The notes below the pieces were generated by a model, which saw only the letters and a list, made by a program, of their open reading frames with translations, was not told the origin of the DNA and did no database searches. Shown here piece after piece: positions 1 through 64,000 of a stretch of 64,000 nucleotides of DNA (positions are counted from its first letter, which is position 1; every line of letters starts with the position of its first letter). A program made the position numbers and the translations under genes. Source of the DNA: Nonomuraea turkmeniaca (lineage in GTDB: Bacteria > Actinomycetota > Actinomycetes > Streptosporangiales > Streptosporangiaceae); contig NZ_VCKY01000028.1 in NCBI RefSeq assembly GCF_005889735.1, positions 1 through 64,000 on the forward strand. The letters are read 5' to 3'.

Positions 1-74
1 GCGGTGGAGTCGGCGCAGGCCGCGAGTTCGATCAGCAGAGCGGCGGCGGCGGTGAACCGGGCGAGGATCAACAT
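1..74 (-). CDS. 5-prime end of an unidentified gene, truncated by the window edge
   Basis: An ATG at 74-72 opens a minus-strand frame that stays open to base 1. It gives 24 codons beginning MLILARFTAAAALL, hydrophobic and alanine-rich like a first membrane segment or signal sequence. It lies divergent from the TetR gene that follows, the usual arrangement for a regulator and its target. The family cannot be named from so little sequence, and a spurious frame is possible. Confidence 0.3.
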   Translation of the reverse strand, partial: MLILARFTAAAALLIELAACADST

Positions 75-236
75 GGTGAGAACATAACCCCATGGAGCCA
101 TGTCCACACGGAAAGTGATGGCACCGGTGTCCATGATGGCGTTGGTTCTGGGACCGGCCAGGAGCCATATTTACTAAGCAATATGTCCTATTTAATACAT
201 CGCACTATTGATCCTCTCGTGCTTTATGCTCGAGAA

Positions 237-824
237 GTGCCGAGACCGTGGAAAGAGACGATCGAGGCGCATCGTCGTGATGTACGCGATGCCATCCTCG
301 AGTGCACCTCGGCATTGGTGGCCGAGCACGGGCTGAGATCGGTAACCATGTCCCAGATAGCGGAGCAGGCCGGCATCGGTCGCGCAACGCTCTACAAGTA
401 CTTCCCGGACATCGAAACGATCCTGCTCGCCTGGCACGAACGACAGGTCGCCACCCACCTGGACCATCTGGCCCACGTCCGCGACCAGGCCGGCGAGGCC
501 GGCGCGCGACTGCAGCACGTGCTGGTGGCCTACGCGTTCATCTCGCGGCAGTCCCGGGGGCACGGTGACAGCGCAGTCAGGGCGTTCCTGCACCGCGACG
601 AACAGGTGGCGCAGGCACATCGACGGCTGCACGACATGATCGGGGACCTCCTGGCGGAAGGCGCGCGGAGCGGGGCGTTCCGCGACGACGTCCCAGCCGA
701 CGAGCTCGCGACCTATTGCCTGCACGCCGTTTCCGGGGCCGGCGAGCTGCCGTCCGAAGATGCTGTCCACCGTCTCGTCACGGTCATCATGACCGGCCTC
801 CGGCGGGTGAGCGGGCCGCCGTAG
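237..824 (+). CDS. TetR/AcrR family transcriptional regulator
   Basis: One-component repressor acting in the cytoplasm. The N-terminal helix-turn-helix is clear: the segment SVTMSQIAEQAGIGRATLY is followed by KYFPDIETIL, and an all-alpha ligand-binding half follows. I place the start at GTG 237 (protein begins VPRPWKETIEAHRRD). The frame is open back to ATG 183, but those 18 codons are AT-rich and unlike coding sequence of this genome. From 237 the length is about 195 aa, normal for the family. It is divergent from the truncated gene at the left edge, its likeliest target. The ligand is unknown. Confidence 0.85.
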   Translation: MPRPWKETIEAHRRDVRDAILECTSALVAEHGLRSVTMSQIAEQAGIGRATLYKYFPDIETILLAWHERQVATHLDHLAHVRDQAGEAGARLQHVLVAYAFISRQSRGHGDSAVRAFLHRDEQVAQAHRRLHDMIGDLLAEGARSGAFRDDVPADELATYCLHAVSGAGELPSEDAVHRLVTVIMTGLRRVSGPP

Positions 825-841
825 CCGGTCGCCCGTCTACG

Positions 842-1086
842 TGCAGCCTGGTCCACGTGATCATCTGGCTCAAGGCCCACGGCTACGCCGGCGATCTCTT
901 CACTACGCCCTGTTCGCCCTGGTCGTCCTGCACGCGTTCGCCTACGGCGCGCTGCTGCGGATGACCTGCCCGTTCACGGTCCTGCTCGCCGTCATCGTCA
1001 TGGACCAAGAGGTCCGGCAGGTGCTGGGGGCCCCTCTCCTCTTCGCGGTTGCCGGTCCGCAGGGCCGGCGATGTAAAAGATTCTAG
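842..1086 (+). pseudogene. possible remnant of a membrane oxidoreductase gene
   Basis: This stretch between TetR and the DUF4386 gene holds a short frame with HYALFALVVLHAFAYGALL and then a second hydrophobic run, TVLLAVIVM. A paired histidine within and just before a membrane helix resembles haem-ligating helices of ferric-reductase-like proteins. There is no good start, no ribosome-binding site, and other frames carry fragments too. I read it as eroded sequence; chance hydrophobicity is a real alternative. Confidence 0.2.
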
Positions 1087-1138
1087 ACATGACGTCAAAG
1101 ATTCGTTACGTTGGGGGATGTCAAAGATTCTTGACATC
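1070..1138. promoter_or_regulatory. three-copy operator-like repeat upstream of the DUF4386 gene
   Basis: Three 22-bp copies occur at 1070-1091, 1091-1112 and 1117-1138. All share the centre AAAGATTC. The third copy is a clean inverted repeat: GATGTCAA, a 6-base spacer, then TTGACATC. The first copy keeps the symmetry imperfectly; the second is weaker. The first two are offset by 21 bases, about two helical turns. The last ends 25 bases before the start at 1164. This looks like a multi-site operator for a dimeric regulator; no such regulator is adjacent apart from the TetR gene upstream. Confidence 0.5.
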
Positions 1139-1163
1139 GCCGAGATCGCCAGCGGGAGAGAGC

Positions 1164-1868
1164 ATGACCACGACCGAAACAACCCATCAGCCGATCCGCC
1201 GGGCTGCCCTGATCGCCGGAGCCGCGCTCCTGGCGCTGGCCGTCCTGTCCGGCCTCGCCAACTTCGGTGTCATGGAGAACCTCGTCACCGAAGGCGACGC
1301 AGAAAAGACGGCCCACGACATACGCGAGGCGGGGGCGCTGTTCCGGTACGGCGTGGCCGGCTTCTTCCTGACCGCCATTCTCGACGTGGTCGCGGCCTGG
1401 GCGCTTCTGGTCTTCTTCGCGCCGGTCCATGAAGGCCTCGCCACGCTCGCGGCCTGGCTCAGGGCGGTTCACGCGGGAGTGTTCACCGTGGCGATCGCCC
1501 AGCTCGCCGCGGTGCCGCGGCTCCTCGCCGCCGGCACCACGGATCAGTTACACGCCGAGGCCCTGTCGAAGATCAATACCTTTCATGAGATCTGGGACGG
1601 TGCTCTCGGCCTCTTCGGTGTTCACCTGGCGCTGCTGGGATACCTGGCGTACAAGTCGCGCTATGTGCCCACGTGGGTGGGCGTCCTCCTCGTGATCGCC
1701 GGGCTCGGCTATCTCGTGGACACCCTGGGTGCGCTTCTTGTCCCGGGCTACACGTTCGAAGTGTCCGTGTTCACCTTCGTCGGCGAGGCCGTGCTCATGA
1801 TCTGGCTCGTGGTCAAAGGCCGGAGCGTCACCGTGAACGGCCGCACGCCCGCCTCGTCCATACGCTGA
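1164..1868 (+). CDS. DUF4386 family membrane protein
   Basis: Integral membrane protein of 234 aa, function unknown. The start at ATG 1164 is chosen because GGGAGAG lies just upstream; a frame open back to 1089 runs through the operator repeat and is unlikely to be translated. Hydrophobic segments appear at roughly residues 12-30, 60-85, 100-120, 150-165, 170-190 and 200-220, consistent with six or seven helices. Family members carry the same core (FRYGVAGFFLTAILDVVAAW here) and are often controlled by a nearby transcription factor. The repeat operator at 1070-1138 suggests tight inducible control. Confidence 0.85.
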   Translation: MTTTETTHQPIRRAALIAGAALLALAVLSGLANFGVMENLVTEGDAEKTAHDIREAGALFRYGVAGFFLTAILDVVAAWALLVFFAPVHEGLATLAAWLRAVHAGVFTVAIAQLAAVPRLLAAGTTDQLHAEALSKINTFHEIWDGALGLFGVHLALLGYLAYKSRYVPTWVGVLLVIAGLGYLVDTLGALLVPGYTFEVSVFTFVGEAVLMIWLVVKGRSVTVNGRTPASSIR

Positions 1869-1955
1869 CCGGGCGGGGGTTTGTGCGAGATCATGGGGAG
1901 GGCCGTGGCAGTGGCGTCCGGCCCTAGGAGGAACCGTTCGCGAAGGGTCCCGACC

Positions 1956-2933
1956 GTGACGAGAGTTTCGCTGATCGTGCCGTGCTACAACGCCGGCAAG
2001 ACCCTGCGCCTGTGCCTGGAGTCCGTGTTGTCCCAGACGCGGGTGCCGGACGAGATCGTGGTGGTGGACGACGCCAGCTCCGACGGCTCCCCGGCCATCG
2101 CCGAAGAGCTCGGGTGCCGCGTGGTACGCCTGCCGGAGAACCGCGGGGTCTCGGCGGCCAGGAACGCCGGGGTGGAGCACACGACCGGCGAGGTGATCTT
2201 TTTCCTGGACAGTGATGTTGCGCTGCGGCCGGATGCGGTGGCGGGTGCACTGGAGGTCCTGGAGCGGGACCCCGGCGTGGGGTGTGTGCATGGCGTGTAC
2301 GACACCGAGCCGCTCATCGACGACGGGCCGGTCGAGTGGTATCGGCTGCTTCACCAGGTGCACTGGCGGCGGCGCCACCTCGGCGAGGTCAACAGCGTGG
2401 TGTTCGCGCTGGCCGCCGTCCGGCGCGAGGTGCTGGCCGAGGCCGGCAAGCTCGATGAGAGCCTGCGGGACTGCGAGGACGTGGAGTACAGCAGCCGGCT
2501 GGCGGTCCGCACCAGGATCGTGCTGACCGATGCCGTGATGGGCCGCCACGACGAGGGGCACCGGTTGCTGCCGGTGCTCACGGAGCAGTGGCGGCGTGCT
2601 CTGCCGTTGATCCCGCTCGCCGTGGCCACGGTCAGGCGTGGCGCGGCCAAGCCGGAGAACGCCAACAGCCGTGCCGGGATCATGGCCTGTGCGCTCGCGC
2701 TCGCCTGCCTGCCGTTGGGCCTGCTGTCCCCGGCGCTGCTGGCGGTGCCGGTGGTGCTGGTCGGGTGGTTCGTCGTGGCCGATCCGGAGTTGTTGCGGTT
2801 CGTGCACCGGCAGCGTGGGGTCGCCTTCACCGCCTATTTCATGGCCGTCCATCTGGCCGTGCACGTGGTGCTCGTCACCGGCTTGGCGGTCGGCTCGCTG
2901 CGCCTCCTGCGGCCCGGCCCGGCCAGGGCTTGA
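1956..2933 (+). CDS. family 2 glycosyltransferase with C-terminal membrane helices
   Basis: Inverting GT-A glycosyltransferase. The nucleotide-sugar fold is clear: VSLIVPCYNAGKTLRLCLES, VVDDASSDGS, then the metal-binding FLDSDVAL. Two hydrophobic stretches near the C-terminus (about residues 245-275 and 290-315) should anchor it to the inner membrane. GTG 1956 is taken as start, with AAGGG 8 bases upstream; the frame is open to TTG 1881, and a strong AGGAGG at 1926 lacks a start at proper spacing. It converges on the glycan operon at 3002-9674, so it probably belongs to the same surface-glycan pathway although transcribed separately. Confidence 0.88.
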   Translation: MTRVSLIVPCYNAGKTLRLCLESVLSQTRVPDEIVVVDDASSDGSPAIAEELGCRVVRLPENRGVSAARNAGVEHTTGEVIFFLDSDVALRPDAVAGALEVLERDPGVGCVHGVYDTEPLIDDGPVEWYRLLHQVHWRRRHLGEVNSVVFALAAVRREVLAEAGKLDESLRDCEDVEYSSRLAVRTRIVLTDAVMGRHDEGHRLLPVLTEQWRRALPLIPLAVATVRRGAAKPENANSRAGIMACALALACLPLGLLSPALLAVPVVLVGWFVVADPELLRFVHRQRGVAFTAYFMAVHLAVHVVLVTGLAVGSLRLLRPGPARA

Positions 2934-2960
2934 GCGGCCGGCGCCCGATCGCGCGGCTCC

Positions 2961-3038
2961 GTCACGGCTTGAGCGCCCCCGTCACGGCTTGAGCGCCTCC
3001 GTCACGGCTTGACCGCCCCCCGTCGCGGCTTGAGCGCC
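2961..3038. repeat. four tandem 20-bp repeats at a convergent gene junction
   Basis: Four near-identical units (GTCACGGCTTGAGCGCCYCC) at 2961, 2981, 3001 and 3022. Each reads TTGA on the plus strand and TCA on the same strand, so it carries a TGA on both strands. The stop of the minus-strand GT4 gene (3002-3004) lies in the third unit, and the plus-strand GT2 gene ends in a related CTTGAGCGG. The array looks like expansion of the shared 3-prime end of two convergent genes. Confidence 0.85.
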
Positions 3039-4240
3039 GCCCGGTAGGCCTCGATCGTGTCGGCGGCGGCACGATCCCAGCTCAGGTTCTCTCGCACGAA
3101 CCGCTCGCCCCGGTCGCCCAGTGCCCGGCGGAGTGCGGTGCCCGTCATGACCTCGATCACGCCGCGCGCGATGTCGGCGGGCTCGCTCGCCCGTACGAAC
3201 CGCGCCGCCGGCCGAGCCGGATCGGGCCCGAGGAAGATCCGCGAGAAGCCGTCACCCAGGATCGTCGCCCGGCCCAGCGCCATGGCCTCGGTCGCCACCA
3301 GCCCGAACGGCTCGAACAACGACGGGAACACACACGCGTCGGCCAGCTCGTAGTACTCCAGCAGCTCCCGGCCCTGGACGAACCGCCCGGAGGTCAGCAC
3401 CCGCCCCCGCAGCCCGGCCGAGTTCGCGATCCGCCGCACGCCGAGCTCGTCGCCCTCCCCGACGATCACGAGGTGCAGCCCCGGTACCGCGGCCGCCGCC
3501 GCCCGCATCGCCTCGAGCAGCTGGTACACGCCCTTCTGCCGCTCGATCCTGCCGACGAACAGCAGCACCCGGTCAGCTTCCGACAACCCCAGCTCGAGCC
3601 GCCGCGCCGCGGCCGCGGCACGCAGCGATTGGCGGTCGAGGCCGGCGAGCACCGGCTCGAACGTCCCGCCCAGCGGCACCACGTCGATCGGTGTCCGCGT
3701 CCAGCCCGCGGCCACGACCTGGTCGCGTACCTCCGGCGTGGCCACCACGACCCGGCGGGAGATCCTGGCCAGCCACCGCTCCAGCGCGGCGAACAGGTTG
3801 AGCGGGTCGGTGATGCTGCGCTGCGGCGCGACGCCGTACTCGGTGGTGTGGACGTGGAAGACGACCGGGAGCCGCAGCACGTAGTGGCAGAGCAGGCCGG
3901 ACAGGAAGTTGGTCGAGTCGTGTACGGCCACCAGGTCCGGCCGCTTCCCGCGGCGCAGCCGCAGGACGTAGCGCAGATTGCTGACCACGACGCTCAGCGC
4001 GAGCAGCAGGAACTCCGCGCGGCGGGTGCGGTTGAGCCTGCGTCCACGGAGCAGAGGGGTCCGGGGCCGGTAGACGGTGATGCCGTCCACCTGCTCGTCC
4101 ACCGGCTGCTGGCCGTCGTTGAGCGTGTAGATCTCCAGCTCGTGGTCGCGGGCCAGGTGCGGGGTGATCAGCTCGGCGTACCTGCCCAGACCGGCCGTGA
4201 TGTTCGGCGGGAACTGGTTGATGACAAAGGCGATCCTCAT
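3002..4240 (-). CDS. family 4 glycosyltransferase (GT-B fold)
   Basis: Retaining glycosyltransferase of 412 aa that would extend a lipid-linked or cytoplasmic glycan. It starts MRIAFVINQFPPNITAGLG, the typical GT4 N-terminus with the glycine-rich loop. The C-terminal donor domain shows VLLFVGRIERQKGVYQLLEA, then LVIVGEGDE and the E-x7-E region FPSLFEPFGLVATEAMALG. ATG 4240 overlaps the flippase stop by 4 bases, so the two are translationally coupled. It is the last gene of the operon; its stop lies in the 20-bp repeat array. Confidence 0.93.
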   Translation of the reverse strand: MRIAFVINQFPPNITAGLGRYAELITPHLARDHELEIYTLNDGQQPVDEQVDGITVYRPRTPLLRGRRLNRTRRAEFLLLALSVVVSNLRYVLRLRRGKRPDLVAVHDSTNFLSGLLCHYVLRLPVVFHVHTTEYGVAPQRSITDPLNLFAALERWLARISRRVVVATPEVRDQVVAAGWTRTPIDVVPLGGTFEPVLAGLDRQSLRAAAAARRLELGLSEADRVLLFVGRIERQKGVYQLLEAMRAAAAAVPGLHLVIVGEGDELGVRRIANSAGLRGRVLTSGRFVQGRELLEYYELADACVFPSLFEPFGLVATEAMALGRATILGDGFSRIFLGPDPARPAARFVRASEPADIARGVIEVMTGTALRRALGDRGERFVRENLSWDRAAADTIEAYRAALKPRRGAVKP

Positions 4241-5490
4241 GCCGCGCCCTCCATCGCGCGCGAGTAGACGCGGGCGGTGGTCACGCCCACGACGGCCAGC
4301 AGAATGAGATTGGCCACCGCGAAGCCGACCAGCCCGCCGGCCAGCCCCTGCCAGCGGATGCACGCGGCCAGCGCGGCCAGCGCGAACGGCGTGCCCACCA
4401 CCAGGCAGCAGATGAGCACCTTCGCTCCCCGTACGCCGTCCATGGACAGCGCAACCGAATAGAGGTTGAAAGCCATGTGCGCGCCTATCCCCAGCGCCGA
4501 CAGCCCCATCAACGCCGGCGCGTACGGATAGTCGTCGCCCATCAGCAGGAAGAACACCGTGCTGGCGGCGAAGGCGAACACCGCCGTGACCGCGGCGACG
4601 GCCGGCACGAGCCGGGCGATCCGCCGCATCAGCAGGGGTTTGTCCGCGGTGGCCATCATGGGCAGCAACGCCAGTCCGACCCCGTCGGTGAACACGACGC
4701 CCATCAGCCGCTTGGGAAAGCCGTTGTAGACCGAGTACACGCCGACGTCGGCCGGGGCCGCCCAATGGTTGAGGAAGATCACGTCCACGCCGAACAACAC
4801 GCCGGTGAGCCCCGCGATGGCGGTCATGTACCCGCCGTGCCGGTACAGCGACCTGGCCAGGCGCGCCGACCAGGCCGGCGGCCGGACCTCGACCGCGGCC
4901 ACCGCCACCAGCGCGAAGGTCGCGTTCGTGGCGATCAGCGCGACCACGTACGGCTCGGCGTCCCTGATGCCCAGCACGAGCAGGCAGAAGCAGGCGGCGG
5001 CCAGGTACCCGACCGCGATCACCAGCTTGAGCCCGGCCACGAACGCGAACCTCTTCAGCCCTCTCAGGAAACTCTCCGCGAGCTGGTTCAGCGTCATCGA
5101 CGCCGCCAGCGCCAGGCCATAGGCCAGCGTGCGCTCGTCCACGTTCAGCACGGGCGCGAGCAGCGGCGCCGTCAGCATCCCCAGCGCGGCCAGGGCGGCG
5201 CTGACGACCAGCGTGGCCAGGAGCGCCGTCGTCATCAGCGCGGGCCGCCGCTCGGGCTTCGAGCGCGGCAGCTCCTGCAGCATGACGTAGTGGAGGCTGG
5301 TCAGCATGCCGACGGTGACGACCAGCGCGATCGTCAGCACCACCGTGAACCTGCCGAACGCCGCCGCCCCCGCGCCACGCGCGATGACCAGCGTGGTCGC
5401 CGCCGCGATGCCGCTGGCCAGCGTGCTGACCAGCGTCGGCCCCGCCGCCCACTTGTGCCCCGCCACGAAACGCGCCACCCTCTCCGGCAC
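4237..5490 (-). CDS. Wzx-like oligosaccharide flippase / polysaccharide biosynthesis membrane protein
   Basis: Predicted lipid-linked oligosaccharide flippase of about 417 aa with 12 or more hydrophobic helices and few charged loops, as in the MATE/Wzx superfamily. GTG 5490 (VPERVARFVAGHKW) is the chosen start because the previous gene ends at 5505; GTG codons at 5478 and 5469 are alternatives, the latter 12 bases after a GGAGAGG. The frame extends upstream to 5775, but that part is a shadow of the nucleotidyltransferase. It overlaps GT4 by 4 bases. Its place between a nucleotide-sugar enzyme and a glycosyltransferase fits moving the finished glycan across the membrane. Confidence 0.85.
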   Translation of the reverse strand: MPERVARFVAGHKWAAGPTLVSTLASGIAAATTLVIARGAGAAAFGRFTVVLTIALVVTVGMLTSLHYVMLQELPRSKPERRPALMTTALLATLVVSAALAALGMLTAPLLAPVLNVDERTLAYGLALAASMTLNQLAESFLRGLKRFAFVAGLKLVIAVGYLAAACFCLLVLGIRDAEPYVVALIATNATFALVAVAAVEVRPPAWSARLARSLYRHGGYMTAIAGLTGVLFGVDVIFLNHWAAPADVGVYSVYNGFPKRLMGVVFTDGVGLALLPMMATADKPLLMRRIARLVPAVAAVTAVFAFAASTVFFLLMGDDYPYAPALMGLSALGIGAHMAFNLYSVALSMDGVRGAKVLICCLVVGTPFALAALAACIRWQGLAGGLVGFAVANLILLAVVGVTTARVYSRAMEGAA

Positions 5491-5504
5491 GCGCGAGCGG
5501 GCGC

Positions 5505-6272
5505 TCAGTCCGGGCACCGCAGGTACGCCTGCCGGGCGAACTCCAGGTCGTCGGCGGTGTTCACCCCGCGTGCCTCGGCCGGATCGGACACCGGCACGAC
5601 GGTCACCGGCCAGCCCTCGGCCTGCGACAGGTACGGCAGGAACGGCAGGAAGTTCACCTCGCCCGTGGCCGCCCCGCGTCCGAGGGGGCGGGCCGCGTAC
5701 CGCTCCCAGGCCTCCCGCAGCCCGTCCGTGGCCAGGCAGAACACGCCGACGTCGCTGAGCCCGCCGGTCCGGCACTCCTCGCCCTCACGTGACTGCCGCA
5801 CCCGGACGAGCTCGCGCCCGGACAGCTCGTACTCGACGTACGGCTGGGGCATCGCGACCAGCGGCACGGTCAGCCCCTTGCCCGGGTGGGCCGCCATGAC
5901 GTCGCGCACGGTCGCCGACGACAGGTTCGCCTGGTCGCCCCAGACCACCAGGATCGTGTCGTACGCCGCCCAGTGACCGGCCGCGCCGAAGATCGCGTCC
6001 CCCATGCCGGTCGGCTGCGGTTGCACGCTCACCGACACCGCCGCGCTGTCGAGCTCCGCGAGCTCCGCGAGCTCCGCGAGCTCGCGGAAGAGGGGCTCGC
6101 CGTCGGGGGAGAGGACCACGTGGACGTGCTCGGCCCATGGTCGCAGCCGCCGGTGCAGCAGGTGCCAGACGGTGACGCCGTCCGCGATCTCGATCATGAT
6201 CTTCGGTACGCCGTGCCCCAGGCGAGTGCCGCGCCCGGCCGCCGGGATCACCGCGCAGACACGATGGCTCAC
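5505..6272 (-). CDS. sugar-phosphate nucleotidyltransferase-like (NTP transferase fold)
   Basis: 255 aa. Begins VCAVIPAAGRGTRLGHGVPK, the nucleotide-binding loop of GlmU/MobA-type nucleotidyltransferases. ILVVWGDQANL supplies the usual metal-binding D after a beta strand, and the C-terminal GVNTADDLEFARQAY matches the GlmU/IspD-like ending. It would activate a phosphorylated substrate with an NTP. ATG 6272 overlaps the HAD gene stop by 4 bases. A DNA microrepeat gives ELAELAELAELD near residue 70, a surface helix expansion. Alongside the CofD-like gene at 7042 it forms a pair reminiscent of CofC/CofD, though the substrate is unknown. Confidence 0.86.
   Translation of the reverse strand: MSHRVCAVIPAAGRGTRLGHGVPKIMIEIADGVTVWHLLHRRLRPWAEHVHVVLSPDGEPLFRELAELAELAELDSAAVSVSVQPQPTGMGDAIFGAAGHWAAYDTILVVWGDQANLSSATVRDVMAAHPGKGLTVPLVAMPQPYVEYELSGRELVRVRQSREGEECRTGGLSDVGVFCLATDGLREAWERYAARPLGRGAATGEVNFLPFLPYLSQAEGWPVTVVPVSDPAEARGVNTADDLEFARQAYLRCPD
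6051..6084. repeat. 9-bp microrepeat inside the nucleotidyltransferase gene
   Basis: Almost four copies of GAGCTCCGC. On the minus strand they encode consecutive Glu-Leu-Ala triplets. The repeat is in frame and adds about three turns of helix without breaking the gene. Confidence 0.8.
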
Positions 6273-7045
6273 TGGTCCACCTCCAAGAGGGAGACGATGT
6301 CGTCCAGGGTCCCGGCCGCGACCGCGCCGAAGAGCGGCTCGGCGGTGTGCACGTGGAACGTCGCAAGCCCCGCGCCGACGGCGGAGGCCACCCCGTGAGC
6401 GGAGTCCTCCAGCGCCACGGCCTCGGCCGGGTCCACACCCCAGCGGTCGCAGGCGAGGCCGTAGAAACGCGGGTCGGGCTTGCTCACCGGCACGTCGTCG
6501 GAGGTGATCACGTCACGGAAGACGTCGCCGAGCGCACAGGCCGCCAGCGCCCGCTCCACCGATCCGCGGCTCCCGCTGGTGACCAGGTATGCCTGCCGTC
6601 CCGTCGCGGCCAGCCGGTCCAGGAGGCGGCGCGCTCCGGGGAACGGCCGGACCCTGCCTGATGCGGCGTATTCGCGGTAGAGCTCCTGCTTGCGCCGGGC
6701 CAGCCGACCGGCCAGGTCCGGGTCGCCGGTCAGGACTGCCGCCACCGTGGCGGTGCTCGCCCCCGCGTGGTCGGTGTACCGGAAGCCCGGGAGCCGGTCG
6801 GGGACGAGCTCGGCGATCGCCTGGCGGAAGGCGGCATCGTGCGCCGGGAAGGAGTCGACGAGCGTGCCGTCGAGATCGCACAACCACACCCGCCGCCCGG
6901 CGATCACCGAGCCCGTCCGGTCCGCCCCCACAGCGCCGCTGATCCGGTCCGCGTCCGCGGCGGCTCGCTCCGTGCGGCCGACAGCGCCGCTGATCCGGCC
7001 CGCGTCCGCGGCGGCTCGCTCCGCGCGGCCCACAGCGCCGCTCAT
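6269..7045 (-). CDS. HAD-superfamily phosphatase (beta-phosphoglucomutase-like)
   Basis: Phosphohydrolase or phosphomutase with all HAD motifs: DLDGTLVDS (nucleophile Asp), LVTSGSRGSV (motif II Ser), SKPDPRFY (motif III Lys) and ALEDSAHGV (motif IV acids). A cap follows motif I, as in beta-phosphoglucomutase-type enzymes. Length 258 aa, but the HAD fold starts only near residue 52. The first 50 residues are two and a half copies of a 17-residue unit (RAERAAADAGRISGAVG) made by a 51-bp DNA repeat. ATG 7045 overlaps the previous stop by 4 bases. It may dephosphorylate an intermediate for the adjacent nucleotidyltransferase or CofD-like protein. Confidence 0.9.
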   Translation of the reverse strand: MSGAVGRAERAAADAGRISGAVGRTERAAADADRISGAVGADRTGSVIAGRRVWLCDLDGTLVDSFPAHDAAFRQAIAELVPDRLPGFRYTDHAGASTATVAAVLTGDPDLAGRLARRKQELYREYAASGRVRPFPGARRLLDRLAATGRQAYLVTSGSRGSVERALAACALGDVFRDVITSDDVPVSKPDPRFYGLACDRWGVDPAEAVALEDSAHGVASAVGAGLATFHVHTAEPLFGAVAAGTLDDIVSLLEVDQ

Positions 7046-7060
7046 CCGGCCCGCGCCAGC
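6931..7060. repeat. 51-bp tandem repeat forming the HAD gene N-terminus
   Basis: Units at 6931-6981 and 6982-7032 plus a partial third from 7033. All are in frame with the HAD gene. In the first two units the minus strand reads CGG ATC AGC; in the third it reads CGG ATG AGC, so a single base difference turns an Ile codon into the start codon at 7045. The third copy also overlaps the stop of the upstream gene. Confidence 0.82.
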
Positions 7061-8226
7061 GGCGTCTCGGCCAGCACCGCGTGCAGGGCCTCGGCCGTGT
7101 TCGGGCCGCTGTGGGTGCCGGGGCGCGCGGCGTCCTCCAGGTCCGCGCTGACCCAGCGGGCCCCGGCCCAGGAGCCGCGCTCGAGCACGCCGAGCGGAAC
7201 CGCCAGCCCGCGGGAGGCGCCACGATGGCTGAGGACATGCGTGATCGTACGCCGCTCGTTGCCCGGATCGCCCAGATACGCGAGCGCCCGGTCCACCAGG
7301 TCCGGCGCCGACAGGCCCTGGATGTCGTGATCGCCCCCGATGTTGACCACGAACACCCTGGCCACGGCCCGGCTCTCGGCGATCGCCTCGGCCACGCCTC
7401 CGGTCAGATAACTGGGCAGCAGCGACGAGTGCGGCGTGCCCGGCCCGTACACGATCAGGTCGCTGTCCCTGATGGCCCGTAACGCCTCCGGGTTGGGCGC
7501 GGCCGGGACGTCACGGCGCGACAGCAGCTCGCGCACCCGCTCGGCGGGCCGCCCTGCCAGCTCGGCCCGCTCCCGCCGGGTCAGCGGCTCGGCCAGCAGG
7601 AACAACCCCGTGATGGCGGCCGCATCCTGCGGCGCCACGATGTCGGCCTCATCGGCCAGCACCCGCCCGTCCGCCTTGAGCGCGACGAGGAAGGCGTTCG
7701 CGCCGTCCGTGACGTTCAGGAGCCGCGCCGGAGAGCCGAACGTGCGCGCGCACTCGCGTACCGCCGCGTTGAAGTCCTCGCCCAGCCGCAGGTACGCGCC
7801 GGCGAACACGAGGTTGCCCACCGCGCAGTCGGCCAGCTCGAGCCCGTGCGGGTCGGAGGCCAGCCGTTCGGCGAACACCCGCAGGTCACGTACGACCGCC
7901 TCGCGGGTCGCCACCGCGAGCGGCGCCGAGCCGGCGAGGCGGTCGATCAGCTCGTTCAGGTCGCCGATCGTGGTCCCCGGCGGGAGCCGGTGCTCGAGCA
8001 GCGACTGCCGTGGGTCGTCGCGTTCCAGATGGAGCAGGAGGTTCTTACGGAAGTCCGACGGGCCCAGCATGCCCGGCAGGTAGCGGCGCAGCGCGCCCGT
8101 GGACAGGCCGTTGTCGTACCCGTTGATCAGCAGCGACAGCTCCAGGCCGGACGTGCGCAGCAGAGCGCGCGCGATGCCGGCCCCGCCGCGCCCGCCGCTG
8201 AACATCGCCACCGCCGCCCGGCTCAT
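7042..8226 (-). CDS. YvcK/CofD-like family protein
   Basis: 394 aa. Begins AVAMFSGGRGGAGIARALL, then INGYDNGLSTGALRR and LGPSDFRKNLLLHL; these match the glycine-rich nucleotide loop, the DDG/S region and the GDxRN region of the YvcK/CofD superfamily. CofD transfers a lactyl phosphate to the F420 precursor Fo; YvcK binds nucleotide sugars and affects envelope metabolism. Sitting between a GT2 and a HAD phosphatase, with a nucleotidyltransferase two genes on, this copy probably transfers or senses an activated glycan intermediate rather than making F420. Both ends overlap neighbours by 4 bases. Confidence 0.83.
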   Translation of the reverse strand: MSRAAVAMFSGGRGGAGIARALLRTSGLELSLLINGYDNGLSTGALRRYLPGMLGPSDFRKNLLLHLERDDPRQSLLEHRLPPGTTIGDLNELIDRLAGSAPLAVATREAVVRDLRVFAERLASDPHGLELADCAVGNLVFAGAYLRLGEDFNAAVRECARTFGSPARLLNVTDGANAFLVALKADGRVLADEADIVAPQDAAAITGLFLLAEPLTRRERAELAGRPAERVRELLSRRDVPAAPNPEALRAIRDSDLIVYGPGTPHSSLLPSYLTGGVAEAIAESRAVARVFVVNIGGDHDIQGLSAPDLVDRALAYLGDPGNERRTITHVLSHRGASRGLAVPLGVLERGSWAGARWVSADLEDAARPGTHSGPNTAEALHAVLAETPLARAG

Positions 8227-8999
8227 CGGACCTCCTGCAGCGAAGCCCGCTCGCCCAGGTCCTGCGCGCGCAGCACGCCGCGGCGCAGCAGCCAGTGGCG
8301 CAGCCCGAGGTACCCCACGAACAGCGCCCGGTCCCGCGCCCCGCGCCAGAAGCGCCAGCCCCGGCTGCCGCCGCCGCGCTCGCGGTGCTCGATCGGCAGC
8401 TCCACCCACGCGTGACCCAGCTCGGCGACGCGGGCCGTGATCTCGGTCGAGCAGTTCATGCCGGCCGACTCCAGCGGCAACGCCCGGAACAGCGAGCCGT
8501 GCACCACCTTGAAGATCGAGTTGAAGTCGCGGTAACGGGTGCGGTGCAGCAGGTTGCTCACCGCGCCGCTGATCGCCGATCCCCACCGGTACGGCAGGCT
8601 GTCGGCCTTCCTGATCCGCGCGCCGGAGAAGGCGTGTCCGTCGCCGGCCTGGATACGCTCGATGAAGCGGTCCAGGTTGGCGATGGGGAACTGGCCGTCG
8701 GAGTCGAGCAGCACCACCCAGTCCAGCCGCGTGTGCGCGATCGCCGCCGCGATGGCCGCCCCCGCACCCCGGTTGCGCTCGAACGTGATCACGACGAGCT
8801 GAGGGCACTCGGCTCGCAGGTCGTGGAGTATCCGCCCGGTGCCGTCGGAGCTGCCGTCGTCGCAGACGACGAGTTCCCACGCGCCGACCGCGGGGTGGGA
8901 CTCCAGATAGTCCCGCCATTCCGTCACCGCGGCCGCGATGTTCTCCGCCTCGTTGTAGGCGGGGGCCGCCACTGAGATCTCGATGGGCGTGTTCGGCAA
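8223..8999 (-). CDS. family 2 glycosyltransferase (dolichyl-phosphate-mannose-synthase type)
   Basis: 258 aa. Catalytic motifs run in order: ISVAAPAYNEAENIAAAV, VVCDDGSSDGT, FERNRGAGAAI and LLDSDGQF (DxD metal site). The C-terminal RWRFWRG-like basic stretch could sit at the membrane but there is no strong helix. Family members move a sugar from a nucleotide donor to polyprenyl phosphate. It starts at ATG 8999, three bases after the preceding gene, and its stop overlaps the YvcK/CofD-like start by 4 bases. It is a candidate for the initiating or lipid-loading step of the glycan operon. Confidence 0.9.
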   Translation of the reverse strand: MPNTPIEISVAAPAYNEAENIAAAVTEWRDYLESHPAVGAWELVVCDDGSSDGTGRILHDLRAECPQLVVITFERNRGAGAAIAAAIAHTRLDWVVLLDSDGQFPIANLDRFIERIQAGDGHAFSGARIRKADSLPYRWGSAISGAVSNLLHRTRYRDFNSIFKVVHGSLFRALPLESAGMNCSTEITARVAELGHAWVELPIEHRERGGGSRGWRFWRGARDRALFVGYLGLRHWLLRRGVLRAQDLGERASLQEVR

Positions 9000-9002
9000 G
9001 GG

Positions 9003-9674
9003 TCACTTCCTCCCCGTGGTGTCCGCGTCGGCGCCGAGCCCCGTCCAGCGCCCGATCCAGCGATCCAGAGGAAGCAGGTTGATCCCGACGATGACCGGGA
9101 CATGCGCGAGCGTGAACAGGATCGCTCCCCCGAACGAGACCGGGCCGCCGGTGAACAGGTTGATGTGCGGGGCGTCGATGACCTCGGGGATCTCCACCGG
9201 ATTGACCACCTGCCACATCACGTCCAGGAAGCCCGAGAACACGATCAGCACCCCGCTGGCCAGGATCTTCAGGCAGCGCCCTGGCGAGCCGCCGCCGATC
9301 CGGTACGCGGCGGCGACCGTGAGCACGATTCCCGGATAGAGCAGCAGGTAGAGGTGGGTGTAGAAGCTGTCGCCCTGGGCCCGCGCACCGTCGCCGTAGT
9401 AGAACCAGCTGATCCGCGGGACCAGGTATCCGGTCAGGAAGACGAACGGGACGTACAGCAGCCAATGCAGGCGTGGGGACACCCACGGGAAGAACGCGAC
9501 GGCGCAGCACAGGCAGGCGAAGGCCAGGAGCCGCGCGCCCAGTTGCCAGGCCGCCTCGATCTCCCTGGTGTGCGGGGTGGCCAGCCATACGAAGGCGAAA
9601 CCGGTCGCCCCGATGGCCAGCGCGATCCACCAGATGTGCGCGACCCATGGGCGGGGAGCGTTGAGCAGGTTCAC
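9003..9674 (-). CDS. polytopic membrane protein, first gene of the glycan operon
   Basis: About 223 aa. I choose GTG 9674 (VVNLLNAPRPWVAHIWW with GAGGA nine bases upstream); the open frame to 9908 runs through AT-rich sequence and the operator and is not credible. Hydrophobic helices fall near residues 12-32, 45-65, 68-88, 110-130, 145-165 and 185-205. A run DAPHINLFTGGPVSFGG lies in a loop. I do not recognise the family. Position suggests a role in glycan assembly or export. Confidence 0.7.
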   Translation of the reverse strand: MNLLNAPRPWVAHIWWIALAIGATGFAFVWLATPHTREIEAAWQLGARLLAFACLCCAVAFFPWVSPRLHWLLYVPFVFLTGYLVPRISWFYYGDGARAQGDSFYTHLYLLLYPGIVLTVAAAYRIGGGSPGRCLKILASGVLIVFSGFLDVMWQVVNPVEIPEVIDAPHINLFTGGPVSFGGAILFTLAHVPVIVGINLLPLDRWIGRWTGLGADADTTGRK

Positions 9675-9704
9675 TACCGGTCCTCGGACGTGATGAAGAT
9701 TTTC

Positions 9705-9716
9705 GGGAGCGCTCCC
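9705..9716. promoter_or_regulatory. LacI-family (CebR-like) operator upstream of the glycan operon
   Basis: Perfect 12-bp palindrome GGGAGCGCTCCC, preceded by C and followed by A. The known CebR box of actinomycetes is TGGGAGCGCTCCCA, so this differs in one flanking base. It lies 31 bases before the GTG at 9674, a position suited to block transcription. A weaker partner is at 10012-10023. No LacI gene is in the window. Confidence 0.5.
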
Positions 9717-9957
9717 AACGCAGTATGCCACCTGTCCGGACAATGTCGATCTCAATATGAGATAAGGGACCAGCCCATATTTGCACTCGCACTGACTAAC
9801 TGTAGCGAGAGGGCAAAAGCCCAGTTCAGGGCGGATGTCCGCAGCACATCCGAAAGGATGGAACGTTTTACCGCAAAAAGCCGTGGATCCGTCTGCCTGC
9901 GATGTCAATACCCCTCTTAGGGGGCGCTGGTCGCAGCTATCACGTGCTCAGGCGACG

Positions 9958-9973
9958 GATTGAATATTCAATC
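9958..9973. promoter_or_regulatory. 16-bp perfect AT-rich palindrome
   Basis: GATTGAATATTCAATC is fully self-complementary. It lies in the 800-bp gene-free region between the glycan operon and the flavohemoglobin, in locally AT-rich DNA, so an operator is more likely than a terminator. The factor is unknown. Confidence 0.35.
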
Positions 9974-10011
9974 ACAAGCGTATTCGCAGGTGGCGGGCTT
10001 GTGGGAGCGAT

Positions 10012-10023
10012 GGGAACGCTCCC
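10012..10023. promoter_or_regulatory. second, imperfect LacI-like half-palindrome
   Basis: GGGAACGCTCCC differs from the 9705 palindrome by one base and is preceded 10 bases earlier by another GGGAGCG. Two such sites about 307 bases apart could support looping by a tetrameric LacI-family repressor; this is inference. Confidence 0.33.
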
Positions 10024-10059
10024 GAAATTCTGCGGCGATTAGGCCCGAAACCAGGGTTT

Positions 10060-10191
10060 CGGTACACCGGAATCGGCGTGGGCGTAGGGGCGGGCCCAGA
10101 CCGGCTCCAGGTCCGTGGCCCGCAGCAGGCTCGGCACCTCGCGCATGATGCGGGGTTGCTGACGATGACCCGCCAGGATTACGGCCGCACC
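10060..10191 (-). pseudogene. possible methyltransferase remnant in the 9.7-10.5 kb gene-poor region
   Basis: A minus-strand frame reads AVILAGHRQQPRIMREVPSL and then LEPVWARPYAHADSG, which resembles the last strands of a SAM-dependent methyltransferase. No upstream domain is present and there is no credible start. The rest of 9675-10471 holds the LacI-like palindromes, the 16-bp palindrome and otherwise nothing I can support as coding. Confidence 0.22.
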
Positions 10192-10471
10192 GGCCCAGCG
10201 AAGCTCGGGCGGCGGGCCGGCGCGGGGAAAGCCGCCCAGGACGGTGAGCGGGCGGCGCCGGGCGGCGGGTCCAGAAGTCCGGGTGGAGCAGGGTCCGTGA
10301 CCGATCGAGATGCGATGCAACCGCCATGTACGTCGGATGCTTGTCGCTCGACCGCCGCTGTCAATGAGAGAAAACCTGACTTACCAGTATTAATGGACAT
10401 CCGATGCTGCCCTGTCTAGACTCGCTTGAGTAACTTGTTTCTCGGGGTGCGAAGCGCCGCTGGGGGGGGCC

Positions 10472-11608
10472 TTGTTGGGCTGTCAGCGACTAAGAGATAA
10501 CTTCGAGCTGGTCGCCAAGTACGGGGATGGCGTGCCGTTGTACCTGTTCTCCGACATGTTTCTCCGCGCGCCACAGCTGCGGGAAATGTTTCCGGTGAAC
10601 ATGCGGAGCCAGCGCGACCGGCTCATGAGCGCGCTCGCGTTAGCCGTGGACAATTGCGCGAACCTGACGGAGATCACTCCCTACCTGCACCAGCTCGCCC
10701 GCAGCCACCGCAAGTTCGGCACCGAGCCCGAGCACTACGCCCAGTGGAGCGCGAGCGTGGTCAACACCATGCAGCGGTTCTCCGGGAACGCCTGGAACGA
10801 CGAGCTCGAGCGCGAGTGGCGGGCGTTCCTGGCCGCCTTGTCGCACGTGCTCGTCGACGGCTCGCGGCAGGACTCGACCAACAGGCCGCCGCACTGGTCG
10901 GCGGAGATCATCAGTCACGAGCGCAGGGCGATCGACACCGCGGTTCTCCGGCTGCTCGTCGACGAGCCCTTCCCGTACGTGCCCGGCCAATCGGCGCCCA
11001 TAGAGGTCAGAAAATGGCCGAACATGTGGCGCTACTATTCGATGGCGAATGTGCCGAGGCAGGACAACACCATCGAAATTCATGTGAAAGCCGACGGCGC
11101 GGTCAGTCAAACACTCGTCCGTGAGATGCACGAGGGCGATATCGTCAAACTCGGGGCGCCCGCCGGAACTCTCACCCTCAATCCGAATACCGAGCGGAAT
11201 ATCCTGCTCATCGCGGGCGGCACGGGATTCGCTCCGATAAAGGCGATTCTGGAGCACGTGATCAGGTTACCGGTGCCGCCGTGGGTCTCCCTGTTCGTCG
11301 GCGCGCGCGAACCCGAGGGGCTCTACGACTTCGACATCGTGCGCACGTGGGCCGAGCGACACTCCTGGCTCAACGTCAGAGCCGCCCTGTCCGAGATCGG
11401 CGACCCGGACGTCGCCGCCTCAGGGACGGTGAGCGAGGTCGTCAGCCGCTACGGGCGATGGGGCGGCTACGACGCCTACGTGTGCGGGCCGCCTGCCATG
11501 GTCGACAGCACGGTGAGCATGTTGCGCGAGAACGGGTTCAGCGACAGTCGTATACGCCTGGAGAGGTTCGCGAGCGCGGCCACTCCACCACAGAGGTTCG
11601 CATTATGA
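10472..11608 (+). CDS. flavohemoglobin-type globin with FAD/NAD(P)H reductase module
   Basis: 378 aa. The globin domain spans residues 1-135; the proximal haem ligand is in LARSHRKFGTEPEHY. A ferredoxin-reductase-like FAD domain follows (YYSMANVP for flavin) and then the NAD(P)H domain (LIAGGTGFAPIKAIL, CGPPAMV). Flavohemoglobins turn nitric oxide into nitrate. It starts at TTG 10472 or 10475 after a G-rich ribosome site. Its stop overlaps the next ATG by 4 bases, coupling it to a DivIVA-domain gene, an unusual partner. The C-terminus runs past the NAD domain with ASAATPPQRFAL. Confidence 0.9.
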   Translation: MLGCQRLRDNFELVAKYGDGVPLYLFSDMFLRAPQLREMFPVNMRSQRDRLMSALALAVDNCANLTEITPYLHQLARSHRKFGTEPEHYAQWSASVVNTMQRFSGNAWNDELEREWRAFLAALSHVLVDGSRQDSTNRPPHWSAEIISHERRAIDTAVLRLLVDEPFPYVPGQSAPIEVRKWPNMWRYYSMANVPRQDNTIEIHVKADGAVSQTLVREMHEGDIVKLGAPAGTLTLNPNTERNILLIAGGTGFAPIKAILEHVIRLPVPPWVSLFVGAREPEGLYDFDIVRTWAERHSWLNVRAALSEIGDPDVAASGTVSEVVSRYGRWGGYDAYVCGPPAMVDSTVSMLRENGFSDSRIRLERFASAATPPQRFAL

Positions 11609-12480
11609 ATGACTCGGTCCAGCACTTCCACACCGGATACCCCGGCCAGCCGGACACCGGCAACGGCTTCCACGTCAACGGCGACGCGTTCGACTTCGCC
11701 GGCGACGGCGACGCGGAGGCCGAGGTCTGGCACGAGCCCGGCGAAACAGCGGATGGATCTTGGGAGGAGCCGCAGTGGGACGAGCCACGCAAGGCCGAGC
11801 CCGCGTCGCTCGGGCGCTCCTCCACTGAACGGCTGACGCCCGGGCAGCTGCGCTCCATCGTCTTCCGGCGTGCTCCGCTGGGCAAACGAGGGCTGGACGA
11901 GCATCAGGTCAACAGCCTTCTGGACCGGGTGGAGGAGGAGCTGACCCGGCTGACGCAGGAGAAGAACGCGCTCGCGGGCGAGCTGGAGCTCCTGCGCGGG
12001 TATGTCACCGACTCCGGGCAGGCCGCGCTCCCGCAGCAACCGCAGGAGCCGCCGGCGGAGGCAGCGGGCACGACCCCCGTCGGCCGGGGGAGCGGGCTGT
12101 CGCGCGTGGAGCCCGCGGGCGCCGCCGAGTCGCAGGCCGTGGCGGGCCGCATGCACGAGGCTCACGTGTACGCGGCGAGCCTGCTGTCCCAGGCTCAGCA
12201 GACCGCCGACCAGTACATCCAGGACGCCCAGCGGTACAGCCGCGAGCTGATCGAGGACGCGCGCAGCAAGCGGCACGAGCTGCTGTCGACCGCGAGCTCG
12301 GAGCACGTGGCGCCGGGCGAGGAGTCATGGGAGCACGAGTCCGCCCGGCTGCGCGCGGCCAGCCGCGAATACCGCGGCAAGCTCCGCGACTACTTCGAGC
12401 TGCTGCTGATGAGCCTCGACGAGTGGGAGACGGCCGAAGGCGTCGGCGCTCCCGCGCCGACGGACGAGACGCCTCACTGA
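11605..12480 (+). CDS. DivIVA-domain protein coupled to the flavohemoglobin
   Basis: 291 aa, cytoplasmic. Residues 1-75 are acidic and low complexity. Residues about 80-130 hold a DivIVA-like segment (FRRAPLGKRGLDEHQVNSLL) followed by a coiled coil (RVEEELTRLTQEKNALAGEL). A second alanine/glutamine-rich helical region lies at 170-230. DivIVA proteins mark curved membrane and recruit polar-growth factors. ATG 11605 overlaps the globin stop, so the pair is co-translated. It may position the globin at poles or septa, but only the gene pairing supports that. The last 13 codons are duplicated in DNA just downstream. Confidence 0.85.
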   Translation: MNDSVQHFHTGYPGQPDTGNGFHVNGDAFDFAGDGDAEAEVWHEPGETADGSWEEPQWDEPRKAEPASLGRSSTERLTPGQLRSIVFRRAPLGKRGLDEHQVNSLLDRVEEELTRLTQEKNALAGELELLRGYVTDSGQAALPQQPQEPPAEAAGTTPVGRGSGLSRVEPAGAAESQAVAGRMHEAHVYAASLLSQAQQTADQYIQDAQRYSRELIEDARSKRHELLSTASSEHVAPGEESWEHESARLRAASREYRGKLRDYFELLLMSLDEWETAEGVGAPAPTDETPH

Positions 12481-12518
12481 GTCGGCGCCCCGCGCCGTCG
12501 GACGAGACGCCTCACTGA
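12442..12518. repeat. 38-bp tandem duplication across a convergent junction
   Basis: 12442-12480 (last 13 codons of the DivIVA gene with its stop) is repeated at 12481-12518 with one base missing and one changed. The second copy contains the stop of the minus-strand permease (12512-12514). As at 2961, the duplication carries stop codons for both convergent genes. Confidence 0.85.
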
Positions 12519-13702
12519 GCGGTGAGGGCGACGGTCGGTGGGACCCGGGCCGCCCGGAGCGCCGGGTAGAGGCCGGCGAGCGCGCCGATCAGGATCGTCG
12601 TGCCCAGCGCTCCGCCGAGCGCCCACATGGGCACCACGGCCGGCAGCGAGTTGATCCGCGCGTAGACGAAGGTGGCCAGCGCACCGAGCAACACCCCGGC
12701 GCCCCCGCCGAAGGCGGACAGCAGCACGGCCTCGACCAGGAACTGGCTGCGCACCTGCCCCCTGGTGGCCCCGAACGACCTCCGCAGCCCGATCTCCCTG
12801 CGCCGCTCGAGGACGGCGACCACCATCGTGTTCGCCACGCCCACCGCGCCGACGAACAGCGCGACCGCGCCCAGGCCGAGCATCAACCCGGTGAACGCCC
12901 CCGCCGCCGCGGCCTTGGCCTTGAGCGCGTCGGACGGCCTGCTGACCTTGGCCTCGTTCGGCTTCTCCGGGCTCACCGTACGGGCCAGCATCGCGCGGAC
13001 GCTCTCGACGGCCTCGTCCGCCGAACGCTCGTACACGGTGGTCGGGTGCCCGTCGTGGTTCAGGTAGTCCTTCGCGGCGGGGAAGCCGATCAGCGCGGAC
13101 CGCTCGATCTCCTCCGCCAGCGGCATCCGGTCCAGGATGCCGATGACGGTGAACCACCTGTTGCCGATCCAGACCTGAATGTCGGGCGCGGTCAGGCCGA
13201 GCCGCTCGGCCGCCACCGCGCCCAGCACCACCACGGGCTGCCGTTCCGTGGCGGCGTTGAGCCACGTGCCGCTGCGGATCTTGCCGTCGACGGTGTCGAG
13301 CAGGTCGAGCGAGGTGGCCTGGACGGTGATGCCGAGGGAGACGCCGCTGGGGATGAGGTCGTTGCGCCGCACGGTGACGCCGGTCTCGCCGGTCTGGCTG
13401 GCGTTCGTGACGCCGTCGATCCGCCTGACCATGTCCGCGGCGGTCTTGGGCAGTTTGACCTGGTCGCCGAAGAGGCTGTCACCCGGCTGGACACGCAGCA
13501 GATTGGTGCCGAGCGCGTCGAGCTGGCGCAGCAGTTGCTCCTGGCTGGAGGCGGAGACGCCGACGACCGTGACCATGGTGGCGATGCCGATCGAGATGCC
13601 GAGAGCGGCGAGGATCGCGCGCATCGGCCTGGCCCGCAGCCCCGAGGTGCCGAGCCGGGCGAGATCCGTCGGCCGCAGCCGGGCCGGGCGCAGTGCCGTC
13701 AT
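12512..13702 (-). CDS. MacB/FtsX-type ABC transporter permease
   Basis: 396 aa. One N-terminal helix (about residues 28-48, ILAALGISIGIATMVTVVGV), a large extracytoplasmic domain (about 50-260) and three C-terminal helices with VLERRREIGLRRSFGATRGQ, the hallmark cytoplasmic loop of the family. Such permeases work with a MacB-type ATPase and a HlyD-like adaptor as mechanotransducing exporters. The start overlaps the ATPase stop by 4 bases. It is the last gene of the seven-gene operon from 19324. Confidence 0.92.
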   Translation of the reverse strand: MTALRPARLRPTDLARLGTSGLRARPMRAILAALGISIGIATMVTVVGVSASSQEQLLRQLDALGTNLLRVQPGDSLFGDQVKLPKTAADMVRRIDGVTNASQTGETGVTVRRNDLIPSGVSLGITVQATSLDLLDTVDGKIRSGTWLNAATERQPVVVLGAVAAERLGLTAPDIQVWIGNRWFTVIGILDRMPLAEEIERSALIGFPAAKDYLNHDGHPTTVYERSADEAVESVRAMLARTVSPEKPNEAKVSRPSDALKAKAAAAGAFTGLMLGLGAVALFVGAVGVANTMVVAVLERRREIGLRRSFGATRGQVRSQFLVEAVLLSAFGGGAGVLLGALATFVYARINSLPAVVPMWALGGALGTTILIGALAGLYPALRAARVPPTVALTAQ

Positions 13703-14364
13703 GTGACCTCTGATCTGACCAGACCGTCGCGGACCCGGATCCGGCGCGGGCAGGCCATCGCCACCTCGGAGTCGTGGGTGATGATCACGACGGTGATGCC
13801 CGCCGCGTTCAGCCTCCGGAACAACGACATGACCTCGGCGCCCGCCTCGGAGTCCAGGTTGCCCGTCGGCTCGTCGGCCAGCAGCAGCGGCGGCTCGCCG
13901 GCGACCGCCCGCGCGACGGCCACCCGCTGCATCTGCCCGCCGGACAGCTGGTGCGGCCGGTGGCCGAGACGGTGGCCCAGGCCGACCCGCTCGAGTGCCG
14001 CCGCCGCCTTCTCCCGCCGTTGCCTCCTCGACAGGCCGGAGTAGAGCAGGCCGTCGGCGACGTTGTCGAGCGCGGACGAGCCGGGGGCCAGGTGGAACTG
14101 CTGGAAGACGAACCCGATGTAGCGGGCGCGCAGCGCCGACAACTCGCTGTCCGACAGCCTGCTCACGTCATGGCCGGCCACGCGTACGGTCCCGGCGGTG
14201 GGCCGGTCGAGCGTGCCCGCGATCTGCAGCAGTGTCGACTTGCCCGACCCGGACGGGCCGACGATGGAGACCATCTCCCCGCCGCGGATGACCAGGTCCA
14301 CCTCCCGGAGGGCCTGCACCTTGCCGTAGCTCTTGCTCACTCCGCGGATCTCCAGGATCTTCAT
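13699..14364 (-). CDS. MacB/LolD-type ABC transporter ATPase
   Basis: 221 aa. All ABC motifs are intact: Walker A GPSGSGKST, Q-loop FVFQQFHL, signature LSGGQMQRVAVARA, Walker B LLLADEPTGNLD and switch histidine in VVIITHDSEVA. It powers the adjacent MacB/FtsX permease. ATG 14364 overlaps the adaptor gene stop, and its stop overlaps the permease start. Compare the other ATPase of this operon (16743), whose catalytic residues are replaced. Confidence 0.94.
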   Translation of the reverse strand: MKILEIRGVSKSYGKVQALREVDLVIRGGEMVSIVGPSGSGKSTLLQIAGTLDRPTAGTVRVAGHDVSRLSDSELSALRARYIGFVFQQFHLAPGSSALDNVADGLLYSGLSRRQRREKAAAALERVGLGHRLGHRPHQLSGGQMQRVAVARAVAGEPPLLLADEPTGNLDSEAGAEVMSLFRRLNAAGITVVIITHDSEVAMACPRRIRVRDGLVRSEVT

Positions 14365-15461
14365 CGGCCCGACACCGAGACCTGCATGTCCTCGGCGAGC
14401 CCGGCCCCGCTCACCTCGACCCGGCCGTTGCCGAAGGCGCCGGTCTTCACCGGGAGCCGCGTGGGCGGCTTGCCCGGCTCGACGACCTCCACGCCGTACC
14501 CGCCCTCGGGCAGCGCGAGCAGGGCCTCCACCGGGACGGTGAGGACGTTCTCGGCCCGCCGGCGTTCGAGCTCGACGGTCACCGGGGCCTCGTCCAGGGA
14601 GCCGAGCGACTTGGCCGAGACCTTGATCTCCACCTCCACCGTGGCGCCGCTCTCCTGGTTGTCCGACCGCTTGACGGCCTTGGCCACCTTCGCGATCCGG
14701 GCGATCTTGCCGGTGGCCTTCTGGCCGCCGGCGAGCTTGACGGTGACCTTCTTGCCGACCTTGGCGATGTCCTGCTTGTCGGCGTCGAGGTTGATGCGCA
14801 CCAGCCGGTCGGTCGCGGTGACCTCGAGGACGGGGCGTTGCGGGGAGATCTGGTCGCCCACTTCGACGTTCGCCTCGCTCACGCGCACCTCCTCCGGCAG
14901 GAAGACGATGTCCGCGGGCGACACCTCGCCGTCGCGCTCCATTCCCTGGTCCTTCTGCCACTCGCGGACGGCCCGCCGGGTCGCGTCGGTGAAGCGGGTG
15001 TCGACCGTCATGCCCTTCTTGTAGCCGAGCGCACGCAGGTTGCGTTCGAGCTGCTCGACGTCCGGGCCGCGCTTGACGCCTTCCTTGAGCGTCCGGTACG
15101 CGGGCAGCTTGCCGAACAGCAGGATCCGCGGGTGGCGGTCGATGCGGTAGAGCGACTTGCCGCGCTTGATGACCCTGGCCTCGGCCGGGAGGCTGGTGAT
15201 CGTGCCCCCGGAGCCGGCCTTGATCGTGCGGTGGTCCGCGTACGTGAGCGTCCCGTCGATGCTCTCCTTGTCGACGAGGTCACCACGGGTGATCGGCTTG
15301 GTCGCGGTGGAGACCGTGCGCGGCGTCGGCGTGCTGTCCGCCTGCGCGCGTGGTCCGGCGTCCAAGAAGGCGGCCGAGGCGTGAATGCCCCCGGCGGTGA
15401 CCGCGCTGCCGACGGCCGCCGTGCCCAGCGCGACCAGGACCCCTTTGAGCCGGCCGTTCAC
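14361..15461 (-). CDS. HlyD-like efflux adaptor with peptidoglycan-binding domain
   Basis: About 366 aa from GTG 15461, which has AAGGGGG 7 bases upstream and overlaps the lipoprotein stop (GTGA). An N-terminal membrane helix (LKGVLVALGTAAVGSAVTAG) anchors it outside. The split lipoyl/barrel-sandwich part flanks a peptidoglycan-binding type 1 domain at about 105-155 (GPDVEQLERNLRALGYKKG, then TRRAVREWQKDQG). Beta-barrel segments follow. It would link the MacB-type transporter to the cell wall. The motif order is typical of actinobacterial adaptors in such operons. Confidence 0.88.
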   Translation of the reverse strand: MNGRLKGVLVALGTAAVGSAVTAGGIHASAAFLDAGPRAQADSTPTPRTVSTATKPITRGDLVDKESIDGTLTYADHRTIKAGSGGTITSLPAEARVIKRGKSLYRIDRHPRILLFGKLPAYRTLKEGVKRGPDVEQLERNLRALGYKKGMTVDTRFTDATRRAVREWQKDQGMERDGEVSPADIVFLPEEVRVSEANVEVGDQISPQRPVLEVTATDRLVRINLDADKQDIAKVGKKVTVKLAGGQKATGKIARIAKVAKAVKRSDNQESGATVEVEIKVSAKSLGSLDEAPVTVELERRRAENVLTVPVEALLALPEGGYGVEVVEPGKPPTRLPVKTGAFGNGRVEVSGAGLAEDMQVSVSGR

Positions 15462-15976
15462 GGCGCACCCCCTTGGCCCTGCAGCTGCTGCGCGCACTTC
15501 TCGGCGGCCGCCTGCAGCTTCGGATCATTGGGGTCGAGGTTCGGGTTCTCCTGGGGCGGGTCCGGCACGTCGAAGCCCTGCTCCCGCATGCACCTGGCGA
15601 CCTGGATCAGCTGGTCGCGGACCTTCGGGTCGTCGAGCGGGTTGGGGATCTGCGACGCGTACTCCTGGCAGGCCTTCGTCGCCTTCTCGAGGGTGGCCTG
15701 GTCGCCTTCGTACTTCCAGGTCCTCTCCTCGGGGGAGCCGGGGTCGGGCACGTCGATGCCGTTCTGGCGCAGGCACTGCGTGACCTTGAGCATCGCGTCG
15801 TTCGGATCGCCCGACGGCGCCGCCGAGGCCTTCGCGGCGGCCACGGCCTTGGCCGTGGTGCCGGGGGTGCTCGCGATGGCGACGGCGATGGGGTGGCGCT
15901 CGTCGCGCTGGGCGCAGCCGGTGAGGGCCGTCAGGCCGAGGAACGCGACGGCGAGCGTGGCCAGGACCCTGGTCAT
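15458..15976 (-). CDS. lipoprotein with a duplicated CxRxxGxDVPDP motif
   Basis: 172 aa. Signal peptide with lipobox LTALTGC; the mature protein is tethered at Cys21. Two related segments occur: CLRQNGIDVPDPGSPE and CMREQGFDVPDPPQEN, each followed by a second cysteine (KACQEYASQ; EKCAQQLQ), so it is an internal repeat of about 65 residues with two cysteines each. ATG 15976 overlaps the permease stop; its stop overlaps the adaptor start. Its place between transporter parts suggests a substrate-binding or accessory role outside the membrane. Confidence 0.85.
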   Translation of the reverse strand: MTRVLATLAVAFLGLTALTGCAQRDERHPIAVAIASTPGTTAKAVAAAKASAAPSGDPNDAMLKVTQCLRQNGIDVPDPGSPEERTWKYEGDQATLEKATKACQEYASQIPNPLDDPKVRDQLIQVARCMREQGFDVPDPPQENPNLDPNDPKLQAAAEKCAQQLQGQGGAP

Positions 15977-16746
15977 GGCCGGCCGTCCCAGTCGAAGGTA
16001 CGCCTGGTCAGCACGTTCACCACGACCGCAGCCACGAGCAGGCCGGCCACGGCGGGCCAGGTCTCGGACAGCCGTCCCAGGGAGGCATGGAAGATGAAGT
16101 CGTTGAGCTGGGCGAGCGGGTTGTAGTTCGTGATCTCGTAGAACCACGGCGCCACCCCCTTCCACCCCTCGCGCGGGACGCCCAGGCCGCTCCCGGCGAA
16201 CAGCACCACGAAGCAGAGCGGCGCCGCCACCCGGGCGCCCGCGGCGGGCATGCGCAGGCCGCCGAGCAGCAGCCCGGTGCTGAACGCGCAGTAGGTGACG
16301 ATCAGCGCCGCGCCCGTCAGGCTCAGCGGGTGCCACGAGCGCGGCGGCCCGTAGACGAGGAACGTCACCGCGGCGAACAACACCACCGAGGCGATGACCA
16401 GCACGCCGGCGGCCACCGCGTGGGCCACGACATAGGAGCCCGCACGCGCGGGTGTGCGGCGCAGCCGCCTCAACATCCCGCGGTCGCGCAGGTCCGCGAC
16501 GTGGGTGGTCAACACCATGATCCCGACCGACGCGGCCACCGTCCCCGCCATCTCCGGCAACAACCGGTCGATGACCCGGACCCCCGGCATGGCGCCGAAC
16601 TCCAGCGTCGGGAAGGAGAACCCGATGAACAACATCAGCAGCAGCAGCACCGCGAACGGCAGCACGACCGCGGACCCGAGCACCGCCGGCGAACGTACGA
16701 GCAGCATCAGCTCGATGCGCACCATCGCCCACAGGGTGCCGCTCAT
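15973..16746 (-). CDS. ABC-2 type transporter permease
   Basis: 257 aa with six hydrophobic helices (first about 22-45, LGSAVVLPFAVLLLLMLFIG). The cytoplasmic loop RGMLRRLRRTPARAGSYVVA and the late EITNYNPLAQLNDFIF are typical of DrrB/NodJ-like permeases for drugs or polysaccharides. Start and stop overlap neighbours by 4 bases. Its partner ATPase would be the gene directly upstream, which however has substituted catalytic residues, so energy may come from another ATPase or hydrolysis may be weak. Confidence 0.9.
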   Translation of the reverse strand: MSGTLWAMVRIELMLLVRSPAVLGSAVVLPFAVLLLLMLFIGFSFPTLEFGAMPGVRVIDRLLPEMAGTVAASVGIMVLTTHVADLRDRGMLRRLRRTPARAGSYVVAHAVAAGVLVIASVVLFAAVTFLVYGPPRSWHPLSLTGAALIVTYCAFSTGLLLGGLRMPAAGARVAAPLCFVVLFAGSGLGVPREGWKGVAPWFYEITNYNPLAQLNDFIFHASLGRLSETWPAVAGLLVAAVVVNVLTRRTFDWDGRP

Positions 16747-17636
16747 CGCCCGCTCTCCAGAGCCGCGGGTTCAGGAACGGCGGCCAGGGTGAGGTAGGCG
16801 TCCCTGAGCGTGGGCGGGCGGATCGACCAGATCCGGTCGCCGCTCATGGGCGACAGCTCCTGGATCGCCGACTCCAGCGCCGGCCGCGACCCGTACAGGT
16901 ACGTCGAGCTGGCATAGGGCAGGACACGTACGTCACGCGGCCGGCCGACCTTCATGTGCGACGGCACCCGCAGCACGAAGACCGAGCCGAGCAGCCGGAT
17001 CAGCCGCGACGGCGAGCCCTCCGCGAGGACCCGCCCCCGGCGCAGCAGCACCACCCGGTCGGCCAGCTTCTCGGCCTGGGCAAGATCGTCGAGCGTGACG
17101 CACACCCCGCCATAGCCGTCGCGCAACTCGACGATCGCCTGCTCGACACGCTGCCTGCTGCCCGGCTTGAGCCCGGTCGTCGGCTGATCCAGCAGGACGA
17201 GCTCAGGGTTGCCGGCCAGGGCCAGCGCGATCATGGCCCGCCGGCGCTGGCCCTCGGTGAGGGTCTTGAAGCGCTTGGGCAGCAGCGGCTCCAGATCCAG
17301 CAGGTCCACCAGTCGCGGGGGCAGGCCGCGGGTGCCGTACAGGCGGGAGAACAGGGAGATGCCCTCGGCCACCTTCATCCGATCGGGCAGGCTCTCGTCA
17401 CGCAGGCTCACGGCCAGGCCAGGAGGGAGCGGATCGCCGGGGCCGACCGTGCGACCGAGGATCTCGACGCTGCCCGAGTCGGGCTCCGCGCCGCCGGCCA
17501 GGCACTCGATCAGCGTGGTCTTGCCGCTGCCCGGCGGGCCCACCACGCAGACGATCTCGCCGCGCTCCACCGTGAACGACACCTCCTCCAGCGCCTGCGC
17601 CTTGCTGAGGTCGGTGACGTCGAGCACCGGCGTCAT
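16743..17636 (-). CDS. ABC transporter ATPase with degenerate catalytic motifs
   Basis: 297 aa. Walker A is intact (GPPGSGKTTL, residues 33-42). The signature reads TEGQ (127-130) instead of SGGQ. Walker B ends LLDQPTTGLKP: the catalytic glutamate is Gln151 and the D-loop aspartate is Lys. The switch histidine is Leu182 (VTLDDLAQAEKL). Gln at the glutamate position and loss of His usually abolish hydrolysis while ATP binding remains. A C-terminal extension of about 80 residues follows the fold, as in DrrA-type proteins. It overlaps both neighbours by 4 bases, so it is kept in an intact operon, perhaps as a regulatory or scaffold subunit. Confidence 0.88.
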   Translation of the reverse strand: MTPVLDVTDLSKAQALEEVSFTVERGEIVCVVGPPGSGKTTLIECLAGGAEPDSGSVEILGRTVGPGDPLPPGLAVSLRDESLPDRMKVAEGISLFSRLYGTRGLPPRLVDLLDLEPLLPKRFKTLTEGQRRRAMIALALAGNPELVLLDQPTTGLKPGSRQRVEQAIVELRDGYGGVCVTLDDLAQAEKLADRVVLLRRGRVLAEGSPSRLIRLLGSVFVLRVPSHMKVGRPRDVRVLPYASSTYLYGSRPALESAIQELSPMSGDRIWSIRPPTLRDAYLTLAAVPEPAALESGR

Positions 17637-19324
17637 GCGCCCGCCCGCTGGCTGAAGCGGTCGGCGATGGTGGCGCCCACCTCCAGGTACGTGTCCCGGG
17701 TCGCGGTGCGCAGCAGGTCGAGGTCGACTTCCGAGCCCTGCTCCAGGTGCGGGTCGAACGGGATGCCGATCACGGCGCGGCAGCGCTGGGCGAAGTGGCC
17801 CTTGAGCTCTTCGAGGTTGACCGGGTTCCTGCGGGTGTTCTTGACCGCGGACAGGACCACGACGGCGTCCTTGGCCAGCTTCTGATGGCCGTGCGCCTGC
17901 AGCCAGTCGAGCGTGGCGGACGCCGACCGCGCGCCGTCCACCGTGACCGGGCTGACCAGGACGATCTGGTCGGCCATGGCCAGGATCGCGCCCATGGCCG
18001 AGTGCAGCATGCCGGTGCCGCAGTCGGTGATCGAGATGGAGTAGAACTGCTCCAGGATCTGGGCGACGGCACGGTAGTCGTCGGCGTTGAAGGCCTCGGA
18101 GATCGCCGGGTCGCGGTCGGAGGCGAGCACCTCCAGCCGTGAGGGCGCCTGGGAGGTGTAGGAACGTACGTCGGCGTAGCGCCAGATGCCGCCCCGGTCG
18201 TTGAGCAGGTGGCGGACGGTGGCGGGTGACTCCAGCCGGAGCTTCTCCGACAGCGTGCCGCGGTCGGGGTTGGCGTCGACCGCGATGACGCGGTCGCCCC
18301 GCTGGTGGGCGAGCGTGGAGCCGAGCCCGATGGTGGTCGTGGTCTTGCCCACGCCGCCCTTGAGGCTCATGACGGCGATCCTGAAGTGACCCGAGGCGAC
18401 CGGCCGCCTGATGCGCTCGACCAGCTCTTGACGGCGGCGCTCGGCCTTGGAGTCCTGGGGGCGGATGAGGCCGCCGCTCAGCGTGTACACGGCCTTGCGC
18501 CAGCCACCCGAGGGCGGCCTCCTGCGGGTGCGCAGCAACCGCTCGGGACGCAGGCTCTCGGACGACATCCCCGCAGGCTCCGGCCCCGGCGCGGCCTCCG
18601 CCGGCTGCTGGTCCGGCGAGGGCGCCGGCTCCCACGAGGACTGTTCCTGCGGGAATGGCGGTGCGGCCGTCGGCTCCCAGGAGCGCTGCTCCTGCGCGTG
18701 AGCCGCTGACGCTCCCGTCTCCCAGGAGGGCTGCTCCTGGGAGAGAGGTGGCGACGCCGCCTGATGCGGCTGCTCCGACTGCGGGAGCAGGGAGACGTGC
18801 GGTGGCCGGCCAGGCGGCGGGAAGACCCGCCGAGGCTGCGCGGCCTCGGGCGGCTTGGGCACGCTCGCCTTGGAGACACGAGGCGCGGCCTCGGGCGGCT
18901 TGGGCACGCCCGCCTCAGGGACGCCTGGAACGCTCGCCTCAGGGACTCCCGGAACACCCGCCCGGGGGAGACCCGGTTCGGGCTCGCCGCTCCGCCGTCC
19001 GGCCAGTTCGTTGTCGGGAGGGCCCTCGGCGTCGGGGGGAGGGTCGCCGGGGGTCGGCCAGGCGACCGGGCCGGCGGTGTTCCACCTCTCGAAGTGCCCT
19101 TGAGCCGGGGGCTCCGAGCCGGTCCGGTCCTGCTGCCGCCACAACCCGGCGGGCGGTGGCGGCGGCGGCTTGTCGACGGCCGGCGCCCCCGTCGACCTGT
19201 TGGGCGGCGGGAACCGTATGGTACGCGTCAGATCCGGATCCACGAGTGATTCCCCATTTACCCCGCCCTTGTGCTGCTGCTCGTCCGCGTTCCCCTGAGA
19301 CTGTTCATCCGGCCCGCCGTGCAT
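17633..19324 (-). CDS. ParA/MinD-like ATPase with long proline-rich N-terminus
   Basis: 563 aa. Residues 1-290 are disordered, rich in Pro/Glu/Ala, with repeats such as VPGVPEASVPGVPEAGVPKP and several QEQxSWEP units. The C-terminal domain has the deviant Walker A SLKGGVGKTTTTIGLG, the aspartate VIAVDANPDRG and ITDCGTGMLHSAMG, a MinD/ParA fold that cycles on a membrane or partner. Related proteins with Pro-rich tails occur in type VII secretion and polar growth. It heads the seven-gene operon, its stop overlapping the degenerate ABC ATPase start, so it may organise the exporter in the cell. Confidence 0.85.
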   Translation of the reverse strand: MHGGPDEQSQGNADEQQHKGGVNGESLVDPDLTRTIRFPPPNRSTGAPAVDKPPPPPPAGLWRQQDRTGSEPPAQGHFERWNTAGPVAWPTPGDPPPDAEGPPDNELAGRRSGEPEPGLPRAGVPGVPEASVPGVPEAGVPKPPEAAPRVSKASVPKPPEAAQPRRVFPPPGRPPHVSLLPQSEQPHQAASPPLSQEQPSWETGASAAHAQEQRSWEPTAAPPFPQEQSSWEPAPSPDQQPAEAAPGPEPAGMSSESLRPERLLRTRRRPPSGGWRKAVYTLSGGLIRPQDSKAERRRQELVERIRRPVASGHFRIAVMSLKGGVGKTTTTIGLGSTLAHQRGDRVIAVDANPDRGTLSEKLRLESPATVRHLLNDRGGIWRYADVRSYTSQAPSRLEVLASDRDPAISEAFNADDYRAVAQILEQFYSISITDCGTGMLHSAMGAILAMADQIVLVSPVTVDGARSASATLDWLQAHGHQKLAKDAVVVLSAVKNTRRNPVNLEELKGHFAQRCRAVIGIPFDPHLEQGSEVDLDLLRTATRDTYLEVGATIADRFSQRAGA

Positions 19325-19619
19325 GTCTCACCCGTCCGCACTCCGTGCGTATCTACCGCTCCGCAGGACATTCCACGAATAACAACGATCGCACGCACTT
19401 GTCAAGGTTGACCATCAAAAATCAAGATTTAGTCGACTTTGTGACCCAAGGGGCAAATGTCCGTTTTGTCCAAACCGGGTCGTGGTTTGAGTAATACCCT
19501 TAGCGGGGAGTGCAGAATTCACCGCCGGACTACTTTGAAATTGTTCTGAGACTATTTGCCCCTGGAGAGTTACTCGGCGGCTCGCTTACGCTTTCGTCCG
19601 ACCCAGAGAGGAAAGGCCA
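19325..19619. promoter_or_regulatory. divergent promoter region with a 9-bp inverted repeat
   Basis: AT-rich intergenic DNA between the exporter operon and the membrane protein at 19620. GGGGCAAAT at 19450-19458 is matched in inverted orientation by ATTTGCCCC at 19554-19562, 95 bases apart; they may be two half-sites of one regulator. No gene is seen here. Confidence 0.35.
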
Positions 19620-20060
19620 ATGGCTCACAACAACGAGTTAACCCCGGGGATGCCGGGCACGGTCAGAGTCGTCCAGGTTTTCATGTGGATCAGTGTGGTG
19701 CTCGGCATCATCTTGCTGGCGGTCGGGGCGCTGAGCCTGGTCGCCGTCAGCGCGCTGTCGGCCGACCCCGAGATCGCCGCCGCCTCCGCGACCCTGCCCC
19801 CGATGGCAGTGATGTGGGTGCTGATGCTGATCTCGGCCGTCCTGGTCGTGGTCCAGCTGGTCCTGGTGATCAGGATCCCCCGGCGGCAGGCCGCCACGCG
19901 TACGGCCGTCATCTGGCTGTTCGTCGTCTCCGCCGCCGTCAACGTCGTCACCGCCGTCCTGACCACGGACTACGCGTCCAACGGGTTCTCCCTGGTCCTG
20001 TCGGCGGTGCTCATCGGGCTGCTCCTGACCGACGGCGCCAAGCGGTACTTCGTGAACTGA
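19620..20060 (+). CDS. small four-helix membrane protein
   Basis: 146 aa with hydrophobic helices near residues 15-45, 62-85, 97-112 and 120-138. GAGGAAAGG before ATG 19620 is a strong ribosome site. The pattern, an N-terminal PGTVRVVQVFMWI then short loops, is common among uncharacterised actinobacterial membrane proteins; no function can be assigned. It is monocistronic: a hairpin follows 24 bases after the stop. Confidence 0.8.
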   Translation: MAHNNELTPGMPGTVRVVQVFMWISVVLGIILLAVGALSLVAVSALSADPEIAAASATLPPMAVMWVLMLISAVLVVVQLVLVIRIPRRQAATRTAVIWLFVVSAAVNVVTAVLTTDYASNGFSLVLSAVLIGLLLTDGAKRYFVN

Positions 20061-20083
20061 CCGCCCGCGCGACGGGCTTCGCT

Positions 20084-20120
20084 GAGGCCCTCCGCCGCCG
20101 TCACGGTGGTGGAGGGCCTC
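20084..20120 (+). terminator. 16-bp stem hairpin after the membrane protein gene
   Basis: Left arm 20084-20099 and right arm 20105-20120 pair over 16 positions, two of them G-U, with a 5-base loop. No T-run follows, as usual for actinomycete terminators. Confidence 0.65.
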
Positions 20121-20133
20121 GGTCATGCCCGCG

Positions 20134-20270
20134 TCACAACCAGCCGAGCCGCTGCGCGTTGCGGACGGCCTCCAGGCTGCCGGCGGCGTTGAGCTTGGAC
20201 ATCGCGCTCGACAGGTGGCCGCGGACGATGGCTTCGGTGAGGTGGAGCGCGGTCGCGGACACGCGTACGG
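20134..20270 (-). pseudogene. C-terminal remnant of a LuxR/NarL-type regulator
   Basis: Read on the minus strand toward the stop at 20134-20136, one frame gives LHLTEAIVRGHLSSAMSKLN, then AAGSLEAVRNAQRLGWL and a stop. This is the recognition helix and C-terminal end of a NarL/FixJ helix-turn-helix domain. Nothing of the receiver domain is present: the homology ends at the hairpin at 20265. The gene is therefore a 5-prime-deleted fragment. Confidence 0.65.
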
Positions 20271-20309
20271 CTGACGCCGGACTATGCAGGAATCCGGCGT
20301 CAGCCGTAC
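20265..20309. terminator. 17-bp perfect hairpin at the edge of the LuxR remnant
   Basis: 20265-20281 is exactly complementary to 20293-20309, with an 11-base loop. It sits 10 bases beyond the stop of the minus-strand GPP34 gene and can serve as its terminator. It also marks the exact point where LuxR homology ends, so it may have arisen with that deletion. Confidence 0.65.
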
Positions 20310-20319
20310 AGAACAGATA

Positions 20320-20973
20320 CTATGACCCGCCCGCGGCCAGTATGGTCACGCTGTCGCCAGAGTCATCGGCCTTCGTCGTCGTCTTGTCCACGTAGGCCTT
20401 GACGGCCTGCCCGGCCCAGTCGTCCTGGACCAGCTGTTCGACCCGCTTGCCGGTGCTGAACAGGCGCCGGAGCACGCCGCTCCGATGCGCCAGGGCGAGC
20501 AGCGTGACGGTCCTGGCGTCGGGCTTCTGGCCGCGGATCACCTTGTCCAGCCGCTCCCTGAGCGCACGCGGCAGCGCCGGGTCGTCGTAGCCGTACCGCT
20601 CGACCGGGATCAGCCCCAGAACCCGGGACCGATCGGCCTTGAACGCACCCCGTTCCGACAGTCGCCGCAGGTAATGCCGGTGTTTGCGGACGGGATTGAT
20701 CATGATCAGCCAGCGGGCGGCCGGCAGCGCCTTGCCCACCTTGACCATCCGGGCGAGCACGGCGTCCAGCTCGGCGTCACCGACGGGCCGCTTGTCCACG
20801 ACCGCCAGGTCCTTGCCCCGTACCTCCACCTTCCCGAGCGCGGCCAGCTCGGCCAGCTCGGCGGCGGTGAGGCTGATGTTCAGCACATTGTTGGGGATCA
20901 GCTGCTTGCCGTCGGTCTCCCGATGGGCGAGCAACATGAGCTCTTCCGCGAACGTCAGCTGTTCCGTGGCCAT
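20320..20973 (-). CDS. GPP34 (GOLPH3-like) family protein
   Basis: 217 aa from ATG 20973 (MATEQLTFAEELMLLAH). The open frame reaches 21039, but the shorter start matches the family. GPP34 proteins bind phosphatidylinositol 4-phosphate in eukaryotic Golgi; in actinomycetes they are abundant with unknown roles. Recognisable parts are the LTFAEELMLLA N-terminus, LTAAELAELAALGKVEV and VDKRPVGDAELDAVLARM. It is divergent from the lanthipeptide cluster and probably not part of it. Confidence 0.85.
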   Translation of the reverse strand: MATEQLTFAEELMLLAHRETDGKQLIPNNVLNISLTAAELAELAALGKVEVRGKDLAVVDKRPVGDAELDAVLARMVKVGKALPAARWLIMINPVRKHRHYLRRLSERGAFKADRSRVLGLIPVERYGYDDPALPRALRERLDKVIRGQKPDARTVTLLALAHRSGVLRRLFSTGKRVEQLVQDDWAGQAVKAYVDKTTTKADDSGDSVTILAAGGS

Positions 20974-21032
20974 ACCGCGAGTCTGACTCCGGACCGGCGG
21001 CCGGCCGTAGACCCTGATGTCATCAGCGGGAT

Positions 21033-21046
21033 GTGACATCTGTCAC
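21033..21046. promoter_or_regulatory. inverted repeat between the GPP34 gene and the lanthipeptide cluster
   Basis: GTGACA and TGTCAC are separated by two bases. The site is 60 bases before the GPP34 start and about 155 bases before the LxmK-like gene, so it could control either. The factor is unknown. Confidence 0.4.
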
Positions 21047-21199
21047 GTGGCGCCTGCCGCGTGCGGGGCGAGCGGGTCACCGGCTCTCCGGATCCGCATA
21101 AGCGCAGGTCGGGCCATGGAAGCTGCGAGGAAGCGGGGAGGAAGTGGCGCTTGTTAGCTTTGCCCCCAAGCACCTTGAAGCTGCTCGGACGGGGGAGCG

Positions 21200-22351
21200 A
21201 TGACGGCGCTGAAAGACGGGGAGACAGACACGGCCAAGGGCTGGATGGCCCCGATCGATCTTGATCGGGTGCCTGAGGTCGAGGCGTTTCTCGACCGGCT
21301 CGGCTACGGCCGTTTCGATCGGGCGACTCTGGTGGCGCCCATCGGTCGCAACGAAGTGTGGGCGGGCCTGACCGGCAGCGGCAGGAAGGTCTTCGTCAAA
21401 CGTCTCATCGGGGGAGACGAGGCGAAGCCACGGCTGCGGCGCATGCTCGCCTTCGAGCGTTTCAAGGCGGCCCGGCCGGTCCTGGCTGACCAGGTCAGGA
21501 CCCCCGCCTTCCTGGGCGCCGACGAGGACGCCGGGCTCGTGGCCTTCGACTTCATGGACGAGGCCAGGAACGGCGCCGAAGCCATGATCGAGGAATCGTT
21601 CGGCGACGAGCTCGCCAGGCAGGTGGGCGAGGCGATCGGCCACCTGCACAATGCGGGGCCGCGGGCCGGCGAAGGGCTGGACGACGGCGCCTTCCCGCTG
21701 CCCGACCTGCAGCTGCTGCGCGGGCTGCCGTTCGAGATGTGGCACAACCTGAGCTACGGCGAGATGGAGAGCTGGAGCATCCTGCACGGCGACCCCGAGC
21801 TCATGCGCGGCATCCTCGCGCTGTGCGAGTGGGAGAGCCGGTCGGCCAAGGTGCCGGTCCACGGCGACTTCCGGGTCGACCAGCTCCTGCTGCCGGAGGA
21901 CGGCGGATTCCAGATCACCGACTGGGAGGACTTCCGACTGGGAGATCCGGCCCGCGACGTCGGCGCGTTCGCCGGCGAATGGTTGTTCCGCTCCATCCTG
22001 GACATCGTCAGCGCGCGGGGCGACGAGGTCGTCTTCGAGGCGGCCGAGTTCACGCACGAGATGGTGCTCCAGCGGGGGGCGGAGAAGATCGAGCGGCTCC
22101 GGCCGCGCATCCACGGCTTCTGGCAGGGCTACCGGGCCGTCAGGCCGGGACTCGACGACGAGTTCGCGGCGCGTGCCACGGCGTTCGCCGGCTGGCACAT
22201 GATGGACCGCCTGCTGGCCTCGGGAGCGCGCTCGGCCAAACTCTCCGGCATCCAGCGCGCGGCCGCCGGCATCGGCCGCACCGCGCTGCTCGCGCCCGCC
22301 CGCTTCACGATCGCCCTGGGTTTTGTCCTTGGGTTGGAGGAGGATGAATGA
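21200..22351 (+). CDS. lxmK-like: LxmK-like class V lanthipeptide synthetase subunit (kinase homologue)
   Basis: 383 aa, aminoglycoside-phosphotransferase fold. The catalytic loop is VHGDFRVDQLLLP (about residue 218) and the metal motif is ITDWEDFRLGDPARDVG (about 240). In class V lanthipeptides such as lexapeptide and pristinin, LxmK-type proteins work with a HopA1-like partner to phosphorylate precursor Ser/Thr and eliminate phosphate, giving dehydro residues. GGGGGAG lies 2 bases before ATG 21200. Its stop overlaps the HopA1-like gene by 4 bases. It is the first gene of the biosynthetic operon and acts in the cytoplasm on the two peptides at 23358 and 23617. Confidence 0.87.
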   Translation: MTALKDGETDTAKGWMAPIDLDRVPEVEAFLDRLGYGRFDRATLVAPIGRNEVWAGLTGSGRKVFVKRLIGGDEAKPRLRRMLAFERFKAARPVLADQVRTPAFLGADEDAGLVAFDFMDEARNGAEAMIEESFGDELARQVGEAIGHLHNAGPRAGEGLDDGAFPLPDLQLLRGLPFEMWHNLSYGEMESWSILHGDPELMRGILALCEWESRSAKVPVHGDFRVDQLLLPEDGGFQITDWEDFRLGDPARDVGAFAGEWLFRSILDIVSARGDEVVFEAAEFTHEMVLQRGAEKIERLRPRIHGFWQGYRAVRPGLDDEFAARATAFAGWHMMDRLLASGARSAKLSGIQRAAAGIGRTALLAPARFTIALGFVLGLEEDE

Positions 22352-23352
22352 GCGTCGCTGACCTGGCCGCGCCGGGCGGGATCGCCCCGGTGCTGGACGC
22401 GGTGACCGTCGACCTCGACGGGCTGCGCGCGAGCGTCGCCGGCGTCACGGTCGAGGCCGGCAGCACCGCCGAACTGGCGGTGAAACTCGCCCAGGCGCTC
22501 TACGAGGGGCTCCACACCGGGCGGCGTTCGGAAGAGGGCAAGAACCTGCCGTTCCACCTGCGGGACAAGGAGTTCGAGCAGGCCCTCGCGGAGAACGTCC
22601 CGCACGAGACGACGGTGTCGGAGGCGGTGGTCGCCGACGCGGGGGAGGACGAGAAGGTCCTGGTCGTGTGCGGGGGCCCGCGGGTCTGGGTGCCACGCGA
22701 CAGGATCCTGGAGCAGCCGCCGTTCACGCCGGGGCAGCGAGTGAACGTCACGCTGTCGCCGCTGCGGCCGGCGCTCTCACCGGGCTTCTTCTTCGTGCAC
22801 GGCTCGGCGCCGAGCGACATGCGCGGCGACATCCTGCGCGTGTACGTCCACCTGGCCGACCCGGAGCGGGCCCCGGCCGTCTGGCGCCTGGTCCTGGCCC
22901 ACCTGGAGGAGCAGGAGGCCGAGTACCGCGCGAAGGTGCTGTCCTCCACGCTGCTCTACCCGCGGCGCGACGGGCTCGTGGTCTACCTGGGCACCCGCTC
23001 CCGCGGCCTCGCCGCCGGTCTCGCGACCCTCCTGGCGGGGGTCCCCGGCGTGGGGACGGAGACGTCCGCGTTCGCGCACGCCCTGGGCCCCGGAGTGGCG
23101 ACCGCATGGGAGCCCGACGACCGCCGGCCGGTCATGAGAGGCATGAGCTTCGGCCAGCACCGAGCAGGTGTGCTCGGGCAGGCGCTCGTGGAGGCGGCCG
23201 CGGGCGGGACGCCGGCCTCAGAGCTGGTCGTCGCCCGGTTCGCAGAAGCCAACATCGACCCGTGCGACCTCGCACGGAATCGGACGTCGCCCCTGGCGAT
23301 GACGGAGGGCGGTTGCACGTGCCCCCCGGTACTTGATTCGGGAAGGAGGTGA
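22348..23352 (+). CDS. lxmY-like: LxmY-like protein (HopA1 effector family)
   Basis: 334 aa. The middle and C-terminal parts match the HopA1 effector family as found in class V lanthipeptide clusters: FFFVHGSAPSDMRGDILRVY, RDGLVVYLGTRSR and SFGQHRAGVLGQALVEA. LxmY is the proposed phosphate-lyase half of the dehydration complex, working with LxmK. ATG 22348 overlaps the LxmK-like stop (ATGA), so the subunits are made together. The stop is 5 bases before the first precursor gene, and the last codons contain that gene's ribosome-binding site. The C-terminal GGCTCPPVLDSGRR has two cysteines of unknown importance. Confidence 0.87.
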   Translation: MSVADLAAPGGIAPVLDAVTVDLDGLRASVAGVTVEAGSTAELAVKLAQALYEGLHTGRRSEEGKNLPFHLRDKEFEQALAENVPHETTVSEAVVADAGEDEKVLVVCGGPRVWVPRDRILEQPPFTPGQRVNVTLSPLRPALSPGFFFVHGSAPSDMRGDILRVYVHLADPERAPAVWRLVLAHLEEQEAEYRAKVLSSTLLYPRRDGLVVYLGTRSRGLAAGLATLLAGVPGVGTETSAFAHALGPGVATAWEPDDRRPVMRGMSFGQHRAGVLGQALVEAAAGGTPASELVVARFAEANIDPCDLARNRTSPLAMTEGGCTCPPVLDSGRR

Positions 23353-23357
23353 ACAGC

Positions 23358-23570
23358 ATGACGAAGAGCACGGCCATCATGGAGCTGGTCGCGGGCTACG
23401 ACACGTACGCCCAGCCCGGCGAGCTGCAGGTCTCCGCGATCTCCGACGCCCCCGAGCTGTGGTTCACGATTTGGGCCATCAGCTATGGCGTGCGCGTGAG
23501 TTCCGCCAAGTGCGCCATTTGGGCTTCGGCCGCGTCCGGCGCCGTTTCCGGCTGGATCCTGAACCGTTAA
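23358..23570 (+). CDS. class V lanthipeptide precursor peptide 1
   Basis: 70 aa. AAGGAGG 8 bases before ATG 23358 is among the strongest ribosome sites in the window, as expected for a precursor. The leader includes KSTAIMELVAGYDTYAQPG and ends near SDAPE. The core is hydrophobic, starts about LWFTIWAISYG and contains one Thr, six Ser and a single Cys in SSAKC, so one (methyl)lanthionine ring is possible, from Ser to the cysteine three or four residues on. There is no C-terminal Cys, hence no aminovinyl-cysteine here. The leader closely matches precursor 2. Confidence 0.85.
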   Translation: MTKSTAIMELVAGYDTYAQPGELQVSAISDAPELWFTIWAISYGVRVSSAKCAIWASAASGAVSGWILNR

Positions 23571-23616
23571 GGAGCGGGACCCGGTTTTCCTCACGATGAA
23601 AACGGAGGGAGGAAAA

Positions 23617-23838
23617 ATGCACGATGTCGTGCGGCCGTCGAAGACGGCGGCGATTATGGAACTCACGGCGGGCTATGACGCTTATGCCGATGCTTCCGAG
23701 TTCAGTTTGCCGGCCGAATCCGAGGCTCCCGCCGCCACGCCGGTGACGATTCTCGTCCTCGGCGGATTCGCCACCAGTTACGTGGTCAGCGGAATCGCCC
23801 GCAAGGCGTGGGACAGAACCTTCATCTTCGGTTGCTGA
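23617..23838 (+). CDS. class V lanthipeptide precursor peptide 2
   Basis: 73 aa from ATG 23617, with GGAGGGAGG just upstream. The leader carries KTAAIMELTAGYDAYADASE and SEAP, aligning over 31 positions without gaps with precursor 1. The core begins near ATPVTILVLGGF and ends DRTFIFGC. The single Cys is the last residue, which with a decarboxylase in the cluster predicts a C-terminal aminovinyl-(methyl)cysteine ring to Thr four residues inside. Ser and Thr in ATSYVVSG could become dehydro residues and, after reduction, D-alanine or D-aminobutyrate. The pair may be a two-peptide product or two separate products. Confidence 0.85.
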   Translation: MHDVVRPSKTAAIMELTAGYDAYADASEFSLPAESEAPAATPVTILVLGGFATSYVVSGIARKAWDRTFIFGC

Positions 23839-23854
23839 AAAGCCGGATGTAAGG

Positions 23855-23888
23855 GTGGGCAGGCGATATATGCAGGGCGCCTGCCCAC
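23855..23888 (+). terminator. hairpin between precursor genes and downstream enzymes
   Basis: GTGGGCAGGCG (23855-23865) pairs perfectly with CGCCTGCCCAC (23878-23888); a GCCGG/CCGGC pair outside can extend it. It lies 16 bases after the second precursor stop and before the methyltransferase. A partial terminator here would keep precursor mRNA in excess over enzyme mRNA. Confidence 0.55.
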
Positions 23889-23917
23889 ACCCGGCGCGTC
23901 ATGCCTCAAGGACATTC

Positions 23918-24946
23918 ATGCGAGATTCGAACGCCGACGACCTGACCGCGATGGCGGACCTGCTCACGCCGCTCGCCATCCGGGTCGCGGCCACGCTCCG
24001 CCTGGCGGACCACATGGCCGCGGGGGCGACGACGGGGACGGGCCTCGCCAAGGAGGCCGGCGCCCATCCCGCGACGCTGAAGAAGCTGCTGCGCTACCTC
24101 GTCTCCCGCGGGATCTTCCGGTGGAGCGAGGAACGCGGCTACGAGGTGACCGACCTCGGCGCCCCGCTGCTGGACGACGCGCCCGGCAGCGTACGAAGGA
24201 AGCTGAGCATGGACGGGCTGCTGGGCCTGGCCGAGCTGGGCCTGGTGGGGTTGCTGCACACCGTGCGCACGGGGGAGGCCGGCTACAAGGCGGCCTTCGG
24301 CAGGGACTTCTGGCAGGACGTGAGCGACGTGCCCGACGACGCCAATGTGCTGGCCGAGGAGGTGGCGAGCGGCCTGGCCGGAGACGGGCAGCTGATCGTG
24401 CACGCCTACGACTGGCTGGGCGTGCGCCGGGTCATGGACGTCGGGGGCGGCAACGGGACGTTGCTCATCGAGCTCGCCCGCACCCATCCCCACCTGCACG
24501 GCGCGGTGCTCGACCTGCCCGGCATGGCGCGGGCCGCGGCGCAGCGCATCGACCAGGCCGGCCTGGCCGACCGGTGCGAGGCGATCGAAGGCAGCTTCCT
24601 CGATCCGATCCCGCCGGGGTTCGACGTCTACCTCTTGTCGGCGATCCTGTGCGACTGGCCGGACGACGACGCCGTCAAGATCCTGCGCCGGTGCGGGGAG
24701 GCGGCCGGTGCGGACGGCCGCGTGCTCGTGGCCGACATGAACCTCATCTACGACGACGACGGGGACGCCGCCCGGATGAACCTTCTCCTGACCGGCACGG
24801 TCCCGGTGCCCGTACGCACGCTCAAGCAGCTCAAACGGCTCGGCACGGCGGCGGGCCTCGAGCTCTCGTGGGAGGGCCCGACGACGCGGAGGCGGACGCT
24901 CCTGGAGTTCCGCGCTGATCTATCCGGGCTGATCTATCCGCGCTGA
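23918..24946 (+). CDS. SAM-dependent methyltransferase (O-methyltransferase family fold)
   Basis: 342 aa. An N-terminal winged-helix dimerisation domain (about 1-100, with LLTPLAIRVAATLRLADHMA) precedes a Rossmann domain with VMDVGGGNGTLLIELA (SAM loop) and HGAVLDLPGM. Lexapeptide-type clusters carry such a protein (LxmM) that dimethylates the peptide N-terminus despite its O-methyltransferase fold; the same role is likely here. ATG 23918 is chosen with AAGGA 6 bases upstream; the open frame to 23855 lies in the hairpin. The last codons and stop lie in a 14-bp tandem repeat. Confidence 0.87.
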   Translation: MRDSNADDLTAMADLLTPLAIRVAATLRLADHMAAGATTGTGLAKEAGAHPATLKKLLRYLVSRGIFRWSEERGYEVTDLGAPLLDDAPGSVRRKLSMDGLLGLAELGLVGLLHTVRTGEAGYKAAFGRDFWQDVSDVPDDANVLAEEVASGLAGDGQLIVHAYDWLGVRRVMDVGGGNGTLLIELARTHPHLHGAVLDLPGMARAAAQRIDQAGLADRCEAIEGSFLDPIPPGFDVYLLSAILCDWPDDDAVKILRRCGEAAGADGRVLVADMNLIYDDDGDAARMNLLLTGTVPVPVRTLKQLKRLGTAAGLELSWEGPTTRRRTLLEFRADLSGLIYPR

Positions 24947-24994
24947 CCTATCCGGGCTGATCTATCCGCGCTGATTCATCCGGGCTCATTGACA
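24911..24994. repeat. six 14-bp tandem repeats around the methyltransferase stop codon
   Basis: Units of the type CGSGCTGATCTATC follow each other from 24911 to about 24994, alternating CGCG and CGGG, so the true period is 28 bp taken three times. The stop TGA at 24944-24946 is within the third unit, and further units follow it. Confidence 0.82.
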
Positions 24995-25018
24995 CGCACT
25001 CTCTTGGACAGGTGAGAA

Positions 25019-26860
25019 GTGGAACAGCAGGCGCCCACGAAGATCGTGGAAGAGCAACCAGCCACAGAGACCGCGGACGAGCGGCCGGCCGCGGAAGAGC
25101 AGCCCGCCACGCGGAAGCTCGCGCTCTCCCGCGAGATGACGGCCGGCAAGGCGAACCAGGTGGCCGCGATCGTGCTGCTGGCCCTGCTGTCGACCATCAC
25201 CACGCTCGCCCTGCCGCTGATCGGCGGGGCCTTCGTCGCCGAGCTCGAGAAGGGCGGCGGCGCGGTCACGTCGACCGCGCTGTGGATGGTCGCCGTCGGG
25301 CTGGCCGCGGCGATCACCGGGACCCTGTCCGGCTACCTGCTGTCCAAGCTCGGCATCGACCTCGTCACCAAGCTGCGCGTGCGCACGTTGAGGCACTCGC
25401 TGGGACTGCCGCTGAAGATCGCCAGGCGTGAGGGGACGGGCGACCTGGCGGCCCGGCTCACCTCCGACTCCTCCCAGGTGCGCGGCCTGACGGAGGTCGG
25501 GCCGCTGCAACTGCCCATGGCCGCGCTGCAGGTGGTCGCGACCCTCGTCATCATGGGCTTCCTTGACGGGATCCTGCTGCTGATGACGGTCGGATCGTTC
25601 CTGATCGCGATCGTCGGGGTCGCCTTCGTCGTCAAGGCGATCCGCAAGAAGTTCGAGGCACTCCAGGCGGGGGTCGGCAAGCTGTCCGACGACTTCGTCG
25701 CGACCTTGGAGTCGCTCACCGTCGTCAAGGCCCATCGTGCCGAGAGCAGGCTGGTGCGGAGCTTCTCCGAGCGGGCGGAGAACCTGGGCGGGCTCGAGAT
25801 CGCCGCCGCCCGGCTCGAGGCCATGGTCGTGCCGGTGATGACGCTGGCCCAGCAGGTCGCCCTGGTCGTCGTGATCATGGGTGGCGGCGTGCGCTACGTC
25901 GCCGGTGAGATCTCGCTGCCGAACCTCGTCTCGTTCCTGCTCCTGCTCCTGCAGCTGGCCGCTCCGCTGGTCATGGCCATCCAGGCCATCGGCGCCATCC
26001 AGGCCGGTCTGGTGGCCAAGCAACGTTTCGAGTCCGTCTTCTCGCTGCCGTACGAGCAGGTGGACGACCGCGCGGAGGACGGCGAGCCGGTGACGGTGGA
26101 GCCAGGAACCCCCGCGGTCGTGCTGCACGAGGTCGGCTTCGCCTACGAGGCGGGGCAGCCGGTGCTCGACGACGTCGGCTTCACCGTGCCGCCGAGCGGC
26201 CTGACCGCGATGGTCGGCAGGTCGGGGGCCGGAAAGACCACCGTGCTCGGCCTGATCGAGCGGTTCATGGAGCTCGACTCCGGGAAGATCTCGGTCTTCG
26301 GGCGTGAGGTGGCGGACTGGCCGCTGTCCGAGCTGCGCGGCCGGATCGCCTACGTCGACCAGTCCTTCACGCTGCTGCGCGACACGGTACGCAACAACCT
26401 GCTGCTCGGCCTCGACGAGAGCGTGCCGGACGAGGTCCTGCTCCACGCGCTGGAGCAGGTCGGCCTGCGGGAGGAGATCGCCGCGCTGCCCCAGGGACTC
26501 GACACGCGCATCGGCGGCGAGAACGACCTGTCGGGCGGGCAGCGGCAGCGCCTCGCCCTGGCCGGCGTGCTGCTCAGCGACGCCCGGCTGGTGCTGCTCG
26601 ACGAGCCGTCCTCCCAGCTCGACAGCCTCAACGAGGGCCGGCTCCGCGAGGTCGTCGACCGGCTCGCCGAGGACCGGGCGGTCCTGGTCGTCGCGCACCG
26701 CCTGTCCACCGTCCAGCATGCCCGCCACGTCATCCTCCTCGACCGGGGGAAGGTGCTGGCGCAGGGGACGCACGAGCGGCTGATGAGCGAGTGCGAGCCC
26801 TACGCCGACCTCGTACGCGGCCAGATGATCCGCCCCGTGGATTCCGTACCGGCTTCCTGA
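25019..26860 (+). CDS. ABC transporter, fused permease-ATPase (exporter)
   Basis: 613 aa. After a 40-residue acidic head, six membrane helices span about residues 50-330. The ATPase domain follows with Walker A GRSGAGKTT, signature DLSGGQRQRLALAG, Walker B LVLLDEPSSQLD and switch His in VVAHRLSTVQHA, all intact. There is no C39 peptidase domain, so leader cleavage must be done by another protein, probably the M16 protease at 29412. It should export the lanthipeptide. GTG 25019 follows AGGTGAG. Confidence 0.9.
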   Translation: MEQQAPTKIVEEQPATETADERPAAEEQPATRKLALSREMTAGKANQVAAIVLLALLSTITTLALPLIGGAFVAELEKGGGAVTSTALWMVAVGLAAAITGTLSGYLLSKLGIDLVTKLRVRTLRHSLGLPLKIARREGTGDLAARLTSDSSQVRGLTEVGPLQLPMAALQVVATLVIMGFLDGILLLMTVGSFLIAIVGVAFVVKAIRKKFEALQAGVGKLSDDFVATLESLTVVKAHRAESRLVRSFSERAENLGGLEIAAARLEAMVVPVMTLAQQVALVVVIMGGGVRYVAGEISLPNLVSFLLLLLQLAAPLVMAIQAIGAIQAGLVAKQRFESVFSLPYEQVDDRAEDGEPVTVEPGTPAVVLHEVGFAYEAGQPVLDDVGFTVPPSGLTAMVGRSGAGKTTVLGLIERFMELDSGKISVFGREVADWPLSELRGRIAYVDQSFTLLRDTVRNNLLLGLDESVPDEVLLHALEQVGLREEIAALPQGLDTRIGGENDLSGGQRQRLALAGVLLSDARLVLLDEPSSQLDSLNEGRLREVVDRLAEDRAVLVVAHRLSTVQHARHVILLDRGKVLAQGTHERLMSECEPYADLVRGQMIRPVDSVPAS

Positions 26861-26873
26861 AACAGGAGTGATG

Positions 26874-27848
26874 ATGCCCAGCCTTTCTGTCTTGTTGCCG
26901 ATGATGCCCACCCGGCACGAGCAGATCCTGTCCTTCGCCGCCCTGGTGCAGTGGACCGGCGCGCTGCGCCTGTGGCAGGGCCAGGCCCTGTCGCTCGACG
27001 CGCACCACAGCTTCGTCTTCGCCGCGGGCGCCGGCTTCAGGGTCCCGATGGGCACGGGCGTCTCGCTCATGCCGCTGAAGCACCCGCACGACGCGGCCGT
27101 GCACGCCCGGTCCGTCGCCGTGGCCTCCGGCCACCCGTTCGTCGCCGGGATCGGCCCGGGCGGGATCGACTTCCAGCGCAACATCGCCGGCGCCGCGTAC
27201 GGCAGCCAGTTGAAGGCGGTCAGGGAGTACGTCACCGCGATGCGCGGCCTCCTCGACGGCGAGGAGGTGGACCTGGACGGGGAGCACTTCACCGCCCACG
27301 ACGTGCTGCCGCCCCTGCCGACCCCGCCCGTGGAGATCGGCCTCGGCGTGCTGCGCCCGGCGATGGCCCGGCTGGCCGGCGAGATCGCCGATGTGGCGAT
27401 CACCTGGCTCACGCCCGCCTCCTACATACGCGACGTGATCGTCCCCGCGATCGAGGAAGGCGCGAAGGAGGCGGGGCGTCCTCTGCCCCGCCTGGTGGCG
27501 ATGGTGCCGATGTACGTGGCCCAGCCCGACCGGGACCCGACCCGCATCGTGCTGCAGTCCAACGCCGGGCACCTCATGCTGCCCCACTACGTCGACATGC
27601 TGACCAGGTCCGGCATCGAGATCGACCCGCAGCAGCCGGTCGAGACCGTGAAGCGGCTGATCAGCGGCGGGGCGTTCCTGACCGGGGACCCGGAGGACCT
27701 CGGCCGGCAGATCGGCGAGTTCCACGCCGCGGGCGTGGACGAAGTGGTGATCAACCTGACCGGGGTGGCCGCCTCCTACGGGCCGCAGACGGCGCTGTCG
27801 GAGATCGAGAGCATCCTGGGCAGCGCTGGTGGTGAGGCCACGCCGTGA
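26874..27848 (+). CDS. LLM-class (F420-type) reductase, LxmJ-like
   Basis: About 324 aa, TIM-barrel luciferase-like fold (PMGTGVSLMPLKHPHDAAVHA, FVAGIGPGGIDFQRNI). In lexapeptide biosynthesis the F420H2-dependent enzyme LxmJ reduces dehydroalanine to D-alanine; a member of the same superfamily inside this cluster suggests that step. ATG 26874 is preferred with AGGAG five bases upstream; ATG 26871 and GTG 26868 are alternatives. The stop overlaps the next GTG by 4 bases. Flavin rather than F420 as cofactor cannot be excluded from sequence alone. Confidence 0.87.
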   Translation: MPSLSVLLPMMPTRHEQILSFAALVQWTGALRLWQGQALSLDAHHSFVFAAGAGFRVPMGTGVSLMPLKHPHDAAVHARSVAVASGHPFVAGIGPGGIDFQRNIAGAAYGSQLKAVREYVTAMRGLLDGEEVDLDGEHFTAHDVLPPLPTPPVEIGLGVLRPAMARLAGEIADVAITWLTPASYIRDVIVPAIEEGAKEAGRPLPRLVAMVPMYVAQPDRDPTRIVLQSNAGHLMLPHYVDMLTRSGIEIDPQQPVETVKRLISGGAFLTGDPEDLGRQIGEFHAAGVDEVVINLTGVAASYGPQTALSEIESILGSAGGEATP

Positions 27849-29428
27849 ACACGCCGTCCACCGGGCCGTTCACCGGGCCGTTCACCGGGCCTCTGTCGGA
27901 CGCCGCCTACTCCCGGCTGCTGCTCGTCGCCACGGGCTCCCTGGCGGCGCGCAACCTGCCGTTCGCGCTGACCCTGCTCCGCGAGTCCCGGCCGGGGCTG
28001 AGCATCAGGGTGGTCGTCACACGTAGCGCGGAGCGGTTCGTCACGCGCGCGGCCCTGGCGCCCGAGGCGGAGGTCATGGTGGACGAGTGGCCGGACGACG
28101 CCGCGCCGGCCCGCCACGTCGACTGGGCCGAGTGGGCGCAGGTCATCGTCGTCTACCCGATGACCCTGCACTTCATGGGCCGCCTGGCGCTCGGCCTCGC
28201 CGACAGCCCGGCGCTGCTGGCCGCGCAGTGCACGCGGGCGCTCGTCGCCCTGGCGCCGGCCCTGCCGCCCGGAGGGCTGGAGAGCGCCGCCTACCAGTCG
28301 CACTGGAGCACCCTGAGCGCCCGGCCGAACGTGCTGCTCGTCCCTCCGCGCCCCGGGATCAGCATCGCGACCGGGCGGCCGGACTCGTGGTTGTCGACGC
28401 TGGCGCAGGCCATCGAGGCGGTCGACGCACGATGGGAGGAGCACACCCGCCGGGACGCCCCAGGGGCGTACAGCACGGGGGCGGACGGCACGGGTCACCT
28501 GTTGATGGAGGTGGCGCCCGACGCCGGAGGGTTCGTCTGGCGCCGCAGGCCGGGGCGGCTCGCGCACAGCGCGTTCGCGCCCGTCCATCCCGCGCTGAAC
28601 GGCAAGCTCGCCGGGCTGCTCGACGGCGCGGACGTACGTCCGGCTCGGGGCTCTCAGGACGGCGCGGACGCGCGGCCGGCTCCGGGCGAGCAGGACGGCG
28701 CGGACGTACGGCTTGCGCCGGGCGAGCAGGACGGCGAGTCCCGTGTCTACCGCGTGGGCGGCGCGGAGTCCGCGGCGCAGATGTTGCTGCGCGACGGGCC
28801 CGGGGAGCCGCTCGAACGGCTGCTGCGCGGCCTCGGCCGGGCACTGCGCGAGCTGCACGCCCTCGCACCGGGTGACGTCACCGGCCCGCCCCGCGCGCTG
28901 CGGAGGCTCCAGGAGTGGCTGGCCGGCCGCTCACCGAGCGCGACGGCGGCCGCGGCCGGCGCCGCGCTGGCCGACCGGCTCGGGGCCAAATCCTGGGACC
29001 GGCTCCGCGGCTGGTGCGCCGAGCAGGACGCCGATCCCGCCGTCGTGCTCTCCCACGGCGCGCCGGGCCTGGGCTCGCTCGCCGTGGACCCGGACAAGGG
29101 CACCGGCGAGCTGCTGATCGGCGAGGACCTGTGCGCCGCGCCCTGGTATCACGACCTCGCCTGGATCGCCGGGGAGCTCGTCGAGATGCGGTGGCTGCAC
29201 GAGGGCGACCCACAGGAGTGGCAGCGCCTGCTCGACGCGCTCTTCGAGGGGTACGGCCGGGACCTGGGCGAGGCCACGAACCGGCTCGTGGCCCTGCGCA
29301 TCGCCCTCCACCTACACGACATATCCGCTTACGTCGGTCTTGACGCTTCGCTACTCGCCGCGTACGCCGGATTCCTTGATTTTCTGGTCAATCTCGATGG
29401 AGGATCGCCGCATGCCCGGAATTCATAG
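27845..29428 (+). CDS. flavoprotein cysteine decarboxylase fused to an LxmX-like domain
   Basis: 527 aa. Residues about 17-195 are an EpiD/LanD-like flavoprotein: RLLLVATGSLAARNLPFALT, VVVTRSAERFV, and late ESAAYQSHWSTL. Such enzymes oxidatively decarboxylate a C-terminal Cys to an aminoenethiol. A linker of three 12-residue repeats (260-295) joins a second domain (about 300-527) with a phosphotransferase fold: VLSHGAPGLGSLAVD and PWYHDLAWIAGEL, in which the usual catalytic HGD is HGA, so kinase activity is doubtful. This half resembles LxmX-type class V synthetase subunits. GTG 27845 overlaps the LLM stop; the last 17 bases overlap the M16 gene. The N-terminus has a small TGPF repeat. Confidence 0.8.
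   Translation: MNTPSTGPFTGPFTGPLSDAAYSRLLLVATGSLAARNLPFALTLLRESRPGLSIRVVVTRSAERFVTRAALAPEAEVMVDEWPDDAAPARHVDWAEWAQVIVVYPMTLHFMGRLALGLADSPALLAAQCTRALVALAPALPPGGLESAAYQSHWSTLSARPNVLLVPPRPGISIATGRPDSWLSTLAQAIEAVDARWEEHTRRDAPGAYSTGADGTGHLLMEVAPDAGGFVWRRRPGRLAHSAFAPVHPALNGKLAGLLDGADVRPARGSQDGADARPAPGEQDGADVRLAPGEQDGESRVYRVGGAESAAQMLLRDGPGEPLERLLRGLGRALRELHALAPGDVTGPPRALRRLQEWLAGRSPSATAAAAGAALADRLGAKSWDRLRGWCAEQDADPAVVLSHGAPGLGSLAVDPDKGTGELLIGEDLCAAPWYHDLAWIAGELVEMRWLHEGDPQEWQRLLDALFEGYGRDLGEATNRLVALRIALHLHDISAYVGLDASLLAAYAGFLDFLVNLDGGSPHARNS
28622..28729. repeat. 36-bp repeat coding the interdomain linker
   Basis: Three in-frame copies starting GACGGCGCGGACG, encoding DGADVRPARGSQ and two variants. 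They lie between the flavoprotein and LxmX-like domains and give a flexible charged hinge. Confidence 0.82.
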
Positions 29429-31985
29429 GCGGACGCTGTCGAACGGGCTGAAGCTGCTGGTGACGCCGGTCGCGGGCACTTCCCGGGTCGCCGTCGCGGT
29501 CCATTACCGCGTGGGCTTCCGCGTCGAGCCTCCGGGCATGGAGGGCTTCGCCCACCTGTTCGAGCACCTGATGTTCGTCGGCAGCCAGAGCCTGCCCGAC
29601 GGCGCGTTCTTCGACCACGTGCGGGACACGGCGGGCATGGCGAGCGGGCGCACGCACCAGGACTACACGGAGTTCTACCAGGTGGTGCCGCGCTCGGCGC
29701 TCGATCAGGCGCTGTTCAGCGAGGCCGACCGGATGCGCGCCCCGAGCTTCACGCAGGAGGCGCTGACCGGGCAACTGGCCGGCGTCGCGGCCGAGATCCG
29801 CGAGATGATCGTCGAACGGCCCTACGGCGGCATGCCGTGGCCGCACATGGCGGGCCTGCTCTACACGTCGTTCGCCAACGCGCATGACGGCTACGGGGAT
29901 CCCGACCAGCTGAAGAAGGCGACGCTGGAGGACTGCGAGGAGTTCTTCGCCCGCTACTACACGCCGGGCAACGCGGTGGTCAGCGTGGCCGGCGACGTCG
30001 ATCCCGACGACGTGGCGGCCCGCGTGGAGCGCCATTTCGGCGACATCCCCGCGCGGGCGGCGGCCCCGCAACCCGACCTGGCCGAGCCCGGGTTCTTCAT
30101 GGACCAGACCGCCTCCTTCACCGAGCCGGGCATCCCGGCCACCGCGATCACCATCGGGCAGTGGCTGCCCGACCCGGCCGCCGACCTGCCGGGCTACCTC
30201 GCCCACGTCGTCCTGGCCCGCATGATGGCCAGGCAGATCACCCCGGACGGCACGTCCGCGGTCAGCACGAGTTGCGGGTTCTTCGGCCCGCTCGACGCCC
30301 GTGCGCCGGACGCGCTGCTCCTGACCGTGCTCGTGCCGCCGGCCACGCCGGCCGTGCAGATGGTCGGAGCCGTACGTACGCAGTGGGGCATGTGGTCCAA
30401 GGGCGACATCTCCGGCGAGGTGTCCGCGGCCGTCAACGAGCTGGTGTCCGAGCATCACCGCGACCACGACGACCTCGAGACACGGTGCCGCGCGATCGGC
30501 CGCATGGAGACCCTCTTCGACCGGGCCGAGCTGCTCGACGAGCTGCCGGGGCTGCTCGGCGAGGTGACCCCGGCGCAGGTCGCCAAGGCGGCGACGCGCC
30601 TGCACGGCGCGGCCTGCGCGGTCATGACGATCGAGCCGGGCCGCAGGCGGACACGGCCGAAGCCCGGGCACACGGAGCGGGCCGAACGCGAGCCCGGCCA
30701 GGCCGTCAGGATCCCGGAGCCGGTGGGCGGGCCGAGGACCGTGCCGGCGCGGGAGCACCAGCCGCGCCCCGTGCTGGGCGAGCACGCCGAGGCCGCATTC
30801 GGCAACGGGCTGCGGGCCGTCGCCATCCGCACGGGCGGCGCGCCCGTGGTGGAGCTCCGCCTGCGTGTCCCCGCCGGGCCCGCGGGCTGGCGGCGCCCGG
30901 ACCACATGGAGCTCCTGGCGCACGTGCTCGGCCGGCGCGCCCGCGTGGGCCTGCACGCCCGAGGCGCGGGCGGCGAGCTGACCGTCAGGACGGATGGCCA
31001 GTGGCTCGACGTCGGCGGATACGCCGTCGCGGACGGGCTGGACGCGTGGCTCGCCGTGCTGTCGGAGGTCCTCACGCCGGCGGCCGCGGCCGAGCCGTTG
31101 TCACAGGGCCGGTCCCTGCTGCGTGGCCGCACGCCCGGGCGGATCGCCGACGACGCGTTGCGCGCGTACCTGCTCGGGCCCGCGCCGTCGGAGCCGGCCG
31201 GGCTCGCCGACGTGCACCGGACCGTGCTCGTGCCCGAGGGTGCGTCGTTCGTCGCCGTGGGGAACGCCGACCCCGCCCGGCTGCTCTCCCGGCTGGAAGA
31301 GGCTCTGGCCTGGTGGGAGACCCAGGAGCGGGCACAGCCGGCGCCCGCCGCCGGCGCCGCCTCCGACGGCGGGATCCTGCTCCTCCCCAGGGAGGACCTC
31401 TCGAACGTCGTGGTGACCTTCAGCGCCCCTGAGCCGCCTGACGGCCCGGACGACGTGGCACGGTATCTCGCGACCGGAGTGCTCGGCCGGTATCACCGCA
31501 ACCGCTCCATCCGCGACGCCCCCGGCACGACCGGCCTGGGGGCCAGCGGCTATGAGGCGTTCCTCGGCCGCGACGTCCTCCTCGATTTCCCGCGGGCCTA
31601 CATCCAGGTCATGCGGCCGAAGGAGCAGGTGCCGGACGTGTTCACCGAGGTCCTGGACAGGCTGCCCGAGCTCACGGCCAAGCAGCCGGAGCCCGTCGAG
31701 CTCGAGCGGGCCAGGGAGTACTGCGTCATGGAGATGTTGTGGGGTCTCGATTCGCCCGCGAAGATCGCCGATCTCGTCCGCGTCGGGGTCTCGTTCGGCC
31801 AGGGAGCCGGTCTCCTCACCCGCCTGTACGACCGGCTCGGGCAGATCACCACCGACGAGGTGGTGGCGGCGGCGGTCAGCACGTACGGGCGGATGCCCCT
31901 GCCGAGCGTGGTCGTCGGGGACATCGAGGCGGACTGGCTGGCGGACGAGATCGAGCGCGAGGTCACCGAACTGGAAGGAACGTGA
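29412..31985 (+). CDS. M16 family zinc metalloprotease, full-length two-half form
   Basis: 857 aa. The inverted zinc motif is HLFEHLMF (about residues 47-54), with the third ligand Glu in the EIREMIVERP region (about 130). Both M16 halves are present; the second (about 470-857) lacks the zinc motif, as usual. Class V clusters often carry M16 or similar proteases for leader removal, the likely role here since the exporter lacks a peptidase domain. No signal peptide is seen, so it acts in the cytoplasm. ATG 29412 is set by GGAGG eight bases upstream; the frame is open to 29340. It overlaps the previous gene by 17 bases. Confidence 0.9.
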   Translation: MPGIHRRTLSNGLKLLVTPVAGTSRVAVAVHYRVGFRVEPPGMEGFAHLFEHLMFVGSQSLPDGAFFDHVRDTAGMASGRTHQDYTEFYQVVPRSALDQALFSEADRMRAPSFTQEALTGQLAGVAAEIREMIVERPYGGMPWPHMAGLLYTSFANAHDGYGDPDQLKKATLEDCEEFFARYYTPGNAVVSVAGDVDPDDVAARVERHFGDIPARAAAPQPDLAEPGFFMDQTASFTEPGIPATAITIGQWLPDPAADLPGYLAHVVLARMMARQITPDGTSAVSTSCGFFGPLDARAPDALLLTVLVPPATPAVQMVGAVRTQWGMWSKGDISGEVSAAVNELVSEHHRDHDDLETRCRAIGRMETLFDRAELLDELPGLLGEVTPAQVAKAATRLHGAACAVMTIEPGRRRTRPKPGHTERAEREPGQAVRIPEPVGGPRTVPAREHQPRPVLGEHAEAAFGNGLRAVAIRTGGAPVVELRLRVPAGPAGWRRPDHMELLAHVLGRRARVGLHARGAGGELTVRTDGQWLDVGGYAVADGLDAWLAVLSEVLTPAAAAEPLSQGRSLLRGRTPGRIADDALRAYLLGPAPSEPAGLADVHRTVLVPEGASFVAVGNADPARLLSRLEEALAWWETQERAQPAPAAGAASDGGILLLPREDLSNVVVTFSAPEPPDGPDDVARYLATGVLGRYHRNRSIRDAPGTTGLGASGYEAFLGRDVLLDFPRAYIQVMRPKEQVPDVFTEVLDRLPELTAKQPEPVELERAREYCVMEMLWGLDSPAKIADLVRVGVSFGQGAGLLTRLYDRLGQITTDEVVAAAVSTYGRMPLPSVVVGDIEADWLADEIEREVTELEGT

Positions 31986-31987
31986 TC

Positions 31988-32491
31988 GTGACACAGCAGG
32001 CCGAAGCGGTACGCCTGAGACCGCCCCAGAACGCCGTGCACCCCCGGGCGATCACGATGTGGACCACCCGGTCCGCCGTGGCGTACGGGCTGGTGGCGCT
32101 GGTGCTCGCCGGCCTGGCGGCGTTCGTCGACGGGGCGGGCACACTCTTCGCGGTGCTCGCGTTCCTGACGGCTCTGGCCGGCGCCTGCTACGCGGTCGTG
32201 GTGCCGCGGTGGCGTTACCGCGTGCATCGCTGGGAGGTGACGGACGACGCCGTCTACACGAGCTCCGGCTGGTTGTGGCACCAGTACCGGGTGGCGCCGA
32301 TGTCGCGCATCCAGACGGTGGACACCATGCGGGGCCCCTTCTACCAGCTGTTCAAGCTGTCGGCGGTGACCGTGACGACCGCGTCGGCGATGGGGCCGCT
32401 GCGGATCGACGGCCTGGACGAGGAGTTCGCCAGAGACCTGGTGGACCGGCTCAACAGGGTGACCCAGGCGACGCCGGGAGACGCGACGTGA
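31988..32491 (+). CDS. bacterial PH-domain membrane protein (YdbS-like)
   Basis: 167 aa. Two helices (about 28-46 and 52-72) precede a bPH2 domain with WEVTDDAVYTSSGWLWHQYR and RIQTVDTMRGPFYQLFKL. GTG 31988 is taken, nine bases after GGAAGG; GTG 31982, overlapping the M16 stop, is the alternative. Its stop overlaps the next GTG by 4 bases. YdbS/YdbT pairs usually stand outside biosynthetic clusters; in Bacillus they have been linked to resistance to other cells' antimicrobial peptides, so self-protection is a reasonable idea here. Confidence 0.85.
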   Translation: MTQQAEAVRLRPPQNAVHPRAITMWTTRSAVAYGLVALVLAGLAAFVDGAGTLFAVLAFLTALAGACYAVVVPRWRYRVHRWEVTDDAVYTSSGWLWHQYRVAPMSRIQTVDTMRGPFYQLFKLSAVTVTTASAMGPLRIDGLDEEFARDLVDRLNRVTQATPGDAT

Positions 32492-34215
32492 CGGTGGAGG
32501 ACATGAGGGTGCAGTCCGTCGGCTGGCGTCGGCTCGACCCCCGCATGTGCCTGGTCAACCTGCGCTGGCTCCTGCCGCCGATGGGCATCATCGCCCTGAC
32601 CGCGCTGGCCTCGGGCGGCGTGAACTGGGAAGATCACAAGCTGCAGATCGTCTCCGCCCTGCTGTTCGTCTACCTCACCTGCAGCGAGATGGTCCGGTGG
32701 CGGACCACGCGTTACCGGGTGACGGACGAGCAGGTCGAGGTCCACTCGGGCCTGCTCTGGCGGCGGCACGTCGCGATACCCCGCGACCGCGTCCGCACCG
32801 TGGACATGACGTCAGGGCCGGTGCACCGGGTCTTCGGCCTGTCGATCGTCACGATGGGCACCGGCCAGGCGCTCCGGACCGACCGTCGCGACCAGGTCAA
32901 ACTCGACGCCGTCGCCGCGGCCGAAGCGGCGACCCTCCGCGCGGAGCTCCTGCCCCGCGCACATGCCGCGGCCGCCGCGCCCGTCGAGCCGGAGCAACCC
33001 GTCGTCGAGTCGGAGCAGCCCAACGTCGAGTCGGAGCAGCCCGCCGTCGAGTCGGAGCAGCCCGTCGTCGAGCGGGAGAAACCAGCCGCCGGGCCGGCCG
33101 ATTCCCGCACGAGCGCCTCCGCGGACACGCCGAAGCAGGCCGCCGCTGCGGTGGCGCCCGCGGCGGAGGAGATCGCCCGTCTCCATCCCGCGTGGGTCCG
33201 GTACGCGCCGCTGAGCCCGCTCGTGTTCGTGATCGGCCTCGCCCCGCTGACCCAGGCGTACAACCTGGCCGAGAGGCTCGGCATCCCCGTGGACATCGAG
33301 GGTGCGGTGCTGGGGGTCATCGAGTTCCTGGGCTCGGCGCCGGCCTGGCTGTTCGCCGTGTTCCTCCTCATGATGCTGGTCGCCGGGGCGATCGGCACCG
33401 TGCTGCTGTTCACCGAGTCGTGGTGGAGGTTCCGCCTCGAACGCGAGCCCGGCAGCGCGAGCTCCGGCACCCTGCGCGTGAGCCGGGGGCTGCTCACGAC
33501 GCGTTCCTTCACGCTGGAGGAGCGCCGGCTGCGCGGCGCCGAGCTGATCGAGCCGTTCATGCTGCGCTGGGGCAGGGCGGCCCGGCTCAAGGCGATCGCG
33601 AGCGGGCTGCGCCAGACCTTGGACGGTCCGCGGGGCGGCTCCGGTGCGCTGCTTCCCCCGGCGCCCCGCCAGATGGCGCACGTGACGGCCGCGTCGGTGC
33701 TCGGGGAGACGGAGAGCCCCTTGTCGCCCACGCGGTTGCGTGCCCATCCGCGGGCGGCGCTGCGCCGCAGGTTGTTCCGCGCGGCCATGGCGAGCGTGGC
33801 GGCCATCGCCGCGGCGGCGGGGCTCGCCGGGCCGGCGGGATGGTCGACCGGCTGGTCCATGGCGGCCGCGGCCGTGGTCGTCGTGCCGCTCTCCCTCCTG
33901 CTCGCGGCCGACTCGTACCGGTCGCTCGGACACACGCTCTTCGGCGCCTACCTGGTGACCCGGTCCGGCGCGCTGCGGCGCCGCACCGTGGCGCTGCAAC
34001 GCACCGGCATCATCGGCTGGACCATCACCCGCTCCCCGTTCCAGCGGAGGTCGGGCCTGGCGAACATCGCGGCGACGACGGCGGCGGGGACCTTGGGCGC
34101 CTACACCGTGCGGGACGTCGGCTACGGCGACGGTCTCATGATGGCCGGCGAGGCGGTTCCGGGGTTGCTGGCGCAATTCATCGAGGGCGCGCCATCGAAA
34201 GGAACGGAGACATAA
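32488..34215 (+). CDS. bacterial PH-domain membrane protein (YdbT-like, multi-domain)
   Basis: 575 aa with three bPH2-like segments: YRVTDEQVEVHSGLLWRRHV (about 70), SGTLRVSRGLLTTRSFTLEE (about 330) and YLVTRSGALRRRTVALQRTG (about 490), each next to paired membrane helices. Between the first and second is a linker of five 7-residue repeats (ESEQPVV type) coded by 21-bp DNA repeats at 32986-33090. GTG 32488 overlaps the preceding stop. With the gene before it, it forms a YdbS/YdbT pair; immunity or membrane organisation of the exporter are possible roles. Confidence 0.85.
   Translation: MTVEDMRVQSVGWRRLDPRMCLVNLRWLLPPMGIIALTALASGGVNWEDHKLQIVSALLFVYLTCSEMVRWRTTRYRVTDEQVEVHSGLLWRRHVAIPRDRVRTVDMTSGPVHRVFGLSIVTMGTGQALRTDRRDQVKLDAVAAAEAATLRAELLPRAHAAAAAPVEPEQPVVESEQPNVESEQPAVESEQPVVEREKPAAGPADSRTSASADTPKQAAAAVAPAAEEIARLHPAWVRYAPLSPLVFVIGLAPLTQAYNLAERLGIPVDIEGAVLGVIEFLGSAPAWLFAVFLLMMLVAGAIGTVLLFTESWWRFRLEREPGSASSGTLRVSRGLLTTRSFTLEERRLRGAELIEPFMLRWGRAARLKAIASGLRQTLDGPRGGSGALLPPAPRQMAHVTAASVLGETESPLSPTRLRAHPRAALRRRLFRAAMASVAAIAAAAGLAGPAGWSTGWSMAAAAVVVVPLSLLLAADSYRSLGHTLFGAYLVTRSGALRRRTVALQRTGIIGWTITRSPFQRRSGLANIAATTAAGTLGAYTVRDVGYGDGLMMAGEAVPGLLAQFIEGAPSKGTET
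32986..33090. repeat. 21-bp repeat array in the YdbT-like gene
   Basis: Five in-frame units, the inner ones reading GAGTCGGAGCAGCCCGYCGTC, encode the acidic heptad-like linker EPEQPVV through EREKPAA. Confidence 0.8.
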
Positions 34216-34238
34216 CGCATGACGAAGGACGGATGTTC

Positions 34239-35150
34239 ATGACTGTTCTCCAGGCAGTGGGGTTGACAAAAAGATATGGGCCGGTATTAGCGGTCAGCAA
34301 TGCGAGTTTCTCGGTCCGGGCCGGCGCCATAACCGGCTTCCTGGGGCCGAACGGCGCGGGCAAGTCCACGACCTTGCGGATCTTCCTCGGCCTCGACCAC
34401 GCCACCAGCGGGTCGGCGCTCATCGATGGGAAGCCCATCAGCGAGTGGCCCGTCCCCGCCCGCAAGATCGGGGCGGCCCTGGACACGCAGTGTGCTCACC
34501 CCAGCCGCCGGGCGATCGACACCCTGCGCTGGGTCGCCAAGATGATCGGGGTCGATCCGAAGCAGAGCGAGGTGATGCTCGACCGGGTGGGCCTGACGGA
34601 GGTGGCCGGCCAGCGGGTCGGCAGGTTCTCGCTGGGGATGCGGCAGCGGCTGGCGCTGGCGATCGCATTGATCGGCAATCCGGAGATCGTCGTGCTGGAC
34701 GAGCCGATGAACGGGCTGGACCCCGACGGCATTTCCTGGATGAAAGACCTTTTGCGGCAGTTCCGCGACCAGGGCCGCACGGTTTTCGTGTCGAGTCATC
34801 TCCTGGCGGAGATGGAGGATCTTGTCGACGATCTTGTGGTCATCGCCCAGAGCCGGATCGTGGGCAGCGGGTCGGCGTCGGCGTTCATGCAGCGGTTCCA
34901 GGTGAAGAAGGTCACCGTGCGCTGCGAGAACCCGAAGGCGCTGGCTCCCGCGCTGGTGAAGGCCGGCGGCCGGGTGCGGGCGAGCGGCTCTCATGGCATC
35001 CAGGTCACCGGGCTGGCCTCCGGGCAGGTCGGGACGATCGCGCGGGACACCATGGTGGCGCTGTACGAGCTGAGGGAGGAGCGAAGCCTGCACCACGCGT
35101 TCGCGCAGGCCACGCAGGACAGGTCGAGCATCAAGGGTGAGGTGGGCTAG
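34239..35150 (+). CDS. ABC transporter ATPase (CcmA/BcrA type)
   Basis: 303 aa. Walker A GPNGAGKST, signature RFSLGMRQRLALAIAL (SLGM in place of SGGQ, normal for this subfamily), Walker B IVVLDEPMNGLDP and switch His in VFVSSHLLAEMEDL are all present. The C-terminal third is the DrrA-like extension. It pairs with the permease gene one base downstream. Transporters of this type commonly give producer immunity to lantibiotics (LanFEG). ATG 34239 is favoured, nine bases after GAAGGA; ATG 34233 is possible. A close paralogue is at 38925. Confidence 0.92.
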   Translation: MTVLQAVGLTKRYGPVLAVSNASFSVRAGAITGFLGPNGAGKSTTLRIFLGLDHATSGSALIDGKPISEWPVPARKIGAALDTQCAHPSRRAIDTLRWVAKMIGVDPKQSEVMLDRVGLTEVAGQRVGRFSLGMRQRLALAIALIGNPEIVVLDEPMNGLDPDGISWMKDLLRQFRDQGRTVFVSSHLLAEMEDLVDDLVVIAQSRIVGSGSASAFMQRFQVKKVTVRCENPKALAPALVKAGGRVRASGSHGIQVTGLASGQVGTIARDTMVALYELREERSLHHAFAQATQDRSSIKGEVG

Positions 35151-35891
35151 GTGAGTTTCGCCAACGTCTGCGCCGCGGAGCTGCTCAAGTTCCGTACGCT
35201 CCTGAGCAACAGGATCACGCTGCTGTGCGCCCTCGTGGGCGTGGCGGCCGTGGGGTTGCTGATGGGATCCAACATCGGCCCCAACGGCAACCTCGTCCAG
35301 GGCCCGCCCGGCTCGCAGGCCGTCGCCTCGCCGATGCAGTTCGTGATGTTCTCGATGATGATCCTCGGGGTGCTCTCCGCGACGAGCGAGATCAGGAACG
35401 GCACCTTTCGGATCACCCTGTCCATCGCTCCCTGGCGGTGGCGGGTGCTCACCGGCAAGATGGTCACCCTCGCCGCGATCGCCCTCGCCGTCACGATCGT
35501 CGGCCTGCTGATCGCGTACGGCTCATCGCTGATCACCGCGAACGGCACCGCCTACGCGCCCATGTCCGACGGGGGAGCGGCCACTATCCTGGCGTTCCTG
35601 GGCAGCGTGCCGCTGGTCACCGCGCTCGGGGTGGCGGTCGGTGTGCTGGTGAAGAGCACCGCGGGGGCCCTGTCCATCCTGCTGGTATGGGCGTTCGCCG
35701 GCGAGGGCATCCTGGCGATCGTCCTCCCGGACAACATCGACCCCTACCTGCCGTTCATGATGGTCGGCGCGGGTCCGGGCATCCTGCCCGAGGGGCCGGG
35801 CCCGGTGCTGGGTCTGGGGATCTTCGCCCTGTACGTCGCGATCGTGATCGCCGTGACCTTCTTCGTCACCGAGCGGCGGGACATCGCCTGA
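35151..35891 (+). CDS. ABC transporter permease (ABC-2 type)
   Basis: 246 aa with six helices; first at about 19-38 (NRITLLCALVGVAAVGLLMG). The segment SEIRNGTFRITLSIAPWRWR is the typical cytoplasmic loop after helix 2, and GVLVKSTAGALSILLVWAF lies in helix 4-5. It begins at GTG 35151 directly after the ATPase stop and forms the membrane part of the second transporter, likely for self-protection or export. Confidence 0.9.
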   Translation: MSFANVCAAELLKFRTLLSNRITLLCALVGVAAVGLLMGSNIGPNGNLVQGPPGSQAVASPMQFVMFSMMILGVLSATSEIRNGTFRITLSIAPWRWRVLTGKMVTLAAIALAVTIVGLLIAYGSSLITANGTAYAPMSDGGAATILAFLGSVPLVTALGVAVGVLVKSTAGALSILLVWAFAGEGILAIVLPDNIDPYLPFMMVGAGPGILPEGPGPVLGLGIFALYVAIVIAVTFFVTERRDIA

Positions 35892-36012
35892 TCACTGCCA
35901 TCGGGGAGAATGCCCAGCTCGCTTGACATCTGGCCGGGGGGCGAGAGTCAAGTGATCGCGGGAATTGTCGCGTTTGGGTCGGGACAAAGCGGTTCAAATG
36001 GGGGATGATCGA

Positions 36013-36044
36013 GGGGCCAAAACTAGGGGGCCAAAACTAGGGGG
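36013..36044. promoter_or_regulatory. 14-bp tandem direct repeat before the SARP gene
   Basis: GGGGCCAAAACTAG occurs twice without a gap (36013-36026, 36027-36040), followed by GGGG. It ends 4 bases before GTG 36048. SARP regulators bind short direct repeats, so autoregulation is possible; it could also simply include the ribosome site. TTGACA at 35923-35928 is a candidate -35 element upstream. Confidence 0.45.
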
Positions 36045-36047
36045 ATT

Positions 36048-38837
36048 GTGCCGCTGATGCGTTTTGGAGTTCTGGGCCAACCGGCAATTTGGCGCCATGG
36101 TGAGGAGATCAGGCTCGCCACTCGGCGGTCGCGTGCGGTGCTGGCACACCTGTTGCTGAGCCCTGCCCGATCCGCCTCGGTCGAGAGCCTCATCTACGCG
36201 ATCTACGGGGACGAGCCTGCGAAGAGCGCCAGGAACCAGGTGCACCGCGGGGTCGGGGAGCTCAGGAAGTACGGCGTCACCATCGACGTGCACGACAACG
36301 TGTATCGGCTCATGGCCGCCGAGGACACCATCGACGCCTTCGTCTTCATGCGGTTGTACGACCAGGCGCGCGCCCTGACCGGCGACGGGGATCACGCCGG
36401 GGCGGCCGGCACGCTCGGCGAGGCCCTGGCCCTGTGGCGCGGCTCGGCCCTGTCCGGCCTCGACAGCGAGGCGTTCTTAGCCGAGGCGGCGGTGTGGGAC
36501 GAGCGCAGGCTTGCCGCGATCGAGGCCCGCATCGACGCCGACCTCGCGCTCGGCCGGCACCGAGAGGTGATCGCCGAGCTCCAGCAGCTCGCCGACCAGC
36601 ACCCGCTGCGGGAGGCGTTCTGCGGCCAGCTCATGCTCGCGTTGTACCGGTCGCAGCGGGGCAGCGAGGCGCTGCAGGCGTTCACGGACCTGGAGGAACG
36701 GCTCAGGGACGAGCTCGGCACCGATCCCAGCCCCGCGCTGCGGGATCTCTGGACGCGGATCCTGCGCCAGGACGCCGTCCTCGACCTCACGGCCCGGATC
36801 CCGCGGCAGGACTCCGAACCCGCGCGCCCCTCGGCACCCGTGCCGCGGCAGCTGCCCGCACGCTCGGGCGTCCTGGTCGGCAGGGATGCCGAGCTGCGGC
36901 GGATCACCGACGCGATCGAGGACCACGACACGGGTCCCGTGGTGGTGATCACCGGCACGGGCGGTGTCGGCAAGACCGCGCTGTGCCTGGAGGCCGCGCA
37001 CCGCGTGGCCGCCCGGTACCCCGACGGCCAGCTCTACGCCGACGATCTGAGCGAGCCCGGCGACGTCCTCGCCGGGTTCCTGACCGCGCTAGGGGCGACT
37101 GCCGACGAGATCCCGGAAGGCGCAGGCGCGCGCGCCGGGCTGCTGCGCAGCCTGCTGGCCCGCCGCCGCGTGCTGATCGTGCTGGACGGCGTGCGCGGGG
37201 CCCGCCACGTCGATCCCTTCCTGCCCGGCCATCCGGGCTGCGCCGTCCTGGTGACCAGCCGCTCGCCGCTGGCCCTGCTGCAGGGAGCCGTCCGGGTACG
37301 CGTGTCCGCCCTGGACCGGGCCGACGCCCTGGCGCTGCTGGCCGCGGGCGCGGGGGAGGAGCGCATGGCGGCCGAGCCGGAGGCGGCGGACCGGATCATC
37401 GACCTCTGCGCCCGGCTGCCGGTGGCCCTGCACATCGCCGCGGCCAGGCTGGCCACCAGGCCGCACTGGACCCTCGCCCGCCTGGCCGAACGCCTCGCCG
37501 ACCCGGCGAAGATCCTCCGCGAGCTGCGGCACGACGGCCAGAGCGTGGTCCCGACGTTGATGCGGGGCTACGAGGTGCTGCCCGCCGGCCCGCGCTCGCT
37601 GATCCGCAGGATCGGCTTCTACGGCAGCGCGGAGGTCACCGCCCGGACCACCGCGGCGCTCGCCGACGTCCCCATGGACGTGGCGGAGAACATGCTGGAA
37701 GAGCTGGCCGAGAGCCATTTCATGGTCACCGTGCGGGACGGCGAGCGCTTCCGCTGCCACGAGTTGCTGCTGGGCTTCGGGGCCGACCGCGCGCTGGCCC
37801 AGGACCCGGAGGAGGACCTGCGGGCGGCCGTGCAACGTGCGCTCGGCGGCTGGCTGGCGCTCACCGACGACGCCCACGCGTCGATGCGCGGGCAGGACAA
37901 CTCCATTCTCCGCGGTACGGCTCCGCGGTACCGGCCTCAGGGGGCGGCGCCCTGGTCCGGGGAGGGCGCGGCGTGGTTCGACGCCAAGCTGGACACGATC
38001 CTGGCGGCCGTGCGGCGGGCGGTCTCGTTCCCCGGCATGTGCTGGGAACTCGCCATCGCACCGCTCGCTCTCTACGAGGCGGGCTCCCGCTTCGACGTGT
38101 GGCTCGAGTCGCACGAGCTGGCCCTGTCCAGCGTGCGCGCGGCCGGGGACGTCCTCGGCCAGGCGGCGCTGCTCTACTCCCTCGGCCATCGGTCGCTGCT
38201 GGTCGGCGACTACGCCGGTGCCGCTCGCCGGCTGGAGAGGGCTTTACGGCTCTTCCAGCAGCTGGGTGACGATCACGGGCGCGGGCTGGCGCTGAGGTTG
38301 CTCGCCGACATCGACCGGATTCGCCAGGAGCCGGACAAGGCGCGCAGGACGTACGAGGAGGCCGCCGAGGTTCTGCGCAGGAGCGGGGATCCGGTGGGGG
38401 AGGCCGACGCGCTGGGCGGGCTGGCGATGGTGCTGCACAGCACGGGGGAGGAGCAGGCGTCCCAGGCCTGTCTGGAGCGGGCGCTCGTCCTGTGCCGGGA
38501 GGGTGGCAGCCTGCGGAGCGAGGCGCAGATCCGGCGCGGGGTGGCCATGCACGCCGCCAGGGCGGGCACGCCGGAGCAGGCCTATCCCGAGCTGCTCCAA
38601 GCGCTGGAGATCGCCACGTTCATCGGCGACCGGGTCGTGTTGTCGGACATCCTGCTCGACCTCGGCACCACGCGGATCCTGCTCGGTGACCCGAGGGCCG
38701 CCTACGACAACCTGGTCACCGCCGAGGAGATCGCGAAGGTCGCCGGCGTGAAGCGCACCGCCCTCCGGGCGCGGCAGGCCCGGGCCTTTCTCAACGGCAA
38801 CGGCGAGGCCACCCGCAATCCGGTGCGCGACCACTAG
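36048..38837 (+). CDS. SARP-type regulator with NB-ARC and TPR domains (AfsR-like)
   Basis: 929 aa. Residues about 1-90 form the winged-helix DNA-binding domain (RFGVLGQPAIWRHGEEIRLA, RSRAVLAHLLLSP) and 95-245 the bacterial transcriptional activation domain (RHREVIAELQQLADQHPLRE). An NB-ARC NTPase has Walker A ITGTGGVGKTALC and RRRVLIVLDGVRG. The C-terminal 300 residues are TPR-like. Such proteins activate antibiotic clusters; being next to the transporter genes, this is the likely pathway activator. GTG 36048 or ATG 36057 may start it. The preceding 156-bp region holds promoter and direct repeat. Confidence 0.9.
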   Translation: MPLMRFGVLGQPAIWRHGEEIRLATRRSRAVLAHLLLSPARSASVESLIYAIYGDEPAKSARNQVHRGVGELRKYGVTIDVHDNVYRLMAAEDTIDAFVFMRLYDQARALTGDGDHAGAAGTLGEALALWRGSALSGLDSEAFLAEAAVWDERRLAAIEARIDADLALGRHREVIAELQQLADQHPLREAFCGQLMLALYRSQRGSEALQAFTDLEERLRDELGTDPSPALRDLWTRILRQDAVLDLTARIPRQDSEPARPSAPVPRQLPARSGVLVGRDAELRRITDAIEDHDTGPVVVITGTGGVGKTALCLEAAHRVAARYPDGQLYADDLSEPGDVLAGFLTALGATADEIPEGAGARAGLLRSLLARRRVLIVLDGVRGARHVDPFLPGHPGCAVLVTSRSPLALLQGAVRVRVSALDRADALALLAAGAGEERMAAEPEAADRIIDLCARLPVALHIAAARLATRPHWTLARLAERLADPAKILRELRHDGQSVVPTLMRGYEVLPAGPRSLIRRIGFYGSAEVTARTTAALADVPMDVAENMLEELAESHFMVTVRDGERFRCHELLLGFGADRALAQDPEEDLRAAVQRALGGWLALTDDAHASMRGQDNSILRGTAPRYRPQGAAPWSGEGAAWFDAKLDTILAAVRRAVSFPGMCWELAIAPLALYEAGSRFDVWLESHELALSSVRAAGDVLGQAALLYSLGHRSLLVGDYAGAARRLERALRLFQQLGDDHGRGLALRLLADIDRIRQEPDKARRTYEEAAEVLRRSGDPVGEADALGGLAMVLHSTGEEQASQACLERALVLCREGGSLRSEAQIRRGVAMHAARAGTPEQAYPELLQALEIATFIGDRVVLSDILLDLGTTRILLGDPRAAYDNLVTAEEIAKVAGVKRTALRARQARAFLNGNGEATRNPVRDH

Positions 38838-38855
38838 CCTCCGCACGTCACCCGC

Positions 38856-38874
38856 GCCGCACTTCGGTGCAGGC
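38856..38874. terminator. small hairpin between convergent genes
   Basis: GCAC-TTCG-GTGC with an outer GCC/GGC pair and one bulged A. It lies 18 bases after the SARP stop and could end transcription from both sides. Stem is short. Confidence 0.4.
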
Positions 38875-38924
38875 CCTTCGGCGAGGAGAGCCGGGGGTGC
38901 GGGAGTCGACACGCGGGGGGAACG

Positions 38925-39842
38925 TCACCGGCGCGGTTCGCCGGTGGGGTCGGTGCGGGCGGCGGTCGCCTCGGAGAACGCGCGCTTCAGGCTGCGCTCC
39001 TCCGTGAGACCCAAGAGGGCTATCCCGGCGTCACGGGCGATCTCGCCGAGCTGGATGGTGGTCAGCCCGCTGATCTCCATGCGCTGGCCCTGCATGTCGA
39101 TGACCTCGCCGCCGGCCTCGATGACGGCCGCGCACAGCGGTTCCGGCTTGTCCGACAGGACGCTGATCGTCTGCGGCTGGAACCGATCGATGAACGCGGT
39201 GGCGGACCCACTCCCGATGATCTTCCCGTGCGCGATCACCACCAGGTCGTCCACCAGGTCCTCCAGCTCCGCCAGCAGGTGGCTGGAGATGAGCACCGTA
39301 CGACCCTGGTCGCGGAACGAGCGCAGCAGCTCCTTCAGCCACGCGATCCCTTCCGGATCGAGCCCGTTCATCGGCTCGTCGAGCACCACGATCTCGGGGT
39401 CGCCGACCAGCGCGATCGCCAGCGCGAGCCGCTGCCGCATGCCCAGGGAGAACTTGCCCGTGCGCTGACGGGCCACCGCGCCGAGCCCGACCCGGTCGAG
39501 GAGCTCCTCGGCCTCGGACGCGGGCACGCCGGCCAGCCGGGCCGCCCACCGCACGCTGTCGATCGCCCGGCGGGAGGGATGAACACAGTGGGTGTCCAGG
39601 ACGGCGCCCACCTTGCTGCTGGGAATCGGCCATTCGTGGAGCGGCCTGCCGTCGATGAGGGCGGAGCCCGATGTCGGTTGCACGAGACCCAGGAGGAGGC
39701 GCAAGGTCGTCGACTTGCCGGCGCCGTTCGGTCCCAGGAAGCCGGTGATGGCGCCTGGCCGGATGGCGAAGCTGGCGTCGCTGACCGCCGTGACCGTGCC
39801 GAAGGTCTTCGTCAGGTTCTGCGCCTCCAGCGTCGGCCTCAT
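38925..39842 (-). CDS. orphan ABC transporter ATPase, paralogue of the 34239 gene
   Basis: 305 aa from ATG 39842 (MRPTLEAQNLTKTFG). Long stretches equal the 34239 ATPase: AITGFLGPNGAGKSTTLR, HPSRRAID, SLGMRQRLALAIAL and VVLDEPMNGLDP. All catalytic motifs are intact (SSHLLAELEDL has the switch His). No permease lies next to it on this strand, so it may share the permease at 35151, serve another locus, or be a left-over duplicate. An upstream extension to 40127 is open but AT-richer and lacks a ribosome site. Confidence 0.88.
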   Translation of the reverse strand: MRPTLEAQNLTKTFGTVTAVSDASFAIRPGAITGFLGPNGAGKSTTLRLLLGLVQPTSGSALIDGRPLHEWPIPSSKVGAVLDTHCVHPSRRAIDSVRWAARLAGVPASEAEELLDRVGLGAVARQRTGKFSLGMRQRLALAIALVGDPEIVVLDEPMNGLDPEGIAWLKELLRSFRDQGRTVLISSHLLAELEDLVDDLVVIAHGKIIGSGSATAFIDRFQPQTISVLSDKPEPLCAAVIEAGGEVIDMQGQRMEISGLTTIQLGEIARDAGIALLGLTEERSLKRAFSEATAARTDPTGEPRR

Positions 39843-40275
39843 GCTCCGCTCGACCCCCCAGTCCGCCACGGCCCGCTGGGGCCGTCTGCCGGGTGCCGAC
39901 ACGAGAGGCTCACGATCCACCAGTCTTTGCAGCAGTTGTGTGGTTGCCATCGCATGTGGGGCCAAATGTAAACACCGCACTACAGAGCGTGTCAATGTTG
40001 TCAGAGTGTCCCGAACGGTATCCGCTTGTTGGGCCATCGTAGCTCTCCGTGGCCGAGCATCTGCCTTTTGCTCATTTTGCTGGCAACCACTTGAGATCCA
40101 CTTACATGCGCTTAAACAGCTGGTCATGGGGGGAGGTCCGCCCGACGCGGGGAGCAGAGGCGCCGTCCGTCACGCGGAGACAGCCGCTGCGCGCGGCACC
40201 CGCGCCCTGCACAACGGGTACACGGACCTGGGATCGATGGTGGACCAGGGTTGCCGATCGTGCGACGCTCGTGCC
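39843..40275. other. gene-free divergent region
   Basis: Moderately AT-rich DNA between the orphan ATPase and the methyltransferase. It must hold both promoters. I see no strong palindrome, RNA gene or coding frame; an ATG at 40237 may be the true methyltransferase start. Confidence 0.5.
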
Positions 40276-41049
40276 GTGGGCGACTACTACCGCGACCTGG
40301 CCGCCGACTACCACTGGATCTTCCCCGACGAGATCGTGGACTTCCCCGGTGTGATCGGCGGCACCTCCCACGACAACCGGGAGCTCATCGAGGCCACCGT
40401 GAGCGCCCTGCCGTCCGGGGCGAGGGTTCTGGACTGCGCGTGCGGCATCGGGACGGACGCCATGGCGTTGGCGCACGCCGGTTTCCAGGTGACCGCCACG
40501 GACGCCGGCCCTGGCATGGTGGACGAGGCCAGGCGGCGGTTGCCCGCCGAGGTGGAGGTGCGCGTCGCCCGGTGGGAGGAGTTGCCCGCCGCCGTCACCG
40601 GGCCGTACGAGCTGGTCGTGTGCCTGGGCAACTCCCTGGTGCACGCCGGGTCGCACCAGGAGATGGTCTCGGCGCTGTCGTCGATGCGGCAGGTGCTCTC
40701 ACCGACCGGGATGCTCATCGTCGACTCCCGCAACTGGGAATTGCTCTATCGGGAGCGTCCCCGGATCGTCCCCGCCGACCGGGTACGCGAGCGCGACGGG
40801 GTCCGCTGCTGGTGCGTGTACGTGTGGAGCATCCCCGAGCGCTTCGGCGAGCCGTGCCTGGCGGAGCTGCTGTTCCTGCTGGAGCGCCAGGACGGGAGCG
40901 TCACGCACCGCCGCCATCTCATCGACTTCCAGCCGTTCACGCCCGCCGACCTCGAGGCCCGGCTCGCCGAGGCCGGTTTCGCGGTCGCCGGCTCTACGTA
41001 CCGGCCCGACAGGCAGCGTTACGCCTTCGCCTGCCGGGTGGCGGGGTAG
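40276..41049 (+). CDS. SAM-dependent class I methyltransferase
   Basis: About 257 aa. DYYRDLAADYHWIFPD is the lid typical of glycine/sarcosine N-methyltransferase-like proteins; the SAM loop is VLDCACGIGTDAMALA and motif II follows as ELVVCLGNSLVH. Start taken as GTG 40276 since family members begin just before the lid; ATG 40237 is possible. It ends 6 bases before a convergent gene. The substrate is unknown; it stands outside the lanthipeptide operon on the far side of the orphan ATPase, so a link to that product is open. Confidence 0.82.
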   Translation: MGDYYRDLAADYHWIFPDEIVDFPGVIGGTSHDNRELIEATVSALPSGARVLDCACGIGTDAMALAHAGFQVTATDAGPGMVDEARRRLPAEVEVRVARWEELPAAVTGPYELVVCLGNSLVHAGSHQEMVSALSSMRQVLSPTGMLIVDSRNWELLYRERPRIVPADRVRERDGVRCWCVYVWSIPERFGEPCLAELLFLLERQDGSVTHRRHLIDFQPFTPADLEARLAEAGFAVAGSTYRPDRQRYAFACRVAG

Positions 41050-41055
41050 GCGCGG

Positions 41056-41460
41056 CTAGCCGCCCGTGGTCAGGATGGTCTTCTGCTTCGAGCACTCGCC
41101 GGTGGGGCGCTTGGCGGTGCCGCGGCAGACCTGGACCTTGATCTGCAGGACGCTGCCGTAGTCCTTGCGGAAGGTGCCGGTGCCGGGCTTGCAGTTGTAG
41201 AAGCCGTAGACCTTCCAGCGTCCGTTGCGGGCGTCCTGGGCTCGCAGCACGGCCCAGGCGCAGCCCTTGCCGCGGGTGTCCTCGAGGTTGCCGTACACCA
41301 CGTAGCCGAACTGGCTGATGGCGACCTTGCCCCAAGCGCCGGCCATGCCGTCGGCGGAGTGGACGGGGCGCCACTTCCAGATGGCCGGATCGGCCGCGGC
41401 GGGGGCGGCGGCCACGGCCAGCGGGAGGACGGCGGCGGTGAGGAGGGTGAGCAGACGCAT
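41056..41460 (-). CDS. small secreted protein with four cysteines
   Basis: 134 aa from ATG 41460, with GGAG eight bases upstream. A Sec signal peptide ends near APAAADPAIW. The mature part (about 105 aa) has four Cys (GKGCAW, YNCKPG, QVCRGT, GECSKQ), likely two disulfides, and a beta-rich sequence with KVYGFYNCKPGTG. It has the size and shape of small actinobacterial secreted proteins; family and role unknown. Confidence 0.8.
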   Translation of the reverse strand: MRLLTLLTAAVLPLAVAAAPAAADPAIWKWRPVHSADGMAGAWGKVAISQFGYVVYGNLEDTRGKGCAWAVLRAQDARNGRWKVYGFYNCKPGTGTFRKDYGSVLQIKVQVCRGTAKRPTGECSKQKTILTTGG

Positions 41461-41641
41461 GAGGGGACTCCGGTAGGGCAACGTGGATCGGACACTCCTA
41501 GAGATAGGCCCCCATACTTGTGAGCGACTTGGAAGCCAGTCACGGCGGCCGTCAAGCGTTGATCAGGTCGAGCGACATGGACCTCGGGCAGGTACCGGGC
41601 ACCTGGCCGATAGCATGGCGCGCGTGAGTTCGGGGCGTGCG

Positions 41642-42838
41642 GTGACGGAGGCCATGAGCCCGCCTTCGAGCGGGCGGAGGCCGGCGCTCAATCGCACGTT
41701 GATCGTCGTGTGTCAGAGCATGCAGGCCCTCTGCTTCGGCGGCATCGCGCTCTTCCTCCCGCTCATCAGGCAGGACGTGGGCATCAGCCCGTCCCAGGCC
41801 GGTCTGCTGGCCGCGGCCGGCACGTTCACGTACGCGCTCATGCAGATCCCGTCCGGCTACCTGTCGGACCGGTTCGACACCAAGCGCCTGTTCGTCGTGG
41901 GGTTGGTCGGCACCAACCTGCTGTCGCTGTCGTTCGCGTTATTGGACTCCTACGGCTGGTTGGTGCTCAATCAGGCGGTGTCCGGTGTCTTCCGGGCGCT
42001 GGTGTTCGCGCCGGGCCTGCTGCTGATCAGCCGGCAGTTCGCGGAGGACCGCCGGGCCACGGCCATGGGCTTGTACGTGGCCGGGGGCTTCTCCTCCAAC
42101 ATCCTGCTCAACGCGCTCGGCCCGGCGCTGGTCGGCCCACTGGGCTGGCGGTGGCTGATGATCCTCTTCGCCGCCAGCGGCCTGCTGGTGCTGCTCGCCT
42201 TCGCCAAGCTCGGCGACTCGGCGCCGCACAAGGTCGATGCGAAGCCGCCGACCTGGGCGGACGCACGCGAGATCCTTTCGCACCGCGTCGTCTGGCTGGC
42301 CGGCTTCATCCAGTTCGTCCGGCTCGCGGTGGTCACCGGGATCGCGTTCTGGCTGCCCAGCCTCCTCGTCGAGGACAAGGGGTTCTCCCTCGGCGTGGCC
42401 GGCGCCGTCGTGGCCATCGGCGCGGCGGTGACGGCACCGGCGAACTTCCTCGGCGGCTGGGTGTCCGACCGCCTCGGACGGCCGCTGGCCGTCGTCGGGG
42501 TCTCCCTGGCCATGCTGGCCGTCACGATCTTCCTCATCCCGTTCGTGGACGCGCTGCCGCTGCTGATCGCGGTGATCGCGGTGAACTCGATCTTCCTCCA
42601 GCTCTATTTCGGGCCGCTGTTCGCCGTGCCGTTGCAGCATGTCGGCACGGCGAACCCGGGCCTGGTCACGGGGTTCAGCAACTTCTGCGCCAACCTCGGG
42701 GGAGTGGCCTTCGCCTACGGGCTGGGCGCCTTCAAGGACGCGACCGGCTCCTACGACGCCGGCCTGTGGGCCTTGGCCGGCATGTGCGCCGCCGGACTGG
42801 CCGTCACCTTGCTGATCGCCCGCCTGCCCCGCCGATGA
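41642..42838 (+). CDS. MFS transporter
   Basis: About 398 aa with 12 hydrophobic helices. The loop 2-3 motif is GYLSDRFDTKRLFVVG, and its half-repeat appears later as GGWVSDRLGRPLAVVG. Helices 11-12 include GFSNFCANLGGVAFAYGLGA. No drug-antiporter motif C is evident, so the substrate could be an anion or small metabolite. Start uncertain: GTG 41642 (GGGG five bases upstream), ATG 41654 or ATG 41615. It converges on the pectate lyase gene with 3 bases between stops. Confidence 0.87.
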   Translation: MTEAMSPPSSGRRPALNRTLIVVCQSMQALCFGGIALFLPLIRQDVGISPSQAGLLAAAGTFTYALMQIPSGYLSDRFDTKRLFVVGLVGTNLLSLSFALLDSYGWLVLNQAVSGVFRALVFAPGLLLISRQFAEDRRATAMGLYVAGGFSSNILLNALGPALVGPLGWRWLMILFAASGLLVLLAFAKLGDSAPHKVDAKPPTWADAREILSHRVVWLAGFIQFVRLAVVTGIAFWLPSLLVEDKGFSLGVAGAVVAIGAAVTAPANFLGGWVSDRLGRPLAVVGVSLAMLAVTIFLIPFVDALPLLIAVIAVNSIFLQLYFGPLFAVPLQHVGTANPGLVTGFSNFCANLGGVAFAYGLGAFKDATGSYDAGLWALAGMCAAGLAVTLLIARLPRR

Positions 42839-42841
42839 GCG

Positions 42842-44275
42842 TCAGGTGCCGATGTTGGCCTGGGGGCCGGCGTACGTCCTGAGCAGGGCCGGCACCTCGG
42901 CGGCGGGGTCGAGGGTGTAGGAGTAGAACGAGCTCGGGGTGAAGGCCGAGCCGCCGGTCTCCTGCTGTCCTGACGAGTTGACCACGATGCTGCCGGACTG
43001 ACGCAACTGGGCGGCGTCGTCCTTGTAGTAGGGGTCCTTGACCGTGTCGTAGTAGCTGTTCTCGATCACCATCTTGGTGGCGCCGCGCGCGTAGTTGCCG
43101 TAGCCGGTGACGTTCTGCAGGTAGTTGTTGTACAGGTGCGCGTAGGCGACGTTGTCGGTGCTGGGGTTGCGCGAGTTGGTGCCACGGAACCAGTTGTGGT
43201 GGATCGTCATCCGTGCCGTGACGTTCTCGGTCCAGCCGATGCCGAAGGTCTTGTTGTTGTCGGCCAGGATGTTCCAGGACACGGTGAGGTGGCTGTTGTC
43301 CTTGCGGCTGTCGATCAGGCCGTCGTTCATGCGAGTGATCGTGTTGTGGTCGATCCAGATGTGGTGGGCGGTGTCCATCTGGATGCCGTCGTAGTCGTAG
43401 GTGTCGTCACCGGGGTCGTCGTCAGCCATCCTGGTGTCGCGGATCGTCAGGTTCCTGATGATGACGTTGCTCACGCCGGTGCCGAGGAAGAAGCCGCCGT
43501 TGACGATGTGGCCGTTCGTGCCCACGCCGACGATGGTCTTGTTGGAGGCGACCTTGATCTCGGTGCCGTACGGCGTGACGGTGATCGGGCCGCCGACCTT
43601 GATGACGTAGGGCGCGCCGGCGGTGGCGTACCTGACCAGGTCGGCGTAGGTGGTGACGGTGACCGTGGCGCCGGCCGCGCCGCCGGTCGTGGTCGACAGG
43701 CCGCTGCCGCTGGTGGCGGCGAAGCCGTCGGCGCTGCTGGACCAGGTTCGTCCGCCGGCGGAGGAGAACAACCATTGTTTGTTGGTGTTGGCGGTGCAGG
43801 TCTCCTGGATGATCGCGGCTCCTGAGGTGGTGGAGGCGCCCTGGTCGCTCATGCACAGCCCGGTGGCGACGCTGACGATCTGGTACGTGCCGGTGCCCGA
43901 GGCCACGAACCGCCACAGCTGGTTGCTCTTGGCGCCGTCACCGCACCCCCACTGCTGCAGCCGCAGTCCCGACGTGGCCGATCCGTTCGGCACGTCGACG
44001 CACCGGCCGCTGTTCACGTTGCGGATCGTGTAGACCCCCGACCCGGCGGAGACGACGGAGAACTGCTGCCAGGAGGCGCCCGAGCACCCCCATTGCTGCA
44101 ACAACGCGCCGTTGTCCTTCGAGCCGCCCACCACGTCCAGGCACATGCCGCTCTTGGTCACTTTGAGCTGGTAGACGCCGCCCGCTACGGGAGCGTCCGC
44201 CTGCGCGGCCGGTGGAGCCAATCCCCAGGCGATCGCCGTGAGCAGGGCGACACCTGCGTGCTTACGCACGAACAT
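42842..44275 (-). CDS. secreted pectate lyase (PL1) with N-terminal ricin-type lectin domain
   Basis: 477 aa. Signal peptide ends at PPAAQADA. Residues about 30-165 are a CBM13/ricin trefoil with three repeats (GMCLDVVGGSKDNGALLQQW, GRCVDVPNG, GLCMSDQG, each with a QxW-type end). The PL1 beta-helix spans about 175-477: YDYDGIQMDTAHHIWIDH holds the calcium-site aspartates, and MTIHHNWFRGTNSRNPS the catalytic Arg region. It cleaves polygalacturonate outside the cell. It is divergent from the pectate lyase-esterase fusion at 44573, sharing a 297-bp regulatory region. Confidence 0.93.
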   Translation of the reverse strand: MFVRKHAGVALLTAIAWGLAPPAAQADAPVAGGVYQLKVTKSGMCLDVVGGSKDNGALLQQWGCSGASWQQFSVVSAGSGVYTIRNVNSGRCVDVPNGSATSGLRLQQWGCGDGAKSNQLWRFVASGTGTYQIVSVATGLCMSDQGASTTSGAAIIQETCTANTNKQWLFSSAGGRTWSSSADGFAATSGSGLSTTTGGAAGATVTVTTYADLVRYATAGAPYVIKVGGPITVTPYGTEIKVASNKTIVGVGTNGHIVNGGFFLGTGVSNVIIRNLTIRDTRMADDDPGDDTYDYDGIQMDTAHHIWIDHNTITRMNDGLIDSRKDNSHLTVSWNILADNNKTFGIGWTENVTARMTIHHNWFRGTNSRNPSTDNVAYAHLYNNYLQNVTGYGNYARGATKMVIENSYYDTVKDPYYKDDAAQLRQSGSIVVNSSGQQETGGSAFTPSSFYSYTLDPAAEVPALLRTYAGPQANIGT

Positions 44276-44372
44276 TTCGTGTGCTCCTTCCTCGTAGCCA
44301 CCGAGAAAGGAGCACGCGTGAGAGATCTGTCAACTGGACCACCGCGATCCGGCAGAAAAGCAATGGTCGCGT

Positions 44373-44385
44373 ATGAAACTTTCAT
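44373..44385. promoter_or_regulatory. operator-like palindrome in the pectin locus
   Basis: ATGAAACTTTCAT, arms of six around a central C. It lies about 98 bases from the minus gene and 188 from the plus gene in the shared region. A sugar-responsive LacI or IclR-type regulator would be typical. Confidence 0.45.
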
Positions 44386-44443
44386 GCGGGAGCCGGTGGC
44401 GGGCCGCCCGGCGAGCGTGATCGGACTTTCCGCTGCTGAATCG

Positions 44444-44454
44444 CGAAAATTTCG
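44444..44454. promoter_or_regulatory. second operator-like palindrome in the pectin locus
   Basis: CGAAAATTTCG, arms of five around a central A; the core GAAANTTTC equals that at 44374. Two sites with the same core in one divergent region support a common regulator of both pectate lyases. Confidence 0.47.
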
Positions 44455-44572
44455 AAATTGCGGGAATCCTGCCTGCTAGCGATATCCGGGGGTGTTTTCA
44501 GGCCGTTGACGTTGCCTTCGCGCTGACGCAACGTTTCCTCCGACGATCGCACCTCAGTCGGAGAGGCCCCAC

Positions 44573-46372
44573 ATGAAACCCCTGCTCGTCCTGCTCGCGG
44601 TGGCGCTGACGGTGGTCGCGCCGTCCCCGGCGGCGGCGGACACGCCGTGGTCCGGACGCGCCGACGGGTTCGCCGGGCTGAGCGCGCTCGGCGTGGACGG
44701 CACCACCGGTGGCGCGGCCGGCCCGACCGTGACCGTGGACAACCAGGCCGACCTGGAACGGTACGCCACGGCTTCGGAGCCGTACGTGATCAAGGTGAGG
44801 GGCTCGATCAGGATGGAGCCCTACGGCAAGGAGATCGAGGTGGCCTCCGACAAGAGCATCGTCGGCGAGGGGGCGGGCGCCGAGATCGTGCAGGGCGGGT
44901 TCTTCCTCAACCAGGTGCACAACGTCATCCTCCGCAACCTCACCATCCGCGACTCGTACGTCGCCGGCGACTGGGACGGCAAGAGCAAGGACTACGACGG
45001 CGTCCAGATGGACGGCGCCCACCACGTGTGGATCGACCACAACCACTTCACCAGGACCGGCGACGGCCTGCTCGACATCCGCAAGGACAGCGACTACGTC
45101 ACCGTTTCCTGGAACGTGTTCAGCGACCACAACAAGGCCGTGGGCGTCGGCTGGACCCCGAACGTGGTGACCAAGGTGACCATGCACCACAACTGGATCC
45201 GCGGCACCCACCAGCGCAACGCCAGCATCGACAACACCGAGGCCGCGCACTGGTACAACAACTACGTCCAGGACACCGCGATGTACGGAACCATGATCCG
45301 CGGCAGCGGCAAGCTGGTCGTCGAGAACAGCTACTACCGGTCGGTGCCCGACCCGATCGTGGCCAAGGACCCCGCCTCGCAGGTGGTCCAGCGCGGCAAC
45401 GTGTTCGACCAGAGCGAGGGCCGCACCGACCAGGCGGGCGCGGCCTTCGACCCGTCCGCCTACTACCCCTACAGGCTCGACCCGGCCGAGCGGGTGCCCG
45501 CGATCGTCAGTCGCGGCGCCGGTCCGCTCGGCGGCGAGCGGCCCGCGCCGCACCGGATCACGGTCGCGCTCGACGGCACCGGCGACTTCGGCAGCGTGCA
45601 GGCGGCCGTCGGCGCGGCCCCGCGCGGCGCCGTGATCATCATCAAGCCGGGCGTCTACCGCGAGATGGTCCGGGTCTGGGCGGGCCGCAGGGACCTCACG
45701 ATCAAGGGCGCGACCGGCGACCCGGAAGACGTCGTCATCACGTACGAGCTGCCCGCGAACGGCGCGAAGTTCTACGGCGGCACGTGGGGACCGGCCGCCA
45801 GCGCCACCTTCGGCATGCTCGGCAGCGACATCACCGTCGAGGGCGTCACGCTGCGGAACGCCTACGACGAGGCGCTCGCCGCCGGCCCGGCACCCGCCGT
45901 GCGGACGGCCGGTGACCGGATCACCTTCAAGGGCACCCGTTTCCTCGGCAACGAGGGCACCTTCCAGGCGGACGGCCGCGCCTACCTGCGGGACTGTTAC
46001 GTGGCGGGCGACGTGGACATCGTCCGCGGCCCGGGCACGGCCGTCCTGGACCGCTGCGTGACCGAGTCGCTCGCGCCCGGCAACGTGGCCGCCGGCGGCT
46101 CCGTCCTCATGACCGGCAGCCGGCTGGAAGGTGACGCGGCCAAGTCGGTCACCCTGGGGCGGTCCAGCACTCAGGTCGTGGTCCGCGACTCCTGGCTGGG
46201 CGGGCACGTCAAGGACGACCCGTGGGAGGGCGAGGGCCGCTTCGCCGAGTACCGCAACACCGGCCCCGGCGCGGCCGTCACGGCGGACCGGCCGCAACTC
46301 ACCGACGACGAGGCACGCGCGTACACCGTCCGGGCCTTCCTGCGGAACTGGGCTCTCCCGTCCGGGAGCTGA
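44573..46372 (+). CDS. secreted pectate lyase (PL1) fused to a pectin methylesterase-like (CE8) domain
   Basis: 599 aa. Signal peptide ends at PSPAAADTPW. Residues about 25-315 are a PL1 beta-helix with YDGVQMDGAHHVWIDH (calcium-site Asp) and MHHNWIRGTHQRNASID. Residues about 325-599 resemble CE8 pectinesterase: LDGTGDFGSVQAAVGAAP, IIKPGVYRE, FLGNEGTFQADGRAYLRDC, GDVDIVRG and TLGRSSTQVV. The VD aspartate and the LGR arginine are kept, but the QD pair seen in typical esterases reads EG and the Trp after LGR is missing, so esterase activity is uncertain. It is the first gene right of the divergent control region. Confidence 0.9.
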   Translation: MKPLLVLLAVALTVVAPSPAAADTPWSGRADGFAGLSALGVDGTTGGAAGPTVTVDNQADLERYATASEPYVIKVRGSIRMEPYGKEIEVASDKSIVGEGAGAEIVQGGFFLNQVHNVILRNLTIRDSYVAGDWDGKSKDYDGVQMDGAHHVWIDHNHFTRTGDGLLDIRKDSDYVTVSWNVFSDHNKAVGVGWTPNVVTKVTMHHNWIRGTHQRNASIDNTEAAHWYNNYVQDTAMYGTMIRGSGKLVVENSYYRSVPDPIVAKDPASQVVQRGNVFDQSEGRTDQAGAAFDPSAYYPYRLDPAERVPAIVSRGAGPLGGERPAPHRITVALDGTGDFGSVQAAVGAAPRGAVIIIKPGVYREMVRVWAGRRDLTIKGATGDPEDVVITYELPANGAKFYGGTWGPAASATFGMLGSDITVEGVTLRNAYDEALAAGPAPAVRTAGDRITFKGTRFLGNEGTFQADGRAYLRDCYVAGDVDIVRGPGTAVLDRCVTESLAPGNVAAGGSVLMTGSRLEGDAAKSVTLGRSSTQVVVRDSWLGGHVKDDPWEGEGRFAEYRNTGPGAAVTADRPQLTDDEARAYTVRAFLRNWALPSGS

Positions 46373-46393
46373 GCCTGCGCGAGGAAGCCCTGG

Positions 46394-46431
46394 ATCACTC
46401 CGGCGGCGGAGCGGATCGGCGCCGGAGTGAT
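46394..46431. terminator. 12-bp stem hairpin between convergent genes
   Basis: ATCACTCCGGCG (46394-46405) pairs exactly with CGCCGGAGTGAT (46420-46431). It lies 21 bases past the esterase fusion stop and 30 before the stop of the convergent gene, so it can end both transcripts. Confidence 0.7.
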
Positions 46432-46461
46432 GCTGGGCCAGGCCGAACTTCTTCTGACGGG

Positions 46462-48135
46462 TCAATCCCGGCGGTCGCGCTGGGCGGCGTACAGGTCGGT
46501 CACACGGGGCGGGGAGCCCTGCTGGACGAGGAGGCTCTCCAGGTCGCCGGCGAAATCCGGCGGCAGCTCGCTGGCGGTGCCGTTGGTGCCCTGGACGCCC
46601 ACGGTCGCGCTCCGGGGGGCGACGTCGGCGATCGTCACGGCGTACGCGCTGCCGCCGGTGACGCGGACGTTCCAGTGCACGATCCGGGCCCCGAACAGCG
46701 GGCCTGACGCGGCCGAGCCGCCGACGCGGCCGTTGTTCACCATGGTGATGTCGGTCCGGGCGTTCTCGAACGGCAGCGCCCGGTGGGTGTCGAAGGTGCC
46801 CTCGGCCATCCGGCCGCGCCGCCACACATTGCCCGACGACAGGCCTTCCACGTTGAGACCGTGATGCACGGCGCCGGACGGCACCGGCACGGTGAACGCC
46901 TCGATCTCGAACTCGTCGACGAGGTTGTCGTGCGACTGCATCCGGCAGGCGAAGCTGTGGTGCGCCGACCGGCCGCCCACCACGACCCTGGACAGGGTGG
47001 TCGACTTGGCGTAGGTGAAGCCGAAGCCCAGGTCGCAGTTCTCCACGCGGACGTCGCTCGCCCAGCAGTCGTGCACGGCCTGGAAGCACACCCCGTTCGA
47101 GCCGGGATGTTTGTTGTGCGCGGTCATCGCGACCGGCTCGTTGCGGATGGTCAGCTGCTCGACGCCGCTGTCGTGGACGGTCGGGCCGAGCGCGCGCAAC
47201 CGTGCCGGCCAGCCGGGGCGCAGGTCGTACTTGAGTGGCTGGGCCAGGACGACCAGCCGATCGCCGAGTATCGCCTCGACGCGGACGGGCCATTGGAGGG
47301 AGGCGTACTGGATGTACTGGCCGCCGGAGCCCGTGACGAGCTGCGGCGCCCGGCGCGGCCAGTCGTACGATCGGGCGCCGGGGATCTCCCCGGCCAGATG
47401 CGTCAGCAGGCTCGCGTCCGGCGGGTTGTCGCTCTCGAGCATCACCATGTCGCCGACGCGCAGCCCGCTGGTGTCGGAGACCATGAGCGTACGCTGGCCG
47501 CGGGAGGCCGCGCCCACCTCCGCGAGGGTGTCGCCCAGCAGCCAGCCCTCGGTGCCGGCGAAGTCCTCGGCCTCCGACCGGGCCCGCCGCTCGGCCGCCA
47601 TGAACCAGACCTGCCCGCCGGTCCACGACCAGCGGCTGTTCCCGTTGGACTGCCGGGCCGGCCGGTAGCCGTCGTCCAGTGTCCGGCTGAAGTGCAGCAC
47701 GGTGGCCTCGCGCCCGGCGCCGCGCAGGACCACGTTGGACCAGTGCACGAAGACCGGCGAGGCCAGCAGGTAGGTGCCGCGGGGCACCAGCACCACGCCG
47801 CCGCCCCGTTCGCCGGCCGCGCGCAGCGCCGCGTTGAACGCGGGGGCGCAGTCCGTCGTCCCGTCCGGGCGGGCGCCGTGGTCGGTCACCCGGGTCACCA
47901 CGTTCGGCCGCGGCAGGCGCGCTCCCAAGCGGTAACCCGCGCGGGAGATGTCGGGGAGCTGCGGGTGGGATCCGGGCGCGAGCACCCACTGATCCAACAG
48001 GGCGGCGGACGCGTCCGGGGGCCGGGTGGTCACGCTCTCCGCCGCGGCTCGGCTGGTGAACGCGGGCGCGGCGAGGGCGGCGGCCGCGCCGCCGAAGAGC
48101 GTTCGGCGGCTCAGCTTGGCAAGGTCCTGACGCAT
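46462..48135 (-). CDS. Tat-exported right-handed beta-helix protein (pectate lyase superfamily)
   Basis: 557 aa from ATG 48135, with AGGAG five bases upstream. The twin-arginine signal KLSRRTLFGGAAAALAAPAF is clear. After about 90 residues comes a segment typical of pectate-lyase-3/GH55-type folds: VTDHGARPDGTTDCAPAFNA and GGVVLVPRGTYLLASPVFV. Later repeats such as SGVEQLTIRNEPVAM and VENCDLGFGFTYAKST show beta-helix rungs. Its substrate is not clear from the sequence; next to two pectinases, a side-chain or oligogalacturonide hydrolase or lyase is plausible. Confidence 0.85.
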   Translation of the reverse strand: MRQDLAKLSRRTLFGGAAAALAAPAFTSRAAAESVTTRPPDASAALLDQWVLAPGSHPQLPDISRAGYRLGARLPRPNVVTRVTDHGARPDGTTDCAPAFNAALRAAGERGGGVVLVPRGTYLLASPVFVHWSNVVLRGAGREATVLHFSRTLDDGYRPARQSNGNSRWSWTGGQVWFMAAERRARSEAEDFAGTEGWLLGDTLAEVGAASRGQRTLMVSDTSGLRVGDMVMLESDNPPDASLLTHLAGEIPGARSYDWPRRAPQLVTGSGGQYIQYASLQWPVRVEAILGDRLVVLAQPLKYDLRPGWPARLRALGPTVHDSGVEQLTIRNEPVAMTAHNKHPGSNGVCFQAVHDCWASDVRVENCDLGFGFTYAKSTTLSRVVVGGRSAHHSFACRMQSHDNLVDEFEIEAFTVPVPSGAVHHGLNVEGLSSGNVWRRGRMAEGTFDTHRALPFENARTDITMVNNGRVGGSAASGPLFGARIVHWNVRVTGGSAYAVTIADVAPRSATVGVQGTNGTASELPPDFAGDLESLLVQQGSPPRVTDLYAAQRDRRD

Positions 48136-48310
48136 GGGGCTCCTACTGTCCGTGAGCACGCTTGTCGGGTCTCAAAGATGGGATCTTTTGATGGTGATCC
48201 CATAGAAAGTCCGGACTGTCAATGGCTCACGGACAGCTTGGCCGACCATACATCGGATGAGCGGGGGTGCAGCCAAGGGGTGAGGAGGATCAGCCCCTGG
48301 CCGCCTCAGC

Positions 48311-48727
48311 TCACGAGTACCACTCGTAGTGGACGTTGGTCTTGGTCCTGGTGTTGAAGTCGATCTCGCCGTCGAGGTAGCGGGTCCACAACTGCGCGAG
48401 TTTCGCCGACCGTACGGTGCAGCCGGCCCAGCGGACCCCCTTGGGACGGATGCTGCCGACGTAGTCGTAGCAGGCTCCGACCTTCTTGCCGTTGACCCAG
48501 AGCCGGGCGTTCAGGCTGACGTCGTAGAGCCTCTTGCGAGAGACGTTCTTGATCCGCACCTTGATGCGGCAGGTGTCCTCGCACTTACCGAAATAGATCT
48601 TGTAGTCGAGCAGATGCGGACGCGATGTCGTGCTGGCTTCAGAGGCAGAGGCGGCCGTCGGCGTCCCGACGAGGACCCCCGTCGCGACCGTGGCCGCTAA
48701 GAGCATGCCGGCAAGACTCCTGGTCAT
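48311..48727 (-). CDS. small secreted protein with four cysteines
   Basis: 138 aa from ATG 48727 (MTRSLAGMLLAATVATGVL), signal peptide ending near ASASEAS. The mature chain has FGKCEDTCRIKVRIKNVS, GACYDYVGSI and RWAGCTVRS, four Cys for two disulfides, and ends VHYEWYS. No family recognised. It is followed by the 48728-49085 region. Confidence 0.8.
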   Translation of the reverse strand: MTRSLAGMLLAATVATGVLVGTPTAASASEASTTSRPHLLDYKIYFGKCEDTCRIKVRIKNVSRKRLYDVSLNARLWVNGKKVGACYDYVGSIRPKGVRWAGCTVRSAKLAQLWTRYLDGEIDFNTRTKTNVHYEWYS

Positions 48728-48975
48728 ATTTCCCCCATGGCATGAACGGCCGCTTCCCCCGTTGAAAGCGGCACACTCTCCTCGATTAAGGATCAGGAAA
48801 GCGCAGAGGTCAACATTTGTCGGCATATATACCGAGATGGTGAGGTTGTCGCCGGGCGGCCTCACGCGTCTGGGGTAAAGCGCGTTCCTACTGCCAAGAT
48901 CGCGGCGTGGCGGGCCGATCAGCTGTGAAAGAGGCGGTCACGACGCCCGGCAAAGGCCACTGGTTCGGATACGAC

Positions 48976-48995
48976 CGGCCAAGAATCTTTGGCCG
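48976..48995. promoter_or_regulatory. inverted repeat in the 48.7-49.1 kb intergenic region
   Basis: CGGCCAA and TTGGCCG enclose GAATCT. It lies 90 bases before the gene at 49086. The rest of 48728-49085 shows no gene; it is the divergent promoter region of two secreted-protein genes. Confidence 0.4.
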
Positions 48996-49085
48996 TTCGA
49001 CGCGGGGTGGCTCGCGGCATGAAGGCCTCCATGAACTTACTTTCTGTAATGACTCCGATCCGTGTGTAATCGAGAGGGAACTTTC

Positions 49086-49472
49086 ATGCTCCGTGGCATA
49101 TTCGCGGGCGGCCTCGCGCTGGCCGCCACCGGTCTCGTCATGACCGTCGGCCCAGCCGCGCACGCCGACCTCACGGCCCCGTACGCGCGAGCCGGGGCGA
49201 TCGTCGACGCCAACGGCAAGCTGGGCAGCGGCAAAAACGTCCTCAGATCGTGGCGGGCCGGCGTCGGCCGGTACTGCGTCGAGGTCGCTTCCAAGGTGGA
49301 CACGTCCGAAGCACTCATCCAGATCACCCCCCGCCAGGCGCTGCGACTGCCCCACATCGTCTACCGCAGCAAGTCGGCGACCTGCCACCACGACAACACC
49401 ATCAGCATCAACGTCTACAACACCAGCACCGGACGTCTCGCCGACGGCGGCTTCGACCTCGCCATCGCCTGA
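49086..49472 (+). CDS. small secreted protein, tandem paralogue A
   Basis: 128 aa. Signal peptide MLRGIFAGGLALAATGLVMT, cut after AHA. The mature part begins DLTAPYARAGAIVDANGKLG and has two Cys (GRYCVEV, SATCHHD). Its pattern PYARA-(7-8)-SGKNV-LRSWR-GxGxYC equals that of the next gene, so they are tandem duplicates. Role unknown; the fold is probably a small disulfide-bonded beta domain. Confidence 0.8.
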   Translation: MLRGIFAGGLALAATGLVMTVGPAAHADLTAPYARAGAIVDANGKLGSGKNVLRSWRAGVGRYCVEVASKVDTSEALIQITPRQALRLPHIVYRSKSATCHHDNTISINVYNTSTGRLADGGFDLAIA

Positions 49473-49496
49473 CCAGGACCGAAGGAATATCCCGAC

Positions 49497-49910
49497 ATGA
49501 AGAGCATCCGGCGTATCTCCGCACTCGCGCTCGCCGCCACCGCCCTCCTGACGCCGGCCGTCGCCCGCGCGGACACCCCGTACGCCCAGGCTTCGGCCAT
49601 GGTGGAGGCCGACGGGTCGGTAGCGCGGAGCAAGAACGTCGTCGACGTCTGGCGCCCGCACCGCGGAACCTACTGCGTCCTCGTGGACAAAAGCGTCGAC
49701 CTGCACGGTGCGGTGGCGATCCACGCCACGCCCGAGGGCTGGTACGAGCACCCGCGCTCGCTGTCCGTGCAGCTCGGATCCCGGACGTGCCACGACCACC
49801 ACCACGGCGGCCATTTCCGCACCGACGACCAGTTCCGCACCATCGCCGTTCATAGTCAGACATCCCACGGATATCGGGCCGATGCGGCGTTCTATCTGAC
49901 CGTCTCCTGA
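49497..49910 (+). CDS. small secreted protein, tandem paralogue B
   Basis: 137 aa, 24 bases after paralogue A and probably co-transcribed. Signal peptide ends at AVARADTP. Shared features: PYAQASAMVEADG, SKNVVDVWRPHRGTYCVLVD and TCHDH, keeping both cysteines. A His-rich run (CHDHHHGGHF) absent from paralogue A could bind metal. The C-terminus RADAAFYLTVS parallels LADGGFDLAIA. Confidence 0.8.
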   Translation: MKSIRRISALALAATALLTPAVARADTPYAQASAMVEADGSVARSKNVVDVWRPHRGTYCVLVDKSVDLHGAVAIHATPEGWYEHPRSLSVQLGSRTCHDHHHGGHFRTDDQFRTIAVHSQTSHGYRADAAFYLTVS

Positions 49911-49927
49911 GATTCTCCGCTCCAGCT

Positions 49928-49958
49928 CTGGCTCCCGGCTGTGTACCGGCCGGGGGCC
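49928..49958. terminator. 11-bp stem hairpin between convergent genes
   Basis: TGGCTCCCGGC (49928-49938) pairs with GCCGGGGGCCA (49948-49958) with one G-U pair. It lies between the stops of the secreted paralogue (49910) and the response regulator (49977). Confidence 0.65.
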
Positions 49959-49976
49959 AGGCGTGGCACGACGCGG

Positions 49977-50627
49977 TCAGCCGCCCGGCTGGATCAGGCC
50001 TGACTCGTATGCGGCGATGACCGCCTGCACCCGGTCCCGGACCGCGAGCTTCGCGAACACGTTGCTGACGTGCGTCTTCACCGTGTGCTCGCTGACGACG
50101 AACGCCGCGGCGATCTCCGCGTTCGACAGGCCGCGACCGAGCAGCATGAGCGTCTCCCGCTCCCTGGCGGTGAGCAGGCCGAGCCCGGTCACAGGCTTCC
50201 TGGGCCGCTTGGAGACCATGTCGTCGATCAGCCGGCGGGTCACGGTCGGCGCGAGCAGCGACTCCCCGGCGGCCACCACCCGGACGGCGTGCACCAGGTC
50301 GTCCCTGCGCACGTCCTTGAGCAGGAAACCGCTGGCCCCGGCGTGGAGCGCATCGTAGACGTAGTCGTCCTGGTCGAAGGTGGTCAGCATCAGCACGCGC
50401 GTGTCCGTCTCCGCGCACACCACCCGGGCGGCCTCGATGCCGTCCATGCGCGGCATGCGGATGTCGAGGAGCAACACCTGGGGCCGGTACGCGCGCACGG
50501 CCTCGATCGCCGCCAGGCCGTCGCCCGCTTCGGCGACCACGGAGATGTCCTGCTGCGTGTCCAGGATCAGCGCGAATCCGCTGCGGACCAGCTCCTGATC
50601 GTCGGCCACCACCACGTTGATCGTCAT
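49977..50627 (-). CDS. NarL/LuxR-family response regulator
   Basis: 216 aa. Receiver domain: VVVADDQELVRSGFALIL (acidic pocket), LLLDIRMPRMDGIEA (phosphorylated Asp), LTTFDQDDYV (Thr) and FLLKDVRRDDL (Lys). C-terminal HTH: LTARERETLMLLGRGLSNAE, then VVSEHTVKTHVSNVFAKL. ATG 50627 overlaps the kinase stop, so it follows the kinase in one transcript. The promoter of the divergent gene at 51894 is a probable target. Confidence 0.93.
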   Translation of the reverse strand: MTINVVVADDQELVRSGFALILDTQQDISVVAEAGDGLAAIEAVRAYRPQVLLLDIRMPRMDGIEAARVVCAETDTRVLMLTTFDQDDYVYDALHAGASGFLLKDVRRDDLVHAVRVVAAGESLLAPTVTRRLIDDMVSKRPRKPVTGLGLLTARERETLMLLGRGLSNAEIAAAFVVSEHTVKTHVSNVFAKLAVRDRVQAVIAAYESGLIQPGG

Positions 50628-51748
50628 CCGGCCACCTCCGCGTGCCCGCGCGGGAGCCGTACCGAGACCTGGAAGCCCCGGCCCGAAGGGGCGAGCCCGA
50701 ACGAGGCGTCCCCGCCGCACGCCGTGGCCCGTTCCCTGATGCCGATCAGGCCTTGGCCGCCCACCTGGCCCTGGCGCGGGCCGCGGCCGTCGTCCGTCAC
50801 GGTGACCCGCAGCGCGTCCTGCTCCCAAACGAGGCGAACCTCCGCCGCTCCCGCGCCGGCGTGCTTGACGACGTTGGTGAGCGACTCCTGGATGATGCGG
50901 TAGGCGGCGACCTCGACGTCGTGCGACAGCGGGAGCGGTGTGCCCGTCTCGGTGAGCGTCGCCTGGGCGACCCGGCCGACCAGCTCGGGGATGCGGTCCA
51001 GCGTGGGCTGCGGGTCACGTGACCCCTCCGGCTCCTTGAGCAGGCCGAGCATCCTGCGCAACTGCCCCATGGCGTCTCTGCCGCTGGCGGCGATCGCGTC
51101 GAACGCCGCCTCCGCGCGCTCCGGCCGGGTGCGTACGGCGAGCGGACCGGACTCCGCCTGGACCACCATCAGGCTGACCGCGTGGGCGAGGATGTCGTGC
51201 ATGTCCCTGGCGATCCTCGCACGCTCGTGCTGGGCCGCGCGCTCGGCGGCCAGTTCCCGCTCCCTTTCGAGCCGCATCGCCCGCTCCCGGAGCGCGAGCG
51301 ACTGCTGCTTGGTCAGGGCCGCCACCCGGCCCAGGGCGTAGGCCGCCACCCACGTCGCCAGCCCTCGCACGTACGTGTCCACAGACACCGATTGCATCAG
51401 TGTCCCCACCGCCGTGACGACGATGGTCACCAGCCGATGTGAGGAGGGCGACTGGTAGGCGACGGTGTAGACGGCGACCAGCCAGCCATACCAGATCGGC
51501 TGGTTCGGCCCGTTCCCCACGATGTCGTAGAAGGGGATCGCGGCCATGACGACGAACATCACCGTGAACGGGAACCGGCGCCGCAGCAGGACCGGCAGCG
51601 TGGCCGCGAGCACGGGCAGCAGGAGCGCGATCGGCCACTCCGGGTCGGCCGACGTGAACGGCGCGAGCTGCGCGGCGAGCACCGCGACGGTCAGCAGAAC
51701 ATCGACCAGGGCAGGCGGCAGCGCACGGAGCCGGTCCAAAAGCGCCAT
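50624..51748 (-). CDS. sensor histidine kinase (HisKA_3 family)
   Basis: 374 aa from ATG 51748 (MALLDRLRALPPALVDV). Five or six membrane helices span residues 12-150. The phosphoacceptor is in RARIARDMHDILAHAVSLMV; the ATP-binding domain has IIQESLTNVVKHAGAG (N box) and VTDDGRGPRQG with GLIGIRERA (G boxes). It would sense a membrane or envelope signal and phosphorylate the following regulator. Sequence to 51904 is open but lacks a start signal. Confidence 0.92.
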   Translation of the reverse strand: MALLDRLRALPPALVDVLLTVAVLAAQLAPFTSADPEWPIALLLPVLAATLPVLLRRRFPFTVMFVVMAAIPFYDIVGNGPNQPIWYGWLVAVYTVAYQSPSSHRLVTIVVTAVGTLMQSVSVDTYVRGLATWVAAYALGRVAALTKQQSLALRERAMRLERERELAAERAAQHERARIARDMHDILAHAVSLMVVQAESGPLAVRTRPERAEAAFDAIAASGRDAMGQLRRMLGLLKEPEGSRDPQPTLDRIPELVGRVAQATLTETGTPLPLSHDVEVAAYRIIQESLTNVVKHAGAGAAEVRLVWEQDALRVTVTDDGRGPRQGQVGGQGLIGIRERATACGGDASFGLAPSGRGFQVSVRLPRGHAEVAG

Positions 51749-51811
51749 GCATGATAAGAAACCACACCCGCTCGCCCGAGCACATCGCCAGCGCGGGGGA
51801 GATCGCGGTAC

Positions 51812-51837
51812 GCCTCTCCCTCGCCGGAAGGAGAGGC
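51812..51837. promoter_or_regulatory. inverted repeat in the divergent promoter of the two-component system
   Basis: GCCTCTCC (51812-51819) and GGAGAGGC (51830-51837) around a 10-base centre. It lies 64 bases from the kinase and 57 from the membrane gene and could be the response-regulator site or an untranslated-leader hairpin. Confidence 0.4.
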
Positions 51838-51893
51838 AGGATCGCCCCCGCCGGTGATCACACGCCCCTGCCCAGGAGCCGACCCTGTTCACT

Positions 51894-52475
51894 ATGAACC
51901 TCACTGCGAAGTCATTCGTCCTCGCTCCGTTCCTCGTCCTGGTCTACGGCCTCGTCCACATCCTCGACGGGCTCGACGGCACCTACGGGCCCGGCCTCGC
52001 GTGGACGGCGGGGCACCTCGCCTTCCTCGCCGCCTTGGCCCTGTTCGTGCCGCTCATCCTCGAACTCGCCCGCCGGTCGACGCACCGGCGGGCCGCCGCC
52101 GGGGTCGCCGTGTTCGCGCTCATCGGTGTCGCGGCGGGGGCCGTGCAGTTCGGCATCGACGTGGTCGTCGGGTTTCTCGCGGCGGACCGGGCGGAGATGG
52201 GCACGCTCTTCGACCGGGTCCAGGAGGTCCCGGGCGTGATGCCCGCCGTCTACACCGTCGTGCCGGCGTTCTTCTACGTCGGCCTGGTCGTCCTCGTCGT
52301 CATGCAGGCCGTCGCCGGGCGGATCGGCTGGTGGAGCCCTGCGCTCGTGGCGCTCGGCGTCGGCGTCGTGGTCGCCAGCAAGGATCTCCTGACGCTCAGC
52401 GCCCTGATCAACCTCGCGGGGCTCGCCCCGCTCGGCCGAGAGACCGGGCGGCGCGAGCGTGTCAGCCTCTCCTGA
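51894..52475 (+). CDS. polytopic membrane protein divergent from a two-component system
   Basis: 193 aa with about five helices (about 8-24, 36-58, 68-95, 115-140, 145-165). The opening FVLAPFLVLVYGLVHILDGL and conserved acids in helix 1 do not place it in a family I know. Divergence from the kinase-regulator pair suggests it is the regulated target, perhaps a stress protein. Confidence 0.8.
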   Translation: MNLTAKSFVLAPFLVLVYGLVHILDGLDGTYGPGLAWTAGHLAFLAALALFVPLILELARRSTHRRAAAGVAVFALIGVAAGAVQFGIDVVVGFLAADRAEMGTLFDRVQEVPGVMPAVYTVVPAFFYVGLVVLVVMQAVAGRIGWWSPALVALGVGVVVASKDLLTLSALINLAGLAPLGRETGRRERVSLS

Positions 52476-52686
52476 TGCCGGCGAGGCCATCGTCCGCATG
52501 GCGTCCCGTCGCGGCCAGGACAGACGAGTGTTCTCTGTTCATGTATATGACGTTACGCAATGATGTCAGGACAAATTCTTGACTCGATCATTGCTGACCA
52601 TGCATGCTTCAGCACATCGCCGATGACCTGACCAGCGCCAGGCTACGGCGAGTGACGACCCAACGACGTGAATGGACAGGACGCGC

Positions 52687-53715
52687 ATGCGCATCGGGCT
52701 CGCCGGCGTGGGAAGGATCGGCGCTTTCCACGCCAAGACTCTGGCCGCTCTCGACTACGTCGACGAATTGGTCGTGACCGACGCCGATACCGGAGCCGCG
52801 GAGCGCGTCGCAGCCGGGCTCGGCCTCCAGGTGGCCCCGGACGCCGAGGCGCTGCTGGCCTCCGGGGTCGACGGCTTCGTGATCGCCACCGCCACGCCGG
52901 GGCACGCGCCGCTGCTGCGCCTGGCCCTCGCCGCCGGAGTGCCGGCCTTCTGCGAGAAGCCCGTGGCCGCGACCCTGAAAGAGACGATCGAGCTGGCCGA
53001 GCTCGTCGCCGCGACCGGCGTGCCGGTGCACGTCGGCTTCCAGCGCCGCTTCGACGCCGGATACCGGCGCGCGCAGGCCGCGGTCGCCTCGGGCGAGCTC
53101 GGGTTCGTGCACACCATCCGGGCCGGCACCCACGACCAGGCTCCGCCGCACGCGTCCTACATCCCGACCTCCGGCGGCATCTTCCGCGACTGCAACGTGC
53201 ACGACTTCGACATCCTGCGCTTCGTCAGCGGCCGCGAGGTGGCCACCGTCTACGCCACTGGCGGCAACAAGGGCGCGGCGTTCTTCGCCGAGGCCGGCGA
53301 CGTCGACACCGGCGGCGCCCTGCTGACCCTGGACGACGGCACGATCGTGCTGGTCTCGTCGACCCGCTACAACGGTGGCGGCCATGACGTGCGCATGGAG
53401 GTCCACGGCGAGAAGGGCACGATCGCCGTCGGCCTGGACCACTCGCTGGCGATGCGCTCGGCGGAGGAGGGCGTCGACTTCCCGCGCGGCCCGCAGAAGT
53501 GGTCGTTCATGGAGCGGTTCCTGCCGGCGTACCAGGCCGAGCTCGCCGCCTTCGCCGACGTCGCCCGCGGCGAGCAGCCCTCGCCCTGCACCGTACGCGA
53601 CGCGCTCGAGGCCTTCCGCATCGCCGAGGCGTGCGAGCTGTCCAGGGCCGAGCGCCGGCCCGTCGCCCTTTCCGAAATCGAGGGGTCCCAGATCGGGGGG
53701 ATCCACACGACATGA
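52687..53715 (+). CDS. iolG: Gfo/Idh/MocA oxidoreductase, inositol 2-dehydrogenase-like
   Basis: 342 aa from ATG 52687 with AGGA seven bases upstream. Rossmann loop GLAGVGRIGAFHAKTL, FCEKPVAATL (catalytic Lys) and DCNVHDFDILRFVSGRE (substrate domain, His near D) are typical of IolG. It oxidises myo-inositol to scyllo-inosose with NAD. The following gene started in a 4-base overlap but is now a fused remnant, so the catabolic operon is broken. The 5-prime region has TTGACT at 52577-52582 as a possible promoter element. Confidence 0.88.
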   Translation: MRIGLAGVGRIGAFHAKTLAALDYVDELVVTDADTGAAERVAAGLGLQVAPDAEALLASGVDGFVIATATPGHAPLLRLALAAGVPAFCEKPVAATLKETIELAELVAATGVPVHVGFQRRFDAGYRRAQAAVASGELGFVHTIRAGTHDQAPPHASYIPTSGGIFRDCNVHDFDILRFVSGREVATVYATGGNKGAAFFAEAGDVDTGGALLTLDDGTIVLVSSTRYNGGGHDVRMEVHGEKGTIAVGLDHSLAMRSAEEGVDFPRGPQKWSFMERFLPAYQAELAAFADVARGEQPSPCTVRDALEAFRIAEACELSRAERRPVALSEIEGSQIGGIHTT

Positions 53716-53975
53716 CGACCACACCCGTGGCAGGCCGCATCGCCGGGGCGCCCATTTCGTCGGGGCGGACGGCCGGGTGCACAACCTGCTCGATCCGGAC
53801 CCGACCATCACCTCCATCCACATCGCCGCCGGGCTGGGCGCCACCAGCCAGCACACCTGGCTGAAACTGCCCGTGGTCGAGGAGCTGGAACGCGTCATGG
53901 ACGCCACCACGCTGCCGACCCTGCTGCTGGGCGGCGACCCCACCGCATCGCCCACGTACCGAAGGAGCGCGCAGC
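53712..53975 (+). pseudogene. deletion-fused remnants of two inositol catabolic genes
   Basis: ATG 53712 overlaps the IolG stop. The first 16 codons, MTTTPVAGRIAGAPIS, match the start of sugar-phosphate isomerase/inosose dehydratase-type proteins of inositol operons. After about 53757 the homology jumps, in another frame, to FVGADGRVHNLLDPDPTITS, IHIAAGLGATSQHTWLKLPV and TTLPTLLLGGDP, the C-terminal part of a Cgl0159-type aldolase-fold protein of the same pathway. Several genes must have been lost between. Neither product is made. Confidence 0.72.
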
Positions 53976-53977
53976 GG

Positions 53978-54325
53978 TCAGGCGACGGTCGTCCGGATGA
54001 GGGAAGCGAGTGCGGAGCGGCTCTGCTGGAGCGTCGAGATCCGGGAGTCCAGCTCGCTCATCTGCTCGTCCAGGTAGGCGCGGACGCACGGGTGCAGGTC
54101 GGCCAGGCTCGGGCCCTCGACGCAGGGGAGGATCTCGCGGATCAGGTGCGTGGGCAGCCCCGCCGCGAGCAGCCCCCGGATGTTGCGGACGGTGGCGGGC
54201 GAGTCGTCGGCGTACCGGCGGTGCCCTCCGGCGCTGCGCTCCGAGCTCAGCAGCTCCTGCTCCTCGTAGTAACGCAGCATGCGGGGGCTGACCCCGGTCT
54301 CCCGTGCCAGATCACCGATCCTCAT
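53978..54325 (-). CDS. MerR family transcriptional regulator
   Basis: 115 aa. MRIGDLARETGVSPRMLRYY is the canonical HTH; EEQELLSSERSAGGHRRYAD completes the wing. A coiled coil (EQMSELDSRISTLQQSRSAL) allows dimers; there is one Cys pair spaced far apart (ILPCVEG, LHPCVRA), so metal or redox sensing is possible but unproven. It is divergent from the aldo/keto reductase 59 bases away, its probable target. Its stop is just downstream of the inositol remnant. Confidence 0.9.
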   Translation of the reverse strand: MRIGDLARETGVSPRMLRYYEEQELLSSERSAGGHRRYADDSPATVRNIRGLLAAGLPTHLIREILPCVEGPSLADLHPCVRAYLDEQMSELDSRISTLQQSRSALASLIRTTVA

Positions 54326-54384
54326 GTGACGTCCCTCACAAACCCTTGAATCTCACATCGGCGGCAAATTCTACGGTCTTGCCC

Positions 54385-55278
54385 ATGAGCGAGAACCTGA
54401 TCGAAACCAACCACGACAACATCCTGCTGGGCGGGGATCTTCCGGTGCGCCGGATCGGCTACGGGGCCATGCGACTGGCGGACGGCCCGGACTCGCCCCG
54501 CGGGGCCGAGGCGCACATCTGGCGGCCCCCGGCCGACCGGGCTGCCGCGATCGCGGTGCTCCGCCGGGCAGTGGACTTGGGCGTCAACCTCATCGACACC
54601 GCCGACGCGTACACGCTGGGCGGCGGTGAGGAGCTGGTCGCCGAGGCGCTGCACCCCTACCGCGACGGCGTGGCCGTCGCGACCAAGGTCGGCGTGGTCC
54701 GGCCGTCCCCCACCGAGTGGGTGCCGCTCGGCCACCCCGCCTACCTGCGGCAGCAGGCCGAGCTGAGCCTGCGCCGCCTCCGCGTCGACCGCATCGACCT
54801 GCTCCAGTTGCACCGCATCGATCCGGACGTCCCGCTCGCCGACCAGATCGGGGCGCTCAAGCGCCTGAGGGACGAGGGCAAGGTGCGTCACATCGGCCTG
54901 TCGGAGGCGTCGGTGGAGCAGCTCCGCGAGGCCGCCGAGATCGTCCCGATCGTCAGCGTCCAGAACATGTACAACCTGGTCACCCGGCAGCACGAGCCGG
55001 TCGTCGACTACGCGGCGGCCAACGGGATCGTGTTCATCCCGTTCTTCCCGGTCGCGATGGGTGACCACGCGAGGCCGGACGGCCCGGTCGCGGCGGTGGC
55101 GCGGGAGGTCGGCGCGACCTCGGCGCAGGCGGCGCTGGCCTGGCTGCTGCACCGCTCGCCGACCATCGTCCCCATCCCAGGAACGACCTCTCCGGCGCAC
55201 CTGGAGGAGAACCTCGCCGCGCTGGAACTCGTGCTGACCGGCGACCAGTTCGCCCGGCTGGACCGAGCCGGCCGGTAA
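54385..55278 (+). CDS. aldo/keto reductase
   Basis: 297 aa from ATG 54385 (MSENLIETNHDN). Catalytic residues: Asp-Tyr in NLIDTADAYTLGGGEELVAE, Lys in VAVATKVGVV, and His in IDLLQLHRIDPDVP. GLSEASVEQL and PIPGTTSPAHLEENLAAL form the cofactor region. It reduces carbonyls with NADPH in the cytoplasm. Likely controlled by the divergent MerR regulator. Confidence 0.92.
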   Translation: MSENLIETNHDNILLGGDLPVRRIGYGAMRLADGPDSPRGAEAHIWRPPADRAAAIAVLRRAVDLGVNLIDTADAYTLGGGEELVAEALHPYRDGVAVATKVGVVRPSPTEWVPLGHPAYLRQQAELSLRRLRVDRIDLLQLHRIDPDVPLADQIGALKRLRDEGKVRHIGLSEASVEQLREAAEIVPIVSVQNMYNLVTRQHEPVVDYAAANGIVFIPFFPVAMGDHARPDGPVAAVAREVGATSAQAALAWLLHRSPTIVPIPGTTSPAHLEENLAALELVLTGDQFARLDRAGR

Positions 55279-55299
55279 CGTCCTTCGGGCGGTAGGCTG

Positions 55300-55322
55300 T
55301 GAACAAAAAACCAATCTGTTCA
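55300..55322. promoter_or_regulatory. operator-like inverted repeat before a tetR gene
   Basis: TGAACA and TGTTCA with an 11-base A/T-rich spacer, 12 bases before ATG 55335. Probably the autorepression site of the TetR protein. Confidence 0.45.
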
Positions 55323-55334
55323 TATGGAGACAGC

Positions 55335-55937
55335 ATGCCGCCGGCGTTCTCCGAGGAGGAGCGGGCACGGATCACCGAGCAGTTGCTCGACACCGCCACC
55401 CGCCTCTTCTCGACCCAGGGCCTGCGCAAGACGTCCCTGGACGAGTTGACCGCTCCCGCGGGCATCGCCAAGTCCTCGCTGTACGCGTTCTTCGACTCCA
55501 AGGAGGACCTGTACTTCGAGGCCTTGCTGCGGCAGACCGAGCGGGTGCGGCGGCGGGTGATCGAGGAAGGGCTCAACCGCGGCGCCGACACCCGCGACGC
55601 GCTACGGCGCTTCCTGCGTGCCGCGGTCGCCGAGCTCGACACCAACCCGCTCTACCGGCGGCTGACGTCCCACCCGCAGGAGATGGCCGCGGTCGCCGCC
55701 AAGCTCACCCCCGAGCGCATGGCCGCCGCCGAGGGCGGCCCCATGGCGGACCTGCTCCGATTCCTCGGCACCCATCTGGACGGCGACCCGCGGGTCCTGC
55801 TGGGCGTGCTGCGCGCGGTCCTGCTGACCCCGCTGCACGCCGACCACTTGGGCGCCGACATCTACCCGGCGGTGATGGACCGCCTGATCGACGCGGTGAC
55901 AGAAGGGATCACGTCATGGTCAACCACCACGGGCTGA
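55335..55937 (+). CDS. TetR family transcriptional regulator, 3-prime end altered by an IS
   Basis: 200 aa. HTH: RKTSLDELTAPAGIAKSSLY then AFFDSKEDLYFEALL. GGAGA precedes ATG 55335. The final codons (SWSTTTG) overlap the end of the TnpB element, so the native C-terminus has been replaced by a few residues from the element; the ligand domain is otherwise whole, and function may remain. It was probably once directly upstream of the hydrolase now at 57287. Confidence 0.87.
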   Translation: MPPAFSEEERARITEQLLDTATRLFSTQGLRKTSLDELTAPAGIAKSSLYAFFDSKEDLYFEALLRQTERVRRRVIEEGLNRGADTRDALRRFLRAAVAELDTNPLYRRLTSHPQEMAAVAAKLTPERMAAAEGGPMADLLRFLGTHLDGDPRVLLGVLRAVLLTPLHADHLGADIYPAVMDRLIDAVTEGITSWSTTTG

Positions 55938-56080
55938 GGCCAGTGGTTTGCTCTCACGGTCCCGTCTGGCTGAAGGGAGGCCGGTAGCGTGCGGCTGGTT
56001 GACAGCAGCCCAGCCCGCAACGCCGCGTACGGCGATGTTGCGGGCCGCGATGTGGTCGGCGTGCCCAGCGAGGCCACACC
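55912..56080 (-). ncRNA. predicted omega RNA (reRNA) of the TnpB element
   Basis: TnpB guide RNAs come from the 3-prime end of tnpB and the element's right end, with the guide taken from flanking DNA. Here the right-end hairpin (55927-55946) is in that position, and the guide would read into the minus strand of tetR below about 55915. Borders are predicted, not seen. Confidence 0.4.
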
Positions 56081-57149
56081 CGGTGCAGGCGAACCGGCCT
56101 CGCGCCGACCGGTTCGCTCTGGAGACGCACCCGCAGTCGGGACAGACCTGGGAGGTGTAGGCGGGGTCGACCAGGAGGAAGGCGACCCCGGCCCGCGCGG
56201 CCTTGTAGCGGGTGAACTCGATCATCTGGGCGAAGGCCCAGCCGTGCAGGGTGCGCCGCTGGAGCCGGTGAGCCCTTACCCGGCTGCGGATGCCCTGGAG
56301 ATCCTCCAAGGCGACGCCGCGGCCGGTGCGTTCGGCTTCGCGCACCACGTGTTTGCTGATTTGGTGGTTGACGTCGGTCATCATCCGGTGCTCACGCCCG
56401 GACAGGCGGCGCAGCACCCGCCGCGCCGAAGAGGTGCCCTTCTTCTGCAGGCGGCGGCGCTGCCGATACCTGCGCTCCCGCAGGCTGCGCACATGCCCGT
56501 TGCCGTGGATCGGACCAGGCAGGGCAGGGCCGGGCAGCACTGCGCCGTCGTTGGTGACGGCCAGGTTGGCCACCCCTTGGTCCACGCCGAGGAAGCCGTT
56601 GGCCGGCTCGCGCACCCCCGGTTTGGGCAGGGTGACGGTGACCTGAAGCAGCCACACCCCGCGCCGGAAGATCAGGTCGGCCTCGCCGAGCGGCAGCGTG
56701 TCCACGGCCTTGAGATCCTCCGGTCGGCCGGTGTAGGGCACGGTGACGCGGCCGGAGAGGGTCCACAGCGACACGGTGCGGGCATCACGGTTCCAACTCA
56801 TCAGACGCGCGTCATAGGGGACCGCACCGTACGGGCGGAACACATGAGCCCGCTTCTTGGTGGCGCGCCGGTTGGCATAGGCACCAGACACTCGGGCAAT
56901 CGCCCGCACCGCCGCCTGCGCACCCAGCCCGGCGAACTGCGCGCGCACCGCGTAGTAGGCCAGCCGGTGCAGCTCCACCACGGCGAAGATGTGCTGCTGC
57001 CAGGCCAACCGGGAGACGAAGCTCGCCGCCTCATTGCACACCCGCACTGCCGCGGACAGGGCATCCGCCTGGGCGAGGGTGGGCGCAAGCCGGAGCTGCA
57101 CTACCGAGGGCAGGCCGTGCCGTTTGGTGGCGGAGCGGCGGATCGCCAT
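55920..57149 (-). CDS. tnpB: TnpB, RNA-guided nuclease of an IS200/IS605 element
   Basis: 409 aa from ATG 57149, with AGGAGG six bases upstream. The RuvC residues are intact: Asp in FLGVDQGVANLAV, Glu in GVALEDLQGIRS and Asp in GHADHIAARNIA. The zinc finger is CPDCGCVSRANRS...CTGC with four Cys. The basic middle RRYRQRRRLQKKGTSSARR contacts RNA/DNA. The protein looks able to cut DNA next to a target motif using the omega RNA. It lacks a TnpA partner in the window, so it could move only with help in trans. Confidence 0.92.
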   Translation of the reverse strand: MAIRRSATKRHGLPSVVQLRLAPTLAQADALSAAVRVCNEAASFVSRLAWQQHIFAVVELHRLAYYAVRAQFAGLGAQAAVRAIARVSGAYANRRATKKRAHVFRPYGAVPYDARLMSWNRDARTVSLWTLSGRVTVPYTGRPEDLKAVDTLPLGEADLIFRRGVWLLQVTVTLPKPGVREPANGFLGVDQGVANLAVTNDGAVLPGPALPGPIHGNGHVRSLRERRYRQRRRLQKKGTSSARRVLRRLSGREHRMMTDVNHQISKHVVREAERTGRGVALEDLQGIRSRVRAHRLQRRTLHGWAFAQMIEFTRYKAARAGVAFLLVDPAYTSQVCPDCGCVSRANRSARGRFACTGCGLAGHADHIAARNIAVRGVAGWAAVNQPHATGLPSARRDRESKPLASARGG

Positions 57150-57286
57150 CGCGCACCTCCTGTCTCCGTGCCTCACCTGCCGCACATATTACTGACTGTT
57201 ACCAATGTTTTCCATATTGTTTTCGAAAGGAGGGTGGCGCTTCCTTCCGGCCCTCAAGGGCAGGGTCTCTCCGCGCCACACTTCAG

Positions 57287-58045
57287 ATGAACGGGCTGCC
57301 GTACCTGTCGGCCGGTGCGGGACCACCGCTGGTCGTCCTGCTCTTCACCCCGCAGGCGGCCAACCCGACGGGCCTGGCCCGCTGGTCCACGATGCGGATG
57401 GTACGACCGTTCACCGAACACTTCACCGTCTACGTCGTCAACCGCCCACCCGGGCTGCCGCCGGCCACGACGATGGCCGAGCTCGCGGCCGTCCACGCGC
57501 GAGCGATCACCGCCACCTTCGACGGCCCGGTGAACATGCTGGCCATCTCCACCGGCGGCTCCATCGCCCTCCAACTCGCCGCCGACCATCCCGACCTGGT
57601 CGACCGCCTCGTCCTGGCGGGCACGGCCTGCACCCTGGGGCCGGTCGGCAAGCGGGCCCAGCGGGGCTACATCGAACGCGCCCGCCAAGGCAGGCGGCCG
57701 AGCCCCGCGCTGGCCGAGGTCGTCACCGAGTCGGCGATCGGCAGGAAACTGCTCAAGGGCCTGCTGTGGTTGTCGGACGGCGGCGGGAAGGATTACGCCG
57801 ACGCCGTCACCGTGCTCACCGCCGAGGACGGCTTCGGCCTGCGCGGGCGGCTGCACGACATCAAGGCGGCCACGCTGCTGATCCAGGGCGGCAAGGATCT
57901 CGTCTACCCGCTGGAACTGGCCCGGCAGACGGTTGAGGGCATCCCCGACGCCCAGCTCGTCGTCTATGCGGGCCGCGGCCACAGCGCCACCTTCACCGAC
58001 GAACGTTTCGCCCCCGACGCCCTGGCCTTCCTGGCAGACAGCTGA
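57287..58045 (+). CDS. alpha/beta hydrolase
   Basis: 252 aa. Nucleophile elbow AISTGGSIA (Ser), acid in LLIQGGKDLVYPLE and His in YAGRGHSATFTDE complete the triad. The N-terminus begins NGLPYLSAGAGPPLVVLLF almost at the first strand, so the TnpB element at 57285 may have removed a few N-terminal residues and the present ATG 57287 is a substitute. No ribosome site is close; GGAGG at 57230 is too far. Substrate unknown. Confidence 0.85.
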   Translation: MNGLPYLSAGAGPPLVVLLFTPQAANPTGLARWSTMRMVRPFTEHFTVYVVNRPPGLPPATTMAELAAVHARAITATFDGPVNMLAISTGGSIALQLAADHPDLVDRLVLAGTACTLGPVGKRAQRGYIERARQGRRPSPALAEVVTESAIGRKLLKGLLWLSDGGGKDYADAVTVLTAEDGFGLRGRLHDIKAATLLIQGGKDLVYPLELARQTVEGIPDAQLVVYAGRGHSATFTDERFAPDALAFLADS

Positions 58046-58057
58046 TCGACGCGGGCG

Positions 58058-58792
58058 CTACCGGTGGTCGGCGACGTGTTCGTCGAAGAAGGCGAACGTG
58101 CGCTGCCAGGCGTCGTCCGCCGCCGGCCGGACGAGGCCGTGCCGCAGCGGGAACAGCGCGAGCTTCGCGAGGGGGTGGTGGCCGTCGGTCATGAAGGAAT
58201 GCCCCGCGGCCGGGTAGATCTCGACGTCGTGCTCGATGCCGAGCGCCCGCATGTGCTCCTGCAGCCGCGTGCCGTGCGACCGGAAGCCCTGGTCGCGACC
58301 GCCGTACGAGCCCACGACCGGACACACGGCCTGGAGTTCGTCCCGGGCGCCGGGGACCGCGCCGTAATTCACCGATGCGGCTCGTACTCCAGGGGGCGTG
58401 CTCGCCGCGTACGCGAGGGCGAATCCACCGCCCATGCAGAACCCGATCACACCGAGCCGGCCGCCGTCGACGTCGTCGCGGTCGGCGAGCCACTGCCGGG
58501 TCGCGTCGATGTCGGCGGTCGGCCGCCCCGGCTTGCCGGTCACGAGTTGCTGCATGGCCCGCGCCAGGCACCCGATCCTGGTGCCGTGGCTGTACAGATC
58601 CGGCAGGACCGCCGCGTATCCATGCTCGGCGAACAGGTCCACCACCTCCAGCATGTCCGGTGCGACGCCGTAGATCTCGTGCACGACCACCGCCCCCGGC
58701 CATCCGCTCGCCGGCGGGGTCCCCTCCGGCAGCGCCACGGTCGCGGCCAGCGCACTGCCGTCCGGCAGGGGAATGCGCACATCGTGTCTCAT
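58058..58792 (-). CDS. dienelactone hydrolase family protein
   Basis: 244 aa. VVVHEIYGVAPDMLEVVDLF is the oxyanion strand, GVIGFCMGGGFALAYA the nucleophile elbow with Cys as in dienelactone hydrolase, Asp in SYGGRDQGF and His in YPAAGHSFMTD. It hydrolyses lactones or esters in the cytoplasm. ATG 58792 overlaps the acyltransferase stop by one base (TGATG), so they form an operon. Confidence 0.9.
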   Translation of the reverse strand: MRHDVRIPLPDGSALAATVALPEGTPPASGWPGAVVVHEIYGVAPDMLEVVDLFAEHGYAAVLPDLYSHGTRIGCLARAMQQLVTGKPGRPTADIDATRQWLADRDDVDGGRLGVIGFCMGGGFALAYAASTPPGVRAASVNYGAVPGARDELQAVCPVVGSYGGRDQGFRSHGTRLQEHMRALGIEHDVEIYPAAGHSFMTDGHHPLAKLALFPLRHGLVRPAADDAWQRTFAFFDEHVADHR

Positions 58793-59976
58793 CAGCGGTT
58801 TCCTTGGCCGATCCGGGTGAAGCGCAGGGACAGCGTGCGGCCGAGCCGTTGGGCGGGCGCCTCGATCAGCCGGTACGTGAGCCCGCTGACGGCCAGGATG
58901 CCGGCCATGACGAGGGCCAGGGTGAGGGCCTGCACGGGCAGGGGGACGGCGCGCAGGTCGCCGGCCAGCGCGGTGAGGATCTTCAGCAACGGGACGTGCA
59001 TCAGGTAGAGCGAGTAGCTGATCAACCCCAGCCACACCAGCCCCCGTGGCACCCGACTGCTCCTCAGCGCCATGCCCACGGCGAACGTGACGGCCGCCAT
59101 CGCGAGCGTGGTGATCCACACGTCCGGCTGCACCCACCACCACCCGGCCTGCACGGCCCACATCGGGGCCACGGCCACGAGCGCGGCAGCGGGCACGACC
59201 GGCCAGAGCCTTCCGGTTCCCCGCTCCCACTGGTTGATCGCGGTCCCGATGAACATGACCGCCAGGATGGCCGCGCCCAGCCAGGGCGCCCGGCTGCTGA
59301 GGAACAACAACAGGATCGCGCCGAGACCCAGCCCGCACGCCGCGAGCACGGCCGCCCGCCGCAGGAAGACACATGCCAGGCCGGCGGCCAGGCCGGCACT
59401 CGACACCCAGACGAGCCAGCCGCCCGTCAGCGGCGGACCGGAGAACAGCAGCCCGGCGGAGAGCCCGCCCACGGCGAACACCAGGGCCGCCACGCCGGCG
59501 CGGTGATGCAGGCCGCCCGCCTGCAGCGCCGCGGCCACCAGGTAGAAGACCATCTCGTACGAGAGCGTCCACATGGGATCGACCACCGTGGCGACGCCCA
59601 CCACGTCGGTCAGCATGGTCGCGTGCGCGGCGACCGCCGACAGGTCACGGGGCACGGCGTCGCGTACCGGTATCCACCAGGACAGCGCGAGGGTCAGGCC
59701 GATGACCGCGACATACAGCGGGTACAGGCGCAGGGCCCGGGAGATCCAGAACGCCCGGAGGTCGCCTCGCCGTTCCATCGAGGTCGGAATGATGTAGCCG
59801 CTCACCAGGAAGAACACCAGCACGCCATAGATGCCGAGGTTGCACCAGTAAGGCCGCAGGGTGGGCATGACGGCTTGCAGCGTGTGCTCGGCGAGCACGG
59901 CGACCGCCGCGACTCCCCGCAGAGCGTCGAGCCAGGCCATGCGCGTGTGGGCGGACGTCTGCGGAGAATCGGTCAT
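58792..59976 (-). CDS. acyltransferase 3 family membrane protein
   Basis: About 394 aa with ten hydrophobic helices. The N-terminus WLDALRGVAAVAVLAEHTLQ carries the catalytic His region; FFLVSGYIIPTSMERRGDLR and SRALRLYPLY are family motifs. It transfers acyl groups to sugars, lipids or antibiotics at the membrane. ATG 59976 is chosen; GTG 59988 is possible. It lies upstream of the dienelactone hydrolase in one transcript. Confidence 0.9.
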   Translation of the reverse strand: MTDSPQTSAHTRMAWLDALRGVAAVAVLAEHTLQAVMPTLRPYWCNLGIYGVLVFFLVSGYIIPTSMERRGDLRAFWISRALRLYPLYVAVIGLTLALSWWIPVRDAVPRDLSAVAAHATMLTDVVGVATVVDPMWTLSYEMVFYLVAAALQAGGLHHRAGVAALVFAVGGLSAGLLFSGPPLTGGWLVWVSSAGLAAGLACVFLRRAAVLAACGLGLGAILLLFLSSRAPWLGAAILAVMFIGTAINQWERGTGRLWPVVPAAALVAVAPMWAVQAGWWWVQPDVWITTLAMAAVTFAVGMALRSSRVPRGLVWLGLISYSLYLMHVPLLKILTALAGDLRAVPLPVQALTLALVMAGILAVSGLTYRLIEAPAQRLGRTLSLRFTRIGQGNR

Positions 59977-60108
59977 AGCGGTGAGCACGCCATAAACCTA
60001 GCGACCTTGGTTCGGTTCTTGCTCGTTACGTAGGTGATCCGGCGGCAATGTCCGCCCGCTTGCTCGCCTGCCAGGCGTCCTCGTCCCGCTCCCGCGGCAC
60101 CTCGCCCG

Positions 60109-60243
60109 TCGGGCACCGGGGCGCCCATGCACTCGCACAACTGCGACGAGCACGTCACGGTGCTGGAGGGCGAGGCCGAGGTGTGCGTGGCGGGTGAGGT
60201 GACCCGGCTGACGCGGTTCGACACCACGTACATCCGTGGGCCA
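60109..60243 (+). pseudogene. cupin-domain remnant
   Basis: One frame reads SGTGAPMHSHNCDEHVTVLE and GEAEVCVAGEVTRLTRFDTT, the first half of a cupin with the metal-binding HxH...E. The second half is missing, and the 3-prime sequence runs into the LysR gene's end. A start at 60034 is open but its first 28 codons do not look coding. It is a truncated gene. Confidence 0.6.
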
Positions 60244-60262
60244 GGACTGAGTTGTCGTGTGC

Positions 60263-61147
60263 TCATGGCCGGGCGCCGAGCAGCTCCAGCATGGCGGTGA
60301 CGGCCGGTGTCGCGGTGCGGACCAGGGCGTGGGTGGTCCGTGTGATCTCGACTGTGGAGATCGGCTGGAGCACCACGCCGTCGGGGACGCCGACGACCGT
60401 GGCGACCAGTTCGGGGACCAGTCCTGCGCCCAGCCCTTCGCGGACCATGCGGAGGACGAGCGCGTAGTCGTCGGCCGTGTGGATGACCCTCGGGTGGAAA
60501 CCTGCCAGGGCGCAGGCACGGTGGAGCATCTCGTGGTCGTTGGTGCCCCGGGAGCCTGCTATCCATGGCTCCTCACGCAGCGAGCGCAGGTCCACCGCGC
60601 CGGCCGCGGCCGGATGGTCCGCGGGCAGAGCGATCAGGATGGGCTCGACGCCCAGAAGCCGCCGGGAGACCCCGGGCGGAGGATTCTCGGGGATCAGGTT
60701 GTAGGTGAACGTGATCCCGAGGTCGCAACCACCGTCGCGGAGCGCCTCGACCGCCTCGCGGGGTTCGAGCTCGTAGACGACCACGTGCAGGTACGGGTGC
60801 CGGCTTCTGGCGGCGGCGATCGCGGGCAGCAGGCGGTGGACCGCGGCCGTGGCGAAACAGGCCACCCGGACGGGCCCTCTCGGGGTCGAGGCCGAGCGGA
60901 GGTCTTCTTCGGCGGCGTCCAGCGCGTTCAGGACGATGTGCGCGTGCCGGACGAGGCGCCGCCCTTCGGCGGTCAGGCGCACCCGGCGCCCGGCGCGCTC
61001 GAACAACGGCACGTTTGCCTCCCGTTCCAGGGTGGCGAGCTGCTGCGAGACGGCGGACGAGGTCATGCCGCACACCTCACCCACGGCGGTCATCGTGCCG
61101 TGCTCGGCGAACTCGCGCAGCAGGCGCAGCCGGACGGGATCCAACAT
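60263..61147 (-). CDS. LysR family transcriptional regulator
   Basis: 294 aa from ATG 61147, with AAGGA seven bases upstream. HTH: LLREFAEHGTMTAVGEVCGM, SSAVSQQLATLEREANVPLF. The effector domain shows VRVACFATAAVHRLLPAI and GLGAGLVPELVATVVG. It is divergent from the arginase-family gene 94 bases away and probably controls it; TTGACA at 61190-61195 may be that gene's -35 element. Confidence 0.9.
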   Translation of the reverse strand: MLDPVRLRLLREFAEHGTMTAVGEVCGMTSSAVSQQLATLEREANVPLFERAGRRVRLTAEGRRLVRHAHIVLNALDAAEEDLRSASTPRGPVRVACFATAAVHRLLPAIAAARSRHPYLHVVVYELEPREAVEALRDGGCDLGITFTYNLIPENPPPGVSRRLLGVEPILIALPADHPAAAGAVDLRSLREEPWIAGSRGTNDHEMLHRACALAGFHPRVIHTADDYALVLRMVREGLGAGLVPELVATVVGVPDGVVLQPISTVEITRTTHALVRTATPAVTAMLELLGARP

Positions 61148-61241
61148 CAAGGAGTCCTTATAGATCATCGCAGGAACACTAAGTGGACATTGACAATTGC
61201 ACCACGCGAGACTGGCGTCCAGCCAATCGAAGGAGGGCAGG

Positions 61242-61982
61242 ATGCTGACTGTCGTAGAGGTCCCCCAGTGGCAGGGGTCGCTGTCGCCCACAGCGCCGAA
61301 GCTGGTCGAAGGCGCCTCCCGGCTGGCCGCCATGGTGCCCGGCGCCCAACACGTACGCGTCGACACCGGCGGCACCCTTGCCGAGACGGCTGAGAGGGTC
61401 CGGCGGGCGCTCCCTCAGGACGGCTTCATCGTCACGGTGGGCGGGGACTGCGGCGTCGACCTGGAGCCGGTCGCGGCCGCACTGCGCCGGTACGGCGACC
61501 GCCTGAACCTCGTATGGTTCGACGCCCACGGCGACATGAACACGCCCGCCACGTCCCCGTCGGGCGCCTTCCACGGCATGATCCTCCGCACGCTGCTGGG
61601 TGAGGGCCCGTCCGGCCTGGTGCCCTCGCCCGCGCTGCGCCCGGATCAGATAGCCCTGGCCGGAACGCGTTCCCTGGATCCCGCGGAGGCCGACTACATC
61701 CGGCGGACCGGCATCGGCGGCCTGTCCACCATCGACGAGAACGCGGTCCTCTACATCCACGTAGATCTCGACGTCCTGGACGGGATCACGTCGGTGGGCT
61801 ACCCGGAGCCCAACGGACTGTCCGCGGAGGCGCTGACCGAGGAGATCGCCGCCCTGGCCGCCCGGCACGAGATCGTCGGCTTGGGAATCACCGAATACGC
61901 GCCCGCGGACCCGAAGGACGAGGAGATGCTCAGGCACCTGGTCCCCGAGCTCGTCCGGCTGTGCCGCGCATCCGTCCCCTAG
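61242..61982 (+). CDS. arginase/agmatinase/formiminoglutamase family protein
   Basis: 246 aa, AGGAGG before ATG 61242. Metal ligands: VTVGGDCGVD (the usual His of GGDH is Cys), FDAHGDMN and HVDLDVLDG. Loss of the His would weaken one manganese site, although a Cys at this place is compatible with altered metal binding. HGMILRTLLGEG carries the conserved H. Substrate unclear (guanidino compound). It is divergent from the LysR gene. Confidence 0.87.
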   Translation: MLTVVEVPQWQGSLSPTAPKLVEGASRLAAMVPGAQHVRVDTGGTLAETAERVRRALPQDGFIVTVGGDCGVDLEPVAAALRRYGDRLNLVWFDAHGDMNTPATSPSGAFHGMILRTLLGEGPSGLVPSPALRPDQIALAGTRSLDPAEADYIRRTGIGGLSTIDENAVLYIHVDLDVLDGITSVGYPEPNGLSAEALTEEIAALAARHEIVGLGITEYAPADPKDEEMLRHLVPELVRLCRASVP

Positions 61983-61991
61983 GACGCTTGT

Positions 61992-62007
61992 TAGTAAGTA
62001 GTTACTA
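61992..62007. promoter_or_regulatory. operator-like inverted repeat before the amine oxidase
   Basis: TAGTAA and TTACTA around GTAG, in a short AT-rich island (61989-62020) 83 bases before the amine oxidase remnant. Resembles sites of MarR/HxlR regulators. Confidence 0.45.
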
Positions 62008-62089
62008 TGTAATGCTTTAAGCGTGCGAACGAGGTGCAGGACCGGGATACGTCGGCGGGTGCCGATGTCGTCTCGGGAGGTGTGCGCTG

Positions 62090-63272
62090 GTGGCCGGTGA
62101 TGCCGGGCGGGTGGTCGTGGTGGGTGCGGGCATCGCCGGGTTGACGGCCGCGCACCGGCTGGCCGGAGCCGGGGTCGAGGTGACCGTTCTCGAGGCCGGG
62201 CGGCGGCCGGGTGGCCGGATGTCCACGCTGGACCTGGACGCGGGGCCGATGGAGCGTGGCGCGCAGTTCCTGTCGACCGGTTACACCGTCGTCCCCGAGC
62301 TGCTGTCGGCGTCCGGTCTCGCCGACCAGGTGGTCCCGGTGTCCGGGCGGACGGCGATCCTCATCGACGGCCGGCTGCGGAGATTCGACACCGACCGGCC
62401 CGCCTCCCTGGTCCGCGGCGGTGTGCTGCGAGTGCGGGACCTGCTGCCGGCGGTTCGCGGCGCCTTACGCACGCGTGGATCGTCGACCGGCGGGGTGGCG
62501 GACCTTCACCGCCCGCCGCGCCCGCGCCGTGACCGTGCGCGGTGGCTTGGGCCGGCTGACCTCGGCCCTGGCGGCCGGCCTGGACGTCGAGTACGGCGTG
62601 CGGGTGGAACGGGTCGCGCGCGACGACGGTGCCGGCGCCGTCCTGCACACCAGCCGGGGACGGCTGCGCGCGGCCGCCGTCGTCCTGGCCACCCCGGCAC
62701 GCCCCGCCGCGGCGATCCTGGCCGACCCGACCCCTCGCGAACGGTCCGTGCTCGCGGTGCCCTACAGCCCCGGACTGCTGGTCGGGCTGGCCCTGCGCGA
62801 ACCGCTCGCCCCTGACGAACTCGGCGGCGCCTACGGCGTCCTCGCCGGCCCCGGCGAGGCGACCGCGCTGGCCGCGGTCGCGGTGCTGTCCCGGGCGGAC
62901 TCCGGCGCCTGCGGCGGTGACGTGCTCACGGTGATGCTCCGGCCGTCGGCCGCGGGCCCTTTGTGGTCTGCCGATGACCCCACGGTGTGCACCGCCGCGG
63001 TCGCCGCCCTGTCACCCCTGGTGCCAGGGCTCACCGGCCGGGTCACCGGCACCCGTGTCGTCCGGTGGGAGCAGGCGATGCCGTCGGTACCGGCCGGGCA
63101 CGTACGGGCGGTGACCGCGTACCGCTCCGGGGTGACCCGCGCGGACGCGGTCGTGCTGGCCGGCGACAATCTCGGCTTCCCGTGGACGGACTCGGCGGCG
63201 TTCAACGGCCGGTGGGCCGCCGACCGGCTGCTCGCCCACGGCCACGGTGACCTTCCCGAGAGTGGCGAGTGA
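62090..63272 (+). pseudogene. flavin amine oxidase-like gene broken by frameshift and internal loss
   Basis: GTG 62090 follows GGGAGG at good distance. The N-terminal part has the FAD loop VVVVGAGIAGLTAAHRLAGA and GRRPGGRMSTLDLDAG up to about 62470. The rest, VRGGLGRLTSALAAGLDVEY, GDNLGFPWTDSAAFNGRWAA, lies in another frame from about 62520. Between them the part that should link the two domains is missing (tens of residues judging from length, about 370 aa in all). The end overlaps the next ATG by one base. Confidence 0.72.
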
Positions 63273-64000
63273 TGCGGGTACTGACCTGGAACGTGTGGTG
63301 GCGGTTCGGCCCCTGGCAGGCCCGCCGGGAGGCGATCGCGGCCACGTTGGAAGTACTCGGCTGCGACCTGATCGGCCTGCAGGAAGTCTGGGCCGACGAC
63401 GACGAGAACCTGGCGGGATGGCTCGCCGACCGGCTGGGCATGCACTGGACGTGGGCGGCCTCCGACCGGCCCGGCCGCTGGCGCGAACGCCTCGGCGGCT
63501 CGACGGCCGGCGTCGGCGACGCCGTCCTCAGCCGGTGGCCGATCATCGACCGCGCCACGCTGCGGCTCCCCACAACGGGCGGCCGCGACGACGGCCACCA
63601 GGCCTTGTACACCCTCGTGGACGCTCCCGGACACCCGGTCGCCTTCTTCACCACCCACCTCAACTCCGCCCCGTACGAGTCCGCGGTCCGGTGCGCCCAG
63701 GTGACCGCGTTGGCCCGGTTCGTCGCCGCCCACCAGGACCGCACCGCCTTCCCCGCCGTGGTCACCGGCGACTACAACGCCCTGCCGGACTCCGACGAGA
63801 TGCGGCTGCTGGGCGGGTACAGAACCGCCCCTGTCGTCCCCGGCCAGGTCCTGCTGGACGCCTGGGAGTACGCCGACCCCGCCGAGCCGTCGGCCACCTG
63901 GGACCCCGCCAACCCCTACACCGCGCGAACCTACGAGCCGGCCGGACGCATCGACTACATTCACGTCGGCCCGCCGGGCCCCGGCGGCCTCGGCCACGTC
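63272..64000 (+). CDS. endonuclease/exonuclease/phosphatase family protein, truncated at window end
   Basis: ATG 63272 overlaps the previous stop (TGATG). 243 codons are visible: MRVLTWNVWWRFGPWQARRE, LIGLQEVWADD (metal Glu), FFTTHLNSAP (His), VVTGDYNALPDSDE (Asp/Asn) and RIDYIHVG (catalytic Asp), the full EEP order except the last His, which lies beyond the edge. Likely a phosphodiesterase or nuclease; no signal peptide. Confidence 0.88.
   Translation, partial: MRVLTWNVWWRFGPWQARREAIAATLEVLGCDLIGLQEVWADDDENLAGWLADRLGMHWTWAASDRPGRWRERLGGSTAGVGDAVLSRWPIIDRATLRLPTTGGRDDGHQALYTLVDAPGHPVAFFTTHLNSAPYESAVRCAQVTALARFVAAHQDRTAFPAVVTGDYNALPDSDEMRLLGGYRTAPVVPGQVLLDAWEYADPAEPSATWDPANPYTARTYEPAGRIDYIHVGPPGPGGLGHV

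What the first reader, a model, noticed from the sequence alone, without database searches (positions are those of the whole stretch)
21200..38837. Complete class V lanthipeptide gene cluster
LxmK-like kinase homologue and HopA1/LxmY-like partner overlap by 4 bp; two precursor genes follow at once, then methyltransferase, exporter, LLM reductase, decarboxylase-LxmX fusion, M16 protease, PH-domain pair, second ABC transporter and SARP activator. Class V is a recent and small group (lexapeptide, cacaoidin, pristinin). The core sequences here do not match any I recall, so the product may be new.
Basis: partly seen in the sequence, partly recalled or inferred. Interest (0 to 1): 0.92.

Follow-up and report, generated by a model that had tools for sequence, protein, structure and literature searches.

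The report
Paired lantibiotic genes with split rings
A soil actinomycete carries a gene set for a known type of ring-containing peptide, but its two peptides appear to have divided the usual ring types between them, one keeping only an inner ring and the other only the tail ring, and related species keep that division.

Summary
The cluster is real. LxmK scores 450 bits (cut-off 315) and both precursors pass the LxmA-leader model; LxmY matches HopA1 at 136 bits (cut-off 22.7). It is a class Va lanthipeptide cluster of the pristinin/sistertide type. That kind is no longer rare: PMC12291118 counts 851 putative class Va clusters and already mentions LanD-LanX fusions.

What stands out is the precursor pair. 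A1 has one internal Cys in a self-cyclising SSxxC motif and no C-terminal Cys. A2 has only a C-terminal Cys, in T-X4-C. So A1 can form only a lanthionine and A2 only AviMeCys. All 4 Nonomuraea loci with this cluster keep the split; none of the other 90 LxmK loci fetched shows it (61 of those 90 had a detected precursor). Point estimates of dN/dS are lower for A1 and A2 (0.15, 0.04) than for seven enzyme segments (0.20-0.35). A conserved triple 11-bp repeat upstream of lxmK fits a SARP operator.

Verdict: new variant of a known kind. Products and joint action are untested. Side result: four other loci pair class V enzymes with Cys-free, Ser/Thr-alternating precursors.

The parts
21118..21144 (+). 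Three GGAAG direct repeats at 11-bp spacing, probable SARP operator; a TAGCTT -10-like hexamer (21155-21160, read by eye) lies 8 bp after the third heptamer
   Evidence: 1 match in the window with up to 1 mismatch, 0 in 100 shuffles (the pattern was chosen after seeing the alignment); exact matches in 10 of 136 loci, all copies of the four orthologous clusters; repeat and -10 spacing as described for SARPs in PMC10936776
21200..22351 (+). LxmK, class V Ser/Thr kinase
   Evidence: NF038156 450.3 bits, cut-off 315; solved LxmK 9dk1-9dk3 E 3.3e-78, with the five LxmK residues named in PMC12291118 (R49, K66, D221, Q226, D241) conserved in the alignment
22348..23352 (+). LxmY, HopA1-type phospho-Ser/Thr lyase
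   Evidence: PF17914 136 bits; LxmY chain 9dk1_B E 1.3e-48; K-x9-R-x6-Y has the spacing of CaoY K219/R229/Y236 (spacing only)
23358..23570 (+). Precursor A1, 70 aa; leader 33 aa, core 37 aa (23457-23567); one Cys (core C19) in S15-S16-A-K-C19; no C-terminal Cys
   Evidence: NF038146 25.5 bits, cut-off 25 (on the longer reading); conserved in 4 loci; alignment with sistertide A1
23617..23838 (+). Precursor A2, 73 aa; leader 39 aa, core 34 aa (23734-23835); only Cys is C-terminal (core T29-x4-C34)
   Evidence: NF038146 32.8 bits, cut-off 25 (on the longer reading); conserved in 4 loci
23855..24946 (+). Methyltransferase (LanM-type methyltransferase of class V clusters; probable N-terminal dimethylation)
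   Evidence: PF00891 103 bits; role inferred from pristinin and sistertide clusters
25019..26860 (+). ABC exporter
   Evidence: PF00664 and PF00005
26868..27848 (+). LanJ, F420H2-dependent LLM-type Dha/Dhb reductase
   Evidence: PF00296 99.9 bits; TIGR03564 139.6 bits, below its cut-off of 234.25
27845..29428 (+). LanD-LanX in one ORF: Cys decarboxylase (about 27911-28390) and kinase-fold AviMeCys cyclase (about 28727-29392)
   Evidence: CypD structure 6jdd E 9.6e-17; NF033753 69.9 bits, below its cut-off of 215; D and X profiles in the same ORF
29340..31985 (+). M16 protease, both M16 halves in one chain; probable leader peptidase (true start probably ATG 29397)
   Evidence: PF00675, PF05193
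31982..32491 (+). bPH_2 (YdbS-like) membrane protein, first of the PH pair; export or immunity inferred
   Evidence: PF03703 50.6 bits; start read
32488..34215 (+). Second PH-type (YdbT-like) membrane ORF
   Evidence: position and overlap only; no Pfam match at E<=0.01
34239..35150 (+). ABC ATPase (start approximate)
   Evidence: PF00005 96.9 bits
35151..35891 (+). ABC-2 permease
   Evidence: PF12679 24.9 bits, just under its cut-off of 27.2
36048..38837 (+). SARP-NB-ARC-TPR activator (AfsR-like)
   Evidence: PF03704 148.5 bits; NF053617 412 bits, below its cut-off of 1430
38925..40127 (-). Further ABC ATPase, possibly part of the cluster
   Evidence: PF00005 103 bits; conserved next to the cluster in G031, G032 and G053

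Best explanation
A SARP-controlled class Va lanthipeptide operon that makes two peptides, each with one kind of ring. LxmK phosphorylates and LxmY eliminates Ser/Thr of both precursors, recognising the same leader register (Y-20, Y-17, E-12, L/F-11). In A1, the Dha15-Dha16-Ala-Lys-Cys19 segment closes a lanthionine, largely without an enzyme. In A2, the LanD half oxidatively decarboxylates the C-terminal Cys and the LanX half closes the AviMeCys ring Thr29-Cys34. LanJ reduces some Dha/Dhb to D-Ala/D-Abu, the methyltransferase may dimethylate a free N-terminus, the M16 protease removes the leaders, and the ABC/PH proteins export and protect. The state derives from sistertide/pristinin-like ancestors whose A1 had three Cys and A2 two: A1 lost the outer rings and A2 lost its lanthionine ring. 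Shown: gene content, precursor sequences, their conservation, the tree. Inferred: every chemical step, core boundaries, bioactivity and the joint action of the two peptides.
For: Family matches: LxmK, LxmA leader x2, HopA1; solved LxmK/LxmY relatives; CypD-like half. Split pair in 4 of 94 LxmK stretches, all 4 the same cluster in Nonomuraea. In the 20-locus clade that holds it (support 96), 16 of the 16 other loci have at least one precursor with two or more Cys including a C-terminal one. Core variation among 4 species: A1 4 of 37 sites, A2 1 of 34, none at Ser/Thr/Cys. dN/dS A1 0.148, A2 0.039, enzymes 0.200-0.353. The (Dha/Dhb)2-X-X-Cys self-cyclisation and RosX chemistry are from PMC12291118; ring positions of sistertide A1 from PMC11162475.
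Against: No product or mass is known. The A1 leader score (25.5) is barely above the cut-off of 25. dN/dS differences were not tested for significance, precursors are short, and A1 (0.148) is close to the D segment (0.200). Precursors with only a C-terminal Cys are not unusual: 11 other loci have one, so only the combination is special. The N-terminal part of A1 and the middle of A2 align poorly with the relatives, so which Ser/Thr were lost is uncertain. The AlphaFold model of the D-X protein was useless (mean pLDDT 36).
Confidence: 0.7

Rival explanations
1. Two independent products of one promiscuous class Va system, as with the sistertides; the peptides act separately and the ring difference is drift.
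For: The sis and keb clusters make two different peptides with one enzyme set (PMC11162475). Multi-precursor clusters are common in the survey.
Against: The same split is kept in four species with few core changes. This does not show joint action, so the rival is open.
Confidence: 0.45
2. A2 is the working product; A1 is a decaying paralogue that has lost its C-terminal Cys.
For: A1 lacks the hallmark C-terminal Cys and its leader score is marginal. Its dN/dS point estimate is higher than that of A2.
Against: A1 is intact in 4 of 4 loci, dN/dS 0.148, ribosome-binding site and SSxxC kept, no change at Ser/Thr/Cys.
Confidence: 0.1
3. A1 is not an antibiotic but a signal, or a protective or chaperone-like partner for A2.
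For: Rosin A1, a class Va peptide, had no antibacterial activity in the assays reported (PMC12291118).
Against: None specific; nothing here points to signalling.
Confidence: 0.1
4. Class Vb cluster (lanthionine only).
For: A1 alone would give a lanthionine-only peptide.
Against: Class Vb uses a LanC cyclase (PMC12291118); no LanC-type domain was matched among the cluster proteins scanned, and LanD-LanX is present.
Confidence: 0.02

Closest known systems
Sistertide / kebanetide (sis, keb) clusters, PMC11162475
   Same: Same gene kinds; two precursors of the A1 and A2 types; A1 shares the SSxKC ring segment and the ASAxSGA segment after it; a Streptomyces-like sis relative in the survey (L089) also has D and X in one ORF.
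   Different: SisA1 has three Cys and SisA2 two, and both end in Cys. Here A1 has one internal Cys and A2 only the terminal one.
Pristinin A3 (spr) cluster, PMC7794033
   Same: Kinase, HopA1 protein, LLM reductase, Cys decarboxylase, M16 protease, methyltransferase, ABC transporters, more than one precursor.
   Different: SprA3 carries three thioether rings including AviMeCys. D and X (sprF2, sprF1) are separate genes there.
Rosin (ros) cluster, PMC12291118
   Same: LanK, LanY, LanD, LanX and LanJ logic; self-closing (Dha/Dhb)2-X-X-Cys ring; LanX as AviMeCys cyclase. The paper notes that LanD and LanX are fused in some class Va clusters.
   Different: Lanthionine and AviMeCys are in the same peptide; no N-methyltransferase.
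Two-peptide leaderless bacteriocin EntDD14, PMC8657885 (abstract seen)
   Same: A PH-domain protein pair beside a two-peptide bacteriocin, needed there for export.
   Different: Unmodified leaderless peptides; unrelated biosynthesis.
   Same: Sister group on a five-protein tree (L044 and L046 included; support 85/92); A1 and A2 type precursors, one of which lacks the C-terminal Cys.
   Different: There A2 is the peptide without the C-terminal Cys and A1 keeps three Cys.

Membership tests
Class V lanthipeptide | Standalone LanK kinase | tested here: met
   NF038156 450.3 bits over cut-off 315
Class V lanthipeptide | Standalone LanY lyase (HopA1, PF17914) | tested here: met
   136 bits over 22.7; the only HopA1 match in the whole genome
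Class V lanthipeptide | LxmA-type leader on the precursor | tested here: met
   A1 25.5 and A2 32.8 bits, cut-off 25; A1 only just
Class Va subgroup | LanD Cys decarboxylase | tested here: met
   PF02441 51.8 bits, CypD structure E 9.6e-17; NF033753 below its cut-off
Class Va subgroup | LanX kinase-fold cyclase without kinase catalytic residues | tested here: inconclusive
   Homology to the ORF after LanD in other loci; weak profile match to LanK, where the catalytic Asp, Gln and Mg-binding Asp of LanK face Ala, Ser and Ile; fold model failed
Class Va subgroup | No LanC cyclase | tested here: met
   No LANC_like match in the cluster proteins scanned; the rest of the genome was not searched for LanC
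Class Va subgroup | (Me)Lan and C-terminal AviMeCys in the same peptide | tested here: not met
   A1 has no C-terminal Cys; A2 has no other Cys. Met only for the pair taken together
Sistertide (sis) family | Precursors ending in T-X4-C with additional Cys | tested here: not met
   A1 lacks the terminal Cys and A2 lacks the additional Cys
Two-component lantibiotic | Two distinct precursor genes in one cluster | tested here: met
Two-component lantibiotic | Synergy of the two mature peptides | not testable with these tools
   needs purified products
Thioamitide | YcaO-type thioamide synthetase beside LanK/LanY | tested here: not met
   no YcaO match among the cluster proteins scanned

The most novel reading that the evidence does not exclude
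A1 and A2 form an obligate two-component class V antibiotic in which the lanthionine and the AviMeCys ring, normally joined in one molecule, have been divided between two partners that act together. In the moderately supported sister lineage (L044 group) one partner has also lost its C-terminal Cys, but the opposite one, which would mean that a pair needs one AviMeCys peptide and tolerates or prefers one partner without it.
Probability: 0.25. Interest if true: 0.75.

Novelty: new variant of a known kind. Interest (0 to 1): 0.5.

Why it matters
[quoted passage not shown] A conserved natural pair that separates them lets one ask which ring does what, using one enzyme set. It also exposes a blind spot: the mining rule in PMC11162475 relies on a C-terminal Cys, and the precursor set in PMC9486802 required Cys, so A1-type precursors escape the first and Cys-free precursors escape both. 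The recurrent LanD-LanX fusion (six loci that the tree test does not allow as one clade, p 0.0016) supports the idea in PMC12291118 that these two enzymes work as a complex.

Tried and rejected
Rare or categorically new system: rejected, because class Va is widespread (PMC12291118). The LanD-LanX fusion as the novelty: rejected, because PMC12291118 mentions it and L051 and L089 have it too. Sequencing error or truncation behind the missing C-terminal Cys of A1: rejected, because 4 of 4 loci agree. Decaying A1: disfavoured. Class Vb and thioamitide: not supported by the Pfam scans. One origin of the fusion: disfavoured (AU p 0.0016), but the group was named after the first tree had been seen, under LG+G4, on 22 loci that I selected from 94. 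AlphaFold2 on the D-X protein with three sequences gave mean pLDDT 36 and pTM 0.31, and was not used; no fold search was run. The genome-contig scan with LxmK found only two named relatives, N. pusilla and N. zeae. Survey limits: precursors were called by a leader profile at domain E<=0.01 with 5-90 residues after it; 29 of 94 stretches had no called precursor, some were short contigs, and a few pairs come from the same genome (two stretches of G910 overlap). The earlier short or off-centre stretches L004-L012, L018-L020 and L023-L043 were replaced by wider ones of the same places and not counted twice. Rows dropped from the K+Y tree: 2 of 94, without a Y match.

Literature: searches, in an open-licence library only. 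None listed a title or abstract about a split-ring class V pair, a Nonomuraea class V cluster, or Cys-free class V precursors; I read passages or sections of seven papers, not all that were listed. Seen: PMC12291118, parts 1-3 of 6 plus passages; PMC9486802, part 1 of 5 plus passages; PMC11162475, passages plus section 8; PMC7794033, PMC11580447 and PMC10936776, passages; PMC8657885, abstract and outline.
Full report
What is there. The window lies in an 11.35-Mb genome whose nearest named relatives by LxmK are Nonomuraea pusilla and N. zeae, both 87% identical. From 21200 to about 38837 on the + strand lie lxmK, lxmY, two precursors, a methyltransferase, an ABC exporter, an LLM reductase, a LanD-LanX ORF, an M16 protease, two PH-type ORFs, an ABC-2 transporter and a SARP regulator. 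LxmK scores 450.3 bits against an equivalog cut-off of 315 and aligns over residues 16-374 to solved LxmK (9dk1-9dk3, E 3.3e-78). The five LxmK residues named in PMC12291118 as catalytic, Mg-binding or ATP-binding are conserved in that alignment. LxmY matches HopA1 at 136 bits and the LxmY chain of 9dk1 at E 1.3e-48. It is the only HopA1 match in the genome. The spacing of its K, R and Y equals that of CaoY K219, R229 and Y236 given in PMC9486802; this is a spacing match only.

The precursors. Ribosome-binding sites place the starts at ATG 23358 (A1, 70 aa) and ATG 23617 (A2, 73 aa). Both leaders carry Tyr, Tyr and Glu followed by a hydrophobic residue in the register -20, -17, -12, -11 reported as important for CaoA (Phe at -20 there) and rosin. 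Counting in that register puts the cores after DAPE (A1) and EAPA (A2); the sistertide cores also begin after APA. The A1 core, LWFTIWAISYGVRVSSAKCAIWASAASGAVSGWILNR, has one Cys and no C-terminal Cys. The A2 core, ATPVTILVLGGFATSYVVSGIARKAWDRTFIFGC, has only the C-terminal Cys.

Why the pair is odd. In sistertide A1 the rings are Thr1-Cys5, Ser14-Cys18 and Thr29-Cys34; sistertide A2 has a lanthionine and an AviMeCys ring (PMC11162475). The window's A1 keeps the middle SSxKC segment and the ASAxSGA segment after it, and lacks the other two Cys. The window's A2 keeps the terminal T-X4-C and lacks the other Cys. The alignment of the A1 N-terminus and of the middle of A2 is uncertain.

Survey. 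I searched LxmK in 54 same-genus genomes (9 with a match), 341 same-family genomes (37), 396 phylum-wide genomes (6) and 392 genomes of one other genus (49), and fetched stretches around all listed places of the last three searches (94 in all with the window). In these 94: 62 have both LanD and LanX, 6 of them in one ORF; 65 have at least one leader-bearing precursor, 124 precursors in all. Of the 49 stretches with D, X and a precursor, 41 have only precursors ending in Cys. Eight have one that does not: the window and its three orthologues, L044, L046, L050 and L095. A split pair (one peptide with internal Cys only, one with terminal Cys only, none with both) occurs in 4 of 94, all of them this cluster: window, L015 (N. 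pusilla), L016, L017 (N. zeae). Precursors with only a terminal Cys occur in 11 other loci, so A2 alone is not unusual. A search with the A1 protein in 345 order genomes found full-length matches only in the same four; ten other genomes gave weak partial matches.

History. On a LanK+LanY tree of 92 stretches the four form a clade (100) inside a 20-locus clade (96). All 16 other members have at least one precursor with two or more Cys including a terminal one, so loss of Cys is the simpler direction. On a five-protein tree of 22 selected loci the nearest group is L044/L046, with moderate support (85/92). In that group A2, not A1, lacks the terminal Cys. The six fused LanD-LanX loci do not form one clade (AU p 0.0016), so fusion or splitting happened more than once; the group was named after seeing a tree.

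Selection. Among the four species A1 has 4 variable sites of 37 in the core and A2 1 of 34, none at Ser, Thr or Cys. Nei-Gojobori dN/dS, mean of six pairs, is A1 0.148, A2 0.039; K 0.213, Y 0.353, methyltransferase 0.256, J 0.273, D 0.200, X 0.283, protease 0.263. Enzyme values are for profile-matched segments, no significance test was made, and A1 lies close to D. The values argue against A1 being a relic.

Regulation and surroundings. Three GGAAG repeats at 11-bp spacing lie at 21118-21144, with a -10-like TAGCTT 8 bp after the last heptamer. PMC10936776 describes SARP sites as direct repeats 11 or 22 bp apart whose 3' repeat lies 8 bp from the -10 element. The pattern occurs once in the window and in no shuffle, and in 10 of 136 fetched loci, all copies of these four clusters. 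It was picked by eye first, so the shuffle test flatters it. The block 10345-40159 is collinear in G031, 10368-39996 in G032, and 19076-39996 in G053, where the contig begins, so the cluster sits at a shared chromosomal place in these genomes. PH-domain pairs are needed for export of the two-peptide bacteriocin EntDD14 (PMC8657885, abstract); a similar role here is inference.

Mechanism. LxmK/LxmY dehydrate both peptides. A1's Dha-Dha-Ala-Lys-Cys fits the (Dha/Dhb)2-X-X-Cys motif that closes without an enzyme in rosin (PMC12291118). A2 needs D-X: the D half resembles CypD (6jdd, E 9.6e-17), and the X half aligns to LanK by profile (probability 79, E 1.6e-5) with the catalytic Asp, Gln and Mg-binding Asp replaced, as PMC12291118 describes for RosX. 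An AlphaFold2 model was too poor to use. Reduction, methylation, leader removal and export follow from the gene kinds. No product has been seen.

Side observation. Four stretches (L070-L073; four genomes, three genera by their group codes) have LanK, LanY and LanJ but no LanD or LanX match, and 20 leader-bearing precursors without any Cys. In 15 of these 20 cores Ser/Thr alternate with other residues in runs longer than in shuffles (p<0.05 each, uncorrected), against 1 of 102 Cys-bearing cores. In L072 the genes run K, Y, J, ABC exporter, M16, with LuxR-type regulators nearby. If dehydrated and reduced they would be D,L-alternating peptides, as in channel-forming beta-helices (recalled: gramicidin, polytheonamide). 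Against this: L070 has a LanM-like ORF (DUF4135 plus LANC_like, 14617-17118 minus) nearby, the precursors are near-copies of each other, and nothing was tested.

Verdict. A genuine, probably working class Va cluster; ordinary in its enzymes, unusual in dividing the ring types between two conserved precursors. New variant of a known kind.

Noticed in passing
L070 (G097:C13), L071 (G096:C23), L072 (G211:C45), L073 (G208:C28), near 8.4-11.8 kb of each locus: Class V-like clusters with LanK, LanY and LanJ but no LanD/LanX match, and 4-6 LxmA-leader precursors each whose cores have no Cys and mostly alternate Ser/Thr with hydrophobic residues (15 of 20 with p<0.05 against shuffles). They could give D,L-alternating peptides. 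L070 also has a LanM-like ORF nearby.
   Followed up: partly
L044, L045, L046, L048 precursors: Two-precursor clusters in which A1 keeps three Cys and A2 has one internal Cys and no C-terminal Cys, the opposite of the window.
   Followed up: partly
window 27845-29428; L051; L089: LanD and LanX in one ORF in six of 62 stretches that have both; the tree test does not allow one clade (p 0.0016).
   Followed up: yes
window 38925-40127 (-): ABC ATPase gene similar to the cluster's own ATPase gene (inverted match of 34264-35113 to the region in relatives), conserved beside the cluster.
   Followed up: partly
window 20320-21039 (-): GPP34 (Golgi phosphoprotein 3) family gene directly upstream of the cluster; probably not part of it.
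   Followed up: no
window 44573-46372 (+): Pectate lyase and pectinesterase domains in one ORF.
   Followed up: no
L050 precursors: Three precursors, two of which have Cys but no C-terminal Cys, with CC pairs.
   Followed up: no
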